DNA of 64,000 nt from Limisphaerales bacterium (GTDB lineage: Bacteria > Verrucomicrobiota > Verrucomicrobiia > Limisphaerales > SXTU01): the NCBI GenBank assembly GCA_009773355.1, contig WRPG01000002.1, positions 1 to 64,000 of the forward strand. Direction: 5' to 3'. Shown here in pieces: positions 1 through 64,000 of this stretch (the first letter of the stretch is position 1; each line of letters begins with the position of its first letter). Both the position numbers and the translations under genes were made by a program. Below the pieces are notes generated by a model. It worked only from the letters and a program-made list of their open reading frames with translations, was not told the origin of the DNA and did no database searches.

Positions 1-1
1 C

Positions 2-3000
2 TTCACGGCGCAGATGGCGGGCAACTTCAACGAACTCGTCGCCGCCGACCAGGCCGACGCGTTGACGGAGCGGCTCGATCAGCTCGCGAAGGACCAGCAG
101 TGCGTGCAGCAGGCTGCGGACGGCGCAGGCTCGGACACGAATGCGTGGCAGCGGGTCGCGCGGCGGCAGACTGGCGCGGCGCGCGAGGTGGCGAAGGCGG
201 AGCAGCAAATGGCGGAGCTGCGGCAGCGCGCGCCCAAACAGGTATCCGACCGGCTGGGCAAGACGCAGGACAACTTGAAGTCGGCACGAAACGGAGTCGA
301 AGGCGCGCTCAAGCACCAGGCCGGGCCGGAGCTGGCCCCGCCGTCGCGGCAGTTGAAGAACACGGCCGAGCAGGCGGCCAACGACACGCGAAGCGCGGCC
401 CGTGAGTTGGGGATGCGTGCGGACAAGGCGCGGACGGAACTGGCGAAGCTGACGGAGAACAGCGCGGAGAAGGTGGCGCGCTTGAAGAAGGATTTGGAGC
501 GGCTGGCCGACTCGGAGAAGAAGCTCGCGGACGCGCGGAAGAACGGCGAGGAGGACGCGAAGTTGAAATTGAAGGCCGACGCCGACCGCGAGCGCGCCGA
601 GGCGCAGTGGCGCGCGGCGATGGAGCAGCTTGAGGACCGCGCGAAGACGGAGGAAGCGCGGCGCGACAGCGACCCGCAGTTTGCCGCGCAGCTTGGCCAG
701 ACGCGCGACGCGCTGGAGGCGATGCGCGCGGCGGCGGAGGCCGACTGGCAGAACGCCGCGAACCCGGAGCGCCTGGCGAAGATGGAGAAGGCGTTGCGGG
801 GGCTGGAGGCGGGCCGGCAGTTGAGTGAACTCGAAGGCGCGGCAAAGGCGCTCGCGCGGCAGGAGCGTTTTGAGCCGGACGCGCCGGACAGCAGCACGAG
901 CCGGCCGCGCGACTGGAACTGGATGGAGAAGCAGACGACGGCGGCGCAGCGCGAGGCGCGGAGCGCGGGGCTGGGCGAGAAGGCCGCGAGCGCTCTGTCC
1001 GACGCGATGCGCGGCAGCGCGGGTCAGCAGGTGGGCCGTGAGATGGCGGAGCGGCGGAACAGCAGTTCGCGCGCGGCGACGCCGATGGCGGAACAACTCG
1101 ACCGCGTGGCGGGCGAGATGCAGCGCGCGCAAGGCGAGGCGGCGAAAGCGCAGGCAGAAGCGCGACAGTCGCTTGCTGCGACGACGCCGAAGTTGAGCGA
1201 GCGACTGCTGGGCCTGGCTCGCGTGGCGTCGGAGATCGAAGCCGAATTGAACCGTGTCGCGAACACGGCCACGAGCAACGCAACGACGAACTTGCACGCG
1301 CGACAGACGACGTTGAATGCGCGGCTGGCCGATGCGGTGAGCGCGATTCGGCGCGATGGCAACGCGCAGGATTTGGCGCTGTCCGCCGGGCGCGAGCGGG
1401 CGCGCGACGCGGAGGCGGCGGTGGAAATGTTGCGCGAGCCGCCGGTGAAGGCGGAGAGCGCGTTGCGCGGCGCGGCGGCCACCCGCGCGGCGGGGACGCG
1501 GGGCAAATTGCTCACGGAGGCGGCGCGGCACGACAAGGATTTGGCCGACCGCTTGAGGCAGCTCGCGGAGCATTACCGCAACCTAGAGGCGGGTGCGGCG
1601 GACGCGTCGCGCGTCGCGTTGCGCAAGCAGGAGGACGCGCTGGGCACGCGCGCACAACAGGACGAACGGTATGGGCAGATGGAGCGGTTGCAGCGCCTCG
1701 CGAGCCTGCCTCCAGAGGAGCAGCGGCGCGAGCTGGCGGCGGAGCTGCGGCGGAACCCGGCGATGCGCGCGGAGCTGGAGCGGATGTCGCGCGACGCGGT
1801 GGGCGCGGCGCGGCAGCGCCTTCAGGAGGCGGCGGAGGCGGAGCGTGCGCTGGCCCGGCAGATGGAGCGCGCGGCGAACCCGGCGCTGGAGGCGGGGGAG
1901 TTGTGGGAGCAGTTGCGGCAGCTCGTTGAGGCGATGCGCAAGACGGCGAAGGAGGAAATTCCGCCGGTGCAGGCCGACGCGGAGAAGCTGCGCGTGGCGG
2001 CGAAGGACGAGTTCGAGCGCGGCGCGAAGCTGGTGAACGAGTCGGCGGACAAGGCACCGACGCAGACCAACTTGCCGCCCGCAACGGTCGCGCAGCGCGT
2101 GGCGGAGATGCTGCCGGGTTTGCAGCGCGCGACGAACGAACTGGCGAACGCGGAACGCAAGGTCGTGGACGGCGAGAAGAAGTTTTCCGAGGCGCAGAAG
2201 AAATTGCCGGAGGCGCAGCGTGACGCGGCGAAGGCGGCGGAGTGGGCGAAGGCGGGCGGCGGAAGCGGACGGGTGACGGCGGCCGCACGACGTTACCTGG
2301 AGCGGGCGCGCGCGCTGGCGGAGGCCTTCGCGAAGGTGGGCAGGACTTCACCGGAGCAGGCGCTGGCACGGGCGGCGCAGCAGCAGGGCGAGGTGGCGAA
2401 CCAGTTGCGCGGCGCGGCGGAGGATTTGCAGCGGGCCAGCCGAAACGAGCAGGCGCTGGGCAACCAGCAAAACGCGCAGTCGCTCCAGCAGGCCGCGCAG
2501 CAGGCGCAGACGGGCGCGGACCAGGCGGACCGCGCGCGGCGCACGGCGCAGGACGGCCAGCAGGGCGCGGCGCAGGCGGGACAGAACGCGGCGCAGATGG
2601 GCAACCAGCTCGATCAACAACGCGCGGGCCTGGAGCAGATGCAGGGCGGCCAGACGGGCGGCCAATCGTCTGCGGGCCAGTCCGACGCGGGGCGGATGAA
2701 CGCGCAAAGCGGCAGCGAGTCCGCGCCGGGCCAGTCGAATTCCGGCCAGCAGAGTGCGGGGCAGCAGAATTCCAACTCGCAGAACGGTGGCCAGCAGAAT
2801 TCTGGTCAGGCGGGGAACCAAAGCGGCGGGCAGCAAGGCAGCCAGTCGGGGCAGGGCGGCCAAGGTTCGCAAGGCAGTCAAGGCCAGTCAGGCAATCAAA
2901 CGCAGAATGGCCAGGCGAATTCCGGACAGCAGAGTTCGGGGCAGTCGGGCAATCAGAACGGCGGGCAGCCGGGAAGTCAGGCCGGCAATGGGCAGCAAGG

Positions 3001-3814
3001 CCAGCCGGCCGGGCAGGGAGGCTCACCTTCACCGGGTTCAGCGCAGGGGCAGGGTGGCTCCGGGCCGGGCGGCGGACCGAGTTCGGATTCGTCCAGCAAC
3101 GGTTCCGGTCAGACGCCGTCCGGACCCGGCGGGCCGGCCGGCAGTCAGGGCGCGGCCGGGCAGGGTTCCACAGTGCAGGGCCAGGCCGCATCCGCACCAC
3201 CGCCGCAGGGCCGCTCCGGCGGCGGGCCGAACAACAATGTCGTCGGTGCGACCGGGGCGACGCAGCGGTTGAATGGCACGAGGTCCGGGTCGGGCGGAGC
3301 GCAGGCTGGGCTGCCAACCATGGTGGGGGGAATGCAGCCCGGCGGAGGAATGCGTTCCGGTGAAATGCCCTCGAACGGCGAGCCGGGCCGGATGACGCCG
3401 GGCCGGAACATCCAGCCGGACGCGCGGTGGCTGGCGCGGGCCTTGGACGGGATGAACCCCCGCAATCCGTCGGCGCGGAGTGACGCGGCCCGCGCATTGG
3501 AGGCGGCGCAACAGGCGCGGCAGCAGGCGATGCGTCAGGGCCGGGGGGAAGGGCAGGGGAGCCAAGGCCAGCAGGCCGGCGCGGGAACTGCCGGCCCCGG
3601 TCTGGGCCGCGTGGGCGGGGCGACGCGCGCGGGTGGCAGCGGGGACTTTGCGGCGCTGCCGGAACTGGGCGCGCTGACGGACGCGAACTGGGCGAAGCTG
3701 CCGCCGAAGCTCGCGCAGGATCTCCTCGAGGCGCAGGCAAACGGCGTGTCCGGCGACTACCGCGTGCTGGTGGAGGCGTATTTCAAGGCCGTGGCGGAGA
3801 AGGCGAGGAAGTGA
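2..3814 (+). CDS. Large coiled-coil protein with Gln/Gly/Ser-rich tract (5' end outside window)
   Basis: The frame is open from the first bases of the window, so the true start probably lies upstream; the first in-window ATG is at 14. About the first 780 visible residues are Ala/Arg/Glu/Gln-rich, strongly helical and coiled-coil-like. Bases about 2370-3230 encode a low-complexity tract made almost only of Q, G, S, N and A. The C-terminus (about 3430-3810) is again helical and ends in a compact segment with W-x-K-L-P-P-K-L and a Y-R-x-L-V-E-x-Y-F-K pattern. I recall such an ending from large DUF4175-like proteins of PVC bacteria, which often sit next to a terpenoid-cyclase-fold gene as here; that family assignment is tentative. 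The stop codon overlaps the possible GTG start of the next gene, so the two are probably translated together. No enzymatic motif is visible. Confidence 0.85.
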   Translation, partial: FTAQMAGNFNELVAADQADALTERLDQLAKDQQCVQQAADGAGSDTNAWQRVARRQTGAAREVAKAEQQMAELRQRAPKQVSDRLGKTQDNLKSARNGVEGALKHQAGPELAPPSRQLKNTAEQAANDTRSAARELGMRADKARTELAKLTENSAEKVARLKKDLERLADSEKKLADARKNGEEDAKLKLKADADRERAEAQWRAAMEQLEDRAKTEEARRDSDPQFAAQLGQTRDALEAMRAAAEADWQNAANPERLAKMEKALRGLEAGRQLSELEGAAKALARQERFEPDAPDSSTSRPRDWNWMEKQTTAAQREARSAGLGEKAASALSDAMRGSAGQQVGREMAERRNSSSRAATPMAEQLDRVAGEMQRAQGEAAKAQAEARQSLAATTPKLSERLLGLARVASEIEAELNRVANTATSNATTNLHARQTTLNARLADAVSAIRRDGNAQDLALSAGRERARDAEAAVEMLREPPVKAESALRGAAATRAAGTRGKLLTEAARHDKDLADRLRQLAEHYRNLEAGAADASRVALRKQEDALGTRAQQDERYGQMERLQRLASLPPEEQRRELAAELRRNPAMRAELERMSRDAVGAARQRLQEAAEAERALARQMERAANPALEAGELWEQLRQLVEAMRKTAKEEIPPVQADAEKLRVAAKDEFERGAKLVNESADKAPTQTNLPPATVAQRVAEMLPGLQRATNELANAERKVVDGEKKFSEAQKKLPEAQRDAAKAAEWAKAGGGSGRVTAAARRYLERARALAEAFAKVGRTSPEQALARAAQQQGEVANQLRGAAEDLQRASRNEQALGNQQNAQSLQQAAQQAQTGADQADRARRTAQDGQQGAAQAGQNAAQMGNQLDQQRAGLEQMQGGQTGGQSSAGQSDAGRMNAQSGSESAPGQSNSGQQSAGQQNSNSQNGGQQNSGQAGNQSGGQQGSQSGQGGQGSQGSQGQSGNQTQNGQANSGQQSSGQSGNQNGGQPGSQAGNGQQGQPAGQGGSPSPGSAQGQGGSGPGGGPSSDSSSNGSGQTPSGPGGPAGSQGAAGQGSTVQGQAASAPPPQGRSGGGPNNNVVGATGATQRLNGTRSGSGGAQAGLPTMVGGMQPGGGMRSGEMPSNGEPGRMTPGRNIQPDARWLARALDGMNPRNPSARSDAARALEAAQQARQQAMRQGRGEGQGSQGQQAGAGTAGPGLGRVGGATRAGGSGDFAALPELGALTDANWAKLPPKLAQDLLEAQANGVSGDYRVLVEAYFKAVAEKARK

Positions 3815-4959
3815 AGATGTTTGGAGTTTGGAGTTTGGAGTTTGGAGTTGGCGGTGGGCCCCGCGTTTTTCGCCGCGTGCCCTTCGTCTTCCTTTGGCTA
3901 TGGGCGATTGGCCCCTGGTCATTCTGCTCCGCCGCCGAGGCTCCGCTCGCCATCCGGCCCGACCGTGTGGATGCGGTGGTGAAGGCGGGCGCGGGCTTCC
4001 TCGTGCGGGCGCAGCTGCCGGACGGGATGATTCAGGAGCAGGACAAGCGCGAAAACCACGGCGTGGCGATGACGGCGCTCGCGCTGATGGGACTGGCCAG
4101 CGTGGGCCACCAGCCGGCGGACAAGACCACGGAGGGCGAGGTGATGCGCAAGGCGGTGGCCTTCCTGCTGCGCACCGACGTGACGCCGGCCAACGGCTAT
4201 TACGGCCAGCGCGACGGCTCGCGGATGTATGGGCACGGCATTGTGACGCTCGCGTTGACGGAGCTGCTCGGCATGGGGGCGGACAAGGCACAGGACGCCC
4301 TGCTGCGCGAGCGGGCGCAGCGCGGCGTGAACCTGATCCTCGCCGCGCAGCGGGTGAAGAAGCACGACCCGCGCTTCATCGGCGGCTGGCGTTACGCGCC
4401 GGACGCGGGCGACGCGGACTTGTCGGTGACCGTCTGGCAACTGCTCGCGTTGCGCTCGGCGAAGAACGCCGGGCTGATCGTGCCGAAGGAGGCCATTGAC
4501 GCGGCGGTGGGGTATCTCAGACGGAGCTACGTGTCCCCCCGCGACGCGCAGGGTCGCATCCGCGACCCGAAGAGCGCCTTTGGCTACGTGCCGGGCCAGC
4601 CGCCGCAATACGCGATGGCCGCAGCGGGCCTGCTGGCGATGCAGGTCTGCGGCCTGCACGACGCCCCGGAAGTGCTGGGCGCGGCGGCGTGGCTGCGGGA
4701 GTCCAAGCCGGTGTGGGAGACGCAGTGGTTTTTCTACGGCACCTACTACTACGCGCAGGGGATGCACAAACGCGGGGGCGACCTGGCCGGCGAGGCGCGC
4801 GACCGGGTGGAGACCGTGCTGCTGGCCAACCAGCACGCGGACGGCTCGTGGTCGGGCGCGGACGGGTCCGAGAGCGGTCAGGGGCGGGTGTATTGCACGG
4901 CGCTGGCGCTTTTGAGCCTCTCGGTGCGGCATCATTACCTGCCAATCTATCAGGATTAG
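3811..4959 (+). CDS. Secreted prenyltransferase/squalene-oxidase-repeat (terpenoid cyclase fold) protein
   Basis: 382 residues if the GTG at 3811 is used; the ATG at 3817 is an equally good start. The hydrophobic stretch around residues 23-42 (PFVFLWLWAIGPWSFCSAAEA) looks like a signal peptide cleaved after an Ala, so the product is exported. The mature part is an alpha/alpha toroid-type repeat protein: repeated helical pairs with patterns such as GHGIVTLALTELLG, GGWRYAPDAGDADLSVT and ADGSWSGADG, typical of the prenyltransferase/squalene-oxidase repeat superfamily. The DxDD catalytic motif of squalene-hopene cyclases is not present, so it is probably not a cyclase; homologues in PVC bacteria are of unknown function. 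It overlaps the stop of the upstream coiled-coil gene. The 5' end carries four copies of a 7-base repeat within the reading frame. Confidence 0.85.
   Translation: MKMFGVWSLEFGVGGGPRVFRRVPFVFLWLWAIGPWSFCSAAEAPLAIRPDRVDAVVKAGAGFLVRAQLPDGMIQEQDKRENHGVAMTALALMGLASVGHQPADKTTEGEVMRKAVAFLLRTDVTPANGYYGQRDGSRMYGHGIVTLALTELLGMGADKAQDALLRERAQRGVNLILAAQRVKKHDPRFIGGWRYAPDAGDADLSVTVWQLLALRSAKNAGLIVPKEAIDAAVGYLRRSYVSPRDAQGRIRDPKSAFGYVPGQPPQYAMAAAGLLAMQVCGLHDAPEVLGAAAWLRESKPVWETQWFFYGTYYYAQGMHKRGGDLAGEARDRVETVLLANQHADGSWSGADGSESGQGRVYCTALALLSLSVRHHYLPIYQD
3820..3847. repeat. Four tandem TTTGGAG heptamers at the 5' end of a coding region
   Basis: Four perfect copies of TTTGGAG run head to tail immediately after the candidate ATG at 3817 and before the signal peptide. 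Seven is not a multiple of three, so gain or loss of one unit would shift the frame of the secreted protein. Confidence 0.9.
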
Positions 4960-4990
4960 CAGGTGGCTCGGCGACGGTTCCCAAGTGAGC

Positions 4991-5010
4991 TTAAGGGGAA
5001 ACCTGTAGGC
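4991..5010 (+). promoter_or_regulatory. Conserved upstream motif, copy 1 (before giant 1)
   Basis: TTAAGGGGAAACCTGTAGGC matches 17 of 20 positions with the block at 26919-26938 upstream of giant 2. It lies 226 bases before the start codon of giant 1, in a 277-base gene-free interval (4960-5236) that is visibly less GC-rich than the genes and contains no other convincing element. A CTTGA follows 7 bases downstream. It is probably a regulator or promoter element; the binding factor is unknown. Confidence 0.5.
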
Positions 5011-5236
5011 TGAATGGCTTGACTTTTAGCCTGTTTTTCCGCTCAGAATCCCGTATTGATCTGCAATCTGAATCGCCCGTTCAGCCGTCTTGCGATGGCA
5101 TGTTCAAAAACCGCGCCGACAACGACCTTTGCTGGTTGTTTAGTGGCGCGTTCAGCCTCCGGATCCCTCAATCTGGAGGCTTGTTACCAGTAGTTATTTT
5201 GCGGCTGCGGGCCGTTCATCATCTCACTCAGGCAAA

Positions 5237-8200
5237 ATGAAACAACGCCTTGCCATAATCACCGGCCTCCTAGTGGTGGCGGCCGTGGTGTTCAGTCTGC
5301 GGCGTCAGCCGCGTCAGGACGCCCCGGAAACCACCCCGAAGGCGGCCGGCCCGGTTGAGGCGGCCACGGCGCGGCCACAGTTCGCCGCAGATCAAGGCGG
5401 CCCGCTGGTGATCCTCGCGCGGTTCAAGGCCTGGTCGGAGAAATACGCGGTTGCCGGTCCCGATCAGCGGGCGGCGATGGTGGCGGAGGGTGGGGCGCTC
5501 GCCACGGAACGGCGGGCAGTGATGCGGGAGATGATTGAGAAGAATCCGCGTCTGGCAGTGGAGCAGGCGGTGCCGTATGGGGTGCGCAAGGCGTTGCCGC
5601 CGGAGATCAGGGCGCTGTTGGAGGAAGTGGTGAGCGGGCGCGCAAACTTCAAGGTGTTCGGCTCCTATCCCGCGCCGGGACAGAAGGCGGAGAAATCGGT
5701 CTTCCGGCAGGCGGACATCAACGGGCGGACCTTCGACGCTTACGTGTATGGCCAGCGGGTGCGGCAGCGCACTGACAACGGGGTGGCGCTTTACGGCGTG
5801 GCGTTGGACAACGCCCTGGCGGTCGCCGAGTCGCCCCTTCGCCCGCTGGACGCGGTTGAGGCCAAGGACTTGATCGCCGTCGGCAAAGCCCCGACGGATG
5901 CAGTGTGCTCGGTGTCGGGTCTCAAGACCACGGTCGTGGATGCGGCCCCAACGCCGGCCCCGGCCCCGGCGGTCCCGCTCCAGTCGGTCCCGGCCGCCGC
6001 GCCGGTTCAGGCGGCTCAGGCGGTGGAAGTTACCGGGACGCCGCAGGCCTCCCAGGCGTTGCAGACGAGCTATGGTGACTTCGGGGGCCAGGTGCTTGCG
6101 TTTTGCCGGCCGTCCCATGTCGGCCGGTTTGGGCGGCTGGCTTTTGACCGGTCCGGGGGCAGCTTGAACCAGGTTCTGGCGGGCGGCGCGGTCAGCAGCA
6201 CCAGTGGTGGCGGGTCAGTGCCAGGTTACACTTACACGCAGGGCACCAAGACGATCCTGTATATGCGGCTGGCCTTTCCGGATGACCAGACGGTGCCCAT
6301 CACGGAGGATCAGGCGTATCAGGATCTCAATGACCTGAACAACTACTTCGTGCAGGCCTCACACGGCACCTTCAGCATTCAAGGCGTGGTGACGCCGGTG
6401 CTGATGATGCCGCAGACCAAGGTGTGGTATTCGATTCCAGCCCCGACCGGCGGCGGGTCGGCGGCGACTCCGCCGAAGGTGCTGGCCGATCTCTACACCC
6501 ATGCCCGGAATGCCGCCGCCGAGGCGGGCTTCTACTTTGCCGACTACGACTGGGACTGCATCCGCTTCACCTCGATTCCCGGAGCGTCGTGGGGTGGTCT
6601 CGGCAGCGTGGGTGGCCGCAACGTCTGGCTTCAATCCAACGGCCTCGGGGTCATCGGCCACGAGTTCGGGCACAACCTCGGCCTCCTGCACGCGAATTTC
6701 TGGGACACCACGCCCGGCACCGCGCCGGGCGGCACGCAGGAATCCTCCAGCGCCGCCGGTCACAACACGAGCAACGGCACCGGCGCGAGCATTGATTACG
6801 GTGATTTCTTCTGCATGATGGGCATTGGCTTTCCCGGCCAATACAACACCTATCACAAGTGGAACCTCGGCTGGCTTGCCGACTCGGCGGTGGCGATGTT
6901 CAACGGCACCACCAACGCCAGTTCCACCGTCCGGCTCCACGCGATGGACGCGCCGCTGGTTTTGCAAAACCGGCAGCATGCCATTCGCGTCCGCCGGACT
7001 GCGGATCGCGAGTATTGGTTTCAGTTCCGCACGGAGATCACGGCGAACCAGTGGCTGCAAAACGGCCTCCAAACCCTGTGGACCGGCAACGCGGAGACCG
7101 GTGATCAGAACGGGGACAGCGACCTGCTCGACATGACCCCCAACTCGACGCTGGGCAAGACGGACTCGCCCCTCCCCGTTGGCCAGACATTCCATGACCC
7201 CCAGATCAACCTCTTCATCACCCCGCTGAACCGCAGCGGCGTCGGCTCCAACGCCTTCATGGACGTGGTCATCAACATCGGCCACTTCCCCACCAACGTC
7301 GCGCCGTCCTTCGGTTCACTCACCGTCAACTCCAACAGCATCAACCCGGGCGACACGGTCACGTTCACGGCGGCGGTCACGGACGCGAACAACGACCAGC
7401 TCGCCTACCACTGGGACTTCGCCGACCTCTCGGTGAGCACGAACACGCCGGTGGTCTCGCACACCTTCACCAACGCCGGGGAATACGTCGTCCGCTGCGT
7501 GGCCACCGACATGAAGGGCGGCACCGCCAGCAAGAGCATCGTCATCACCGTGGGCAACCCCGGCACCTTCCGCATCTCCGGCATTGTTCGTTTCCCGAAC
7601 TTCGCGCCCGTGCCGGACGTGCGCGTGGACAACGGGTTGACGGGCGCGAACTACGGCTATTCCTACACGGACTCGGACGGCAGCTTCACCTTGGTGAACT
7701 TGCCAAACGGCACCTACAACATCGGCGCGTGGAAGCACGGCTACCATTTCGAGCCGTTCACCGGCCAGCAGCCACAGGGCATCTTGATTGCCAACGTCAA
7801 CGACTCGGCCACCATCTGGCTCGCCTCCCAGCTCCCGGTGGTGTCCATCTCCAACCTCACGAGCGTGGTGGAGGGCAACGTGGCCACCGTCATGCTCAAC
7901 CGCAGCGGCCCCACCAACGCGGGGCTGGACGTGGTGCTGGTCACGCCCTTTGCGGACACCTTCTTCTTCAACAACGCGGTGGTTTCCACGGACTTCACCC
8001 AGACCAACGGCATCGCCGTCATCCACACCAACGCCAACAGCACCAACATCCAGTTGCTCCAGGTCACCTTCCCGGCGGGCATCTCCAACCTCACGCTGAC
8101 CTTTCCGACGACGGCGGATGCGGGCTACGAGGGGGCGGAGCACTTCTTCGTGGACTTGGCCGACCCGTTCCAGTTCCCCAACTCCTTTTTTCAGAACCCG

Positions 8201-11200
8201 GTGTTTGTCACCAACTACCCGATGATCCCCGGCTGGCGGCTCAACGCGAACCCGCAGACTTACGCGTATCTGCCCACCAGCACCGTCATCCGCACGGACC
8301 CGTCCTACGTGATCGGACGGCCCGTCCCGCCCACGCCGGCGGTGCAGATCCAGGATTCGACCGCGCCCACGCTGCCCACGATCAGCGTGTTTGCCTCGGG
8401 CAATGTGGCGCTGGAGAGCGGTTTCGATCCGGGTGAGTTTGCGTTCACCACCTCGTCCGTGCTGACCAACGACCTGACCGTGTTTTACACCATGTCGGGC
8501 ACGGCCTCGAACGGGCAGGACTACGTCCTCATGCCCGGTTCGTTTGTGATGCCCGCCAACACACGGTTGTTCTTCCTGTCGCTGGTGGCGACCAACGACT
8601 ACTTCGTCGAGGGTCAGGAGGCCGCCACGCTCACCATTTCCCCCAACGCGAACTATGTCGTGGGCACCGCCGCTGCCAACATGACCATTGTGGACGACGA
8701 TCTGCCCAGCGTCAGCGTCAGTTCGTTGGATTCCACCGCCGCTGAAACGGGCGGCAATCCGGCCAGCTTCACCTTCACCCGCACCGGAAACCTGGACCGG
8801 GCGCTGACGGTGGATTATGTGGTGTCGGGCGGGGCCGTCAGCGGCACTGACTTCAACACGCTGCCGGGTTCCATCACCATCCCGCTGGGCCAGACCCGCG
8901 CCACCGTCACGCTCACGGCCATTGATGATGGGATCGCCGAGGGCGACGAGACGGTCATCGTGACGATCGTGGACTCGGTGTTCTACAACACCGGCAGCCC
9001 GAACTCGGCCCGGGCGATCATCCAGGATGACGAGCAGAACACCATCACCGTGGCCACCACCGGCAATGCCACGGAGGGCGGCAGCGGCTCCTTCACGCTG
9101 ACGCGCACGGGCAGCACCAACAATCCGGTGACGGTCTTTTACACGGCCGGCGGGTCGGCTTTTGGCGGCGTGGGCGCGGACTACAACTCCATCGGCACCG
9201 CCGCCGTGATTCCGGCCGGGTCCGCCACAGTGGTCATCCCGGTCACCACGATTGACGACAATTTCTTCGAGGCCGCGGAAACCGTCATCCTCACCGTGGC
9301 GACGAACAGCACATACAACGTCGGGTCCGCGTTCCAGGCCAGCATGACCATCACGGACAACGACAGCACCAGCAATCCCAGCGTCGGGTTCATGCTCGGC
9401 TCCAGTGGCAATCCCGAGTATTCCAACACGGTCACGCTGGCGGTTTATCTGAGCGCGGTGCCGCCCATGGGCGATCTGACCACCAACGGCACGCCCTCGC
9501 GCATCAAGGTGGAATACGGCGTGTCGGGCGGCGACGCGGTCAACGGCACGGACTTCACCCTGGCCAGCGGCACGCTCATCTGGCGCAACGGCACCAACTT
9601 CGGCGGCCAGGATCCGGCGATCACGGACGATTTGATCCAGAACATCACCTTCACGGTGAACAATGACCTGCTGCTCAACGGCGAACGCTCCTTCGTGGTC
9701 ACCCTTTCGAATCGCGTCGAAGCCATCACTTACGACGGTTTCCAGCACAACTTCCTCGCCCGGATGACCACGAACAACAATCCGTTCCGTGAGGACACCA
9801 ACTTCGCCATTGGCTTTGGCCCCAACGCCCGCGTCAACGCGCTCCATGTCCAGCCGGACAACTTCGTCGTGGCCGCAGGTGACTTCACGGCGCTCAGTCC
9901 CACCACCAACACTTCCGTGTCCGCGCTGCGCGTGGCTCGGTTTCAGTCCAACGGCATTGTGGACGCCACCTTCGCCTTCCCCGGCACCGGCTCCAACGTC
10001 CTCGCCATTGCCGCCCAGTCGGATGGGCGGCTTATTTTCGGCGGCACGGACACCAACTCGGCGGCGGGATTCAACACCAACCGCCTGATGCGGCTGCTGT
10101 CCGATGGCCAGATTGACGGCACGTTCAACACCGGCACCGGCCCGAACCGAACCAATGTGTATGCGGTGGCGGTCGAGTCCGTGACCGACAAAATCTACAT
10201 CGGCGGCGACTTCCTGACCTACAATGGTGTAAATCACCGTAAGTTTGCGCGGTTGAACAGCGATGGCTCGCTGGACGGCTCGTTTGGCGGCACCGGTTTC
10301 TTCCCCGGGGACGAGGTCTACGCCATCCTGCCCATCGGCCTCACCAACGTGCTGGTGGGTGGCTTGTTCACCAACTACAACGGCACCTTCGCGACCAATC
10401 TGATCATGCTCAACACCAACGGCACGGTCAAATGGACGGCGGATGTCAACGGGGCGGTGCGTGGTCTGGCGCTGGAACCCATCAACAACACGATCATCGT
10501 CGTCGGTGACTTCTCGACGGTGAACACCAGCAACGCCACCCGGATCGTGAGCCTTCAGCTTTCGGACGGCCAGATTGACCTGGTGCGCAACGTCAATCAG
10601 AAGGAGTTGACCGCCAACGTCGCCACGTTGCGGACAACCATTTCGCATGAACTGAGGGTTGGCGACCCCGTAATCATCGCCATCTCGGATGCTGTCTTCG
10701 ATGGCAACTTCACCGTGACTGGAATCGCTGAGTTCACGCCGGGCAGTGGGGTGACCAACCTGTTCACTTACACCCGTGTGCAACCCGATGTGGCGACGAC
10801 GGGAGCCACGGGCACAGTTACCCGGAGGAACACGTTCCGCTCCGCGACCGAGACCGGCGTCAATGAAGACGCGGGCGCCAATGGCACCGTGCGCGCGATC
10901 ATGCGCGACGGGTCGGGCCGTTATTTTGTCGGCGGTGACTTTTCCGCGTGGGGCACGAACACGGCGGAGTTCTTCGCCCGGATCAACAACAACGGCACGT
11001 TCCAGCGCACGTTAAGCCCCACCAACAATCCGAACGCCCCGGTCCGCGCCCTCGCCCAGAGCAGCACCGGGCAGGTCTATCTCGGCGGCGATTTCCAGGC
11101 CAACGTCTTCTTCTACCCGAACAACTACAGCTTCGACATCCACCGGTCGCACACCTACACCATCAAGGACGATGACGCGGCCACCGTGACGGTCACGGCT

Positions 11201-14200
11201 CCCGCGTCGCCGGACGGCTCGTTCCAAGTCACGCGCGCGGGCAGCACGGCGGCCGCGATCGCGGTTAATTTCAACGTCACCGGCACGGCCACCCGCGGCT
11301 CCGACTACCTGCTGCGGACCAACGGCATTGTGCTGGGCCAGAACACCGTCACGATTCCCGCCGGCACCAACTCCGTCCTGGTCGCCGTGGAGGCGATTGA
11401 CGACGGCGCGGAGGAGTTCGAGGAGACGGTGCGGCTCACCATCACGAGCGTGCCCAGCGGGAAGGTTGGCGCACCGCAGTCCGCGACCATTTACCTCGCG
11501 GACAACGATGGCTCCATCCAGTTCGACCTGGCGAGCTTCGCGGCCCTGGAAGGGGCCGGGGTCGTGCCCATCACCATCCGGCGCAGCGGCAACACGAGCG
11601 GCACGAACAGCGTGGACTACGTGATCAGCAACGGCAGCGCGGTCAACGGCGTGGACTTCTTCGGCACCAACGGGACGGTCACCTTCTTCCCCGGCCAGCT
11701 CACCACGAACTTCACGATCACGCTCACCAACGACACGCTGGTCGAGGGCAATGAAACCGTTCTTCTGGCGCTGGCCAACGCGCAGGGCGGCCTGCCCCTG
11801 GGCGGGCAGAGCACGGCGACGTTGAACGTCATTGACGACGACACGGCCTTCCAATTCTCGGTGACCAACTTCCTGGTGGCGGAGAACGGCGGCAACGGGA
11901 ACGTGACCATCTACCGGCTCGGGTTGAGCAATGCCGCCCACAACGTGGAGTTCCGGGCGGATTCGGGCAGCGCCACCAGCGGCGCGGATTTCACGGGCGT
12001 GACGAACGTCCTGACCTTCAACCCCGGCGTCACGAACATGACCGTGCCCGTGACCATCCTGGACGACTCCCTCATCGAGACCAACGAGACGGTGACGCTC
12101 ACCCTGCTCAATCCCACCGGCGGCAGCGCGCTGGGGATCAGCAACACCGTCGCCCAGTTGACCATCCTGGAGGATGAAAGCCAGTTGGTCTTCTCCGCGA
12201 CCAATTACCCGGTGAACGAATACGCCGGGACGGTGGTGATCACCGTCAACCGCCTGGGCGGAACGGTCAACCCCGTGACGGTCAACTTCAACACCGCCAA
12301 CGGCACGGCGGCCCATGGTTCGGATTACTTCACCAACTTCACCGCCATCAGCCTGGCCGGCGACGTGATCGTCCCCTCCACCAACGATTCGGGCGTCACG
12401 ATCCAGACGCCGGGCCGGATCACCACCAACATCACAGTCAACCTGATTGACGACGTGGCGGGCGAGGTGGACGAGACGGTTCTGCTCGCCCTGACCGCAC
12501 CGGCCGGCGGGCCGGTCGGTGCCACCACGCTCGGCACGCCGTCGGCGGCCACCATCACGATTCTCGACAACGAGCAGGCGGGGGATCCGGTCTTTGAATA
12601 CGGGCTTGCCAGCGCGACCAACGGAGCCAACGGCCGGGTGCTCGCGCTGGGCCGGCAGAGCAGCGGGCTGGTAATTGTGGGCGGCGAATTCACTGCCTTT
12701 GACGGCAATTTCTATAACCGGCTGGCCCGCCTCCTGCCCGGCGGCTCGGTGGACACGGGCTTCATCATCGGCACCGGTGCGAGCAGCAACATCAATGCGT
12801 TGAGCGTGCTGTCCAACGACAAGATTCTCATCGGCGGTGCCTTCACCAACTTCAACGGAACGGCCCGCGGGCGCATCGCCCGCCTCAACGCCAACGGCTC
12901 GCTGGACGGCTCCTTCGACCCCGGCACCGGCGCGGATGACCTGGTGCGCACGCTGGCGGTCCTGACCAACGGCCAGGTGCTCATCGGCGGCGACTTCACC
13001 AATTACAACGGGACCAACGTCAACCGGCTGGCCCGCCTCAACGACAACGGCACCTTTGACACCAACTTCACGGCGGACGTGTCCGGCCCCGTGCATAGCC
13101 TGGTGGTGGATGCCGCCGGGCGCGTCGTCATCGGCGGCGCCTTCACGACCGTCAACGGCAGCGCGGTCACCAACGTGGCCCGCCTCCTCACCAACGGCGT
13201 GCTCGACCCGGCCTTCACGGTGACCGGCGTGGACAACACGGTGGCGGCGGTGGTGCTGCAAGGCGACGGCAAGGTGCTCATCGGCGGCGCCTTCACGAAC
13301 GTGAACACGTCGGCGCGCAACTCGCTGGCCCGGCTGCTCACCAACGGCGTGCTGGACGCCGCCTTCGCCCCGGGCACCGGCCCGAACGGGCTGGTGCACA
13401 GCATCGCCACGGACGCGAACGGCAAGATTCTCATCGGCGGCGACTTCACGAATTACAACGGCACGATCCGGAGCAACTTCGCCCGCATCAAGGGCAACGG
13501 CCAGCCGGACCCGTTCTTCCGGCCGGGGCGCGGGGCCAACGCCGGGGTGCGCGCGGTGCTTGCCCTCGCGGACACCGCGATGATCCTCGGCGGCGATTTC
13601 ACCGCCATTGACGGCATCACCCGCAACCGGGTGGCCAAGGTGCACGGCGACGAGGTCTCCAACATCGCCACGATGGAGCTTGCGGCCGCGACCTTCCAGG
13701 TGGACGAGAACATCGGCAACGCCAGCATTCCGCTGGTGCGCTACGGCGCGACCAACATCGTCAGCTCGGTGACGGTGTTCACCGCCGATGGCTCGGCCAC
13801 GCACCCGCTGCATTACACGGGGATCACCAACGTCGTGACCTTCGCGCTGGGCGAGCGGAACCAGACCGTGAACGTGCCCATTGTCAACGGGACGGATCCC
13901 AACGCGCCGCGCACCCTGAGCCTCGCCCTGACCAACGCCAGCAACGGCTTCCTCGACACGATCACCAACGCGGTGCTCACGGTGAACGACAACGACGTGG
14001 TGTTCGCGTTTGCGACGAACGTGATCTCCGTGCTGGAGAGCGCCGGCACCGTGACGGTGGGCATCCTGCGCTTCGGCTCGCTTCAGCACGCCGTGGGCGC
14101 GGAGTTTTCCACGGCGGACGGCACGGCCCAGTCGGTGTTTCCGGCGGACTTCACGGCCCAGGCGAACGTGCCGGTCCTCTTTAGTGCCGGCGTGACCTCG

Positions 14201-17200
14201 AACTTTGTGACCGTCACCGTGCTGGATGACGTGAACCCGGAGTCCAACGAGTCGGCGAACCTCTTGCTGACGGACTCGGGAACCAACAACCCCGGCCTGC
14301 AAGTCACGGTCACGAACGCCCCGGCGGCGCTGACCATCCGGGATGACGACAACAACCCCGGCCAGTTCGCGTTCTCCTCCGCCACCTACTCGGTCAGCGA
14401 GGGCGCGGGCAGCTTCGCCATCACGGTGGTTCGCGCGGGCGGCTTCGTCTCGACGAATGGCAGCCCGACCGTGGACATCACGGTGACGGCGACCAACGGC
14501 ACCGCCACCAGCGGGGTGGACTTCATCGGCCTCACCAACGTCGTCGCCTTCACGAACTTGCAGGTCAGCGGCTCGACCACGCTCTTGGTGAACGACGACG
14601 CGCTGACCAACGGCAGCCGCACGGTGAGCCTCTCGCTCATCGTGACGGACCCGTTGAGCGGCGCGGGGCTGATGGCTCCGAGCACCTCCGTGCTGACCAT
14701 CACCGACGATGACAACGGGCCGGGCACGTTCAACTTCGCGACCAACGCCTTCTCCGTCTCGGAGACCGCGACCAATGTCACGATCACGATCGTCCGCTCG
14801 GCGGGTTCACTGGGGGCCATCGGCCTCCAGGTGGTGAGCACCAACCTCACCGCCACGCACACGAACGATTACGTGGGCATCACCAACAACCTCATCGTTG
14901 CGGACGGGCAGGTCAGCACGAATGTGAGCATCACCCTCCTGCCGGACGACGTGGTCGAGGGCGACGAGAGCTTCGGGGTGCGCCTCACCGTGACCAGCGG
15001 CGGGGCCATCCTCGGGGCCACCAGCAACGCGGTCGTGACCATCCTCGATGACGACGCGTTGGTCCGGTTCCTCCGGGCGAGCACCAATGTCAACGAGCTT
15101 GTGAACACGGTCGTGGTGAACTTGGAGCGGGTGGGTTCCACCAACGGCACCGCCACGGTGCAGATTCAGGCGGACCCGTCCAGCACGGCAAACGCCGGCT
15201 CGGACTACGTCAACTTCGGCCTGAGCACGGTGACCTTCCCGCCGGGCGTGACGCAGACCAATTTCACGGTGACCATTGTGGACGACTTTGTCTTCGAGCC
15301 GCCCGAGGTGCTCACCCTAGGCTTGGTCAACCCGGCGCCGACGCTGAGCACCAACGCCTTTGGCGTCACCACCACGAACAGCGGCGTGTTCCTCGGAACC
15401 AACCTGTTCGACATCAACATCAATGACAACGACACGACCAACGGAACCATGACCATCGGTTTAGCGCCGGGGCAGAACTTCGCGGTGGAGGAGGGGGCGG
15501 TCACGGTCACCTTCCGCGTCCGGCGTCAGGGAGGCAACTCAGGATCCATCAACGTGGACTGGCGGACGACGGACGACTTTCCCTACCCCAACATCATCTT
15601 CAAGCCGAGCTTCACCTTGCTGGCCGTCGGCTCGGACTACGCCACCCCCGGGGTGGACTACACAGCGACGGGCGGCAACCTGACCTGGGCGGATGCGGAC
15701 CCGGTGCTGTTCCGCGACATCACCGTCACGCTTCTGGATGACTCCTCCAACCCGGTCCCCGAGTTCAACAAGGATCTGTTCGTGCGCCTCTATTTCGACC
15801 CGGGTTCGCCGGCCAACACGACGCCGCCGAACATCGCCCCGACCACGAACGTGACCGGCTCGGGCCTGGGGGGCGGGCAGATCCGCCTGACCATCGTGGA
15901 CGACGACCAGCCCGGCGGCGCGCTGGACCGCACCTGGAACCTGGACAACAACTTTGGCACCACGCCGACCTTCAACATCCTGCCCGGCGCCAACAACACG
16001 GTGCAGGCCATCGCCGTGCAGGCCGATGACCGCTCGGTGATCGGCGGCGAATTCACCGCCTTCAACGCCCAGTCCGCCAACCGGATCGCGCGGGTCAACA
16101 CGGACGGCTCGTTTGACAGCACCTTCAACCCCGGCCTGGGGGCGAACAATTTCGTGGCCGCCGTGGCCATCCACACCAACGCGGCGCAGGCGGGCCGCAT
16201 CATGGTGGGCGGCGGATTCACATCCATTGACGGCACCAGCCGCAACGGCATCGCCCGCCTGCTGGCAACCGGCGCGCTGGACGCCTCCTTCAATCCGGGG
16301 GCTGGTTTCAACGGCTCGGTGCGCGCCATCGCGATCCAGCCGGACGGCAAGATTGTGGTGGGCGGCTCGTTCACCGCGTTCAACGGCACCTCGCGCACCA
16401 ACCTGGCGCGGCTGAACGCCGACGGCACGCTGGACACCGCCTTTGACCCGGTGAACGGAGCCAACGGCACGATTTACGCCGTGGCCCTGTCCACTGTGTC
16501 GGCGGACATCTACGTGGGCGGTGATTTCACGACCTACAACGGGGCCGGCCGCGCGCGCGTGGCGCGCCTTGGCCCGACGGGGTTGCTGGATGCCAGCTTT
16601 GACCCGGGCACGGGCGCGGACGGGGTGGTCTTTGCCCTCGCCGTGGAGCAGGGCGGCAACGTGCTGCTGGGCGGCAGCTTTGCCGCCATCAACCAGGTGG
16701 CCCGGCGCGGCGTCGCCCGGCTGCTCCCCAGCGGCGTGGTGGACCCGGCGTTCAATCCCGGGACGGGAGCGAACAACTTCGTCAGCACGATCGCGCTCCA
16801 GACGAACGACCAGGCGGTGATCGGTGGCTCCTTCACGATCTACAACGGCAGCCTCCGCAAGAACCTCGCCCGGCTGCTGTCCGACGGCACGCTGGACACC
16901 ACGTTCATGGACCATGCCTACAACAGCTCGGCGGGGCCGACCAACGCCAGCAGCTTCCTCTCCGCCGTGGCGATCCAGTCGGACGGCAACGTCATGATCG
17001 GCGGCAGTTTCTCCGGCTTGGGCGCGCCCTACTCGCGGATCAACAGCACTTCGCCGAGCCAGATCGCGACCGCTTCGGTGCCGGCCAACACGAACGCCAC
17101 CGAGCTGGCGCGGATGCGGTGGACGCAGACCAAGCCGCGCGGCAACCTGGCGCGCATGGTCGGGCGCGGCACGCCCGGCCCGGGCAACGTCCACTTCGAG

Positions 17201-20200
17201 AGCGCGGCCTACACCGTGAACGAGAGCGCCGGCCAGGCCGCCATGCGGCTGACCCGCATCAACGGCTTCATCGGCCCCGTGGGGGTGAACTTCAGCACCG
17301 CCGACATCACCGCGGTGGCCGGGGCGGACTACACGGCGCAGTCCGGCACCGTGCGGTGGAATTCCATCTGGACCAACAGCCCCTTTGCCGGTGAGTTGCG
17401 CGTGGGCGAGGTCGGCCCGCTGTCATCGGCCAACAACTCCACGATCTTCCTGACCCTGATCAACGACAGCGCCATCGAGCCGAATGAGACGGTGGACTTC
17501 ACGCTGGGCGCGGTCAGCGGCTCGTTCGTGCTCGGCAGCAACGTGGTGGTGACGCCCGCGCCGGCGCTGGCGTTCAACAACCATGTCACGCTGACCATCG
17601 TGGACGACGAGTTCACGCCCGGGGTGCTCGGGTTCAGCGCCAGCACCTACAGCACGATTGAGAACGCGGCGACGGCGGCGATCTCGATCTTCCGCACCAA
17701 CGGCAGCATGGGGGTCGTGACCGTGGATTACACCACCTCCCCCAACGGGTCCACCGCCACCGCCGGCACGGATTACACGGCGGTCGCCGGCACCCTCACG
17801 TTCCAGGCCGGCGAGACGAACAAGGCCTTCAACATTCCGCTGCTCAACGACGTGCTCGTCGAGCTGGACGAAACGGTCACGCTGCTCCTGACCAACGCGA
17901 CCGGTGGGGCGACGCTCGGCCTCACCAACGCCTCGCTGGTGCTGACGGATGACGACTTCTCCGCCGGGCGGGTGACCTTCACCGCGACCAACTACGCGGT
18001 GATCGAGGGCGCGGACAACATTATCATCACCGTGCTGCGCAACGGCGGCAGCGTGGGCACGGCCAGCGCGCTCTTCTACACGACCGACGGCACGGCGGTG
18101 AGCGGGACGCACTACACCGGGGTGACCAACAGCCTGACCTGGGCCAACGGTGACGCATCCTCCCGGACCATCACCTTGTCCGTGTCCAACAACTTCGCCG
18201 TGGACGGCACGCGCGGCCTGACCCTGACCCTGACCAACATCCTCGGTGCGCTGGCTGGCTCGGTCACCAACGCCACCGGCACCATCCAGGATGACGATGC
18301 CTTCGGCGTCATCGCCTTCAGTTCCCCGGCCTATGCGGTGGCGGAGAATGGCGGCCAGGTGACCATCACCGCGGTTCGCACGGGCGGCAACGGTGGCACG
18401 GTGGGCGTGGATTTCTTCACCGACATCGCCGGCGGCACGGCGACGGCGAACGTGGACTACACGCCCGTGAGCATCCGGCTGACCATGGCGGAGGGCGTGG
18501 TCAGCGCCAGCGCAACCGTCCCGGTGCTGGACAACGCCGTCGCCAGCCAGCCGAACAAGACGGTGATGCTCCGGCTGCAGAACGTGGCCAATGCAACGCT
18601 CGGGAGCGTCAGCAACGCGGCGCTCACCCTGATTGATGATGAGTCCTTCAACGTGCCGGCGGGCTCGGTGGACACGACCTTCACGACGCTGGCGGGCGCC
18701 AACGGGTTCGTGCAGGCCGTGGCCTTGCAGCCCGATGGGCGGCTGGTCATCGGCGGCGACTTCACGCTGTTCAACAACGTGGCGCGCGGGCGGCTGGCCC
18801 GCATCAACCCGGACGGCTCGCTGGACACTTCGTTCCTGCTGTCGGGCACTGGGGCTGGCGCGGCGGTGCTCACGCTGGCGCTGCAACCCGACGGGCGGGT
18901 GATTGCCGGCGGCAGCTTCACCAACCTGAACTCGACCAACCGCAACCGCATCGCCCGCCTCAACAGCGACGGGGCCATCGACTCCTCGTTCAATCCGGGC
19001 GCGGGCGTGGACAACCCGGTGTTTGCCTCGGCGGTCTACACGACGGGCGCGAACAGCGGGAAAATCCTGATTGGCGGGGCGTTCTCCACCTTCAACGGCT
19101 CGCCGAGCAACTGCCTCGCGCGGCTGAACAGCGACGGCTCGCTGGACACGTCGTTCGTCATTGGCAACGGGGCCAACGGCAATGTCCACGCGATCACGAT
19201 CCAGAGTGACGGGAAGGTGCTGGTGGGCGGTGATTTCACCGCCTTCAACGGCGCGCCGCGCACGGCCGGCCTGGCCCGGCTCAACAGTGACGGCTCCGTG
19301 GACGCCTCGTTCAACCCCACCGGCCCGGGGGTCAATGGGTCCGTGCGCGTGATTCGCATCCAGTCGGACGGCAAGCTGCTGGTGGGCGGCCTGTTCACGA
19401 CCGTCAACGGTGTGACGAACAACTTCTATGCCCGGTTGAGCCGCGATGCCGACGTGGACACGGCGTTTGGGCTGGCGGGGGTTGGCGGGGCGGACAACGC
19501 CGTCTATGCGATCGAGCTGCAGGGTGACGACAAGATCCTGCTCGCGGGCGACTTCACCCGCTGCAACGGCGTGACGCGCAATCGCATCACCCGCCTGAAC
19601 GCCAATGGCACGGTGGATCCCACGATCAACTTCGGCACCGGGGCCAACGGGTTCATCGGGGCGCTGGCGCTGCCGTTCGCCGCCAACGGCATCCAGCAGA
19701 TTGTCGCGGCGGGCGGTTTCACCACGTTCAACGGCTTGCCGGCGAACTATCTCACCCGGCTCAACGGCGGTTCCCTCGCCGGCGCGGGCCGGCTGGAGTT
19801 CCTCGCCGCCGCGTTCTCGGGCCTGGAGTCGGCCATCAGTGTGCCGGTCAGCGTGATCCGGCAGGGCGGCACCTCCGGCAACGCCACCAACACGCTGCTC
19901 GCCGTGGGCGGAACGGCGGTCAACGGGGTGCATTACAACCTCGCCACGACGACGCTGGCGTTCCCGCCCGGCGAGGTGATTCAGACGGTGAACATCCCCG
20001 TGACGAACGACCTGGTGGTCAACGTGGACCGGACCGTCAGCCTCGTGCTCTCGAACTTCGTCACGGCGGCGGCGGGCAACCAGACCAACGCCACGCTCAC
20101 CATCGTCAACGATGACACCCAGATCGGCTTCTCCTCGGCCACCTACAGCGTGAACGAGAACGTCGTCGGCGGCTTCGTGGCGGTGACGGTGACCCGGACG

Positions 20201-23200
20201 GGCAGCACGGTCGGTTCCTCCTCGGCTGACTTCCGGACCTCGGCCGGCCCGACCAACTCGGCCACGGCCGGGGTGGATTACACCACGGTCAACACCGTGC
20301 TGACCTTCGTCTCCGGCGAGTCGCTCAAGACGGTGAACATCCCGATCATTGATGACGCCGCCGTCGAAGGCAACGAGACCATCACCCTCACGCTCACGAA
20401 CATCACCGGCGCGGCGGGCATCACCACCGCCACCCTGACCGTGGTGGAGAATGATTTCGCCCCCGGTGAGTTGAGCTTCTCCGCCAATTCCTTCACGGTC
20501 AACGAGGCGGGTGGTTCCGCGACCATCACCGTGCTGCGCTCCAACGGCTTCACCGGGGTGATCTCCGTGAACTACGCCACCGCCGGCGGCGGCACGGCCG
20601 TGGCCGGGGTGGATTACACCACCACCAGCGGAACCCTGGCCTTTGCCGACGGCCAGATTTCCCGCACGTTCACGGTGCCCATTCTGCCCAACACCGGCAA
20701 CACCAACAACCTCACGGTCAACCTGCAGTTGAACACCCCCACCGGCGGCGCGGTCGTCAACCAAAGCTCGGCGGTCCTGACCATCCTCAACAACGACGTG
20801 ATCTTCGGCAATTTCAACTTCACGAACACGGCCTACTCCGCCTACGAGACGAACACCGCGACCCAGGTGGGGGGCACGTTTGTGACCGAGATCGCCGTCT
20901 CGCGCGACGGGGGCAGCAACGGGCTGGCGACCGTGGCGGTGATCCTCGTCAACGGCACGGCGACCAATGGAGTCCATTACCAGGCGCAGGTCACGAACCT
21001 CCTGAGCTGGGCGGACGGGGTGGGCGGGCTGAAGACCTTCTATGTCACCAACGTGAACAATCCGGAGATCAACGACCCGCGGACGGTGACGATGCTCCTG
21101 ACCAACGCGACCGGCGGGGCCAGCATTGGCGCGACCAACACCATCACCTACAGCATTCTGGACGACGAGGTCGGCCCCGGCGAGTTCCGCTTCGCCCAGG
21201 CTGGGTTCACCGTGCTGGAGAGCGGAACCAACGCCCAGGTGCTCATCCTGCGCACCAACGGCTTCACCGCCACGAACGGGCCGGTGACGGTCACGCTGGT
21301 CACCACCAACAACACCGCCAGCAACGGGGTGCACTACACGGGCGTGACCAACGTCGTCAACTTCACCAACGCGCAGACCAGCGCCACGGTGTCCATCCCG
21401 ATCCTGGACAACCTGATCGTGGACGGCAACAAGACCGTCGGGCTGCTCCTGGAGAATGCGACGGGCAGCGCCACCATCCTCACCCCGTCCGCCACCCTGA
21501 CCATCGTCGAGGATGATCCCGTGGCGGGTTCGGTGGACGGCAGCTTCAATCCGGGCACGGGACCGAATGCGGCCGTCAATGCGATTGGCACCAACGGGAG
21601 CGGCCAGTTGATCATCGCCGGCGATTTCACCCGCTACAACAACCAGGACCAGACCAATGTGGCGCGCCTGCTGGCCAGCGGCGCGCTGGACACCTCGTTT
21701 GTGGTGCCCCCCATTGCCAACGGCGGCGGGAGCGCTTCGGTGCTTTCGCTTGCGGCGCAGACCGATGGCAAGGTGCTGATCGGCGGCCAGTTCACCAGCC
21801 TGGGCGGCGCGACCCGCCTCAACCTGGCCCGCCTCAACACCAACGGCACGCTGGACGCCGCGTTTGACCCGGTCGGGGGCGCGGACAGCATCGTGCATGC
21901 GGTCGCGGTGCAGAACAACCAGCGCATCGTGGTCGGCGGGGACTTCACGACCATCGCGGGGGCCAGCCGCAGCTTCATCGCCCGCCTCAACGCCGACGGC
22001 ACGATTGACAACTCGTTCGATCCGGGCTTTGGGCCCAACGGGGCGGTCCGGGCGGTTGTGGTGGATGGCTCGGGCAACGTCGTGGTCGGCGGCGAGTTCA
22101 CCACCTTCAACGGAACCTCCCGCCGGCGGATTGTCCGGCTCACCTCGGCCGGGGCGGTTGACGCGACCTTCAATCCGGGAACCAACCTGAATGGGACGGT
22201 CAGCGCGATTGCCCTGCAATCCGACGGCAAAATCCTGATCGGCGGCCTGTTCACCCAGTATGGCGCCAGCCCGCGCGCGTATGTGGCCCGGCTCAACAGC
22301 GATGGCTCGCTGGACACGAGCTTCAACCCGGGGGCGGGGTTGGACAGCTTCGTCAGCGACCTGGCTTTGCTGGCGGACGGACGTGTGGTGGTCGGCGGCG
22401 GCTTCACGGCCTTCAACGGCATCAGCCGCAACCGCGTCGCCATCCTGACCGCCGGCGGCGCGCTGGATCCGACCTCCAACCTGGGGACGGGGGCCAACAG
22501 TTTCGTGGCGGCGATCCTGGTCCAGGGTGATGGGCGCGTCGTGCTGGGCGGCGGCTTCACGGCGTTCAACGGGGTGACCGCGAACTATCTCACGCGGATC
22601 AACGCGGGGGTGAACCTGGGCTCGGGCACCATTGGGTTCAGCGCGTCGAATTACGATGTCGCCGAGAATGCCGGGAGTGTGACGGTCACGGTGATCCGCA
22701 GCGCCGGCACCTCCAATGCGGTGGCGGTCGCGTATGCGCTCACGCCCGGCTCCGCGGTGAGCGGCACCCATTACGAGTCCACCAGTGGCACCCTCGTGTT
22801 CAACGAGGGCGAGACGCTGCGCACCTTCACGGTCAACATCATGGATGACGTGCCGACGGCGACCAATGCCCCCCGGACCGTCAACCTGCTGCTGACGCCC
22901 ATCACGGCCGGCCCCATCAACACGGCCCCGGCCCTCCTGGGGGCCACGGCGGCCACCATCACGATTCTTGACCGCGACTCCGAACTCGGCTTTGCCGTGG
23001 CGGACTTCGTCGTGGGCGAGCTGGCCGCCAGCGCCACCATCACCGTGCTGCGCTCGGGCAGTTCCAGCGGCACGGTGCAGGTCAACTATGCCACCGTCGC
23101 TGGGGGCACGGCCACGGCCGGCGTGGACTATTCCGCCAGCAGCGGCGCGCTGAATTTTGCGGATGGAGTCACCAGCCAGACGTTCACCGTCCCGATTCTG

Positions 23201-26200
23201 GATGATGCCGCCGTGGAGGGGAATGAGACCGTCGCCCTGGCGCTTTCCAGCCCCGTTGGCATGGGGGTGGGGGCGGTGCTGGGGCCGGTGGCCACGGCCA
23301 CGCTGACCATCATTGACAACGAACTCAGCCCGGGCCGGATTGCCTTCAGCGCGGCCACCTACACGGTTTCCGAGAGCAGTTCGAGCCGGACCATCACGGT
23401 GGTCCGCACCAACGGCACGCAGAGCCTGGTTTCGGTGAACTACGCCACCTCGAACGGCACGGCGACGGCCGGCGCGGATTATGTCGCCACCTCCGGCTCG
23501 CTGATTTGGGCCTCGGGCGACAGCGCGTCGAAGTCATTCACCGTCACCATCCTGCCCGACATCGCGGTCGAGGGGAACGAGACGGTCAACCTGACCCTCA
23601 GCGGTGCCAGCGGCGGGGCGGTGATCACCGGACCCACCGCCACGCTGACCATTCAGGACGACGACGACCTGGTGCAGTTCGCCGTCACCGCTGTCTCCGC
23701 CTTCGAGAGCGCCGGCAACGTGGCGGTCGCCGTGCAGCGCGTTGGCGCGGGCAACGCCACCGTCACCGTCAACTACAACACCGTGCCCGGGGGAACGGCG
23801 AACTACACGCCCACCAACGGCATTCTGACCTTCGCCCCCGGCGTGAACCTCCAGAACATCGTGGTGGGGATCACGAACGACACGGCCACCAACGCGGCCC
23901 GGACCTTCGATGTCCAGTTGACCGCTCCCGGCGGGGCCAGCCTGGGGGCGGGTTCGCTCGCGACTGTCACCGTCCTGGACGATGACAGCGTGCTCCAGTT
24001 TGCGACCAACGCGGTGAGCGTCTCGGAGAGCCTGAACAGCGTCACCTTGACCGTGACCCGCACCGGCATGTCGAACAGCGCGGTGTCAGTGCAGTTCACC
24101 ACGACCACCAATGGAACCGCCACCAACAATGTTGACTACCTGGCCACCAACGGCGTGCTCGTCTTCGCCACCAACGTGATCACCGGCACCATCACCGTGC
24201 CCCTGATCAACGACACCACCGTCGAGCCGGACGAGACCTTCACCGTGGCGCTCAGCGCCCCTGTCGGCGAGGCCAGTCTCGGAGCCTTCACCACCAACAC
24301 GGTCACGATTCTCAATGATGACAACATCGTGCAGTTCGCCACCGGGACGCACAGCGTGGTGGAGCGCGCTGGCAGCGTGACGCTCACCGTGGTTCGCACG
24401 GGCGCGTCCAACGGGGTGGTGACCGTGCCGTTCACCAGCGCCAGCGTCACCGCGTTCGCCGGCTCGGACTTCACGGCCACCAACGGCACGCTCACGTTCG
24501 GGACCAACGTCGTCACGACGAACCTCATCGTGCCCATCCTCAACGACCTGCTGGTCGAGTCCAGCGAGACCTTTACGGTGACGCTGGGCACGCCGACGGG
24601 CGAGTCCAGCCTGGGGCCGACCAACTCGGCCACGATCACCATCGTGGACGACGAGAGCACGCTGGAGTTCGTCCAGCCGAGCCTGAGCGTGCTGGAAAGT
24701 TCCGGCACCCTGGCCGTGCAGCTCACGCGGGTGGGCGCGCTGGACTCGGCGGTGACGCTGCCCTTCTCCTTCATCAACGGCTCGGCCACCAACGCCGTGG
24801 ATTATCTGGGGACCAACGGCATCGTCATCTTCGGAGTTGGCGTCAACCAGCAGTCCATCACGGTGGGCCTGGTGAACGACGTCGCTGTCGAGCCGAACAA
24901 GACCTTCTCCATCTTGCTGGGCACCCCGGGCGGCGAGGCGGTGCTGGGGACGCGGACAGTGGTGAACGTGACGATTCTCGATGATGACAGCGTGCTCCAG
25001 TTCCCGGCCGCGACGCTGAACATTTCCGAAAGCGCCCAGAACGCCACCATCTCGGTTCAGCGCACGGGGGCGACCAATGTGTCGGTCACCGTCAATCTCT
25101 CGACCGTGGACGGGCCTGCCCAGGCGGCCGAGGCCGGGCTGGACTACGGGGCGGTGACGACCAACGTGGTGTTCGGCCTGGGCGAGAACCTGAAGTCGTT
25201 CACCGTGCCCATTGTCAACGATTCGCTCGCGGAAGGGACGGAAGTGTTCCGTGTGCTCCTCAACAGCGTGATCGGCGAAGGCACGCTGGGAGCCACCACC
25301 ACGCTCACCGTGCAGATCACCGATGATGACTTCCGCACCCTGGTCGCGGCGGGATACAGCCTGGTCGCGGAAGGTTACGTGCCGACGAACAACGCCGTGG
25401 ATCCGTTGGAATCCGTGACCGTGAACTTCTCTTTGCGGAACATCGGCAACGTGCCCAGCCCGGACATCTCGGCCACGCTGCTGGTTTCCGGCGGGGTCTT
25501 GAACCCGAGCGGCCCGCAAGTCTATACCAACCTCACCAATGGGGCGTTGCAGACCATGCCGTTCACGTTTACGGCGGCGCAGGTGCAGACGGTCACCGCG
25601 TCGCTGCAGTTGAGCGACAGCAACGGCCCGGCGGGCGTGGTGTCCTTCCCCATTGACCTGGGCGCGGCCAGTTCCTTCAGCAACCGGACGCTCATCAACA
25701 TCCCGGGCACCATCACGGTGCCCAGCTTCGGTCCGGCCTCGCCGTATCCGAACGCCATCACCGTGACGAATGTCACCGGCCTGGTGAACAAAGTGACTGT
25801 GCGGCTCCACGGCTTCAGCCACAGCTGGCCGGCGGACGTGGACATTTTGCTCGTGGGTCCCGGCGGGCAGAAGGTCGTGCTGATGTCCGACGCGGGCAGC
25901 GGCAACAGCGTCAACAACCTCACGCTCACCTTCGATGACGCGGCCTCGTCCACGCTGCCGGAGCTGACCACGATTCTCGAGGGCACGTTCCGGCCCACCG
26001 ACTACGCGCCGGCGGACAGCTTCCCCGCGCCCGCGCCGGCGGGTCCTTATTCGACCAGCTTGTCCGTGTTCAACGGCTCCAATCCCACGGGCACCTGGAC
26101 GCTCTACATCGTGGATGACACCGACCAGAACATCGGCAGCATCCTGACTGGCTGGTCGCTCCACCTGAGCACCGTGAGTCCGTTGGTCAATCTGACGGCG

Positions 26201-26791
26201 TCCATGACGAACTCATCGGCGACGGTGGTTGCGCCAGGGTTGGTGACTTTCACGACGACGATCACCAACCAGGGTCCGAACAGCGCCTCCAGCGTGGTCT
26301 ACAGCAATGTCCTGCCGGCCGGCCTCACGTTGGTGTCCGTCACCAACTCCGCTGGCAGCAGTTTCACGGTGGTGGGCAGCACGGTGGCCGGCAATCTGGG
26401 GCCGCTGGGCACGGGCGCGGTGCACACGGTGACTTTGACTGCCTCCACGAGCGGCAACGGTTTGCTCACGAACACTGCGGTGGTGTTCGCGTCCAGCGAG
26501 GTGGAACTGGCGCCTGCGGACAACACGGCGTCATCGGTGGTGGCCATCACCTCCGGCCCATTGGGCTTGGTTGGTTCGGTGTTGGGCGGGGGCAGCTTCA
26601 GCCTCACGCTGACGAATACGGTTGCGGGCCGGAATTACGTGTTGGAGGGCACGACGAACCTTGTCACCCCTGCGGCGAGCACCGTCTGGCTGCCGCTGGC
26701 AACCAATCTTGCCACCGGCAGCACGATGTCGGTCACGAACGCGGACGCGGGCGGCTTCCTCCGACGTTTTTACCGCGCCATCGAACGGTGA
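5237..26791 (+). CDS. Giant 1: secreted metzincin-type protease fused to Calx-beta arrays and five seven-bladed propellers
   Basis: One uninterrupted frame of 7184 codons. The ATG at 5237 starts a short charged segment and a hydrophobic stretch (about residues 5-20) that acts as signal peptide or membrane anchor. Order after that: propeptide-like region (22-325) with a Pro/Ala linker, protease domain (330-660), PKD domain, carboxypeptidase-regulatory-like domain, then alternating Calx-beta runs (5, 4, 6, 4, 5, 8 domains) and five delta-60/DUF5122-like propeller sets of exactly seven blades each, then a CARDB-like segment, a P-like domain, a DUF11-like domain and a tail ending RRFYRAIER. Calx-beta domains bind calcium in known families, so the chain is probably an extended calcium-stiffened surface fibre or released protease. 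Protease activity is inferred from the zinc motif; adhesion is a guess from architecture. Giant 2 directly downstream is built from the same modules. Confidence 0.93.
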   Translation: MKQRLAIITGLLVVAAVVFSLRRQPRQDAPETTPKAAGPVEAATARPQFAADQGGPLVILARFKAWSEKYAVAGPDQRAAMVAEGGALATERRAVMREMIEKNPRLAVEQAVPYGVRKALPPEIRALLEEVVSGRANFKVFGSYPAPGQKAEKSVFRQADINGRTFDAYVYGQRVRQRTDNGVALYGVALDNALAVAESPLRPLDAVEAKDLIAVGKAPTDAVCSVSGLKTTVVDAAPTPAPAPAVPLQSVPAAAPVQAAQAVEVTGTPQASQALQTSYGDFGGQVLAFCRPSHVGRFGRLAFDRSGGSLNQVLAGGAVSSTSGGGSVPGYTYTQGTKTILYMRLAFPDDQTVPITEDQAYQDLNDLNNYFVQASHGTFSIQGVVTPVLMMPQTKVWYSIPAPTGGGSAATPPKVLADLYTHARNAAAEAGFYFADYDWDCIRFTSIPGASWGGLGSVGGRNVWLQSNGLGVIGHEFGHNLGLLHANFWDTTPGTAPGGTQESSSAAGHNTSNGTGASIDYGDFFCMMGIGFPGQYNTYHKWNLGWLADSAVAMFNGTTNASSTVRLHAMDAPLVLQNRQHAIRVRRTADREYWFQFRTEITANQWLQNGLQTLWTGNAETGDQNGDSDLLDMTPNSTLGKTDSPLPVGQTFHDPQINLFITPLNRSGVGSNAFMDVVINIGHFPTNVAPSFGSLTVNSNSINPGDTVTFTAAVTDANNDQLAYHWDFADLSVSTNTPVVSHTFTNAGEYVVRCVATDMKGGTASKSIVITVGNPGTFRISGIVRFPNFAPVPDVRVDNGLTGANYGYSYTDSDGSFTLVNLPNGTYNIGAWKHGYHFEPFTGQQPQGILIANVNDSATIWLASQLPVVSISNLTSVVEGNVATVMLNRSGPTNAGLDVVLVTPFADTFFFNNAVVSTDFTQTNGIAVIHTNANSTNIQLLQVTFPAGISNLTLTFPTTADAGYEGAEHFFVDLADPFQFPNSFFQNPVFVTNYPMIPGWRLNANPQTYAYLPTSTVIRTDPSYVIGRPVPPTPAVQIQDSTAPTLPTISVFASGNVALESGFDPGEFAFTTSSVLTNDLTVFYTMSGTASNGQDYVLMPGSFVMPANTRLFFLSLVATNDYFVEGQEAATLTISPNANYVVGTAAANMTIVDDDLPSVSVSSLDSTAAETGGNPASFTFTRTGNLDRALTVDYVVSGGAVSGTDFNTLPGSITIPLGQTRATVTLTAIDDGIAEGDETVIVTIVDSVFYNTGSPNSARAIIQDDEQNTITVATTGNATEGGSGSFTLTRTGSTNNPVTVFYTAGGSAFGGVGADYNSIGTAAVIPAGSATVVIPVTTIDDNFFEAAETVILTVATNSTYNVGSAFQASMTITDNDSTSNPSVGFMLGSSGNPEYSNTVTLAVYLSAVPPMGDLTTNGTPSRIKVEYGVSGGDAVNGTDFTLASGTLIWRNGTNFGGQDPAITDDLIQNITFTVNNDLLLNGERSFVVTLSNRVEAITYDGFQHNFLARMTTNNNPFREDTNFAIGFGPNARVNALHVQPDNFVVAAGDFTALSPTTNTSVSALRVARFQSNGIVDATFAFPGTGSNVLAIAAQSDGRLIFGGTDTNSAAGFNTNRLMRLLSDGQIDGTFNTGTGPNRTNVYAVAVESVTDKIYIGGDFLTYNGVNHRKFARLNSDGSLDGSFGGTGFFPGDEVYAILPIGLTNVLVGGLFTNYNGTFATNLIMLNTNGTVKWTADVNGAVRGLALEPINNTIIVVGDFSTVNTSNATRIVSLQLSDGQIDLVRNVNQKELTANVATLRTTISHELRVGDPVIIAISDAVFDGNFTVTGIAEFTPGSGVTNLFTYTRVQPDVATTGATGTVTRRNTFRSATETGVNEDAGANGTVRAIMRDGSGRYFVGGDFSAWGTNTAEFFARINNNGTFQRTLSPTNNPNAPVRALAQSSTGQVYLGGDFQANVFFYPNNYSFDIHRSHTYTIKDDDAATVTVTAPASPDGSFQVTRAGSTAAAIAVNFNVTGTATRGSDYLLRTNGIVLGQNTVTIPAGTNSVLVAVEAIDDGAEEFEETVRLTITSVPSGKVGAPQSATIYLADNDGSIQFDLASFAALEGAGVVPITIRRSGNTSGTNSVDYVISNGSAVNGVDFFGTNGTVTFFPGQLTTNFTITLTNDTLVEGNETVLLALANAQGGLPLGGQSTATLNVIDDDTAFQFSVTNFLVAENGGNGNVTIYRLGLSNAAHNVEFRADSGSATSGADFTGVTNVLTFNPGVTNMTVPVTILDDSLIETNETVTLTLLNPTGGSALGISNTVAQLTILEDESQLVFSATNYPVNEYAGTVVITVNRLGGTVNPVTVNFNTANGTAAHGSDYFTNFTAISLAGDVIVPSTNDSGVTIQTPGRITTNITVNLIDDVAGEVDETVLLALTAPAGGPVGATTLGTPSAATITILDNEQAGDPVFEYGLASATNGANGRVLALGRQSSGLVIVGGEFTAFDGNFYNRLARLLPGGSVDTGFIIGTGASSNINALSVLSNDKILIGGAFTNFNGTARGRIARLNANGSLDGSFDPGTGADDLVRTLAVLTNGQVLIGGDFTNYNGTNVNRLARLNDNGTFDTNFTADVSGPVHSLVVDAAGRVVIGGAFTTVNGSAVTNVARLLTNGVLDPAFTVTGVDNTVAAVVLQGDGKVLIGGAFTNVNTSARNSLARLLTNGVLDAAFAPGTGPNGLVHSIATDANGKILIGGDFTNYNGTIRSNFARIKGNGQPDPFFRPGRGANAGVRAVLALADTAMILGGDFTAIDGITRNRVAKVHGDEVSNIATMELAAATFQVDENIGNASIPLVRYGATNIVSSVTVFTADGSATHPLHYTGITNVVTFALGERNQTVNVPIVNGTDPNAPRTLSLALTNASNGFLDTITNAVLTVNDNDVVFAFATNVISVLESAGTVTVGILRFGSLQHAVGAEFSTADGTAQSVFPADFTAQANVPVLFSAGVTSNFVTVTVLDDVNPESNESANLLLTDSGTNNPGLQVTVTNAPAALTIRDDDNNPGQFAFSSATYSVSEGAGSFAITVVRAGGFVSTNGSPTVDITVTATNGTATSGVDFIGLTNVVAFTNLQVSGSTTLLVNDDALTNGSRTVSLSLIVTDPLSGAGLMAPSTSVLTITDDDNGPGTFNFATNAFSVSETATNVTITIVRSAGSLGAIGLQVVSTNLTATHTNDYVGITNNLIVADGQVSTNVSITLLPDDVVEGDESFGVRLTVTSGGAILGATSNAVVTILDDDALVRFLRASTNVNELVNTVVVNLERVGSTNGTATVQIQADPSSTANAGSDYVNFGLSTVTFPPGVTQTNFTVTIVDDFVFEPPEVLTLGLVNPAPTLSTNAFGVTTTNSGVFLGTNLFDININDNDTTNGTMTIGLAPGQNFAVEEGAVTVTFRVRRQGGNSGSINVDWRTTDDFPYPNIIFKPSFTLLAVGSDYATPGVDYTATGGNLTWADADPVLFRDITVTLLDDSSNPVPEFNKDLFVRLYFDPGSPANTTPPNIAPTTNVTGSGLGGGQIRLTIVDDDQPGGALDRTWNLDNNFGTTPTFNILPGANNTVQAIAVQADDRSVIGGEFTAFNAQSANRIARVNTDGSFDSTFNPGLGANNFVAAVAIHTNAAQAGRIMVGGGFTSIDGTSRNGIARLLATGALDASFNPGAGFNGSVRAIAIQPDGKIVVGGSFTAFNGTSRTNLARLNADGTLDTAFDPVNGANGTIYAVALSTVSADIYVGGDFTTYNGAGRARVARLGPTGLLDASFDPGTGADGVVFALAVEQGGNVLLGGSFAAINQVARRGVARLLPSGVVDPAFNPGTGANNFVSTIALQTNDQAVIGGSFTIYNGSLRKNLARLLSDGTLDTTFMDHAYNSSAGPTNASSFLSAVAIQSDGNVMIGGSFSGLGAPYSRINSTSPSQIATASVPANTNATELARMRWTQTKPRGNLARMVGRGTPGPGNVHFESAAYTVNESAGQAAMRLTRINGFIGPVGVNFSTADITAVAGADYTAQSGTVRWNSIWTNSPFAGELRVGEVGPLSSANNSTIFLTLINDSAIEPNETVDFTLGAVSGSFVLGSNVVVTPAPALAFNNHVTLTIVDDEFTPGVLGFSASTYSTIENAATAAISIFRTNGSMGVVTVDYTTSPNGSTATAGTDYTAVAGTLTFQAGETNKAFNIPLLNDVLVELDETVTLLLTNATGGATLGLTNASLVLTDDDFSAGRVTFTATNYAVIEGADNIIITVLRNGGSVGTASALFYTTDGTAVSGTHYTGVTNSLTWANGDASSRTITLSVSNNFAVDGTRGLTLTLTNILGALAGSVTNATGTIQDDDAFGVIAFSSPAYAVAENGGQVTITAVRTGGNGGTVGVDFFTDIAGGTATANVDYTPVSIRLTMAEGVVSASATVPVLDNAVASQPNKTVMLRLQNVANATLGSVSNAALTLIDDESFNVPAGSVDTTFTTLAGANGFVQAVALQPDGRLVIGGDFTLFNNVARGRLARINPDGSLDTSFLLSGTGAGAAVLTLALQPDGRVIAGGSFTNLNSTNRNRIARLNSDGAIDSSFNPGAGVDNPVFASAVYTTGANSGKILIGGAFSTFNGSPSNCLARLNSDGSLDTSFVIGNGANGNVHAITIQSDGKVLVGGDFTAFNGAPRTAGLARLNSDGSVDASFNPTGPGVNGSVRVIRIQSDGKLLVGGLFTTVNGVTNNFYARLSRDADVDTAFGLAGVGGADNAVYAIELQGDDKILLAGDFTRCNGVTRNRITRLNANGTVDPTINFGTGANGFIGALALPFAANGIQQIVAAGGFTTFNGLPANYLTRLNGGSLAGAGRLEFLAAAFSGLESAISVPVSVIRQGGTSGNATNTLLAVGGTAVNGVHYNLATTTLAFPPGEVIQTVNIPVTNDLVVNVDRTVSLVLSNFVTAAAGNQTNATLTIVNDDTQIGFSSATYSVNENVVGGFVAVTVTRTGSTVGSSSADFRTSAGPTNSATAGVDYTTVNTVLTFVSGESLKTVNIPIIDDAAVEGNETITLTLTNITGAAGITTATLTVVENDFAPGELSFSANSFTVNEAGGSATITVLRSNGFTGVISVNYATAGGGTAVAGVDYTTTSGTLAFADGQISRTFTVPILPNTGNTNNLTVNLQLNTPTGGAVVNQSSAVLTILNNDVIFGNFNFTNTAYSAYETNTATQVGGTFVTEIAVSRDGGSNGLATVAVILVNGTATNGVHYQAQVTNLLSWADGVGGLKTFYVTNVNNPEINDPRTVTMLLTNATGGASIGATNTITYSILDDEVGPGEFRFAQAGFTVLESGTNAQVLILRTNGFTATNGPVTVTLVTTNNTASNGVHYTGVTNVVNFTNAQTSATVSIPILDNLIVDGNKTVGLLLENATGSATILTPSATLTIVEDDPVAGSVDGSFNPGTGPNAAVNAIGTNGSGQLIIAGDFTRYNNQDQTNVARLLASGALDTSFVVPPIANGGGSASVLSLAAQTDGKVLIGGQFTSLGGATRLNLARLNTNGTLDAAFDPVGGADSIVHAVAVQNNQRIVVGGDFTTIAGASRSFIARLNADGTIDNSFDPGFGPNGAVRAVVVDGSGNVVVGGEFTTFNGTSRRRIVRLTSAGAVDATFNPGTNLNGTVSAIALQSDGKILIGGLFTQYGASPRAYVARLNSDGSLDTSFNPGAGLDSFVSDLALLADGRVVVGGGFTAFNGISRNRVAILTAGGALDPTSNLGTGANSFVAAILVQGDGRVVLGGGFTAFNGVTANYLTRINAGVNLGSGTIGFSASNYDVAENAGSVTVTVIRSAGTSNAVAVAYALTPGSAVSGTHYESTSGTLVFNEGETLRTFTVNIMDDVPTATNAPRTVNLLLTPITAGPINTAPALLGATAATITILDRDSELGFAVADFVVGELAASATITVLRSGSSSGTVQVNYATVAGGTATAGVDYSASSGALNFADGVTSQTFTVPILDDAAVEGNETVALALSSPVGMGVGAVLGPVATATLTIIDNELSPGRIAFSAATYTVSESSSSRTITVVRTNGTQSLVSVNYATSNGTATAGADYVATSGSLIWASGDSASKSFTVTILPDIAVEGNETVNLTLSGASGGAVITGPTATLTIQDDDDLVQFAVTAVSAFESAGNVAVAVQRVGAGNATVTVNYNTVPGGTANYTPTNGILTFAPGVNLQNIVVGITNDTATNAARTFDVQLTAPGGASLGAGSLATVTVLDDDSVLQFATNAVSVSESLNSVTLTVTRTGMSNSAVSVQFTTTTNGTATNNVDYLATNGVLVFATNVITGTITVPLINDTTVEPDETFTVALSAPVGEASLGAFTTNTVTILNDDNIVQFATGTHSVVERAGSVTLTVVRTGASNGVVTVPFTSASVTAFAGSDFTATNGTLTFGTNVVTTNLIVPILNDLLVESSETFTVTLGTPTGESSLGPTNSATITIVDDESTLEFVQPSLSVLESSGTLAVQLTRVGALDSAVTLPFSFINGSATNAVDYLGTNGIVIFGVGVNQQSITVGLVNDVAVEPNKTFSILLGTPGGEAVLGTRTVVNVTILDDDSVLQFPAATLNISESAQNATISVQRTGATNVSVTVNLSTVDGPAQAAEAGLDYGAVTTNVVFGLGENLKSFTVPIVNDSLAEGTEVFRVLLNSVIGEGTLGATTTLTVQITDDDFRTLVAAGYSLVAEGYVPTNNAVDPLESVTVNFSLRNIGNVPSPDISATLLVSGGVLNPSGPQVYTNLTNGALQTMPFTFTAAQVQTVTASLQLSDSNGPAGVVSFPIDLGAASSFSNRTLINIPGTITVPSFGPASPYPNAITVTNVTGLVNKVTVRLHGFSHSWPADVDILLVGPGGQKVVLMSDAGSGNSVNNLTLTFDDAASSTLPELTTILEGTFRPTDYAPADSFPAPAPAGPYSTSLSVFNGSNPTGTWTLYIVDDTDQNIGSILTGWSLHLSTVSPLVNLTASMTNSSATVVAPGLVTFTTTITNQGPNSASSVVYSNVLPAGLTLVSVTNSAGSSFTVVGSTVAGNLGPLGTGAVHTVTLTASTSGNGLLTNTAVVFASSEVELAPADNTASSVVAITSGPLGLVGSVLGGGSFSLTLTNTVAGRNYVLEGTTNLVTPAASTVWLPLATNLATGSTMSVTNADAGGFLRRFYRAIER
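6224..7280 (+). other. Metzincin-type metalloprotease domain of giant 1 (M11/M6-like)
   Basis: Residues about 330-660 of giant 1. The zinc site HEFGHNLGLLH spans residues 475-485 (bases 6659-6691) and fits HExxHxxGxxH, with His475, His479 and His485 as ligands and Glu476 as the catalytic base. A downstream CMMG at residues 526-529 is a good candidate Met-turn. The GHNLGLLHA context resembles gametolysin-like M11 and M6-like proteases; exact family placement needs a profile search. The preceding region (residues 22-325) is probably a propeptide. Confidence 0.8.
7290..7800 (+). other. PKD domain followed by carboxypeptidase-regulatory-like domain (giant 1)
   Basis: Bases about 7290-7555 encode a PKD-type Ig fold (AYHWDFADLSV, then SHTFTNAGEYVVRCVATD). 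Bases about 7560-7800 encode a carboxypeptidase-regulatory-like fold (ISGIVRF, TDSDGSFTLVNLPNGTYNI). Both are common spacers after secreted proteases. Confidence 0.8.
7832..9790 (+). repeat. Calx-beta run 1 of giant 1 (five domains)
   Basis: Five domains of roughly 105-180 residues, recognised by the recurring sequence: hydrophobic start, an E-x-G segment, V-x-R-x-G, G-x-D-[YF], ETV/ESA and a closing I-x-D-[DN]-[DE]. The first is enlarged by an insertion, and the last (about 9370-9790) is divergent. Boundaries are approximate. Confidence 0.75.
9800..11155 (+). repeat. Propeller set 1 of giant 1 (seven blades)
   Basis: Seven delta-60/DUF5122-like blades with cores VVAAGDF, LIFGGTD, IYIGGDF, VLVGGLF, IIVVGDF, YFVGGDF and VYLGGDF. 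An FCCH-like module is inserted between blades 5 and 6 (about 10601-10830). This is the most divergent set of the window. Confidence 0.8.
10601..10830 (+). other. FCCH-like module inserted in propeller set 1
   Basis: The translation shows the pattern A-N-V-A-T-L-R-T-T..H-x-L-x-V-G-D-P-V..F-D-G-N-F-x-V-T..F-T-Y-T, the signature of small beta modules annotated in bacteria and phages as E1 FCCH domain-like. It sits in the loop after a blade's L-x-D segment. Related copies occur at 48075-48495 and 53098-53310 in giant 2. Confidence 0.65.
11165..12585 (+). repeat. Calx-beta run 2 of giant 1 (four domains)
   Basis: Four Calx-beta domains; internal starts include IQFDLASFAALEGAG, FQFSVTNFLVAENGG and LVFSATNYPVNEYAG. 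The first is short at its N-terminus. Each closes with an acidic D-[DN]-[DE] turn. Confidence 0.75.
12586..13660 (+). repeat. Propeller set 2 of giant 1 (seven blades)
   Basis: Seven regular blades of about 51 residues; cores VIVGGEF, ILIGGAF, VLIGGDF, VVIGGAF, VLIGGAF, ILIGGDF, MILGGDF. No insertions. It is a good reference set for the minimal unit. Confidence 0.85.
13661..15905 (+). repeat. Calx-beta run 3 of giant 1 (six domains)
   Basis: Six domains; starts include ATFQVDENIGN, VISVLESAGT, ATYSVSEGAGS, NAFSVSETATN, STNVNELVNT and a longer final one (QNFAVEEGAV) with an insertion around 15560-15660. Confidence 0.75.
15906..17175 (+). repeat. Propeller set 3 of giant 1 (seven blades, subtype I)
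   Basis: Seven blades; cores SVIGGEF, IMVGGGF, IVVGGSF, IYVGGDF, VLLGGSF, AVIGGSF, VMIGGSF. The lead-in (LDRTWNLDNN .. LPGANNTV) and the elongated last blade ending TPGPGN mark it as the subtype also seen at 29125-30407 and 41740-43507 in giant 2. Confidence 0.83.
17176..18650 (+). repeat. Calx-beta run 4 of giant 1 (four domains)
   Basis: Four domains; starts AAYTVNESAGQ, STYSTIENAAT, TNYAVIEGADN and PAYAVAENGGQ. The first carries an extra Trp-containing loop, like the Calx-beta domains that follow the other two subtype I propellers. Confidence 0.77.
18651..19785 (+). repeat. Propeller set 4 of giant 1 (seven blades)
   Basis: Opens with the AGSVD junction motif. Cores LVIGGDF, VIAGGSF, ILIGGAF, VLVGGDF, LLVGGLF, ILLAGDF, IVAAGGF. 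It ends in the R-L-N-G-G junction to the next Calx-beta domain. Confidence 0.85.
19786..21520 (+). repeat. Calx-beta run 5 of giant 1 (five domains)
   Basis: Five domains; starts AAFSGLESAIS, ATYSVNENVVGG, NSFTVNEAGGS, TAYSAYETNT and AGFTVLESGTN. Confidence 0.77.
21521..22620 (+). repeat. Propeller set 5 of giant 1 (seven blades)
   Basis: Opens with AGSVDGSFNPGTGPN. Cores LIIAGDF, VLIGGQF, IVVGGDF, VVVGGEF, ILIGGLF, VVVGGGF, VVLGGGF. Confidence 0.85.
22621..25335 (+). repeat. Calx-beta run 6 of giant 1 (eight domains)
   Basis: The longest uninterrupted run of giant 1; starts SNYDVAENAGS, ADFVVGELAAS, ATYTVSESSSS, TAVSAFESAGN, NAVSVSESLNS, GTHSVVERAGS, PSLSVLESSGT and ATLNISESAQN. Giant 2 also has eight Calx-beta domains in its last run. 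Confidence 0.78.
25336..26560 (+). other. CARDB-like, P-like and DUF11-like domains near the C-terminus of giant 1
   Basis: About 25336-25670 encodes a CARDB-like beta segment (VTVNFSLRNIGNVPSP). About 25670-26175 resembles the proprotein-convertase P/Homo B domain (HSWPADVDILLVGPGGQ, NPTGTWTLYIVDDTDQN), a fold often found at the end of secreted proteases. About 26180-26560 is DUF11-like (TTTITNQGPNSASSVVYSN, then TNTAVV and DNTAS). Confidence 0.75.
26565..26788 (+). other. C-terminal RRFYRAI tail domain of giant 1
   Basis: About 75 residues: short beta segments, a Y-V-L-E-G-T-T-N-L pattern, a central W, and the end LRRFYRAIER. Giant 2 ends in an equivalent domain (53520-53739). Confidence 0.6.
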
Positions 26792-27099
26792 TTTCAAGCG
26801 CCCTGGCTCCCGGCTGTCCTGGGTTCATCGCGTGTTCAAGGAGGGGGGTGACGGCGACGCGTTGCGGGCCTTTGGCTCGTTCATCTCGGCATGGCAGAGC
26901 GGGTTACGGTGCGGAAATTAAGGGATAATCTGTAGGCAGGCGTCCGGTTTGGTTCTTGATTAGGAAGTTGCTGGCAGAGTAAGGTTTGCCCAAGATTTGC
27001 ACCTTGAATTCGCGAAGCTTACTCACGCAGTTGCCGGACGGGGCCAGGCCCGGTGCCATGTCCCCGTCCTTCGTTTTTTTTAAGCCGCTTCGATTCCTT
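26792..27099. other. 308-base intergenic region between the giants
   Basis: Contains the conserved motif at 26919-26938. The frame of giant 2 is open upstream from a TTG at 26986 and another ATG at 27058, but neither gives an N-terminal signal peptide. No clear terminator hairpin with a T-run and no convincing -35/-10 pair was seen. Confidence 0.5.
26919..26938 (+). promoter_or_regulatory. Conserved upstream motif, copy 2 (before giant 2)
   Basis: TTAAGGGATAATCTGTAGGC, 17 of 20 identical to the copy at 4991-5010. It lies 161 bases before the chosen start of giant 2. A CTTGA follows, here 17 bases downstream. Confidence 0.5.
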
Positions 27100-30000
27100 A
27101 TGTCTGTCGTGCCTTTGAGCCGCCGCTGGTTGCTGGGACTGTTGTGCGCCGTCATGTGGTTGGGCGCGGGCACGCCGCGGGTCCAGGCCCAGGTGGATGG
27201 CGACACGTTCAGCCTGCCCTTGTTCATGTCGGGCAACCTTGGCCGGGCGGCCACCGATTCTGAGTTCACCAACGGTTCCGCGTTCTTTTTTCCCCAGGCG
27301 CTTAATAACTTCGGTTACGGCAAGGAGACCGGTGAACCGAATCACGCCGGCAATGCCGGCGGCTCCTCGATCTGGTTCGCCTGGACGCCGACGCTCTCGG
27401 GCACGGCCACGTTGACGGTGACGCCGACCACCTTCCTGACGACGAACCTGACGGCGATCTACACCGGCACGGTGGTTTCCAACCTGACGCTGGTGGCGAG
27501 CAACAACGTGGCGGGGGTCTTCACGAATGCCGTCAGTTTTCCGGTCACGGCGGGGACGACCTACCGGATCGCGGTGGACGGCTTCAACAGCGGTTTCTTC
27601 GCCTCGCAGTTTCAGTTCTCCCTCGCTTGGTCCGTTCTGACGAACGACAGTTTTGCCACGCCCACCGTTCTGCTTGGCAGCGCCGGCGTGGTCACCAACT
27701 CGAACGTGGGGGCGACCAAGGAGGTCGGCGAGCCGAACCACTCCGGTGACACGGGCGGGGCTTCAGTGTGGTTTTCGTGGACGGCTCCGGTGTCCGGCCC
27801 GGCCGCCTTTGGCATCTTGAATTTCTTCTCGGTCAATAACGCCTTGGCGATTTACACGGGCAACAGCGTCGGCAGCCTCGTGCTGGTGGCCAACAACAGC
27901 CTGCCGCCGGTCCTGGGCACGCCGCAGTTCACGAATGCGATCTTCTTCAACGCCGTGCAGGGCACCACTTACCGGATTGCGGTGGACTCGGTGCTGAACA
28001 CGTCAGCCAGCAGCTTCGCCTTGTTCCTTTCGAGCCAGACCAGCACCAACGCGGGCCATTTCGAATTCTCCGCCGACTCGATCTTTGTGACCGAGGCGGA
28101 GTCGGATCCCGGCGTGACCCGGACGGTCACGCAGTGGAACGGTGTGGACACGCGCGACCTGGCCGGCGCGGTGGTGACGGTCCGGCGCACCGGCGGCTTC
28201 CGGGGCCGGATGGCGGTGGATTACGTGATGGTGGACAACACGGCGCGGGCGGGCATTGAATACGGCAGCCTGACGAACAGCGCCACGGTTCCGGTGAGGG
28301 GCCGGGTGGTGTTCGACGACTGGCAAATGAGCACCAACTTCGTGGTGCCCATCATTCCGGCCTCCTTCACCATCGCGGGCTCCTCGAGCATCAATTTGGT
28401 CGCGGTGCTGCAGCACACGAACGACACGTTTTTTTCGATCTTCATCACCAACGTCGTGGCTGATTCGACCCCGGTGAACGGGGTCACGGAGGCCACGAAT
28501 CTTCAGCCCACGTTTTCGATCTCGCCGCTGTCGGTGGGCATTCGGAACCTGGACAACACTTTTTCCGCCACCAACGGCAACATATTTCTGCTGCGCAGCC
28601 TGACCCGCGTGTCCGAGCGCGTGGGTGACGCGCAGGTGGTGGTGGGCCGGCTGGGTGGCGACCAGACTGCGGCAGCCACGGTGAAATATGGACTCAGCGC
28701 CACCTTGGCGGAACTGCCCACCAGCGCGCCGGTGGGGGCGGCGACCGGCACCGCAGCGGGCCGGAACAATTATTTCGCCCTGACCGCCGGCTCCGACTAC
28801 GCCATGCCCAGCTCGGCGGCGGTCACCGCTCCGCCCGCGTTGGTCGCGCGCCCGGCCGACTTCACGGCGGACAGCCAGTCCTTCCAGCTTACCATTGCCG
28901 GTGGCAACAGCACCGCCAGCATCATTGTCCCGATTCTGGACGACAACGAGGTTGAGTTGAACGAGGACATCCTCATCACCCTGTTGCGGGTGGGGGCCAC
29001 GGGCCAGGAGTCCCCCACGCCCTTTTTTCCGACCGCATCGCCCGGCTACACGCTGGGTTCCTCCTTCCAGTCCATCCTTTCCATTGTGGCTGACGACATT
29101 TACGCCGGCGAGCAGCCGGCGGGCGCGGCGGACAACACGCACAACCAGCACAACTTCCGTCTCACCAGTCCGCCGAACAACCCGACGCCGGGCGCGAACA
29201 ACGTGGTCTTTGCCCTCGCGGTCCAGTTGGATCAGCGCACCGTCCTGGCGGGTGATTTCACGGCGGTGAACACCTCGTCGCGCAACCGTGTCGCACGGCT
29301 GCTGAATGACGGCCAGATAGACACTTCGTTCAATCCGGGGTCCGGCGCGGACAACTTTATCAACGCCCTCGCCCTGCAGCCGGACGGCCGCATTCTCATC
29401 GGCGGCGGCTTCAGTTCCTTCACCGGCGTCAGCCGCAACGGCATCGCCCGGCTCAATGCCGATGGTTCGCTGGACGCCACGTTCAATCCTGGCATTGGCG
29501 TCAACCCCGGCGACGTGGCGGGCAGCGCCGTGCAGGCCCTCGCCCTGCAGACGGACGGACGGGTGGTGGTGGCGGGCAACTTCACCACATTCAATTCGGT
29601 GCCCTTCAACCGGGTCGTGCGCCTGACCGCCGCCGGGGCGGCGGACCCGGCCTTCAATGCGCTGGGGAGCGGCCCCAACGACCGGGTGTATGCCGTGGCG
29701 GTCTATCCCAGCACCAGCGTCCAGCATCCGAACAAGATTCTCATTGCCGGTGCCTTCACCACCGTGGGCGGACAGATCCGCAACAGCTTGGCGCGGCTGA
29801 ACGCTGACGGCTCGGTGGATCTTACTTTCAACGGCTTGGGCACGGGGGCCAATGACGCCGTGTATGCCATTGCCCTGACGGCCAGCGAGCAGATCCTCAT
29901 TGGTGGTGCTTTCACGCAGGTGGACATCTACGCTCGCGGCGGCGTGGCTCGGCTGAACGCGAACGGCGCGGTGGACACCACCTTCGATCCGGGCACCGGC

Positions 30001-33000
30001 ACCGACAGCTCGGTTTATGCCATCACGCAGCAGCCGGACGGTGCGATTGTGATCGGCGGCGGGTTCACCGCGTTCAACGGCACGCGCCGCATGGGCGTGG
30101 CCCGGCTCCTGGCGCATGGCGTGCTTGACACGAGCTTCCTGGACACGACCTACAACCATTTCGCCGGCATCACCCAGCCGTTGAGCACCAGCCCCAACAG
30201 CGCGTGCTTTGCCATCGCGCTGGAGTCCGGTGGCAATGTGATGATCGGCGGCAGTTTCAACCGGGTGGGCGGTGGCTATGGCCGGGAGACGAACTTCACC
30301 GCCCACAGCACCATCGCCAACATCGGGGCGTTCAACCTCCGCGACTACATCAGCCCGCGCCTGAACGTGGCCCGGTTGGTTGGCGGTGCGACCCCGGGCC
30401 CCGGCAACATCGAGTTCACTCAGGCCACCTACAGCGCGGATGAGTTCAGCGGGAGCTATTTCGTCCAGCTCATCCGCACCAACGGCTCGCTCGGCCAGGC
30501 TTCGGTCAATTTCGTGACGGTGGACGGCACGGCCGTCGGGGCCACCAACGCCACGACGACCGGTTTCGACTTCAGTCACACGAACGCCACCCCCTTCTGG
30601 GTGAGCACGCGGGGGATCAACGGCGTGGGGGACACGCGGCGCACACTTGACGCCGTGACCGGCGTGAACAACGACCCCTTGGATCATCGGGGGCGCGCCT
30701 GGCTTGGTTTTGCAGATGTCTATGTGCCCGTCGTTCAGGATACCATTGTGGAGGGCAATCAGGCGCTGGGCGTGCGGATCACCCTGCCGGCCAACACGGA
30801 TTTCAACGCGCCGCTGGCGAACCTGGGGGGCGCGCCGATTCCGGTCGGCCTGGCCTTGGGCCGCAGCACCGCCACGGTGTCCATCGTAGACGATGACTTC
30901 GCCTACGGCGAGTTCACCTACAGCGCCTTCTCCTACACCGTCAGCGAGAACGTCGGCAGCGCCGTCGTCACCGTGCTCCGCACCAACGGCGCGGTTGGCA
31001 CGGTCACGGTGCGCTACAGCACGACGGCGGGGACAGCCTCGACCAACGAGTTCACGCCGGTGTCGGGCACGCTGACGTTCGCCTCCGGCCAGACAAACCG
31101 GACTTTCACCGTGCCCGTGGTGGATGACACGATGCCCAACAGCCCGACCAACCGGACGGTCATCCTGACCCTGACCAACGCCACCGGCGGCGCGACGATC
31201 TCCGCCGGCGGGCGGAGCGCCACGCTGGTCATCCTTGACAATGAGCCGCCCGCCGGCACGCCCGCCGGCTCGGTCAACACCGCCTTTGGCACCACCAACG
31301 GACCGAACGACAAGGTGCTGGCCGTGACGTTCATCACGAACGCGCTGCCGGCCCAGGGCATCAACGGGCGGTGGCTCGTGGGCGGTGATTTCACCGCGAT
31401 TGACGGCCTGCCCCGCAGCCGCGTGGCCATGCTGAACTTGGACGGCTCGGTGAACACCACCATCTTCAACCGGCTCGGCACCGGTCCGAACAACAGCGTG
31501 TTCGCCATCGCGATGCACACGAACCAGGTGCCAACCACGCTCACCGGGCGCATTGTGATCGCCGGCGCGTTCACGCAGGTGGACGGCACGAACCGCGCCC
31601 GCATCGCCCGCCTCAACGCCGACGGCTCGCTGGACACGTCCTTCAACCCCGGCGCGGGCGCGGACAACCCGATCTACGCCGTGCTCGTCCAGCCGGACGA
31701 CAAGATCGTCATCGCGGGCGACTTCACCACCGTGAACGGGGCGACGCGCAACCGCATCGCGCGGCTCAACGCCGACGGCACCGTGGACACCACGTTCAAC
31801 CCCGGCCAGGGCGCGAGCGCCACCATCCGCACGCTGGCCTTGGACAGCCTGGGCCGGGTCTACATCGGCGGCGATTTCACCTTCTACGATTCCCTCACGC
31901 AAAACCGGGTGGCCCGTCTGAACAGCAACGGCACGCTGGACACCACCTTCCTCGATCCCAACAACGCGGATGCCGGCGCGAACGCGCGCGTGCGCGGCCT
32001 GGCGCTGGAGCCGGGCGGCAGCGTGGTCATCGTCGGTGACTTTACGAGCGTCGGCGGGACGACCAACCTGAACCGCATCGCCCGCCTGCTGTCCAACGGC
32101 GCGGTGGACGGGAGCTTCCTCACCTCGGGCGCGGACAGCTCGGTGCTCGCCGTGACCGTGGACATCGCCACCAACATCGTGGTGGTCGGCGACTTCACCA
32201 CCATCAACGGGCTGAATCGCACGCGCATCGCCCGGATCACCCCGGGCGGGCGCCTGGATCCCGCCATCAATTTCGGCACCGGCCCCAACAACTTCGTGGC
32301 GGCGGTCGCCCTCCAGCCGGTGACCAACGGCGTCATCACCATCGGTGGCGGCTTCACCGTGGTGGACGGTCTGCCCCGGAATTATGTGGCCCAACTGGTC
32401 GGGGGGCAGAACACCGGCTCCGGCACGTTGCAGTTCCTCGCCGGCAACCTCGACGTCGTGGAGAATGCCACCAGCACCGTGGTCTTCGTCCGCCGCGTGG
32501 GCGGCCTCTCCAACGCGGTGAGCATGGATTTCACCACGCTGGACGGGACGGCCACGAACGGCCTCCACTACGTCACGAACCGCGGCACGCTGCTCTTCCA
32601 GGAGGGCGAGGCGGTGCGGGCCTACACCTTGTCCATCTTCGACGACGCGGTGACCAACGTGAACCGGGTGTTCACCAACCTCCTGCTCAACCCCACCAAT
32701 TACACCGCGACCACCACCAACTTCGACGCCAGCTTGGGGGGCGCGATCACCAACGCCACGGTCACGTTGCAGGACAACGACACGGTCCTCGGGTTCGCCT
32801 TCGCGACCTTCAACGCGAACGAGAACGCCGTGGGTGGGAACGCGGTGGTCACGGTGGTGCGCACGGGCACCGGCGTTGGCTCGACGTTCGTGAACTACGC
32901 CACCAGCAACGGCACGGCGACCGCCGGCGTGGATTATACAGCCGTCAACGGCCAGTTGATCTTCACCAACGGCCAGACCTCGGTGACGTTTGTCGTGCCG

Positions 33001-36000
33001 CTGTTGGACGACGTCCTCGTCGAGGGCACGGAGACCGTCCTGCTCAACCTCTTCACCCCGGCGCCGGCGGGGGTGGCCACCCTGGGGCGGTCCACGGCCG
33101 TGTTGAACATCGTGGACGACGATTTCAGCCCGGGCGTGATCGCGTTTGCGGCCTCCGCCTATTCGGTGCAGGAGAACCTGACCAACGCGGTGATCGCCGT
33201 GATCCGCACCAACGGGTTCACCGGCCTGGTCACGGCGCAATACACGACCACCGACGGCACGGCCCGGGGTTACTCGGGCATCGGTTCGCCGGCCAGTTTC
33301 GATTACACGAACAGCACCGGGACGGTCACCTTCGGCGATGGCGAGACGAGCAAGACCTTCACGATTGGCATCATCAACAACAGCGTGGCGGATGCGAACG
33401 CGAGCCGCACGGTGAACCTCTCGCTGCCCAGCGCGACGGGCGGCGCGGTCATCGGCGCGCAGAGCACGGCGGTGCTGACCATCCAGGACGAGGATCCGCC
33501 CGCCTTCGGCAGCTTCTCGTTCAGCCTGGCGGCCTATTCGATCGTGGAGACGAACGCCGCCGTGTCCATCCTGGTGAACCGCGTGGGCGGCACCTCGAAC
33601 AACGTGACGGTGGATTTCTCCGCCAACGGCGGCACCGCCACCCCGGGCTTCAACTACCAGCCGGCCAACCTGACCCTGGCCTTCGGCGACTCGCAGGCGA
33701 GCACCAATGTGGTCATCCAGATCCTGCACGACACCGGGGCCAGCGGGGACCGCACGGTGAACCTCGCGCTGGCCAATCCGACCAGCGGCGCCCGGCTCGG
33801 GGCGATCTCCAACGCCGTGCTGACCATCGTGGACAACGAGTTCAGCCCGGGCGTGCTTTCCTTCGCCACGAATTTCTTCTCCGTGCTGGAGAACGCGACG
33901 AACGCGGTGGTCACCGTCATCCGGACCAACGGGTTCACCGGCACGGTGACGGTGGGCTTCGCGGTCAGCAACCTCACGGCGGTGGCCGGGACGGACTTTG
34001 TGGCCACCAATGGCACGCTCACGTTTGCCAACGGGATTTCCACCCAGACCTTCCTCGTGCCAATCACCGGCAACCTGTTCCAGGACGGCAGCCGGCTGTT
34101 CGAGGTCCGGCTGGCCGCGCCGGGCGGCGGCGCCACCGTGGGGCTGACCAACGCCACGGTGGCCATCTTCGACGACGAGTCAGCGGCGGGTTCGGTGGAT
34201 GGCTCGTTTGTGGTCGGAACGGGCGTTGACGGCCAGGTCTATTCGGTGGCGCAGCACACCAACGGCCTGCTGTTCATCGGCGGCGACTTCACCACCTACA
34301 ACAGCGTGAGCCGCTCCAACATCGTCCGGGTCAACACGGGCGCGGCGCTGGACGCCGCCTTCGTGCCGGATGCGATCCGGCTCGCTGGCCTGGCCGGGTC
34401 GGTGCGGGCGGTGGCCGTCTATCCCAGTGATGTCAACGCGGGCAAGGTGGTTGTCGGCGGCTCGTTCGACACCGTCGGTTCCGCCACGCGCGGCAACCTC
34501 GCGCGGCTGAACCTGGACGGCACGGTGGACCTCTCCTTCAACACCAGCCCCGGCACGGACAACTCGGTCTTCGCCCTGCACATTCAGACCGACGGCAAAG
34601 TGCTCATCGGCGGGTTGTTCACCACCGTCAACGGGGTGAACCGGAACTTCATCGCCCGGCTCAACATGGACGGCACGGTGGACGCCACCTTCAACCCCGG
34701 CTCCGGGGCGGACGCTCCCGTGCGCGGCATCGCGACCGATCAGTTGGGCCGCATCCTGATCGTGGGCAGCTTCAACTCCGTGGATGGCGTGGTCCGCACC
34801 AACCTCGCGCGGTTGAACTCGGACGGCACGGTGGACAAGACGTTCGATCCCGGGGTCGGGGCCAACGCCGGCGTTACCTGTGTGGCGGTGGCCGCCGGCA
34901 ACCGGCCGGTGGTGGGCGGGCTTTTCACCAGCATCAATGGCGTCGCGCGCAACCGCATCGCCCGCCTCAACCCGGACGGCACGGTGGACACGACCTTCAA
35001 TCCCGGGGCCGGGGCCGACGAGTTTGTCAGCGCGGTGTCACTACAGCCCGACGGCAAGGTGCTGCTGGGCGGCGGCTTTGGCAGCGTGGGCGGCCTGCCC
35101 CGCAACCGGATCACCCGGTTGAATAGTGATGGCTCGATGGACGTGAGCTTCAACGTGGGGACGGGGGCGGACGGGGTGGTTTCGACGATCCTGACGCAGT
35201 TGGACGGCAACATCGTGATCGGCGGCGGTTTCACCAGCATCAACGGCACGCCGCGCAACCGCGTGGCCCGGCTGGTGGGGGGCGGCAATCTCGGCTTCGG
35301 CTCGTTTGATTTCTCCAGCCCGACGTTCTCCGTGGCCGAGGATGGCACCAATGCCCTGATCACCGTGGTGCGCTCGGGCGGGACCAGCAACAGCGTCGGC
35401 GTGGCCTTCAACACCTCCAACGGCTCGGGCACGGCGGGTTCGGATTACACCGCCACCAGTGGCACCCTGGTCTTTGCGCCGGGCGTGACGCACCTGACGT
35501 TCAACGTGCCGGTCAGTGACAACTTGCTCGTGGACGGGAACCGCACGGTGAACCTCACGCTGTCGAACCCGACCAACGGAGCCACCCTGGGCATCGGCTC
35601 CCGCGCGGTGCTGACCGTGCTGGACAATGACTCGGTGCTCGGATTCAGCCCGCTCACCTACAGCCTGAATGAGAATGGCGGCAGCACCACGATCACCGTC
35701 ATCCGCGCGGGCGGCACCAACGGCACGGTGTCGGTGGACTACCGCACGGCGGACGGCACGGCGGTCGCGCCCGCAGACTACACGGCCGCCAGCGGCCGGC
35801 TCACTTTCACCAACGGCCAGACCACCGCCACCTTCACCGTGGCCGTGGTGGACAACCTGATCGTGCAGGGCAACAAGACGGTGGCCCTGCTGCTGACCAA
35901 CGCCCTCGGCAGCGCGCTCATTGGCAGCGGGGCGGGCACGCTGACCATCGTGGACAACGAGTTTGGCCCCGGCACCCTCGGTTTCATCGCCCCCACCTTT

Positions 36001-39000
36001 ACCGTCTCCGAGACCAATGCCACGGCGGCCATCACGGTGGCCCGGACCAACGGCACGGTTGGCTCCGTGAGCGTGGATTATGCGACCACCACCGGCGGCA
36101 CGGCGGTGGCGGGAACCAACTACACGTCCGTCAGCGGACGGTTCACTTGGCCCGACGGCGACACGTCGAGCCGCATCTTCACCGTTCCGATTCTGGACGA
36201 CTTTGTGGTCAACGCGAACCGGACCGTCGCCTTGGTGCTCTCCAACGTGGTCGGCGGCGCGGCTTTGGGCCTGTCCGGCGCGACGCTCACCATCACCGAC
36301 AATGACAGCGTCATCGGCTTCAGCGCCACGAACTACAGCCTGGCGGAGAGCGGCGGCTTCACCCTCATCACCGTGCAGCGCACGGGGGCGGCGGTGGACA
36401 CGGTGAGCGTCAACTACACCATCAGCCCCAGCAACGCCACCGCCGGGGTGGACTACTTGGCCACCAACGGCAGCCTGACTTTCGGCCCGGGCACGAACAG
36501 CCTGACTTTTTCCGTCACTGCGGTGGACGACGTGCTCGTGGAGGGCAATGAGTTCGCGCTGCTGGCCTTGGACACGCCCGTCTCAACGCCGGCCGGGTCC
36601 GCCACCCTTTCGGTCACGAACGCGCTGCTGACCATCGTGGACGATGAGGCGGCCGTCTCGTTCAGCGGCACGAATTACGTGGTGCAGGAGAACATTGGCC
36701 GGGCGGCCATCACGGTGGTCCGCGTGGGCGTCACCAACGCCACCTTGCAGGTGGATTTCGCCTCCAGCAATGCCACCGCCGTCGCCGGATTGGATTACAC
36801 CGGCACCAACGGCACGCTGGTCTTCACGCCGGGCCTGACCAACCTCACCTTCGATGTTCCCATTACGGACAATCTCTTCATTAACCCGTCCAAGGTTGTC
36901 CAACTGAGCCTTTTCAACATCGTCGGCCCCGCCGGCACGATGCTGGTCAGCCCGAGCAACGCGGTCGTCACCATCATGGACAACGACACCAACAGCCCTT
37001 CGGCTGGGTCGGTGGATGTGACCTTCGGCGCGAACCTGGGCGCCAACGGGCCGGTTTATGCGGTGGCTTTCCACACCAACGGGCAGGTGCTCCTGGGGGG
37101 CAACTTCACCACGGTCAACGGCGGCCTGGTCAACCGCGTGGCCCGGCTCAATGCCGACGGCACGCTGGACCAGAACTTCAACCCGGGGCAGGGCGCGGAC
37201 ACGAACGTCTTCGCGGTGGCGGTCCAGCCCAACGGCGCGGTGCTGATCGGCGGCCAGTTCACCAGCGTGAACGGGACGAACCGCGCGCGCGTGGCCCGGC
37301 TGGCGGCGGATGGCTCGGTGGACCTCGCGTTCAGTCCCGGCACGGGCGCGGACAATGATGTCTATGCGCTGACCGTGCAGGCCAATGGTGCGGTGCTGGT
37401 GGGCGGCGCCTTCACCAATTTCAATGGCACGGCCGCCGGCCGGCTGTTGCGCCTCTCGGCGGACGGCTCGGTGGACGCCTCGTTCACCATCGGCACGGGC
37501 GCCAACGGCGCGGTGCGGTCCATCGCGGTGATGGGTGACGGCCGGATCGTCATCGCCGGCGATTTCACCTCCTTCAACGGCACGCTGGTTCCGCGCATCG
37601 CGCGCCTCACCGCCGCCGGCACGCTGGATCCGACTTTCAATCCCGGGGCGGGAGCCGACAACACCATCTATTCGGTTGCCGTGCAGACCAACGGCGCGGT
37701 CGTGGTGGGCGGCGTGTTCACCACCTTTGGCGGCCTGACCAAGAACGGCATCACGCGCCTGAACGTGGATGGCACGCTGGACGTGAACTTCAACAGCGGA
37801 CTGGGGGCGAACGGGGCCGTCTTCAGCGTGGGCTTGCGCAGCAGCGGGAGGGTGATGCTGGCCGGAGCCTTCACGACCCTCAACGGAGTCTCCCGGAACC
37901 GCTTTGCACGGCTCAATGCCGACGGCTCGCTCGATGCTACGTTTGATCCGGGCACGGGTGCCAACAACACTGTGGAGTCGGTGGGGGTCTTCGTGCCGCC
38001 GGTGCCGGTGCCAGTGGCGATTCCTTTCACCAACCAGTTTATCTACGCCGGTGGGCAGACGAATTTTGTGGACATCGGCGCGACTTCGGGCGTGGTGAAC
38101 ATCACGTTTGACTCCTTTTCCACCTTCAGTGCCGACAATCTGCGCATCTATTACGAGGGAGTTCGTCTGCTGGACACCAACGTCGTGGGCACTAACACCT
38201 TCACGGTTCCCTACGGGCCTGGCACCTCCACAGTGGTCACCATCACGGTCAACGAGGGTGCCAGCACGTTCTTCAATTTCGTTTGGGGCTATTCTGGCAC
38301 CGTCCTCCCCGTTGTTTCGACAGTGGAGCGCGTGGTGGTGGGTGGCGATTTCACTGCCATCAACGGCGTGGCGCGTGACCGGGTGGCGCAACTCAACGAG
38401 AACGGCTCGATGGACACCACCTTCGGGCTGGGCACCGGCAGCAGCATTGTCCTGGGCGTCGGCTTGAACACCAACCTGTCGCTGCCAAGCCTGTTGGGCA
38501 AGTCGGTGGTGGTTGGCAATTTCACGGTGCTCAATGGTGCCAACGTCAGCCGGCTGGCCCGGCTCAATCTGGACGGCGCGCTGGACCTTGGCTTCAACAT
38601 CGGCACGGGTGCCGGCGACACGATCAACGCCGTGCTCGTTCAGCCGGACGGTCGCGTGATCGTCGGCGGGTTCTTCACGAACTTTAACGGCCTCAGCCGC
38701 GGACGGCTGGCCCGCCTCAACGTCAACGGCGCGGTGGACGCCGGCTTCGACACCTCCATCGGGGCGAACAACGTGGTGCTCGCCCTGGCGCTGCAGCCGG
38801 ATGGCAGGGTGCTGGTGGGCGGCCTCTTCACCACACTCAACGGCACGGCCCGGAACTTCATCGCCCGCCTTAACGCCGATGGCACGGTGGACTCCTCGTT
38901 CAACACCAGCGTGGGCGCGGATGGCGCGGTGCGCGCCATCGTGCTGCAGCCGGACGGCCGGGTGCTGGTGGGCGGCGATTTCACGACCTTCAACGGTGTC

Positions 39001-42000
39001 GCCCGCGCGCGGCTGGCGCGGCTCAATGCGGACGGCACGCTCGACAACACCTTCAACCCCGGCACCGGCGCGGGCGCGTTCGTCAGCGCGCTGGCGGTGG
39101 ATGCCGCCGGGCGCGTCATCGTCGGCGGCGGGTTCACCGTGTTCAACGGGGTCAGCCGCAACCGCATCGTGCGGCTCACCGCAGCCGGCGCGGTGGATGT
39201 GACCTTCGATCCCGGAACCGGCTTTGACGATTATGTCAACGCGACGACGGTGCAGACCGACGGGAAACTCGTGCTGGTCGGCGGCTTCACTACGTTCAAC
39301 GGGTTGCCGGCCAACCGCATCATCCGGCTGAATCCCGACGGTTCGGTGGACACGACCATCAACTTCGGCACCGGGGCCAACAACTTCGTTTCCGCGCTGG
39401 CCATCCAGCCGTGGGACGAGAAGCTCCTGATTGGCGGGGCGTTCACCTCGGTGGACGGGCAGACCCGCAACGGCGTCGCCCGGCTCAACGCAGGCGCGAA
39501 CGGCTCGGGCAGCGGCAGCTTCGAGTTCACCCAGTTGAACTACCTGGCGGACGAGGACGCCACCAACAGCACCGTCACGGTGGTGCGCCGCAACGGCCTG
39601 ACTGGCACCGCCACCGTGCAACTGGTCACCAGCGATGGCACGGCGGTGCGGGGCGTGGATTACATCGGGCAGACCAACACCCTGACTTTCGCCAACGGCC
39701 AGAACACCACGAACGTCGTCATCCAGCTCATTGACAACCTCGTCGCCAACGCGAACAAGACCGTGGTGGTGACCGTGCTGAATCCGTCGCCCGGCGCGGG
39801 TTTGGGCGCGGTGAACCCGGCGACCATCACCATCGTGGACAACGACAGCCTGCTGGAGTTCTCCGCCTCGACCTTCTCGGTGAACGAAAGCTCCTCCAAC
39901 GCCACGATCACCGTGGTCCGCAACGGCGGCGGGGCGGGCGCGGTGGGCGTCTCCTACAGCACGTCGGCCGGCTCCGCCTTGGCGGGCGCGGATTTCACGA
40001 GCGTCAGCAACCAGTTGTCCTGGGCGGCGGGGGATGTGGCGCCGAAGAGCTTCGACGTGCCGATTTTGGCCGACAGCCTCGTGGAGGGCAACGAGACCGT
40101 CGTGCTCACGCTCACCAACGCGGTCGGGGCGGCCTCGCTGGGGCGCTCGACGGCGGTGCTGACGATTGTGGACGACGACTTTTCGCCGGGGGCGCTGGGC
40201 TTTGTCACAAACCTGTTCGTGGTCAATGAGAACGTGGGCAGCGCGGTCGTCACGGTGGTCCGCACCAATGGCAGCACCGGGCCGGTGTCCGTCCAGATCA
40301 GCACGGCCAACGGCTCGGCCATCGCCGGCGTGGACTATCTGGCCACCAACGGATTCCTGAACTTCTCCGACGGCCAGACCAACAAGACGTTTGGCATCAC
40401 CGTGCTCAACGACTCCGCGCCGGAGGGCGACGAGTCGGTGCTGCTGACCCTCTCCAACCCCGGCAACGGCGCGGTGCTCGGCCTGGCCAGCGCGGCGCTG
40501 CTCATCCGGGACGACGAGATCAGCAACGGCATCCTGGGTTTCAACTCGCCCATCTACTCCGTCTCCGAGGGAGCCGGGTCGGTGGCGGTCACCGTCATCC
40601 GCACCAACGGCAGCCAGGGCACGGTCACGGTGAATTTTACCACCTCGGACGGCACCGCCAAGCAGGGCTCCGACTACACAACCACCAGCGGCACGCTGGC
40701 CTTCCCTGACGGGCTGACCAACGTGACGTTTAACATTCCCATTTTGGACGACCCGATCTTCGAGACCAACGAGACGGTGAACTTGACGCTTAGCGTGCCG
40801 AGCGGGGGGGCTGCCTTGGGTCTGGCCACGGCGATTCTCACCATCGTGGATGAGGATGGCCGGAGCCCCGGCGTATTCAATTTCTCCAGCTCGCTTTATT
40901 ACGTGAAGGACACTGAGACGTTTAACAACCACGATCTTCCGAATAACACCTCGGTGGACACCTTGGGCGGTTTTTTCTGGTTCTCGCCAACCGCCTCGAA
41001 TCATCACAACGCGCTGGGGGCCTTGGTCACCGTCACGCGTTCCGGCGGCGCGAACGGCATCGCCTCAGTTGACTTTGCCACCAGCGACTTCGGAACCAAT
41101 TTCTTTGGGACCAACTTCTTCTTTTTCAGCAACGCGGTGGCTGGCTTTGACTATCTGCCCACCAACGGCACGCTCGTCTTCTACGAGCACGAAATGGCCA
41201 AGAGCTTCATCGTGCCAGTGGTCCATCATTTCCTGGGCAGCACGTTTTTCACCAACAGCTTCCTCTCGTTTAACCTGACCCTAACCAATCCGACCGGCGG
41301 GGCGACCCTTGGAACCTTGGCCAGCGCCACGGTGGACATCGAACAGCCGGGATACGTCAACACCACACGAGCGACTGGTCCCCGCTGGTCCCGGCACAAC
41401 TACCGGGTGCGTGAGGACATCGGCCGGGCTCAACTTGTTCTTTATGACGCCCCTCCGCCCACTACAATTAGGTTTGCCGCCCCCGCTGCGAATGGATTTT
41501 TTCACATGGCCGGGTCTGACTACGCGACCTTTGGTGGCTCGATAGGAACTAATGGCTTCCGGGGTGATTTTGACGCGACCGACCAGACGGTCAGCGGGGC
41601 CATTGTCATTGTGAATGTCCCCATCTACGACGACTTGGAGGCGGAGTTCAATGAGGACTTCGTGATCCAGGCGATCGTGGGATCTTTGATCGTGGACGAG
41701 GCCGTGGTGACGATTCTGGACAACGACGACCCACCCGGGGCGTTCGACCGGGAGTTCAATCCTGACTATGACGATCGCACCTCTCCGCCGCAGAACACCG
41801 CGCCAGGGGCCAACAACACAGTTTTTGCCATCGCCGTGCAACCGGACGGCAAGTCGGTCATCGGTGGTGATTTCACGGCGATGAACACCATTCAGCGCAA
41901 CCGCATCGCGCGGATGAACTTGGATGGGTCCTTGGACACGACTTTCAACCCTGGCGTGGGGGCAAACGATTTTGTGGCCGCCATCGGCGTCTATCCCACC

Positions 42001-45000
42001 GTCACGAACGTGGTGGTTTCCTTCGATACCAACGGGATTCCCATCGCCACCAACCAGGTGGCTGCCACGAACAATGGGAAGATCGTCCTCGGTGGCGGCT
42101 TCAACTCCTACAACGGGGTGGCGCGCAGCTACATCGCCCGGGTGGATGGCAATGGCGTGCTGGATCCGACCTTCAATCCCGGAATCGGGGCCGACAAGCC
42201 GGTGCGCGCGTTGCATGTTTATCCCAGCGGCGCGTTCAACGGACGCGTGTTGATCGCGGGTGACTTCACCAGCGTCAATGGCACGAATCGAAACCGCGTA
42301 GCCCGGCTCAATGCGGACGGCAGCCTGGACACGAGCTTCAATCCCGGGACGGGTGCCAATGGCCCGGTTTATGCCGTGCGCGTCCAGCTTGATGGCCGCG
42401 TGGTGGTGGGCGGTGATTTCACTACCTTCAACGGCGTGCCGCGCAACCGGATCGCCCGGCTGACGGCGACGGGCGCGTTGGACCTGACCTTCAATCCCAG
42501 CGCGGGGGCTGACGGGACGGTCTATGCCCTCGGCATTGAGCAGGCGGGGAGCGGATCCGTTCAGGTGAACCGTTCGGCGTCGGGTGGTCCGGCGGAGGAC
42601 ATTTTTGACGTGAACACCGGCGGAGCCACGGCGGGGTTCATCACCCTGAACTACGAGTTCTACTTTGTTCCCGACACCATCCGCGTTTATTACGGCGCGA
42701 ACCAGCTCCCTGTGAACCGAATTTTCGACTCGGGGCTGACCAATGGCGCAAATTCCGTGACCATCCCCTTTGGCCCGGGCACCAACACCACGCTGAGGAT
42801 CGTGGTCAACGAGGGCAGCGGAATCCTCGGCACGATTTGGGATTACGATGCGGTCCTCACCACCACGGCCACGGGGGTGGAGAAGGTCATTCTGGGTGGC
42901 GAGTTCAATAATTTCGACTTGCGGCGGCGGAGCAAGATTGCGCGGCTCAACCCCGACGGTTCGTTGGACACCACCTTCTCGCCGGGACGGGGCTTTGATG
43001 ACACCGTGTTCGCCATCCAGATGCAGGCCAATGGCCAGGCGATCTTGGGTGGCCTGTTCACGGACTTCAACAGCACCCGACGCTTCGGTCTGGCCCGGTT
43101 GCTTTTGAACGGCACGTTGGACACAACCTTCATGGATTCGGGGTTCAGCCACTTCGCCGGCTTGATCAACCTGACCAACAGTCTGCCTAGAAATTTTGTC
43201 GCCGCCATCGCCCTGCAGGCAGCCACGAACACGAGCACCTTCTTCAACGACAACGGCACCAACAGGATTCAAATCACCAACATTACTGAGGAGGTCATGA
43301 TTGGCGGCTCCTTTCAGATGGGTGGCGGCGGCAGGCGTGATTTGTCGAACATCGTTGAGCCGGGGTTCTACGGGACGACGAACGCGGGCAACCGGCGAAT
43401 CATGGCCGGGTTTGACCGCACTGATAAATTCGCCCGGTTCGGGGAGTTTCCGCGCGCGGACTTACGCAAGCGGAGCAACATTGCGCGCGTGCGCGGAGGG
43501 GCCGTTCGTGGGCCGGGTAACATCGAGTTTACACAGCCAAACTATACCATTGATGAAAACGCGGGCACGCTTTTCATCACACTCACCCGCACCAACGGCA
43601 GCATCACCGGTGAGCCACCCGTGGGGAGCGCATCGGTAAATTTTGGCACCTCGGACCCGCCCTTCGGTCCTGGCGCGGCGGTGGCTGGCCAGGATTATGT
43701 GACGGCCCGACGCGTTCCTACTTGGCCGTCCGTGCCGCAAATCACCGCCACCAACCGCCCCTCTGATGGCACCACCGGCCCCAACAATCTCCTGCGCGCC
43801 ACCACCGATGTGTTTGTCTCGATCGCCGAGGACAGCGGCATTGAGGGCGATGAGACGATTGATCTTCAGCTGTCCATACCTCAGGGCCAGTTGTTCATGT
43901 CTGGGGAGCCGGTGGCGAGCGGAGTGGCATTGGGCCTATCCCGCTCCACGCTCACGGTGGTGGACAACGATTTCAACCCCGGCGTCCTGACCTTCCCGCA
44001 GGACACGTTCCGGGTGGATGAGAACGTGGGCGCGGCGGTGGTCACCATCATCCGCACCAACGGCAGCGCTGGGCCGATCTCCTGCGATTACACGACCGCC
44101 ATCAGCGGCAGCACGGCGGGCGTCGGGGTGGATTACACGGCCACGGTCGGGACCATCGCCTTTGCCTCCGGCCAGTTGACCAACATTTTCACGGTGCCCA
44201 TCGTGGATGACACGGGGGTTGAACTGGATGAAACCATCACGGTGCAGCTGCTCAACCCGCGCGGCGGAGCCACGCTGGGGCTGACCAATGCGGCCATCCT
44301 GGTCATTGATAACGATTTTGCCGCCGGCCGTTTGAATTTCTCCCAGGCCACTTACAGCGTCGCGGAAAATGGCGGCTCGGCGACCATTGCCGTGCAACGC
44401 TCCGGCGGCAGCCAGGGTGCGCTCACGGTCCAGGTGGCTGTGACCAACGGAACGGCGGTATCTCCGACCGATTACGTTGCGGCCACGAACACGCTCGTGT
44501 GGGCCTCGGCCGAGACCAGCGTCAAGACGTTCACGGTCTCCTTGGTTGACAACGCCAATGTGGACGGCAACCGGACGGTCAACTTGACGCTGGCCACCCC
44601 GTCCGTGGCCGGCGCGCTGGGCACCATCACCAACGCTGTGCTGACCATCGTGGACGACGACGCCTTCGGCAGCCTGGCCTTCAGCCGGCCGATCTACACG
44701 GTGAACGAGAATGGCTCCAACGCGATTGTCACCGTGGTCCGGCTCGGAGGCGTGGCCGGGACGGTCAGCGTCCGCTATGACACGGCCACCGGTGGTTCGG
44801 CCGTGGCTGGTTCAAATTATGTGGTCGCGGGCGGCACGCTCACGATGGTGCCCGGCCAGACCAGCACCAATTTCATCGTGTCCGTCAATGACAACGCGAT
44901 CCCCGATGGCACACGTTCGATCAATCTCGCCCTGACCAGTCCCTCCAATGCGAGCCTGGGTTTCCCCAGCACGGCCACCCTGAACATCATTGACGACGAG

Positions 45001-48000
45001 TCGGTGAACGTCACGGCCGGCTCCGCCGATACCACCTACACGGCCTCCGGCGCGGACAGCGCCATTTATGCCCTGGCCCTCCAAACCGATGGCAATCTGC
45101 TGGTGGGCGGTGACTTCACGGCGGTCAACGGCGTGTCGCGGAACCGGTTGGCGCGGCTGGATGCCAGCGGGGCGCTCGACCCGGTGTTCAACCCCGGCGG
45201 GGCAAACGGCTCCATCCGCTCCCTGCTGGTTTATGATCGTGGGGTCAACGCGGGGCGCATTCTGGTGGCCGGCTTCTTCACCCAGGTGAGCGGCACGAAC
45301 CGCGCCCGTATTGCGCGCCTCAACCAGGGCGGCTCGGTGGACCTCACTTTCGATCCCGGCGCGGGCGCGGACAACGCGATCTTCGCGGTGGCCCTGCAGT
45401 CTGATGACAAGGTGGTCATCGGCGGCGCCTTCAGCACGTTCAACGGCTTTGGGCGCAATTTCGTCGCCCGCCTCAACGCCAACGGGACGCTCGACAACAC
45501 GTTTGACCCCGGCACCGGCGCGAACGGCCCGGTGTTTGCCGTCGCCGTGCAGCCGGACGGCAAAATTCTCATCGGCGGTGACTTCACCACGGTGAATGGC
45601 GTGGCCCTGACCAATGTCGCGCGGCTGAACGCCAACGGTTCGGTGGACACCAGCTTCATCGTGGGCGGCGGCGCCAGCAGCACCGTCCGCTCCATCCTCG
45701 TGCAGACGGACGGAAAGATTCTCATGGCCGGCTCGTTCACCAACTACGCCGGGACGGCGGTGGGCCGCGTGGCGCGGCTGCACGCCACGGGCCTGCTCGA
45801 CCCCAGTTTCAACCCCGGCGGGCTGGGCGCGGACAACGCGGTGTTTTACATGACGATTCAAGGGGATGGGAAGATGCTGCTCGGCGGTGATTTCACCCGC
45901 TTCAACGGCGTGAGCCGCAACCGCTTCACCCGGCTGAATCCCGACGGCACGACCGACCCGACCATCAACATCGGAACCGGCGCGAACAACTTCGTGGCGG
46001 CCATTGCCGTGCAGACCGACGACCGGATTCTGCTCGCGGGCGGTTTCACCACCTTCAACAACGTGCCGCGTAGTTATCTCGTGCGCCTGCACGGTGGCGT
46101 CATCGCCGGCTCGGGCAGCCTGGAGTTCACCGCCGCCAATTATTTCGTGGCGGAAAACGCTGCGGCGGCGACCATCACCGTCCGGCGCGTCGGCGGCACC
46201 ACGGGGGCGGCCTCGGTCTTCTTCACGACCAGTGACGGCACGGCCACGACCAATGGCGTGCACTACACGAACGTCACCGCCACCTTGAATTTCCCGCAGG
46301 GCGAGACCTTCGTGGCCACGAACGTCTCCATCGTGGATGACACGGCCGTCAACACCGACCGGTTCGTGAATCTGTCGCTCTCCAGCTTCACCGGCGCGGC
46401 CTCGGGCGGCCAGAGCAACGCGCTGCTGACCATTGTGAACGACGACGGCCGGCTTGGTTTCAGCGCCGCGACCTACAACGTCAGCGAAGTGGTGGGCAGC
46501 GGCAGCGCGACCATCACCGTCACCCGCACAGGGGGGACCACCGGTTCAGCCACCGTGCAGTTCACCTCGACCACCAATGGCACGGCTACGCCCAACGTGG
46601 ACTACGTGCCGGCCAGCGGCACCCTGGTCTTTGGCGCGGGCGAGACAAACAAGACCTTCAGCCTGCCCATCATTGATGACCTGCTGCTCGAGGGCAACGA
46701 GACCATCGAACTCGTGCTCACCAACCTGACGGGCAATGCCGTGCCGGGCCAGATGACGGCGGTGCTCACCATCGTGGACAACGACGTCGCCCCCGGCGTC
46801 TTCAACTTCACGCTCGGCAACTACGTGACCAACGAGAGTGACACCATCGTGCTGGCGCAGGTCACGGTCACGCGCACCAACGGCAGCACGGGCGTGGTCT
46901 CGGTGGACTATCGCACGGGGGACGGAACCGCCCGGGCCGGGCAGGACTACTCCGCCACCATCGGGACGCTTTCCTTTGCGGATGGGGAGACGGTCAAGAC
47001 CTTCGTTGTGCCGATCCTGCCGGACTCGGTGCAGGAAACGAATGAAACCGTGTTCCTGGATCTGCTCAACCCGACCGGTGGCGCCACGATCGGATTCCAG
47101 AACTCGTCGGTGCTGACAATTCTCAACAACGACATCCTGATCTACGGCAACCTGGTCTTCAGCAGCGCGACCTACACCAACCGGGAGAACGACGGTGCGG
47201 CGGTCATCACGATCCGCCGGATTGGCGGCACCTCCGGCGCCATCGGGGTGAGCTACGCCACCACGACGAATGGCACGGCCGTCGCCGGATCGCATTATTC
47301 CCCGGTCAGCGGGACCCTGGCCTGGGCCAACGGGGATGCGACTGACCGGCTGATCACGGTGCCGTTGTTCAACAACTCGATCGTGGACGGTGACCGCACG
47401 GTTGGGTTGGCGCTCTCCAACCCGGCGAATGGCGCGAGCCTGAACCTTCCCAGCACCGCGACGCTGACCATCCGCGATGACGACTCCGCTCCCGGCGTGC
47501 TGGGCTTTTCCACGGTCATTTACAACGCGTTGGAGAGCGCCACCAACGCGCTGCTGACCGTCACCCGGACGAACGGCTTCACCGGGCCGGTCTCGGTGCA
47601 GTTCGCCACCTTCACGAACGCGCTTGATTCCGCAGTGGCGTATCCGGGCACCGGTCCGGTGGTGGCCGGCCAGCATTACACCAACACCACCGGCACGCTC
47701 TCGTTCCCGGACGGGGTCACCAATCTGACGCTCACGGTGCCGTTGCTGGACAACGCCCTGCAGGATGGCAACCGCACCTTTAGCGTCCGACTCTTTGGCG
47801 AGACCGGCGGCGCGCTGCTGGGCCTGAGCAACACGGTCGTCCGCATCGTGGACAACGAGAACAACGCCGGCTCCGTGGATGCGGGCTACATCACCGGCTC
47901 CGGGGCCAACGGCACGGTCACCGCCATCCTGCTCGCCACCAACGGCCAGGCCGTCATCGCCGGCGACTTTTCCTCCTTCAACGGCACTCCGCGCCAGAAC

Positions 48001-51000
48001 GTGGCCCGCATCAACGTGGACGGCACGCTCGACAACGGCTTCGACCTTGGATCGGTCACGTTGCTGCTGACGAACACGGCCAATGTCCTCACCCGCGAGC
48101 TGACCAATGCCACGGTGGCATCCATCACCACCGCCACCCCGCACGGCCTCTCGCCGGGCACCAATGTGACCGTCGCCGGCCTCACCCGCGCGCTGTTCAC
48201 GAGCGGCTCAGGCTTCACGGTCGCCAGCGTGGTTTCGCCGACCAACTTCACCTATCTCATCCCGCCGGTGAGCGTGACGGCCGCCGACGTGAGTCGCGCC
48301 GCCGGCACCGCCGTGGTGACCACCACCGTCGCGCACCAGTTGAACGTCGGCGACACGGTGACCATCACCGGCATGACGGACGCCTCGTTCGACGGAACCT
48401 TCCAGGTGGCATCGGTGCCCGGGGTCACCACCTTCACGTTCACGCAGGTCGGGCCGAACGTGCCCGTCACGGCGGACAGCGGCGTCGTTCGTTTGCAGGT
48501 GGTTCCGCTGGTGACTGAGCCGGGCGTTGCGTCGCACTTCTACAATGCCGCGAGCGTCCGCGCGCTCGGGGTCTACACCAACGGCGTGAACGCCAACAAG
48601 ATCGTCATCGGCGGCCTCTTCTCCGCCGTGGGCGGCAATCCGCGCACCAACATCACCCGGCTGAATGTGGACGGCTCGCCGGATGCCACCTTCAATCCCG
48701 CCGCCGCCGCCAACAACGCGGTGAATGGCGTGGCCATCCAGAACAACGGTCGCGTCGTGATCGGCGGCACATTCACGGCGGTCAACGGCGTTGCCCGCAA
48801 TTTCATCGCCCGGCTCAACTTTGATGGCACCCTGGACACGACCTTCGATGCCGGCTCCGGCCCCGACGCGCAGGTGCGGGTGGTCGCGGCGCTGACCGAC
48901 GGGCGCATCTTGATCGCGGGTGATTTCAGCACGGTGGCGGGGGTCGCCAGCCGCCGCATCGCCCGGTTGAACGTGGATGGCACGGTGGACCCCACCTTCG
49001 CCCCCGGCGGAACCATCACCAACGGGACCATTTACACCCTGGTGGTGCAGGTGAACGGGCAGATACTGGTGGGCGGCGCGTTCACCGCCTCCAACGGCGT
49101 GGTGCGGACCAATTTGATGCGGCTCAACGCGGACGGTTCACTGGATGCCACCTTCAATCCCGGCACCGGGCCGGATGATTTTGTGACGTCGCTTGCGCTC
49201 CAGCCGGACGGCAAGATCATCGTGGGTGGCGCCTTCGTGAACTTCGCCGGCTATGGTCGGAACCGGATTGTCCGGATTGATGGCAATGGCACGGTGGATC
49301 CGACGATCAATTTTGGGACGGGGGCGGATAACTTGGTCACGGCGACGGCCGTGCAGCCCGATGGAAAAATCCTCATCGGCGGGGCATTCACGAGCTTCAA
49401 CGGCATCGCGCAAAACCGCTTCACCCGCCTGCATGGCGGCCAGAACGCGGGGGCCGGGCTCGTGGTGTTCGGCGCGCAGCAGTTCACCGTGAGCGAGGCG
49501 GGCACCAACGCCACGATCACCGTGCTGCGCACGGGCGGCACCAGCAACACGGTGTCCGTGGATTACTCGGTCATTGCGGGGGGCACGGCGGTGGCCGGCT
49601 CGGATTACCTGCCCGTGGGCGGCACCCTGTTCTTCAGTCAGGGGGAGACGCTGCGAACCTTCCTGGTGCCGGTGATTGACGACACGCTGGTCCGGCCCGA
49701 TCGCACGGTGTTCCTCACGCTTTCCAACGCCACGGGCGGAGCCTCCCTGGACATTCCGCCGACGGCCGTGCTGCGGATCGCTGAGAACGACTCGTTCCTC
49801 GCCTTTGCCTCCACGACCTACAGCATTGCGGAGAGCGGCACCAATGCGGTCATCACGGTGGCTCGCACGGGCGGCACCAATGAGGCTGTCAGCGTGGAAT
49901 TCTTCACGGCTGGGATCACCGCCGTCGCCGGGGTGGACCACACGAATGTCGCGGGTCAACTGCTGTTCCCGGCCGGGGTGCTCACCCAGGCCTTCAATGT
50001 GCCGGTGGCGGATGATGTCGTCGTCGAAGGCAGCGAGACGGTGGCCTTGTTCCTGACCAATGCCGGCCCCATTGGCATCGCTTCCCTGGGTGCCGTGTCC
50101 AACGCCACGCTGACCATTGTGGACAATGATTTTGGCGTGGGCGTGCTGGGCTTCTCGGCCACGAATTTCAACGCCTTCGAGAATGTGGGGAGCGCCGTGG
50201 TCACGGTGACGCGCACCAATGGCAGTTCCGGGGCGGTGACGGTGAGTTTCGTCACCGTGGACGGGGTGGGCAATGCGACTGCGGGCGTGGACTACCGCAG
50301 CACCAACGGCATCCTGACGCTGGCCGATGGCGAGACGACCAAGACCTTCCAGGTCCCCTTGCTCGACGACACCATCGTTGAGGGCGCGGAGACCATTGCG
50401 CTCGTGCTGTTCAACGCCTCCGGCGGGGCGGGCCTCGGGCTGGCCAACGCGACGTTGACGGTCGTGGATGACGACGCGTTCGGCACCTTCCAGTTCGGCA
50501 CCAACAGCTTCACGGTGGACGAGGCCGCCGGCACCGTCACGGTCCCGGTCAACCGGGTCGGGGGCATCATTGGCGCGGTGTCCGTTGACATCACCAGTGT
50601 GAACGGCACTGCCATCGCCGGCGTTGACTTTGGCCAGGTTTCCCGGGTGCTGAACTTCGCGCCCGGCCAGACGACCAGCAACGTGGTGGTGCAGATCGTC
50701 AACGACCAGGTGGTTGAGCCGCAGGAGTCTTTCAGCCTGGTGCTAGGTCAGCCCACTGGTGGCGCGCAGTTGGGCGCGCTCACCAACGCCACGATGGCCA
50801 TCGTGGACGACGACATGCAGTTCAGCTTCGCGCTGGCCGCCTTCAGCGTGCTGGAAAACGCCTCCAACGCCGTGCTGACGGTCACGCGCTACGGGGTGAC
50901 CAACCTGACGGGCACGGTGACCGCCGTGACCAGCGACGGCACCGCCGTCAATGGCGTTGACTACGTGGGCGTCACCAACACCCTCACCTTCCAGCCGGGC

Positions 51001-53742
51001 GTCACCAGCACCAATTTCAGCGTCACCGTCACGGACAATCAGGTGATTCAGGTCAGCCGTTTCCTGAACCTGACGCTCACCAACGCCACCCCGACGAACC
51101 TGGCCAGCGTGGGCACGAACGGCACGGCCACGTTGACGATCGTGGACAATGACAATGACTTCAGCTTCTCCGCGGCGAACTACACCGTGAGCGAGTCGGC
51201 GGGCCTGTTGAATGTCACGGTGCTGCGGTTCGGCCAGAACACCGGCCAGGTGTCGGTGGCCTGCTCCACGGTGCCGCTGGCGAGTCCGGTGGCCGCGACC
51301 GCCACGGCAGATTACACGGCTTCCGCCGCGACGCTCGTGTTCGCCCCCGGTCAGGCGAGCCTGACCTTCACGGTGCCCATCGTGGCGGATCAGGTGCCCG
51401 AGGGAGATGAGCTTTTCGGCCTGATCTTGACGAACCCGCTGCCCGCCGGCGCGACCCAGCTCGGCGCCACCAACACGGCGAACGTCACCATCGTGGACGA
51501 CGACATCGGCATCGGGTTCAGCACGGCCGCCTACACCGTCGCGGAAAGCGCCGGGTCCGCCACCATCACCATCCTCCGCGCCGGCGTGACCAACGTCTCG
51601 GTGACCGCCGCCTTCACCACCACCAACGGCAGCGGGCTGGCCGGCCTGGATTACACCGCCACCAACGCCGTGTTCACCTTCGCGGCCGGCGTGACCAGCC
51701 GCACCTTCACGGTGCCCATCATCAATGACAGCGTCTCCGAGTCCCCGGAAACGGTGGGCCTCCTGCTCTCGAACCCGACGGGCGGCGCGTTCCTCACCGT
51801 CAGCAACGCCGTGCTGACGATTGTGGACAACGTCGGGGTGGTTGGCTTCACCGTCGCCAACTTCCTGGTGGGTGAGAGCAGCACCAACGGCGTGGTCGTC
51901 GTCGCGCGGACCAGCGGCAGCTCCGGCGCGATCACGGTGCAGTATCTCACCTCCACCGGCGGCACGGCCACCAGCGGGCTGGATTACGCGGATGCCAGCG
52001 GCACGCTCAGTTGGGCCGACGGGGAGAGCGGCTCCAAGACCTTCCTGGTGCCGGTCTTCAATGACCAGTTGGTCGAGGCCACCGAAACCATCCAGTTGCG
52101 GCTGACCAACACCACCGGCGGGGCGGGCTTCGGCATCAGCAACGCCACGCTCAGCATCGTGGACAACGATGGCGCGGGTGGGGTGGACTTTGCCTTCGAT
52201 CCGGGCGTCGGATTCGACAACTCGGTCTACGCGGTCGCCCAGCAGACCAACGGCCAGCTCCTGGCGGCGGGCCGCTTCACCGCCTTCCACGGCACGAGCC
52301 GCAACCGGGTGGCGCGCCTGAACATTGATGGCACGCTGGAAACCACCTACAACGCCGGCTTGGGACCGGACAACGCGGTCAACGTCATCGCCCTGCAAAC
52401 CGATGGGCGGCTGGTGATCGCCGGTGACTTCACCTCCGTGGGCGGCACACTGCGCAGCCGGGTGGCCCGGCTGCTGGCGGATGGTTCGCTCGACACCGGC
52501 TTCTCCGTGGGCAGCGGGGCGAACAGCTCCATCAACGCGATGGCGTTGCAGCCGGACGGACGGGTGCTGATCGGCGGCGCCTTCACGAACTTCAACGGCA
52601 CCGCCCGCGCCCGCATCGCGCGCCTGAACACCAGCGGGTCGCTCGACACCACCTTCAACCCCGGCACGGGCGCGAACGGGTTCGTCAACGCCCTGGCGGT
52701 CTATGCCAGCGGCACCAACGCCGGCAAGATTCTCGTGGGCGGCTCGTTCACCAGCTTCAACGGCTCGGCGGTTGGGCGGCTCGTGCGCCTCAACGCGGAC
52801 GGCACCACTGACACCACCTTCAACCCGGGCACCGGCGCGAACAGCACCGTGGCCTCCATCGCCATCCAGTCGGACGGCAGGCTGGTCATCGGCGGCCTGT
52901 TCGGCGCCATCAACGGCACCTCGCGCTCGCGCGTGGCCCGCCTGAATCACGATGGCTCGCTGGACTCCACCTTCTTCCCGGTGATGAACGACACGGTGCT
53001 CAGCGTGGTCGTGCAGCCGGATGGGCGCGTGCTCGTGGGCGGGGCTTTCACGGTCATCAACGGGGACATCGGCACGCCGCCTTCCCCGGGCACGGGGGTC
53101 TCGCTGCGCGAGCGCACGGCCAATGTCGCCACCCTCACCACCACGGCGTCCCACAGCCTCGCGGTCGGCTCGCGGGTCACGCTCGCGGGCGTCGGCACCG
53201 GCTACGATGGCACCTTCACCGTGACGGCGGTGCCCTCCACCACCCGCTTCAGCTACACCTCCGTCGGGGCGAATGAGGTCGCCACGGCGGTCACGCCCAA
53301 CGGTTCCTTCAGCGCGGCGGGCACGGCGGCGGGCCGCATCGCGCGGTTCCAGGCGGACGGCACGGTTGACAGCACCTTCGCCACCGGCACCGGCGCGGAC
53401 AACCTGGTCTACACCGTGCTGCTCCAGTCCGATCTCAAGGTGGTGCTGGCGGGCGACTTCACCACCGTCAACAGCGCGACGCGCGGGCGCATCGCCCGGT
53501 TGAATGGCAACTCGAACACGCCCATCGGCACGACGCTCGGCAGCTCTGGCTACAGTGCCGGCCAGTTCACCGTGGGCCTGAGCGCCGAGCCGGGCCGTTC
53601 GTATCGCATCGAATACTCCACTGACCTGCGCACCTGGACGTCGCTCACCACGGTCAGCAGCGGCCACGGTGTTCTGACCTTCACGGACACCACCTCGCCC
53701 GGCAGCGCGCGCCGCTTCTACCGCGCCATCCAGTTGCCGTAG
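27100..53742 (+). CDS. Giant 2: secreted Calx-beta/beta-propeller protein with 63 blades
   Basis: The ATG at 27100 is chosen because it gives a classical signal peptide (MSVVPLSRRWLLGLLC... cleaved after VQA at 27189); upstream in-frame starts at 26986 (TTG) and 27058 do not. Length is 8880 codons. Order: two pre-peptidase-C-terminal-like domains, two irregular Calx-beta-like domains, then eight propeller blocks of 7, 7, 7, 14, 7, 7, 7 and 7 blades, each preceded by a Calx-beta run (2, 2, 5, 5, 6, 4, 5, 8), and a tail ending RRFYRAIQLP. Unlike giant 1 there is no zinc-protease motif. Two blades carry a 110-residue hairpin insertion and two others carry FCCH-like modules. Calx-beta domains are calcium-binding in known families, so an extended exported fibre or adhesin is the best guess. 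The two giants are paralogous in their modular parts. Confidence 0.93.
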   Translation: MSVVPLSRRWLLGLLCAVMWLGAGTPRVQAQVDGDTFSLPLFMSGNLGRAATDSEFTNGSAFFFPQALNNFGYGKETGEPNHAGNAGGSSIWFAWTPTLSGTATLTVTPTTFLTTNLTAIYTGTVVSNLTLVASNNVAGVFTNAVSFPVTAGTTYRIAVDGFNSGFFASQFQFSLAWSVLTNDSFATPTVLLGSAGVVTNSNVGATKEVGEPNHSGDTGGASVWFSWTAPVSGPAAFGILNFFSVNNALAIYTGNSVGSLVLVANNSLPPVLGTPQFTNAIFFNAVQGTTYRIAVDSVLNTSASSFALFLSSQTSTNAGHFEFSADSIFVTEAESDPGVTRTVTQWNGVDTRDLAGAVVTVRRTGGFRGRMAVDYVMVDNTARAGIEYGSLTNSATVPVRGRVVFDDWQMSTNFVVPIIPASFTIAGSSSINLVAVLQHTNDTFFSIFITNVVADSTPVNGVTEATNLQPTFSISPLSVGIRNLDNTFSATNGNIFLLRSLTRVSERVGDAQVVVGRLGGDQTAAATVKYGLSATLAELPTSAPVGAATGTAAGRNNYFALTAGSDYAMPSSAAVTAPPALVARPADFTADSQSFQLTIAGGNSTASIIVPILDDNEVELNEDILITLLRVGATGQESPTPFFPTASPGYTLGSSFQSILSIVADDIYAGEQPAGAADNTHNQHNFRLTSPPNNPTPGANNVVFALAVQLDQRTVLAGDFTAVNTSSRNRVARLLNDGQIDTSFNPGSGADNFINALALQPDGRILIGGGFSSFTGVSRNGIARLNADGSLDATFNPGIGVNPGDVAGSAVQALALQTDGRVVVAGNFTTFNSVPFNRVVRLTAAGAADPAFNALGSGPNDRVYAVAVYPSTSVQHPNKILIAGAFTTVGGQIRNSLARLNADGSVDLTFNGLGTGANDAVYAIALTASEQILIGGAFTQVDIYARGGVARLNANGAVDTTFDPGTGTDSSVYAITQQPDGAIVIGGGFTAFNGTRRMGVARLLAHGVLDTSFLDTTYNHFAGITQPLSTSPNSACFAIALESGGNVMIGGSFNRVGGGYGRETNFTAHSTIANIGAFNLRDYISPRLNVARLVGGATPGPGNIEFTQATYSADEFSGSYFVQLIRTNGSLGQASVNFVTVDGTAVGATNATTTGFDFSHTNATPFWVSTRGINGVGDTRRTLDAVTGVNNDPLDHRGRAWLGFADVYVPVVQDTIVEGNQALGVRITLPANTDFNAPLANLGGAPIPVGLALGRSTATVSIVDDDFAYGEFTYSAFSYTVSENVGSAVVTVLRTNGAVGTVTVRYSTTAGTASTNEFTPVSGTLTFASGQTNRTFTVPVVDDTMPNSPTNRTVILTLTNATGGATISAGGRSATLVILDNEPPAGTPAGSVNTAFGTTNGPNDKVLAVTFITNALPAQGINGRWLVGGDFTAIDGLPRSRVAMLNLDGSVNTTIFNRLGTGPNNSVFAIAMHTNQVPTTLTGRIVIAGAFTQVDGTNRARIARLNADGSLDTSFNPGAGADNPIYAVLVQPDDKIVIAGDFTTVNGATRNRIARLNADGTVDTTFNPGQGASATIRTLALDSLGRVYIGGDFTFYDSLTQNRVARLNSNGTLDTTFLDPNNADAGANARVRGLALEPGGSVVIVGDFTSVGGTTNLNRIARLLSNGAVDGSFLTSGADSSVLAVTVDIATNIVVVGDFTTINGLNRTRIARITPGGRLDPAINFGTGPNNFVAAVALQPVTNGVITIGGGFTVVDGLPRNYVAQLVGGQNTGSGTLQFLAGNLDVVENATSTVVFVRRVGGLSNAVSMDFTTLDGTATNGLHYVTNRGTLLFQEGEAVRAYTLSIFDDAVTNVNRVFTNLLLNPTNYTATTTNFDASLGGAITNATVTLQDNDTVLGFAFATFNANENAVGGNAVVTVVRTGTGVGSTFVNYATSNGTATAGVDYTAVNGQLIFTNGQTSVTFVVPLLDDVLVEGTETVLLNLFTPAPAGVATLGRSTAVLNIVDDDFSPGVIAFAASAYSVQENLTNAVIAVIRTNGFTGLVTAQYTTTDGTARGYSGIGSPASFDYTNSTGTVTFGDGETSKTFTIGIINNSVADANASRTVNLSLPSATGGAVIGAQSTAVLTIQDEDPPAFGSFSFSLAAYSIVETNAAVSILVNRVGGTSNNVTVDFSANGGTATPGFNYQPANLTLAFGDSQASTNVVIQILHDTGASGDRTVNLALANPTSGARLGAISNAVLTIVDNEFSPGVLSFATNFFSVLENATNAVVTVIRTNGFTGTVTVGFAVSNLTAVAGTDFVATNGTLTFANGISTQTFLVPITGNLFQDGSRLFEVRLAAPGGGATVGLTNATVAIFDDESAAGSVDGSFVVGTGVDGQVYSVAQHTNGLLFIGGDFTTYNSVSRSNIVRVNTGAALDAAFVPDAIRLAGLAGSVRAVAVYPSDVNAGKVVVGGSFDTVGSATRGNLARLNLDGTVDLSFNTSPGTDNSVFALHIQTDGKVLIGGLFTTVNGVNRNFIARLNMDGTVDATFNPGSGADAPVRGIATDQLGRILIVGSFNSVDGVVRTNLARLNSDGTVDKTFDPGVGANAGVTCVAVAAGNRPVVGGLFTSINGVARNRIARLNPDGTVDTTFNPGAGADEFVSAVSLQPDGKVLLGGGFGSVGGLPRNRITRLNSDGSMDVSFNVGTGADGVVSTILTQLDGNIVIGGGFTSINGTPRNRVARLVGGGNLGFGSFDFSSPTFSVAEDGTNALITVVRSGGTSNSVGVAFNTSNGSGTAGSDYTATSGTLVFAPGVTHLTFNVPVSDNLLVDGNRTVNLTLSNPTNGATLGIGSRAVLTVLDNDSVLGFSPLTYSLNENGGSTTITVIRAGGTNGTVSVDYRTADGTAVAPADYTAASGRLTFTNGQTTATFTVAVVDNLIVQGNKTVALLLTNALGSALIGSGAGTLTIVDNEFGPGTLGFIAPTFTVSETNATAAITVARTNGTVGSVSVDYATTTGGTAVAGTNYTSVSGRFTWPDGDTSSRIFTVPILDDFVVNANRTVALVLSNVVGGAALGLSGATLTITDNDSVIGFSATNYSLAESGGFTLITVQRTGAAVDTVSVNYTISPSNATAGVDYLATNGSLTFGPGTNSLTFSVTAVDDVLVEGNEFALLALDTPVSTPAGSATLSVTNALLTIVDDEAAVSFSGTNYVVQENIGRAAITVVRVGVTNATLQVDFASSNATAVAGLDYTGTNGTLVFTPGLTNLTFDVPITDNLFINPSKVVQLSLFNIVGPAGTMLVSPSNAVVTIMDNDTNSPSAGSVDVTFGANLGANGPVYAVAFHTNGQVLLGGNFTTVNGGLVNRVARLNADGTLDQNFNPGQGADTNVFAVAVQPNGAVLIGGQFTSVNGTNRARVARLAADGSVDLAFSPGTGADNDVYALTVQANGAVLVGGAFTNFNGTAAGRLLRLSADGSVDASFTIGTGANGAVRSIAVMGDGRIVIAGDFTSFNGTLVPRIARLTAAGTLDPTFNPGAGADNTIYSVAVQTNGAVVVGGVFTTFGGLTKNGITRLNVDGTLDVNFNSGLGANGAVFSVGLRSSGRVMLAGAFTTLNGVSRNRFARLNADGSLDATFDPGTGANNTVESVGVFVPPVPVPVAIPFTNQFIYAGGQTNFVDIGATSGVVNITFDSFSTFSADNLRIYYEGVRLLDTNVVGTNTFTVPYGPGTSTVVTITVNEGASTFFNFVWGYSGTVLPVVSTVERVVVGGDFTAINGVARDRVAQLNENGSMDTTFGLGTGSSIVLGVGLNTNLSLPSLLGKSVVVGNFTVLNGANVSRLARLNLDGALDLGFNIGTGAGDTINAVLVQPDGRVIVGGFFTNFNGLSRGRLARLNVNGAVDAGFDTSIGANNVVLALALQPDGRVLVGGLFTTLNGTARNFIARLNADGTVDSSFNTSVGADGAVRAIVLQPDGRVLVGGDFTTFNGVARARLARLNADGTLDNTFNPGTGAGAFVSALAVDAAGRVIVGGGFTVFNGVSRNRIVRLTAAGAVDVTFDPGTGFDDYVNATTVQTDGKLVLVGGFTTFNGLPANRIIRLNPDGSVDTTINFGTGANNFVSALAIQPWDEKLLIGGAFTSVDGQTRNGVARLNAGANGSGSGSFEFTQLNYLADEDATNSTVTVVRRNGLTGTATVQLVTSDGTAVRGVDYIGQTNTLTFANGQNTTNVVIQLIDNLVANANKTVVVTVLNPSPGAGLGAVNPATITIVDNDSLLEFSASTFSVNESSSNATITVVRNGGGAGAVGVSYSTSAGSALAGADFTSVSNQLSWAAGDVAPKSFDVPILADSLVEGNETVVLTLTNAVGAASLGRSTAVLTIVDDDFSPGALGFVTNLFVVNENVGSAVVTVVRTNGSTGPVSVQISTANGSAIAGVDYLATNGFLNFSDGQTNKTFGITVLNDSAPEGDESVLLTLSNPGNGAVLGLASAALLIRDDEISNGILGFNSPIYSVSEGAGSVAVTVIRTNGSQGTVTVNFTTSDGTAKQGSDYTTTSGTLAFPDGLTNVTFNIPILDDPIFETNETVNLTLSVPSGGAALGLATAILTIVDEDGRSPGVFNFSSSLYYVKDTETFNNHDLPNNTSVDTLGGFFWFSPTASNHHNALGALVTVTRSGGANGIASVDFATSDFGTNFFGTNFFFFSNAVAGFDYLPTNGTLVFYEHEMAKSFIVPVVHHFLGSTFFTNSFLSFNLTLTNPTGGATLGTLASATVDIEQPGYVNTTRATGPRWSRHNYRVREDIGRAQLVLYDAPPPTTIRFAAPAANGFFHMAGSDYATFGGSIGTNGFRGDFDATDQTVSGAIVIVNVPIYDDLEAEFNEDFVIQAIVGSLIVDEAVVTILDNDDPPGAFDREFNPDYDDRTSPPQNTAPGANNTVFAIAVQPDGKSVIGGDFTAMNTIQRNRIARMNLDGSLDTTFNPGVGANDFVAAIGVYPTVTNVVVSFDTNGIPIATNQVAATNNGKIVLGGGFNSYNGVARSYIARVDGNGVLDPTFNPGIGADKPVRALHVYPSGAFNGRVLIAGDFTSVNGTNRNRVARLNADGSLDTSFNPGTGANGPVYAVRVQLDGRVVVGGDFTTFNGVPRNRIARLTATGALDLTFNPSAGADGTVYALGIEQAGSGSVQVNRSASGGPAEDIFDVNTGGATAGFITLNYEFYFVPDTIRVYYGANQLPVNRIFDSGLTNGANSVTIPFGPGTNTTLRIVVNEGSGILGTIWDYDAVLTTTATGVEKVILGGEFNNFDLRRRSKIARLNPDGSLDTTFSPGRGFDDTVFAIQMQANGQAILGGLFTDFNSTRRFGLARLLLNGTLDTTFMDSGFSHFAGLINLTNSLPRNFVAAIALQAATNTSTFFNDNGTNRIQITNITEEVMIGGSFQMGGGGRRDLSNIVEPGFYGTTNAGNRRIMAGFDRTDKFARFGEFPRADLRKRSNIARVRGGAVRGPGNIEFTQPNYTIDENAGTLFITLTRTNGSITGEPPVGSASVNFGTSDPPFGPGAAVAGQDYVTARRVPTWPSVPQITATNRPSDGTTGPNNLLRATTDVFVSIAEDSGIEGDETIDLQLSIPQGQLFMSGEPVASGVALGLSRSTLTVVDNDFNPGVLTFPQDTFRVDENVGAAVVTIIRTNGSAGPISCDYTTAISGSTAGVGVDYTATVGTIAFASGQLTNIFTVPIVDDTGVELDETITVQLLNPRGGATLGLTNAAILVIDNDFAAGRLNFSQATYSVAENGGSATIAVQRSGGSQGALTVQVAVTNGTAVSPTDYVAATNTLVWASAETSVKTFTVSLVDNANVDGNRTVNLTLATPSVAGALGTITNAVLTIVDDDAFGSLAFSRPIYTVNENGSNAIVTVVRLGGVAGTVSVRYDTATGGSAVAGSNYVVAGGTLTMVPGQTSTNFIVSVNDNAIPDGTRSINLALTSPSNASLGFPSTATLNIIDDESVNVTAGSADTTYTASGADSAIYALALQTDGNLLVGGDFTAVNGVSRNRLARLDASGALDPVFNPGGANGSIRSLLVYDRGVNAGRILVAGFFTQVSGTNRARIARLNQGGSVDLTFDPGAGADNAIFAVALQSDDKVVIGGAFSTFNGFGRNFVARLNANGTLDNTFDPGTGANGPVFAVAVQPDGKILIGGDFTTVNGVALTNVARLNANGSVDTSFIVGGGASSTVRSILVQTDGKILMAGSFTNYAGTAVGRVARLHATGLLDPSFNPGGLGADNAVFYMTIQGDGKMLLGGDFTRFNGVSRNRFTRLNPDGTTDPTINIGTGANNFVAAIAVQTDDRILLAGGFTTFNNVPRSYLVRLHGGVIAGSGSLEFTAANYFVAENAAAATITVRRVGGTTGAASVFFTTSDGTATTNGVHYTNVTATLNFPQGETFVATNVSIVDDTAVNTDRFVNLSLSSFTGAASGGQSNALLTIVNDDGRLGFSAATYNVSEVVGSGSATITVTRTGGTTGSATVQFTSTTNGTATPNVDYVPASGTLVFGAGETNKTFSLPIIDDLLLEGNETIELVLTNLTGNAVPGQMTAVLTIVDNDVAPGVFNFTLGNYVTNESDTIVLAQVTVTRTNGSTGVVSVDYRTGDGTARAGQDYSATIGTLSFADGETVKTFVVPILPDSVQETNETVFLDLLNPTGGATIGFQNSSVLTILNNDILIYGNLVFSSATYTNRENDGAAVITIRRIGGTSGAIGVSYATTTNGTAVAGSHYSPVSGTLAWANGDATDRLITVPLFNNSIVDGDRTVGLALSNPANGASLNLPSTATLTIRDDDSAPGVLGFSTVIYNALESATNALLTVTRTNGFTGPVSVQFATFTNALDSAVAYPGTGPVVAGQHYTNTTGTLSFPDGVTNLTLTVPLLDNALQDGNRTFSVRLFGETGGALLGLSNTVVRIVDNENNAGSVDAGYITGSGANGTVTAILLATNGQAVIAGDFSSFNGTPRQNVARINVDGTLDNGFDLGSVTLLLTNTANVLTRELTNATVASITTATPHGLSPGTNVTVAGLTRALFTSGSGFTVASVVSPTNFTYLIPPVSVTAADVSRAAGTAVVTTTVAHQLNVGDTVTITGMTDASFDGTFQVASVPGVTTFTFTQVGPNVPVTADSGVVRLQVVPLVTEPGVASHFYNAASVRALGVYTNGVNANKIVIGGLFSAVGGNPRTNITRLNVDGSPDATFNPAAAANNAVNGVAIQNNGRVVIGGTFTAVNGVARNFIARLNFDGTLDTTFDAGSGPDAQVRVVAALTDGRILIAGDFSTVAGVASRRIARLNVDGTVDPTFAPGGTITNGTIYTLVVQVNGQILVGGAFTASNGVVRTNLMRLNADGSLDATFNPGTGPDDFVTSLALQPDGKIIVGGAFVNFAGYGRNRIVRIDGNGTVDPTINFGTGADNLVTATAVQPDGKILIGGAFTSFNGIAQNRFTRLHGGQNAGAGLVVFGAQQFTVSEAGTNATITVLRTGGTSNTVSVDYSVIAGGTAVAGSDYLPVGGTLFFSQGETLRTFLVPVIDDTLVRPDRTVFLTLSNATGGASLDIPPTAVLRIAENDSFLAFASTTYSIAESGTNAVITVARTGGTNEAVSVEFFTAGITAVAGVDHTNVAGQLLFPAGVLTQAFNVPVADDVVVEGSETVALFLTNAGPIGIASLGAVSNATLTIVDNDFGVGVLGFSATNFNAFENVGSAVVTVTRTNGSSGAVTVSFVTVDGVGNATAGVDYRSTNGILTLADGETTKTFQVPLLDDTIVEGAETIALVLFNASGGAGLGLANATLTVVDDDAFGTFQFGTNSFTVDEAAGTVTVPVNRVGGIIGAVSVDITSVNGTAIAGVDFGQVSRVLNFAPGQTTSNVVVQIVNDQVVEPQESFSLVLGQPTGGAQLGALTNATMAIVDDDMQFSFALAAFSVLENASNAVLTVTRYGVTNLTGTVTAVTSDGTAVNGVDYVGVTNTLTFQPGVTSTNFSVTVTDNQVIQVSRFLNLTLTNATPTNLASVGTNGTATLTIVDNDNDFSFSAANYTVSESAGLLNVTVLRFGQNTGQVSVACSTVPLASPVAATATADYTASAATLVFAPGQASLTFTVPIVADQVPEGDELFGLILTNPLPAGATQLGATNTANVTIVDDDIGIGFSTAAYTVAESAGSATITILRAGVTNVSVTAAFTTTNGSGLAGLDYTATNAVFTFAAGVTSRTFTVPIINDSVSESPETVGLLLSNPTGGAFLTVSNAVLTIVDNVGVVGFTVANFLVGESSTNGVVVVARTSGSSGAITVQYLTSTGGTATSGLDYADASGTLSWADGESGSKTFLVPVFNDQLVEATETIQLRLTNTTGGAGFGISNATLSIVDNDGAGGVDFAFDPGVGFDNSVYAVAQQTNGQLLAAGRFTAFHGTSRNRVARLNIDGTLETTYNAGLGPDNAVNVIALQTDGRLVIAGDFTSVGGTLRSRVARLLADGSLDTGFSVGSGANSSINAMALQPDGRVLIGGAFTNFNGTARARIARLNTSGSLDTTFNPGTGANGFVNALAVYASGTNAGKILVGGSFTSFNGSAVGRLVRLNADGTTDTTFNPGTGANSTVASIAIQSDGRLVIGGLFGAINGTSRSRVARLNHDGSLDSTFFPVMNDTVLSVVVQPDGRVLVGGAFTVINGDIGTPPSPGTGVSLRERTANVATLTTTASHSLAVGSRVTLAGVGTGYDGTFTVTAVPSTTRFSYTSVGANEVATAVTPNGSFSAAGTAAGRIARFQADGTVDSTFATGTGADNLVYTVLLQSDLKVVLAGDFTTVNSATRGRIARLNGNSNTPIGTTLGSSGYSAGQFTVGLSAEPGRSYRIEYSTDLRTWTSLTTVSSGHGVLTFTDTTSPGSARRFYRAIQLP
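27205..28040 (+). repeat. Two tandem pre-peptidase-C-terminal-like domains (giant 2)
   Basis: Two homologous domains of about 140 residues. Each contains GEPNH, then S-[IV]-W-F-[AS]-W-T, a [LA]-[TA]-I-Y-T-G motif and T-Y-R-I-A-V-D. This is the pattern of PPC-like carbohydrate- or protein-binding beta sandwiches of secreted proteins. Confidence 0.8.
28045..29124 (+). repeat. Two irregular Calx-beta-like domains (giant 2)
   Basis: Starts FEFSADSIFVTEAESDPG and, after a long loop, RSLTRVSERVGDAQVVVGR. Both carry large insertions, and base composition and codon choice are less GC-rich than in the regular runs. Confidence 0.6.
29125..30407 (+). repeat. Propeller block A of giant 2 (seven blades, subtype I)
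   Basis: Cores TVLAGDF, ILIGGGF, VVVAGNF, ILIAGAF, ILIGGAF, IVIGGGF, VMIGGSF. Lead-in TPGANNVVFALAVQ and an elongated last blade ending TPGPGN, as in propeller set 3 of giant 1. Confidence 0.83.
30408..31254 (+). repeat. Calx-beta run (two domains, giant 2)
   Basis: Starts ATYSADEFSGS (long insertion with Trp, about 30580-30710) and FSYTVSENVGS. Confidence 0.75.
31255..32410 (+). repeat. Propeller block B of giant 2 (seven blades)
   Basis: Opens with AGSVNTAFG. Cores WLVGGDF, IVIAGAF, IVIAGDF, VYIGGDF, VVIVGDF, IVVVGDF, ITIGGGF. Confidence 0.84.
32411..34185 (+). repeat. Calx-beta run (five domains, giant 2)
   Basis: Starts GNLDVVENATS, ATFNANENAVGG, SAYSVQENLTN, AAYSIVETNAA and NFFSVLENATN. 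Confidence 0.77.
34186..35290 (+). repeat. Propeller block C of giant 2 (seven blades)
   Basis: Opens with AGSVDGSFVVGTG. Cores LFIGGDF, VVVGGSF, VLIGGLF, ILIVGSF, PVVGGLF, VLLGGGF, IVIGGGF. Confidence 0.85.
35291..37000 (+). repeat. Calx-beta run (five domains, giant 2)
   Basis: Starts PTFSVAEDGTN, LTYSLNENGGS, PTFTVSETNAT, TNYSLAESGGF and TNYVVQENIGR. Confidence 0.77.
37001..39510 (+). repeat. Propeller block D of giant 2 (fourteen blades, two propellers in tandem)
   Basis: Opens with AGSVDVTFG. Fourteen cores: VLLGGNF, VLIGGQF, VLVGGAF, IVIAGDF, VVVGGVF, VMLAGAF, VVVGGDF (after the hairpin insert at 37990-38325), then SVVVGNF, VIVGGFF, VLVGGLF, VLVGGDF, VIVGGGF, LVLVGGF, LLIGGAF. No Calx-beta domain separates the two halves. 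Confidence 0.83.
37990..38325 (+). other. Beta-sandwich-like insert in a blade hairpin (block D, blade 7)
   Basis: About 110 residues between the first and second strands of the blade (VESVGVF .. VERVVVGGDF). It contains LRIYYEGVRLLDT, TFTVPYGPGTST and ITVNEGAS, matched by the insert at 42545-42875. Confidence 0.7.
39511..41739 (+). repeat. Calx-beta run (six domains, last two irregular, giant 2)
   Basis: Starts LNYLADEDATN, STFSVNESSSN, NLFVVNENVGS, PIYSVSEGAGS, then a divergent domain at about 40870 (SLYYVKDTETF) and another at about 41390 (HNYRVREDIGR). The last two have long Phe/His/Asn-rich insertions. Confidence 0.7.
41740..43507 (+). repeat. Propeller block E of giant 2 (seven blades, subtype I, expanded loops)
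   Basis: Cores SVIGGDF, IVLGGGF, VLIAGDF, VVVGGDF, VILGGEF (after the insert at 42545-42875), AILGGLF, VMIGGSF. Lead-in DREFNPDYDD .. APGANNTVFAIAVQ and a long last blade ending RGPGN. Confidence 0.82.
42545..42875 (+). other. Beta-sandwich-like insert in a blade hairpin (block E, blade 5)
   Basis: About 110 residues between VYALGIE and VEKVILGGEF. It contains DTIRVYYGANQLPV, SVTIPFGPGTNTT and RIVVNEGSG, homologous to the insert at 37990-38325 and in the same position of the blade. Confidence 0.7.
43508..45004 (+). repeat. Calx-beta run (four domains, giant 2)
   Basis: Starts PNYTIDENAGT (with a long Trp-containing insertion), DTFRVDENVGA, ATYSVAENGGS and PIYTVNENGSN. Confidence 0.76.
45005..46111 (+). 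repeat. Propeller block F of giant 2 (seven blades)
   Basis: Opens with AGSADTTYT. Cores LLVGGDF, ILVAGFF, VVIGGAF, ILIGGDF, ILMAGSF, MLLGGDF, ILLAGGF. Confidence 0.85.
46112..47865 (+). repeat. Calx-beta run (five domains, giant 2)
   Basis: Starts ANYFVAENAAA, ATYNVSEVVGS, GNYVTNESDTI, ATYTNRENDGA and VIYNALESATN. Confidence 0.77.
47866..49454 (+). repeat. Propeller block G of giant 2 (seven blades, FCCH-like insert)
   Basis: Opens with AGSVDAGYITGSG. Cores AVIAGDF, IVIGGLF, VVIGGTF, ILIAGDF, ILVGGAF, IIVGGAF, ILIGGAF. Two FCCH-like modules lie between blades 1 and 2. Confidence 0.84.
48075..48495 (+). other. Two tandem FCCH-like modules inserted in propeller block G
   Basis: First copy: ITTATPHGLSPGTNVTVAG. 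Second copy: VTTTVAHQLNVGDTVTITG followed by SFDGTFQVASVPGVTTFTF. The insertion lies after the L-x-N-G-F segment of blade 1, the same loop as in propeller set 1 of giant 1. Confidence 0.65.
49455..52169 (+). repeat. Calx-beta run (eight domains, giant 2)
   Basis: Starts QQFTVSEAGTN, TTYSIAESGTN, TNFNAFENVGS, NSFTVDEAAGT, AAFSVLENASN, ANYTVSESAGL, AAYTVAESAGS and ANFLVGESSTN. This is the longest run of giant 2. Confidence 0.78.
52170..53519 (+). repeat. Propeller block H of giant 2 (seven blades, FCCH-like insert)
   Basis: Cores LLAAGRF, LVIAGDF, VLIGGAF, ILVGGSF, LVIGGLF, VLVGGAF, VVLAGDF. An FCCH-like module interrupts blade 6. This is the only propeller followed directly by the tail domain. 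Confidence 0.84.
53098..53310 (+). other. FCCH-like module inside a blade of propeller block H
   Basis: TANVATLTTTASHSLAVGSR, then YDGTFTVTAVPSTTRFSYT. It lies between GGAFTVINGD and GRIARFQADG, that is inside a blade rather than between blades as in the other two sites. Confidence 0.65.
53520..53739 (+). other. C-terminal RRFYRAI tail domain of giant 2
   Basis: About 73 residues with GRSYRIEYSTDLRTWTSL, a TFTDTTS turn and the end ARRFYRAIQLP. It matches the tail of giant 1 in position and pattern. Confidence 0.6.
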
Positions 53743-53904
53743 CCCCGGGGCCGGTTCCATTGGAAATTTCCCGCCGCGATCCGCGGGCAATCACGGGGCG
53801 CGTGCCAGTCGGGAGGAACCTGCCGTGACAATGCCCCGTTCGCTGGCTACGCTCGCCCCGAAGATGATGCTTCCGAACTATCCCGGCTCCCGCCTGCGCG
53901 CCTG

Positions 53905-55062
53905 ATGAAGACGCTGCACCTCTACGTGTCCCGGCAGGTGCTCGCCACGCTGGCCATGACCGTGGCGGTGTTCACGGGGTTGTTTCTCATCGTCAACGTC
54001 CTCAAGGATGTGCTGTCCCTGCTGCTCAGTCCGCAGGTGCCCGTCACCAGCGTGCTCCAGGCGGTGGCGCTGCTGCTGCCGTATGGGCTGGTTTTCGCGC
54101 TGCCAATGGGGCTGCTGACGGCCACCTTGCTGGTCTTCGGACGCCTGAGCGCGGACCAGGAGCTGACCGCCGTCCGGGCGGGCGGCGTGAGCCTGCTGGC
54201 CCTCGTCACGCCGGTGCTGTGCCTTGGAGTGATTGCCAGCGGCGTCTCCGCCTTCGCCACGCTGGAACTGGCGCCGCGCTGCCGGGTGGCGTTCAAGGAA
54301 ATGTCCTATGCCCTGGGAATGGCCCGGCCCACGGCGCTGCTGGTCGAGCAGCGTTACATCACGGACTTCCCCGGCTGGACCATATACATCGGCACGCGCC
54401 GGGGCGACACCGAGTTTGCGAACGTGCTGCTCTACGAGTCCCGGCAGGAGCAACTGACGCGGCGCATCCACGCCCGGCGCGCTCGCGTCACGTCCGATCC
54501 GGCGACGCGGCAGGTCATTTTCCAGCTTTTCGACGCCGAGGTGTTCACCAAGTCAATCGTCAACGTCGTGGCCGAGCCGGGTCCGCCAACGCCCGTCACC
54601 AACCACACGCCGACCGGAAGCGGCGAATGGAGCATGGTCTTCTTCGAGGAGGCTCCGCCCGTGCGGCTCGATTTCTCTGGCGCGCAGCCGTCTGACGGCA
54701 AGCCGAAGCACAGCGAGATGACCTTCCGCCAGCTCCTTGCCGAACTGGCGGAACTCCGGCAGCGCGGCATTGATCCGACGCCGGTCCTCGTGAATCTCCA
54801 TCGGCAGGTGTCGTTTTCGTTCGCGTGCGTCAGCTTCACCCTCATCGGCATCCCGCTCGGCCTGCGCGGGCATCGGCGGGAGACGAGCTTTGGCATCGCG
54901 GCGGCACTGCTGCTCACCGCTGTCTATTACAGCTTCATCATCCTCGGCCAGTCGTGGGAGACGCGCCCGCAGATGTATCCGCACCTGATCGTCTGGGTTC
55001 CCAATTTCCTCTTCCAAGGTCTCGGCGGATGGCTGCTTTGGCGGGCCAACCGGGGTCTGTGA
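53905..55062 (+). CDS. LptF/LptG family lipopolysaccharide export permease
   Basis: 385 residues from the ATG at 53905, the usual size of LptF/LptG (YjgP/YjgQ). These inner-membrane permeases pair with the LptB ATPase to lift LPS towards the LptC-LptA bridge. Visible layout: three N-terminal membrane segments (about 12-34, 52-75, 95-120) with the family's DQELTAVRAGG segment between the second and third, a periplasmic beta-rich domain (about 130-270), then three C-terminal segments (about 303-323, 328-352, 358-381) including IGIPLGLRG. Which of LptF or LptG it is cannot be told. No partner gene is adjacent. It starts 162 bases after giant 2 and ends 20 bases before the convergent oxidoreductase gene. 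Confidence 0.92.
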   Translation: MKTLHLYVSRQVLATLAMTVAVFTGLFLIVNVLKDVLSLLLSPQVPVTSVLQAVALLLPYGLVFALPMGLLTATLLVFGRLSADQELTAVRAGGVSLLALVTPVLCLGVIASGVSAFATLELAPRCRVAFKEMSYALGMARPTALLVEQRYITDFPGWTIYIGTRRGDTEFANVLLYESRQEQLTRRIHARRARVTSDPATRQVIFQLFDAEVFTKSIVNVVAEPGPPTPVTNHTPTGSGEWSMVFFEEAPPVRLDFSGAQPSDGKPKHSEMTFRQLLAELAELRQRGIDPTPVLVNLHRQVSFSFACVSFTLIGIPLGLRGHRRETSFGIAAALLLTAVYYSFIILGQSWETRPQMYPHLIVWVPNFLFQGLGGWLLWRANRGL

Positions 55063-55082
55063 ACCGGGCCTTGGCTTTCGCC

Positions 55083-56162
55083 TCAACTTCCCAGCTTCAC
55101 CGTCCGCTTCAGCTTCGCGCTCCGCACCGCCGCGTCCACGATCTCCTGACCGATGCGGCTGATGCGCAGGCTCACCGGGCCTTCCAGCGGCTTGCCCGCA
55201 TCGAGGCGGTGCAGCAGATACTGCACGGGATTCTGATGCGGAGCCTTCGTCGCGGGCGCGGCGACGCGGTGGGGCAGGGGACGCTTGCGCGTCTGCACCG
55301 TCACATAGTCGTCGTAGTCGTAGTTGCTGATGGTGCCCTCCGTGCCGGCGATGACGAAGCCACACTTCGGCTGCGGTTGCATAGTCCACGGATCGGTGAA
55401 CGTCCCCCAGCGCGTCTCGAACTTCGACAGCCCGTGCGCGTAGCGCGCCACCACGATGCTGTGCTCGTCCACTTCGAGGCCCGCCGGCTCGTCCACCGTG
55501 GCCGTGACCTCCAGCGGGCGCTTGCCGCCCTGATACCAAGTGCAAAGCGTCGTGCCGTAGCCGAGGTAGTCCAGCAACGATCCACCGCCGCGCGCCCGCT
55601 GGTAAAACCACGACTGCGGCTTCTCCTTCGCGACCTGTGCCGGCGTCTTCACGTCTTTGTCCGCGCCGTGCCAGAGCGGGCCGCGATTGCCGCCGAAGTG
55701 CCAGACGTTCGTCACTTCGCCGATGACGCCCGCGTCCACCAGCTCGAACGCCTTGCGATGCGACGGCACCCATTGCAGCGGCCAGTTGATCATCAAGGTC
55801 TTCCCACGCGGCATCGCGGCAATCATCGCGTCTGCCTCCTTCAGCGATGCGGCGAACGGCTTCTCCACCATGATGTGCGGGCCGTAGGGCGCGACCTTCT
55901 TCACCCACTCGCCGTGCTTCGATGCCGCCGGGCAGAGGATGACCACGTCCGGCTTCGTCCGTTCCAGGCACGCACGGTAGTCCGTGAACGCCCGGTCGCG
56001 CGCAACGAGTCCCTTGCTCACGGCCTCCTCCATCCGCGCCGGCTGCTCGTCACTGATGCCAACGATTTCCGCCGACGGATGCTCGTGGGCGTAGCGGAGC
56101 AGGTCGCCCATGTGAAAGTGGTCGAAGTTGATGCCAGCGATTTTCCAGATGCGCTTCTTCAT
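55083..56162 (-). CDS. Gfo/Idh/MocA family oxidoreductase
   Basis: 359 residues from the ATG at 56160-56162; the frame is open further upstream, but the preceding residues look unlike the family. The protein begins MKKRIWKIAGINFDHFHMGD, where the usual GxGxxG nucleotide loop is replaced by a Gly followed by a His-rich DHFH segment. The acidic residue after strand 2 (GISDEQP) and the family's EKP motif (residues 100-102, with Lys101 the expected catalytic residue) are present, followed by the C-terminal beta-sheet domain. Members oxidise or reduce sugars and related polyols with NAD(P); the substrate cannot be predicted. It is convergent with the LptF/G gene and divergent from the membrane-protein gene at 56475, with 312 bases between. 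Confidence 0.9.
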   Translation of the reverse strand: MKKRIWKIAGINFDHFHMGDLLRYAHEHPSAEIVGISDEQPARMEEAVSKGLVARDRAFTDYRACLERTKPDVVILCPAASKHGEWVKKVAPYGPHIMVEKPFAASLKEADAMIAAMPRGKTLMINWPLQWVPSHRKAFELVDAGVIGEVTNVWHFGGNRGPLWHGADKDVKTPAQVAKEKPQSWFYQRARGGGSLLDYLGYGTTLCTWYQGGKRPLEVTATVDEPAGLEVDEHSIVVARYAHGLSKFETRWGTFTDPWTMQPQPKCGFVIAGTEGTISNYDYDDYVTVQTRKRPLPHRVAAPATKAPHQNPVQYLLHRLDAGKPLEGPVSLRISRIGQEIVDAAVRSAKLKRTVKLGS

Positions 56163-56264
56163 GGTGTCGTGGCGAAATGTTGCCGCCGAAACTGCGCCTC
56201 GCGAAGCGAATTCTTCTGCGCAGAAGTGACGGTGCTGTGTCGTCCACAACCGTCGGACACGAAG

Positions 56265-56376
56265 TCGCGAAGCGTCTGGAGTGTGGTCGCTTCAGCGCCG
56301 CTGTTCTCGACCGTGTGAGCCGCAAGGACGCGCAACCATGCGGCGCTGAAGTCGCCGCAGTCCAGACGCTCCGCGA
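56265..56376. repeat. Long imperfect inverted repeat (about 37-base arms)
   Basis: The left arm at 56265-56301 and right arm at 56340-56376 are complementary at about 32 of 37 positions, with a 38-base loop. The inner arm ends read TTCAGCGCCGC and GCGGCGCTGAA; the outer parts read AGCGTCTGGA and TCCAGACGCT. It looks like a dispersed palindromic (REP/MITE-like) element rather than a terminator, since no T-run follows. Confidence 0.7.
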
Positions 56377-56451
56377 GTTTCCATTCCCTGGCGATGCATT
56401 ACCCCCAATCGCGTCGCCTCGTCGCTTACAGGATTGAAGTTGACACTTTAG

Positions 56452-56466
56452 CTCTGTAATGCAAAG
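56452..56466. promoter_or_regulatory. Operator-like imperfect palindrome before the membrane-protein/regulator pair
   Basis: CTCTGTAATGCAAAG is a 15-base imperfect palindrome (five of seven pairs, plus a T:G pair). It is preceded by TTGACA at 56440-56445 and lies 8 bases before the ATG at 56475. CTCTGTAATGCAAA recurs at 57534-57547. It is a plausible target of the winged-helix regulator encoded at 57152. Confidence 0.45.
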
Positions 56467-56474
56467 TAATAGCC

Positions 56475-57155
56475 ATGCAACCGAATTGGGCCGAGGAAAA
56501 CCTCCAAGTCATCCGCACTCTCATGGAGCGGGCGGGGCTGTATCGCCGGGCGCTCGCGCCGGTGATGACTTCCGTCGGCGCGCTAGGAGTCGCGGCTGGG
56601 GTGTGGGGGTGGTTTGCCAAACTCAACAATTTGCTCGCGTTTGTGTCCACTTGGTTGAGCGTCGCAATCGCAGCCCTTGTCCTTTCGCTCATGGTTATCA
56701 GGCGGCAGGCGGTTATGGCGAATGAGGTTTTTTGGACACCAGCAACTCGCCGTGTCGTCTGGTCCATGCTCTTGCCGTTTGCGACCGCCCTGTTTTTCGC
56801 TGTGCCGCAGTGGGGGCACTATCTGATTGGGGACTGGATATTGGGCGAAAATGAGGAAAGAGGATTGCATGCCGCGCGGTTCACGGTTCCTCTCCTGCTT
56901 GGCTTTTACGGGTGCGGGCTGAATTCTGGCGGTCAGTTCATCTCTCGCGGAGTGCGAACGTTAGGCTGGGTCTTCGCATCATGCGGTGCGATTTTGCTGT
57001 TTCATCTTCAGTTTGGGGGAAGGACATTCTTTGCTCTCGGCAAAAGCCACTGGTTGAATAGTCCACACGTCTGGATGGGACTGACGTTTGGGGCGCTGCA
57101 CTTGCTCGCCGGCGTCTACCTTTACTTCACCGAAAAGCGGGAGCCGGCGACGTGA
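56475..57155 (+). CDS. Multi-pass membrane protein coupled to a winged-helix regulator
   Basis: 226 residues, no named family recognised. The N-terminus (ENLQVIRTLMERAGLYRRAL) is an amphipathic segment that I have seen in small membrane proteins encoded just upstream of HTH_34-type regulators in PVC bacteria; this is recollection, not a search. About six hydrophobic segments follow (roughly 31-52, 56-75, 90-110, 134-152, 163-182, 198-216). The start is chosen at 56475 because the conserved-looking N-terminal segment begins there. The start is so close to the candidate promoter that the message could be leaderless. The stop overlaps the GTG start of the next gene, so the two products are translationally coupled and probably act together, possibly as sensor and regulator. 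Confidence 0.8.
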   Translation: MQPNWAEENLQVIRTLMERAGLYRRALAPVMTSVGALGVAAGVWGWFAKLNNLLAFVSTWLSVAIAALVLSLMVIRRQAVMANEVFWTPATRRVVWSMLLPFATALFFAVPQWGHYLIGDWILGENEERGLHAARFTVPLLLGFYGCGLNSGGQFISRGVRTLGWVFASCGAILLFHLQFGGRTFFALGKSHWLNSPHVWMGLTFGALHLLAGVYLYFTEKREPAT

Positions 57156-57493
57156 AGGCCGAACCCTTCCTCCAGCTCGACCGCGTCATCCATGAAAAGG
57201 GGCGTCTCGGCATCATGTCTGCGCTGGCCGCAGCGCCGGAGATGGCCTTCACTGAACTGCGCGACCTGCTCCAGATGACCGACGGCAACCTCACCTCGCA
57301 CATGAGGACGCTCCAGGAAGCCGGCTACGTCGCTGTGGCGAAGTCCTTCCAGAACAACCGCCCGCTCACCACGCTCGCGCTGACGGCCGACGGCGAGAAA
57401 GCCTTCCGCAACTACGTCGCACTGCTGGAGGAAATTGTGGAAATCACTAAGCAGTTCGGCATCGAGCCGCTCAAAGTCCCCGTCACGAAATGA
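57152..57493 (+). CDS. Winged-helix transcriptional regulator (HTH_34/MarR-like)
   Basis: 113 residues from a GTG at 57152 that overlaps the previous stop. The core is a winged helix: LGIMSALAAAPEMAFTELRD, then LLQMTDGNLTSHMRTLQEAG as the helix-turn-helix, then a wing (YVAVAKSFQNNRPLTTLALT) and a dimerising C-terminal helix (AFRNYVALLEEIVEITKQ). This matches the winged-helix family Pfam calls HTH_34. It is coupled to the membrane protein upstream. Two copies of a CTCTGTAATGCAAA element flank the pair and are candidate binding sites. The signal is unknown. Confidence 0.9.
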   Translation: MKAEPFLQLDRVIHEKGRLGIMSALAAAPEMAFTELRDLLQMTDGNLTSHMRTLQEAGYVAVAKSFQNNRPLTTLALTADGEKAFRNYVALLEEIVEITKQFGIEPLKVPVTK

Positions 57494-57533
57494 ACCCCGC
57501 GTTTGAACGAAGCCGTTTATTGCCGGTCATTAA

Positions 57534-57548
57534 CTCTGTAATGCAAAC
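57534..57548. promoter_or_regulatory. Second copy of the CTCTGTAATGCAAA element
   Basis: CTCTGTAATGCAAAC matches 14 of 15 bases of the element at 56452-56466. As there, it is followed after a short spacer by AGCC and an ATG-CA start-like sequence (57558), but the frame beyond is not gene-like. It may be a relic of a duplicated promoter and gene start, or a second operator upstream of ispH. Confidence 0.45.
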
Positions 57549-57580
57549 CACAAGCCAATGCAGAGCGAGCATTGCAGTAA

Positions 57581-57652
57581 TGGAGCGGTGGAGTGGTGGA
57601 GTGGTGTCCGTCCAGCGGACCCTGCGCATCACTCCATTACTCCACTTCTCCA
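57581..57652. repeat. Strong hairpin directly upstream of ispH
   Basis: The left arm at 57581-57606 and right arm at 57627-57652 are complementary at 21 of 26 positions. Four of the five mismatches are G:T, so in RNA nearly the whole 26-base stem could pair. The arms are built from GGAGTGGT-like and CTCCATTA-like repeats. The hairpin ends 16 bases before the ispH start. Confidence 0.7.
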
Positions 57653-57668
57653 TCACCCCGTTACCCCT

Positions 57669-58547
57669 ATGAGAATCCTCCGCGCCTCCCACCTCGGCAT
57701 GTGCTTCGGCGTGCGTGACGCCATCGCGCTCGCGCAGGCCGAAGCCGCTCGCCAGCCGCTGACCATCCTCGGCGAACTGGTCCACAACGAAGCCGTCCTC
57801 GCCGACCTTCGCGCACGGGGCATCCGTTTCGCCAGCCAGCCCGCCACGGCGGAGACCGACACTGTGATGGTCACGGCTCACGGCGCATCGGAAGCCGCGA
57901 AGAGCCGCGCTCGCGAGCGCGGCTTGAACGTAGTGGAGGCCACCTGTCCGCTCGTCCATGTCGCCCACCGTGCGGTGTTGGCGCTCGTGCGCGATGGCTT
58001 CCATCCGGTCATCATCGGCAAACGCGACCATGTGGAAGTGCGCGGCCTGACCGAAGACCTCGTCGAGTGCGACATCGTCCTCACCGAGGCGGACGTGGCC
58101 GCGCTGCGCGAGCGCCCGCGCTTCGGCATCGCCGCGCAGACCACGCAGCCGATTGAGCGCGTGCGCCAGCTCGTCGCGCTTATCCGAGCGCGCTTCCCGC
58201 AGTCGGAAGTCCGCTTCGTGGACACCGTCTGTCAGCCCACCAAGCAGCGCCAGACCGCCGCCGAGGAACTCGCGCGCCAGTGCGACGTGGTCGTCGTCAT
58301 CGGCGGCGCGCACAGCAACAACACGCGCGAACTTGTCGCCACCTGCGCGCGCCAGTGCCCGCGCGTGCATCATGTGCAGGGCTTGGCGGACCTGCGGCCC
58401 GAGTGGTTCGCGGACGTGGAAACCATCGGCCTCACCGCCGGCACCAGCACGCCGGACACGACGATTGACGCCGTTGAACAGTCGTTGTGGCGAATGGCCG
58501 CCCAACGTGAAAGCCACCTCGTCTCATCCGCTCACTTGGCCGCCTGA
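57669..58547 (+). CDS. ispH: 4-hydroxy-3-methylbut-2-enyl diphosphate reductase
   Basis: 292 residues. IspH (LytB) performs the last step of the MEP pathway, reducing HMBPP to IPP and DMAPP with a [4Fe-4S] cluster. All key residues are visible: cluster cysteines Cys12 (in GMCFGVRDA), Cys93 (ATCPLVH) and Cys188 (DTVCQPT); substrate-site His39, His71 and His121; the proton-relay Glu123 (KRDHVEVRG); Thr159; and the SNNTREL segment (216-222). The start at 57669 gives the standard N-terminus; the longer open frame upstream runs through the hairpin and is rejected. It appears to be transcribed alone or with the small downstream membrane gene. Confidence 0.97.
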   Translation: MRILRASHLGMCFGVRDAIALAQAEAARQPLTILGELVHNEAVLADLRARGIRFASQPATAETDTVMVTAHGASEAAKSRARERGLNVVEATCPLVHVAHRAVLALVRDGFHPVIIGKRDHVEVRGLTEDLVECDIVLTEADVAALRERPRFGIAAQTTQPIERVRQLVALIRARFPQSEVRFVDTVCQPTKQRQTAAEELARQCDVVVVIGGAHSNNTRELVATCARQCPRVHHVQGLADLRPEWFADVETIGLTAGTSTPDTTIDAVEQSLWRMAAQRESHLVSSAHLAA

Positions 58548-58560
58548 CCCACGCCACTCC

Positions 58561-58764
58561 ATGAAAACCCTCGCCCGCACCGGAGCCGTCCTGTCCTTCG
58601 CCTTCTTCTCCATCCCCGGCCTGGCGCTGATGGCGCATTCCCGCGAGCACGACGAATGGGGCGAGGCCATCTTCGGCTGTCTTTTCATCGGCATCGCCTG
58701 CTTCGCAGGCACGCTGCTCTGGTTGCTTGGAGAGAAGTGCGGTTCCAAACCAACTGAGAATTAG
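58561..58764 (+). CDS. Small two-helix membrane protein
   Basis: 67 residues starting at the ATG 58561, 13 bases after ispH. Two hydrophobic segments (about 7-24 and 37-57) are separated by a polar HSREHDEWGEA stretch and followed by a short polar tail. No family recognised. The good start and membrane-protein character favour a real gene, but there is no strong independent evidence. Confidence 0.55.
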   Translation: MKTLARTGAVLSFAFFSIPGLALMAHSREHDEWGEAIFGCLFIGIACFAGTLLWLLGEKCGSKPTEN

Positions 58765-58793
58765 GATTTCAACGCCAGCCAACCCGCTACGCC

Positions 58794-59558
58794 ATGAATC
58801 ACGCCAAATGGATCGCCCATTTCCAACGCAACCACGAACAGCGTGCCGAGCCGGACTGGTCCGCGCCGTTCAGCCTGCGTGAATCCGTCCTCAAGCACCT
58901 GCGCCCCTCGCTCGCCGAGTATCAGCTCGGCGATGGCGGTGGGCCGGCATGCCTCATCGCAGGCGACGCGGAGCAGTTCCGCAGCAGCAGCGACGCGATG
59001 CGGCAAATCGTGGACCTGTGGTTTGCCGAGGAGCGCGAGCACTCACGGCTGCTGGGCCGCGCCGTGGACCGCATTGGGGCACGGCGCGTCCATGAACACT
59101 GGAGCTTCACCGCGTTTCTCGCGTGCCGCCGCGCGATGGGCGTGCGGGCCGAGCTGCAAGTCCTGCTGCTCGTCGAGATTGTCAGCACGGTCTATTACCG
59201 GCTCATCCGCCGACACTGCACGGACCAGCCGCTGCGCGACATGTGCTCGCTCATCCTGCGTGACGAGGCGGGGCACGTGGCCTTCCACCGCGACCGGCTG
59301 GCGTCGGCGGGCGTGTCGAACTGGGGTCTCGGCGGCACGCTGTGGGAAGGGCAATTCCGGCTCTTCGGCCTCGCGGCGGCGGCGATGCTCTGGCTCACCC
59401 ACGGCCACTGCTTGAAGGCCCTCGGCGCGCGGCCCACGGAGTTCGCGCGCGAAATCCACCGTGAACTCTCGCGCTTCCTCTGGCGGCTGGGGCGGACGGC
59501 GCAGGCAAGGACACGACCGGCAGTGCCTGCCACTCAACTCGTCGGGCAGACCGCGTGA
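58794..59558 (+). CDS. Ferritin-like diiron protein
   Basis: 254 residues, mostly helical. Metal-ligand patterns of a ferritin-like four-helix bundle are visible: EREH at residues 80-83, Glu128 in a hydrophobic helix (LLLVEIVSTVYYRL), and DEAGH at 157-161 with a further His165. These fit two ExxH-type half sites of a diiron oxygenase or ferritin-like fold. The substrate is unknown. A hydrophobic stretch around 185-205 (LFGLAAAAMLWLTHG) suggests membrane association. It is followed 4 bases later by two coupled membrane-protein genes, so it may work with them. Confidence 0.75.
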   Translation: MNHAKWIAHFQRNHEQRAEPDWSAPFSLRESVLKHLRPSLAEYQLGDGGGPACLIAGDAEQFRSSSDAMRQIVDLWFAEEREHSRLLGRAVDRIGARRVHEHWSFTAFLACRRAMGVRAELQVLLLVEIVSTVYYRLIRRHCTDQPLRDMCSLILRDEAGHVAFHRDRLASAGVSNWGLGGTLWEGQFRLFGLAAAAMLWLTHGHCLKALGARPTEFAREIHRELSRFLWRLGRTAQARTRPAVPATQLVGQTA

Positions 59559-59562
59559 CGCC

Positions 59563-60291
59563 ATGACCACCGCTGCCAGCATCGCTGAAATCCCGGTCCT
59601 GCTTCGTGGAGAGGTGGCGATGGTGGCTGCGTGGATTGAGCGCTGGAGCCGACGACGCGCGCTGGCCTGGCTGCTAGTGACGGTTCTTGGCGCGGCGCTT
59701 TTTGGCGCGGCCATTGGTTGGTGGCGTGCGCCGTTGCAGGCGGTGTTCACGGCCACGAAGTTCCCCCTCGTCCTCCTGCTCACCGCGCTTGGCAACGCGC
59801 TGCTCAACGCCATGCTCGCGCCGTTGCTCGGCGTGAACATGGGTCTGCGCCAGTCGCTGCTCGCGGTGCTGATGAGCTTCACCATCGCAGCGGCGATTCT
59901 GGGCGCGTTCGCGCCGCTACAGCTCTTCGTCGGGTGGAACGTCCCGTCCTTCAACCTCGAACTGCGCTCGGCGTTTCTGGGCTACCGCTTCATGCAATTC
60001 GCCACCGTTTCGTTCATCGCGTTCGCGGGCGTGATGGCAAACGTGCGGCTGCTACCACTGCTGCGCGCCCATGCCGAGTCCGACGCGGCGGCGTGGCGCG
60101 TCCTGCTGGCGTGGCTGACGGGAAACCTCTTCCTTGGCAGCCAGATTTGCTGGGTGCTGCGCCCGTTCGTCGGCCGCCCGCAAGACCCGGTCGAGTTCCT
60201 CGGGCCGAGCCTGTTCCAAGGCAGTTTCTACGAAACCGTCTTCGAGGCGGCGCGGGCGATTGTCCTCCAACAAGCGGAAATCGAGCCATGA
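59563..60291 (+). CDS. Membrane protein, first of a tandem pair
   Basis: 242 residues from the ATG at 59563. The N-terminal polar segment (IPVLLRGE) is followed by about six membrane segments, with a highly conserved core (TALGNALLNAMLAPLLGVN, RQSLLAVLMSFTIA) and an ending around SQICWVLRPFVGRP. The next gene is a close paralogue. The stop overlaps the next start as ATGA. No named family recognised; the fold resembles generic Yip1/YhhN-like multi-pass proteins only in topology. Confidence 0.82.
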   Translation: MTTAASIAEIPVLLRGEVAMVAAWIERWSRRRALAWLLVTVLGAALFGAAIGWWRAPLQAVFTATKFPLVLLLTALGNALLNAMLAPLLGVNMGLRQSLLAVLMSFTIAAAILGAFAPLQLFVGWNVPSFNLELRSAFLGYRFMQFATVSFIAFAGVMANVRLLPLLRAHAESDAAAWRVLLAWLTGNLFLGSQICWVLRPFVGRPQDPVEFLGPSLFQGSFYETVFEAARAIVLQQAEIEP

Positions 60292-60998
60292 ACTCCGCCG
60301 CGTTTCCCATCCGCCAAGTCCCCGTCCTGCTGCGCGGGGAGACGGAGGCCGTCGCGCCGTGGACGGAAGCGGCTTCGCCCGCGCGCGTCGCGACGTGGCT
60401 GGCGGTGACGGTGCTTGGCTCGGCGGCGTTTGGGGCGGCGATGGGCTGGTGGCGCGCGCCGGAGCAGGCGCTTTACACGGCGGCGAAGCTCCCGCTCGTC
60501 CTCCTTTTCACCGCGCTCGGCAACGCGCTGCTCAACGCCATGCTCGCGCCATTGCTTGGCGTGAACATCGGCCTGCGGCAGTCGCTGCTCGCGGTGCTGA
60601 TGAGCTTCACCATCGCGGGGGCCATCCTTGGCGGTGTCGCGCCGCTGCTGGCCTTCGTCATCTGGAACGCCCCGCCGCTGGCGCGGAGCGCGAGCGCGGG
60701 CACGACGCACGCGTTCATCCTGCTCACCATCGTCGCGGCCATCGCCTTCGCGGGCATCGCGGCGAACATTCGTCTGCTCCGCTTGCTGGAACGGCTCGGC
60801 GGCGGGGCAGGGGTGGCGCGACGCGTCCTGTTCGCGTGGCTGTCGGTGAACTTGTTCCTCGGCAGCCAGCTCTCGTGGGTGCTCCGGCCCTTCATCGGCT
60901 CGCCCGGCCTGCCCGTGCAATTCCTCCGCGACGAACCGCTCAAGGGCAGCTTCTACGAAGCGGTCTGGTTCTCGCTGCGCCGCCTCTTGCTCGATTGA
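60288..60998 (+). CDS. Membrane protein, second of a tandem pair (paralogue)
   Basis: 236 residues. The ATG at 60288 overlaps the previous stop by four bases. It shares with the first copy the VPVLLRGE start, GWWRAPxQA, the core TALGNALLNAMLAPLLGVN and RQSLLAVLMSFTIA, and SQLSWVLRPFIGSP near the end. The DNA of the core (59761-59892 against 60487-60618) is almost identical, which points to a recent duplication or gene conversion. About six membrane segments. A more distant relative lies at 61318. Confidence 0.82.
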   Translation: MNSAAFPIRQVPVLLRGETEAVAPWTEAASPARVATWLAVTVLGSAAFGAAMGWWRAPEQALYTAAKLPLVLLFTALGNALLNAMLAPLLGVNIGLRQSLLAVLMSFTIAGAILGGVAPLLAFVIWNAPPLARSASAGTTHAFILLTIVAAIAFAGIAANIRLLRLLERLGGGAGVARRVLFAWLSVNLFLGSQLSWVLRPFIGSPGLPVQFLRDEPLKGSFYEAVWFSLRRLLLD

Positions 60999-61034
60999 AC
61001 CGCTCTCCGCATGAAGCTGACACAACACATTTTC

Positions 61035-61275
61035 AACCACGGATGGACACGGATGGACACGGATGCAGCCAGCGGCAACGGGTGGCACAGGCCACTGGCC
61101 TGTGCCGTCGGGCCACCGGCCCGACGGAATGGCGGGACGCACCTCGCTTCCAGTGCTTGCTGTCTGCTGTCGCCGTTCCGCCGTTCCGCGCGGCGAGTCG
61201 CCGCACGGAACAGGCGGGTCGCCTGTGCTACCCGGGAAATTCCTCATCCGTGTTCATCGGTGTCCATCCGTGGTT
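61035..61275. mobile_element. MITE-like palindromic element with 31-base terminal inverted repeats
   Basis: The terminal arms at 61035-61065 and 61245-61275 are inverted copies matching at 29 of 31 positions, beginning AACCACGGATGGACAC. Inside are four smaller inverted repeats: 61084-61106 (arms GGCACAGGCC), 61107-61125 (arms GTCGGGCC), 61183-61211 (14-base arms, one mismatch) and 61210-61226 (arms ACAGGCG). It encodes no credible protein and fills most of the 319-base interval 60999-61317. I recall similar ACGGATG-type repeats from intergenic DNA of PVC bacteria. No target-site duplication is evident. Confidence 0.7.
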
Positions 61276-61317
61276 AAACTCACTTTCCCCTCCCGTAACC
61301 ATCACCCCCCCACCCCC

Positions 61318-62112
61318 ATGCTAAACACCCCGCCCATCCCGCCGGAACAGCCGGCCCCCGGCTCCACCACTACGCCACCTCAACCCGCCTCCACCACCGC
61401 CCCGCCTCCTCCGCTCCCTGGCGCGCCGGGCACCGACCCCGCCGAGCGCGTGCCCATCGCGGGCATGTTCGGCGCGAGCGAGGCCATCCTGCGCCAGCCG
61501 CGACGCGTCTGGTTCCAGCTCACGCAGGACGGGCAATCGCAGCTCACCCTCGTCCTGCTGGGCATCGCCATCCTCGGCGCGCTGGCCTACGGGCTGGTCG
61601 TCGGGACGTTCACGGGCGGCGACCAGCTTTGGGCCGCGCCGGTGAAGATTGCGGGCGGGCTGCTCCTCTCCGGCCTCATCTGCCTGCCGAGCCTCTACAT
61701 CTTCGCGTGCCTGAGCGGCGCGAACACGCGGCTGACGGAAGTGTGCGGCCTCGTGGCCGGCCTGCTCGCGCTCACCACTGTGCTGCTCATCGGGTTCGCG
61801 CCCGTGGCGTGGGTCTTCTCGCAAAGCACCGAGTCCGTGGCGGCGATGGGCGCGCTGCACCTGGCGTTCGCGGCCATCGCGGTGGGCTTCGGCATGAAGT
61901 TCCTCGCGCGCGGCTTCGAGCAGCTCAACGCGCGGTTCGGCGGTGGCCTGCGCGTGTGGGTCATCATCTTCGTGCTCGTGCTGCTGCAAATGACGGCGGC
62001 GCTCCGGCCCATCCTCGGCAAGGCCGAGGCCTTCCTCCCGGCGGAGAAAAAGTTCTTCGTCAGCCACTGGACGGACAGCCTCAAGGCGTCGGGGAATGGG
62101 GCGAGCCGCTAA
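61318..62112 (+). CDS. Membrane protein with Pro/Thr-rich N-terminus
   Basis: 264 residues from the ATG at 61318, which follows the palindromic element. The first 45 residues are Pro/Thr/Ala-rich and probably disordered and cytoplasmic. About five to six membrane segments follow (from LVLLGIAILGALAYGLVVG to VIIFVLVLLQMTAALRPILG). Topology and the closing LRP[IF][LI]G motif suggest distant relation to the tandem pair at 59563 and 60288. Its function is unknown. The next gene begins 8 bases after its stop. Confidence 0.78.
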   Translation: MLNTPPIPPEQPAPGSTTTPPQPASTTAPPPPLPGAPGTDPAERVPIAGMFGASEAILRQPRRVWFQLTQDGQSQLTLVLLGIAILGALAYGLVVGTFTGGDQLWAAPVKIAGGLLLSGLICLPSLYIFACLSGANTRLTEVCGLVAGLLALTTVLLIGFAPVAWVFSQSTESVAAMGALHLAFAAIAVGFGMKFLARGFEQLNARFGGGLRVWVIIFVLVLLQMTAALRPILGKAEAFLPAEKKFFVSHWTDSLKASGNGASR

Positions 62113-62119
62113 GGGCGTC

Positions 62120-62755
62120 ATGGAAACAAATCCTGAACGCTCAGGCGCGTGCTGTCAGTGGCTCAACCGCGCTGCGTTGCGCTACTGGACGTTCCATGTG
62201 TGCGTGAGCGCCGCGCCAAGCTTCCTGTTTGCTTATGGGTTGAGTCGAAAACCTGAGCGTCTTTGGGGAATGGTGCTGGGGGTAGCATTCTTTATCGCCC
62301 TCTACACTCTATTCTCTCACTGGACCTACCCGAGCGAGAAGAGTTCTGCGCTTTGGCGACGGGCGATGCGGCTGGCGACATGGATTCGCACCGTGTGGGC
62401 GATTCTGGCACTCCCGGGTTTGATGTTGGGCAACAAGGCTCTCAAGGTCATGTTCTCGGTGGACTTGATTGCCGGGATGATTGCCACCAGTTTGACCTAC
62501 TTCATCGGGAAGTTTCCACCCGTTGGCTGGGTGCGAATCATGATTGCCGGCCCAGATGCAAACCAGCGTCGCCACCATGTTCTAGTCGGCGACATGGATT
62601 CGCTTCTGCCGACGTTTCTCACCACGGTCATCGAGGGATTCATCTTGAGTGGGCTGCTGTTCTGCATCGCTTTCGTGTGCCTTTGGGCGTTCGCGTTTCG
62701 TGCTCGGCGTGCGGCCAAGTCGAGCGGCCTCCCTGCAAGCGTTCTCGGAACTTGA
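62120..62755 (+). CDS. Multi-pass membrane protein of unknown function
   Basis: 211 residues from the ATG at 62120. A start eight codons earlier would overlap the previous gene and adds nothing recognisable. About five hydrophobic segments: WTFHVCVSAAPSFLFAYGL, the MVLGVAFFIALYTLF region, a region near AILALPGLMLG, SVDLIAGMIATSLTYFIG, and the C-terminal ILSGLLFCIAFVCLWAFAF. Codon choice is less GC-rich than in the neighbouring genes, which might mean acquisition. No family recognised. Confidence 0.7.
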   Translation: METNPERSGACCQWLNRAALRYWTFHVCVSAAPSFLFAYGLSRKPERLWGMVLGVAFFIALYTLFSHWTYPSEKSSALWRRAMRLATWIRTVWAILALPGLMLGNKALKVMFSVDLIAGMIATSLTYFIGKFPPVGWVRIMIAGPDANQRRHHVLVGDMDSLLPTFLTTVIEGFILSGLLFCIAFVCLWAFAFRARRAAKSSGLPASVLGT

Positions 62756-62780
62756 CCTCCCTACGCCAGTGGCGTATCCA
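62752..62780 (+). promoter_or_regulatory. Candidate promoter of the toxin-antitoxin pair
   Basis: TTGACC (62752-62757), 17 bases, TATCCA (62775-62780). The -35 is good and the -10 is weak. A start of transcription 7 bases on would fall on the GTG of the toxin gene, suggesting a leaderless message. Confidence 0.4.
62762..62776. promoter_or_regulatory. Perfect palindrome inside the toxin-antitoxin promoter
   Basis: TACGCCAGTGGCGTA has seven perfectly paired bases on each side of a single central base. It lies in the -35/-10 spacer and overlaps the first bases of the -10, the usual place for autorepression by an HTH antitoxin. Confidence 0.6.
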
Positions 62781-62786
62781 AGCGCC

Positions 62787-63095
62787 GTGGTCTTCATTGA
62801 GACGCCCACCTTTACGAAGCGCGTGTTGCAGCTCATGGAGGATGAGCAGTATTCGGCGTTGCAGTCGCATCTGGCGCGTCGGCCCGACGCGGGCGATTTG
62901 ATTCGCAGCTCCGGCGGGATGCGCAAGCTCCGCTGGGCCGGGAGCGGGCGCGGCAAACGGGGCGGCCTGCGGGTGATTTACTACTGGTGGGTCGCCAGTG
63001 ACCGCATCTCGATGCTGCTCGTGTATCCGAAGAACGAGCAGGACGACTTGAGAGCGGACCAGGTGAAACAGCTTCGGAAAGCACTGGAACCTTGA
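62787..63095 (+). CDS. RelE/HigB-like type II toxin
   Basis: 102 residues from the GTG at 62787 (VVFIETPTFTKRVLQLM). The longer open frame upstream overlaps the previous gene and is not protein-like. The RelE-superfamily signature is clear: E-Y/Q-Y-x-x-L-Q in the N-terminal helix (DEQYSALQSHL), then DLIRSSGGMRKLRWAG, the basic GKRGGLRVIYYW strand and the LLVYPKNEQDDL C-terminus. Family members cut mRNA on the ribosome. The antitoxin gene follows after 3 bases; the toxin-first order is typical of HigBA-type systems. Confidence 0.9.
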   Translation: MVFIETPTFTKRVLQLMEDEQYSALQSHLARRPDAGDLIRSSGGMRKLRWAGSGRGKRGGLRVIYYWWVASDRISMLLVYPKNEQDDLRADQVKQLRKALEP

Positions 63096-63098
63096 GCC

Positions 63099-63389
63099 AT
63101 GAAAAAAGAACTGTTCGATGAGCTGCTGCAAAGCGTGAAGGAAGCCGCCGCGATTGAGCGCGGGGCGGCCAAGCCCTCCCGTCAGTTTGAGGTCAAGACC
63201 GCCAACGATGTTGTGCGCGTGCGGAACAAGCTGGGCCTGCCGCAGGTGAAGTTCGCCCGGCTGCTCGGCATCAGCGAGGACACGCTCCAAAACTGGGAGC
63301 AAGGCCGGCGCAAGCCCGCCGGCCCGGCCAAGGTGCTGCTGAAGATTGCCGCCAAGCACCCGAAAATCGTGCTGGAAACGGCGGCTTGA
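63099..63389 (+). CDS. HigA-like HTH antitoxin
   Basis: 96 residues. The N-terminal helix (ELFDELLQSVKEAAAIERG) probably contacts the toxin. The C-terminal XRE-type helix-turn-helix spans about residues 40-85 (VRNKLGLPQVKFARLLGI, SEDTLQNWEQGRRKPAGPAK). Antitoxins of this family bind their own promoter; the perfect palindrome at 62762-62776 is the obvious candidate operator. It is the second gene of a two-gene operon with the RelE-like toxin. Confidence 0.92.
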   Translation: MKKELFDELLQSVKEAAAIERGAAKPSRQFEVKTANDVVRVRNKLGLPQVKFARLLGISEDTLQNWEQGRRKPAGPAKVLLKIAAKHPKIVLETAA

Positions 63390-63401
63390 ACGCATCGGTT
63401 C

Positions 63402-63893
63402 ATGCCTCTCATTGAGTCGCAACTGCTCCGCCGCCTCCGCGCATGGACAGCGTTCTTCATCTTCGGCCTGGTGGTCAGCGGGCTGACGGCGATTCCGCTG
63501 GAGACGGAATTGGCGGTGCTGGAGCGGCTGGCGGGGCCGGGGAGCGAGGGCTTCGCGGGCTGGATTCATCGGGTCGGCGACGCGCTCCGCGAGACGAACG
63601 CGAAGTTTCCCTTCCTCGCCTATGGCACGGACTGGCTGGCGTTCGGGCATGTGGTCATCGCCATCGCGTTCATCGGTGCGTGGCGCGACCCGGTGCGGAA
63701 CAAGTGGTTGTTCCAGTTCGGCATGATCGCGTGCGTGGCGGTGGTGCCGTGGGCGCTGGGGTTCGGCGCGGTGCGCGGAATTCCGCTGGGCTGGCGGCTG
63801 ATTGACTGCGCGTTCGGCGTCGTGGGCTTCTTCCCGATGTGGCGGTGCTGGCGGCTGGCGAATGAAGGGGAGGGGATTGACCACCCGGATTAG
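63402..63893 (+). CDS. Small membrane protein, four predicted helices
   Basis: 163 residues from the ATG at 63402, 12 bases after the antitoxin stop. Membrane segments at about 15-32 (AWTAFFIFGLVVSGLTAI), 78-95 (LAFGHVVIAIAFIGAW), 105-122 and 133-150. A polar loop with ETELAVLERLAG and IHRVGDALRETNAKFPFLAYGTDW lies between the first two. No named family recognised. The short gap could place it in the toxin-antitoxin transcript, but nothing suggests a functional link. Confidence 0.75.
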   Translation: MPLIESQLLRRLRAWTAFFIFGLVVSGLTAIPLETELAVLERLAGPGSEGFAGWIHRVGDALRETNAKFPFLAYGTDWLAFGHVVIAIAFIGAWRDPVRNKWLFQFGMIACVAVVPWALGFGAVRGIPLGWRLIDCAFGVVGFFPMWRCWRLANEGEGIDHPD

Positions 63894-64000
63894 GGCGGAA
63901 CACGGATGGGGAGCGGGGAATTCCGTCTGGTGCTGGCGGCAATCAAGCTCGGCGTGAACGTCCGGCCTGCGGGGCGGCGACTGGCATCCGAGGGGGTGGA
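63894..64000. other. Window end, no supported feature
   Basis: A frame starting with the ATG at 63906 stays open to the window edge (31 codons). It is too short to judge and is not called as a gene. Confidence 0.4.

Follow-up and report, generated by a model that had tools for sequence, protein, structure and literature searches.

Seven-blade sets in two giant DUF5122/delta-60 proteins of a Limisphaerales bacterium and among their relatives

Two adjoining plus-strand giant open reading frames (ORFs) dominate the 64,000-nucleotide stretch of Limisphaerales DNA analysed here (hereafter the window), and the DUF5122/delta-60 blades that they encode come without exception in multiples of seven (Table 1). 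Using a blade hidden Markov model (HMM) trained on 42 regular units of 51 residues and run with filters off, we found sets of 7, 7, 7, 7 and 7 blades in giant 1 (35, or 5 x 7) and of 7, 7, 7, 14, 7, 7, 7 and 7 in giant 2 (63), giving 98, or 14 x 7, for the pair and no set with six, eight or a partial number. This trained profile arrives at the same 98 blades that a first-pass annotation of the sequence had counted, along with its claim that six-, eight- and partial-blade sets are absent. The reading we propose, and consider very probable as a whole, is that the giants are secreted surface or matrix proteins built from Calx-beta rods and closed seven-bladed DUF5122/delta-60 discs, that they grew mainly by in-register copying, and that the number seven is probably kept by closure. 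What is new is a rule of seven that extends across the family, for which we found no statement in the literature searched; the giants themselves are very large new members of a known DUF5122/delta-60 kind.

Table 1. Positions of the giant ORFs, their discs and their other domains in the window.
Feature	Position	Strand	Description
Giant 1	5237..26791	+	7184-aa ORF; signal/TM-like N-terminus, C-terminal RRFYRAIE tail
M6-family-like metalloprotease domain, giant 1	6224..7156	+	HEFGHNLGLLH; TIGR03296 E 9.9e-15; PF05547 E 0.003
Disc g1A	9782..11161	+	7 blades, divergent, one inserted domain (HMM)
'RELTxxxVATxTTxxxHxL' domain in g1A	10592..10864	+	one copy (sequence)
Disc g1B	12584..13645	+	7 blades (HMM); TIGR02608 E 8.5e-32
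Disc g1C	15947..17197	+	7 blades, irregular last blade, type 2 (HMM, disc tree)
Disc g1D	18656..19774	+	7 blades, type 1a (HMM, disc tree)
Disc g1E	21524..22612	+	7 blades, type 1b (HMM, disc tree)
Calx-beta domains after last disc of giant 1	22637..25330	+	eight domains (profile)
Proprotein convertase P-domain, giant 1	25787..26167	+	PF01483 E 1.8e-08
DUF11 domain, giant 1	26201..26539	+	PF01345
Giant 2	26986..53742	+	8918 aa from listed TTG; Calx-beta arrays and nine seven-bladed discs
Disc g2A	29149..30381	+	7 blades, type 2 (HMM, disc tree)
Disc g2B	31267..32403	+	7 blades, 1a-like (HMM, disc tree)
Disc g2C	34186..35289	+	7 blades, type 1b (HMM, disc tree)
Disc g2D1	37003..38403	+	first 7 of 14-blade block D; beta domain inserted in blade 7
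Beta domain in g2D1 blade 7	37984..38313	+	without confident Pfam match
Disc g2D2	38404..39495	+	second 7 of 14-blade block D
Disc g2E	41761..43506	+	7 blades, the seventh strongly degenerate; assigned to type 2 from its position and last blade
Similar beta domain in g2E blade 5	42532..42855	+	sequence, Pfam search
Disc g2F	45013..46095	+	7 blades; disc used for structure prediction
Disc g2G	47866..49437	+	7 blades; blades 1 and 2 separated by a large insert
'RELTxxxVATxTTxxxHxL' domains in g2G	48058..48540	+	two copies (sequence)
Disc g2H	52174..53511	+	7 blades; blade 6 split by inserted domain
'RELTxxxVATxTTxxxHxL' domain in g2H	53065..53313	+	one copy, splits blade 6 (sequence)

Giant 1 comprises an M6-like metalloprotease domain that carries the HExxHxxGxxH motif (TIGR03296, 55.2 bits versus a curated cut-off of 110.8), a PKD domain, discs A to E with their Calx-beta arrays, the eight-domain Calx-beta array, the P-domain and DUF11. 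In giant 2, Calx-beta arrays alternate with discs A, B, C, D1-D2, E, F, G and H; its true start is likely a later ATG ahead of a signal-like stretch, and both giants end in similar tails (RRFYRAI). The arrays between discs hold two to eight Calx-beta domains by profile, and a count of run lengths between discs gave one to eight. PF03160 matches above its cut-off in both giants with the acidic positions conserved, as in Calx-beta/NCX-type domains, although the exchanger has a pair of these domains and the giants have long tandem arrays. Both DUF5122 (PF17164, up to 1054 bits per half-protein) and delta-60 (TIGR02608, 353 and 519 bits) exceed their curated cut-offs. WD40 (PF00400) reaches 29.8 bits in total against a cut-off of 27, with no single stretch passing. 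Directly upstream of giant 1, positions 3811-4956 show weak matches to prenyltransferase/squalene-cyclase toroids, and a 1266-aa ORF at 14-3811 had no Pfam or NCBIfam match.

The giants share with DUF5122/delta-60 repeats the GG.F blade core and the DGxxDxxF outer strand, but differ from them in having a spacing of 51 rather than 57 residues (TIGR02608 has 55 positions) and in carrying their 98 blades in two adjoining genes, alternating with Calx-beta arrays. The 51-residue unit length of the first-pass annotation was right, but it is not special: delta-60 repeats spaced 57 residues apart on another contig of the same genome (C151) also come as seven blades, DUF5122 matches the repeats at either spacing, and versions with 49-, 51- and 57-residue units all count to seven. 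At the start of each disc stands one additional outer-strand segment, GSVDxxF or a degenerate version of it, and the last blade of each disc stops after RxxxARL, as expected for velcro closure.

Not all blades are equally easy to detect. At E<=0.001, PF17164 gave 89 matches on the contig, two of which are halves of the one split blade in g2H. This library profile thus undercounts; alone it detects about 88 of the 98 blades, and those that it misses are degenerate and lie at the expected positions. We counted the split blade (g2H blade 6) once. The weakest blade by HMM is g2E blade 7, which at -1.4 bits is below significance by profile alone and was accepted because its degenerate 'VMIGGSF' form recurs as the last blade of the related g1C and g2A and of orthologues. 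Other weak-scoring blades are the last of g1C, the last of g2A and several in the divergent g1A.

Blade loops carry inserted domains of two kinds: the first occurs in g2D1 and g2E, the second in g1A, g2G (twice) and g2H. The latter, of approximately 70-80 residues (RxLTxxVATxTTxxxHxLxxGxxVxIxG...FDGTFTVT), had no confident Pfam or NCBIfam match. In the g2G orthologue on G012_C135 (contig C135 of genome G012, from another family) the insert is missing, with a first spacing of 56 versus 213, and the number of blades is unchanged. Blocks scored as having eight blades in the manner of g2H were rejected, as they represent one blade split by an insert.

AlphaFold2 predicted disc g2F, using an input alignment of five other discs of the window, to be a closed seven-bladed propeller with high confidence (pLDDT 93.8, pTM 0.92). 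VIA-align matched the whole model (residues 1..361) to WD40 discs with seven blades (Z about 30; about 280 residues at an rmsd of 2.2 Å) and, equally, to the designed seven-bladed v13WRAP-T (Z about 30, 2.2 Å). Fold and closure resemble those of RACK1 and PRL1 (Z about 30, 2.2 Å), although sequence identity to the disc is 10-16% and there is no proven relationship; a PDB sequence search returned no convincing relative, its best matches being designed proteins at E 0.005. The earlier suggestion that each set closes as one seven-bladed propeller is thus supported by prediction for the one single disc modelled, g2F, the remaining single discs being called seven-bladed by blade count. By prediction, then, DUF5122 repeats would adopt a beta-propeller fold, which gives the family a concrete predicted form, the closed seven-bladed disc. 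Our literature search on DUF5122, PF17164, TIGR02608 and delta-60 found one modelling paper, with a contact-based model, in the accessible part of which we found no blade number.

In block D, 14 blades run on without a Calx-beta spacer. Its model is of moderate confidence (pLDDT 75, pTM 0.60), being weak over the first 20 residues and lowest in the insert. The top structural match by VIA-align was 2YMU (Z 31.6, 562 residues, 9.1 Å), the WRAP protein of Nostoc punctiforme (Npun_R6612), whose 14 blades form two seven-bladed propellers in the crystal structure (PMC6805158). The two proteins share the arrangement of 14 contiguous blades in two discs, but WRAP consists of nearly identical WD40 blades of approximately 40 residues, whereas the blades of block D are about 49% identical, of DUF5122 type and interrupted by an insert in blade 7. 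An rmsd of 9.1 Å is what one would expect if the two discs sit at a different angle. The uninterrupted run of blades and the moderate model confidence leave some room for a single large ring or an open array, but we regard either as very improbable: residues 11..475 alone match designed seven-bladed discs at 2.2 Å (alignments over 11..467 and 14..475), the two-disc 2YMU is the top match, and D1 and D2 fall in different clades of the disc tree. We thus hold, with moderate confidence, that block D would fold as two seven-bladed discs, in line with its original description as two fused propellers. Many seven-bladed discs also match block D over the range 1..831 with only about 280 residues aligned, which may reflect a second disc closed by the N-terminal strand; this nested closure is tentative given the weak prediction of the first 20 residues.

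With a pooled profile we scored relatives of three origins: members of the same order, matches from a scan across species genomes of bacteria and archaea, and proteins encoded in genomes from other phyla. Among 235 closed blocks of these relatives, 164 had seven blades, 22 fourteen, two twenty-one and one twenty-eight, so that 189 of 235 were exact multiples of seven as first scored, in a sample that favours high-scoring arrays and represents several phyla by just one or two genomes; the uncorrected figure for clusters at 50% identity was 82 of 120. A distant protein with weak matches (L185; seven hits and a gap) was left out. Of the exceptions inspected, nearly all proved to be missed, split or interrupted blades; the few blocks that stayed outside this explanation were the second block of G012_C135, L115, L146, L089 and L165. 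Blocks scored as '3+4' and '5+2' in L084 and L150 were rejected, since each is one set interrupted by a stop codon; both are seven-blade sets with an in-frame stop, as if decaying or badly sequenced.

Could the count be an artefact of profile thresholds, or of picking blocks that look complete? Pfam alone scores several seven-blade proteins as six, and we accepted some blades on visual inspection or analogy. Three results nevertheless make this explanation highly unlikely. An extra weak blade was present in the flank of 9 of 12 six-blade blocks compared with 5 of 149 clean seven-blade blocks and 14 of 447 shuffled flanks of seven-blade blocks, and we rejected the six-blade blocks, on this test and on inspection, as having missed degenerate last blades. 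Seven Bacteroidota proteins with six blades each by Pfam have seven each by a locally trained profile. Finally, two adjoining Bdellovibrionales proteins (L119) with related 49-residue repeats, scored at 19 and 18-19, reach 21 each when weak blades, terminal ones in particular, are counted. Blade numbers other than seven are thus rare across the DUF5122/delta-60 family, and the same holds for 49-, 51- and 57-residue units.

In the disc tree, orthologous and paralogous discs cluster into types across genomes and families, and orthologous discs keep the same blade-spacing patterns. Within disc clades, zero shift was the best blade register in 33 of 36, 17 of 21 and 14 of 21 pairs versus 1 in 7 by chance, a comparison that favours zero shift somewhat as the clades were drawn from a tree built in register; between type 2 and type 1 discs, 23 of 126 pairs were in register, which is about chance. 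The succession of an irregular disc, a type 1a disc and a type 1b disc occurs in giant 1 as C-D-E and in giant 2 as both A-B-C and E-F-G, the assignment of g2B and g2E relying in part on their position and spacing instead of the tree. Its recurrence points to growth by cassettes. In a congener, the relative of giant 1 is an open frame of 14,944 aa whose 91 DUF5122 blades make up 13 discs (G005:C14, L034-L037); the first five of these discs group with g1A-E, leaving eight whole discs more than in giant 1. It is followed by two more large frames of this type. Taken together, these sequence comparisons show that whole discs, and cassettes of several discs, were copied, and that most of the growth of the giants came about in this way.

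Giant 2 is closer to its counterpart on G012:C135 (84% in block D; 83-90% for discs) than to those of congeners (73-74%), as compared using L031-L033 and also L090. In the G012 genome, the neighbouring LytB is at 72% and LptF/LptG, which lie on another contig, at 54-62%. This closeness may reflect horizontal transfer of the giant genes; alternatively, the contig may be mis-binned.

As discs were copied whole, in register and in larger cassettes, the 14 discs of the window are not 14 independent trials. The first-pass annotation had taken their strict counting to suggest selection against partial propellers; from the window alone this does not follow, for the count is largely inherited through disc copying, and it is from outside the window that the claim gains support. 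The opposing argument is that one ancestral seven-bladed disc was copied whole with no continuing selection, as the tree and register tests in the giants and close relatives, and the spacing patterns kept between orthologous discs, would allow. We consider inheritance as the sole cause unlikely, though less so than the other alternatives weighed above. Where the blades of a block share at least 60% identity, and the block thus appears freshly amplified, 11 of 12 blocks have exactly seven blades, and in the twelfth a gap leaves room for two blades that escaped detection; these blocks lie in unrelated proteins of different phyla. Irregular and regular discs have no shared register, and Calx-beta runs, which serve as an internal control, vary from one to eight in the same genes. 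The contrast between fresh arrays that stop at seven and Calx-beta numbers that vary favours a folding constraint on closed rings, and we infer that selection is the reason for seven.

Each seven-blade set would fold into one closed propeller in which the outer strand ahead of blade 1 completes the last blade, and the 14-blade block would be two such discs back to back. Copying of whole discs and of disc-plus-Calx-beta cassettes in register would keep the count at seven, and a ring that fails to close would misfold and be removed, which is most likely why other blade numbers are rare. Inserts would be tolerated where they fall in inter-strand loops, since the ring then stays intact. The signal-like N-termini, the acidic positions of the Calx-beta domains and, in giant 1, the metalloprotease-like and P-domains point to a secreted surface or matrix role: the giants may lie at the surface or in the matrix, their rods may be stiffened by calcium through putative Calx-beta binding, and their discs may bind partners in a ligand-binding or adhesive capacity.

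It is still an open question how a propeller arrives at its number of blades. A survey of recently amplified propellers described a continuum of blade numbers, with peaks at 7 and 14 in the WD40 lineage, and noted that nothing counts the blades (PMC9218822). In DUF5122/delta-60 arrays, by contrast, intermediates are almost absent, albeit in a small sample of fresh arrays, and the family looks much stricter across phyla and three unit lengths. That the rule is near-absolute even in fresh arrays, either because selection removes intermediates very fast or because amplification proceeds in whole sevens, is a possibility we consider less likely than not; if true, these arrays would be a natural test of how propellers reach their blade number. 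The giants further illustrate a way in which giant genes of bacteria can grow, namely through the addition of whole discs and of disc-plus-rod cassettes.
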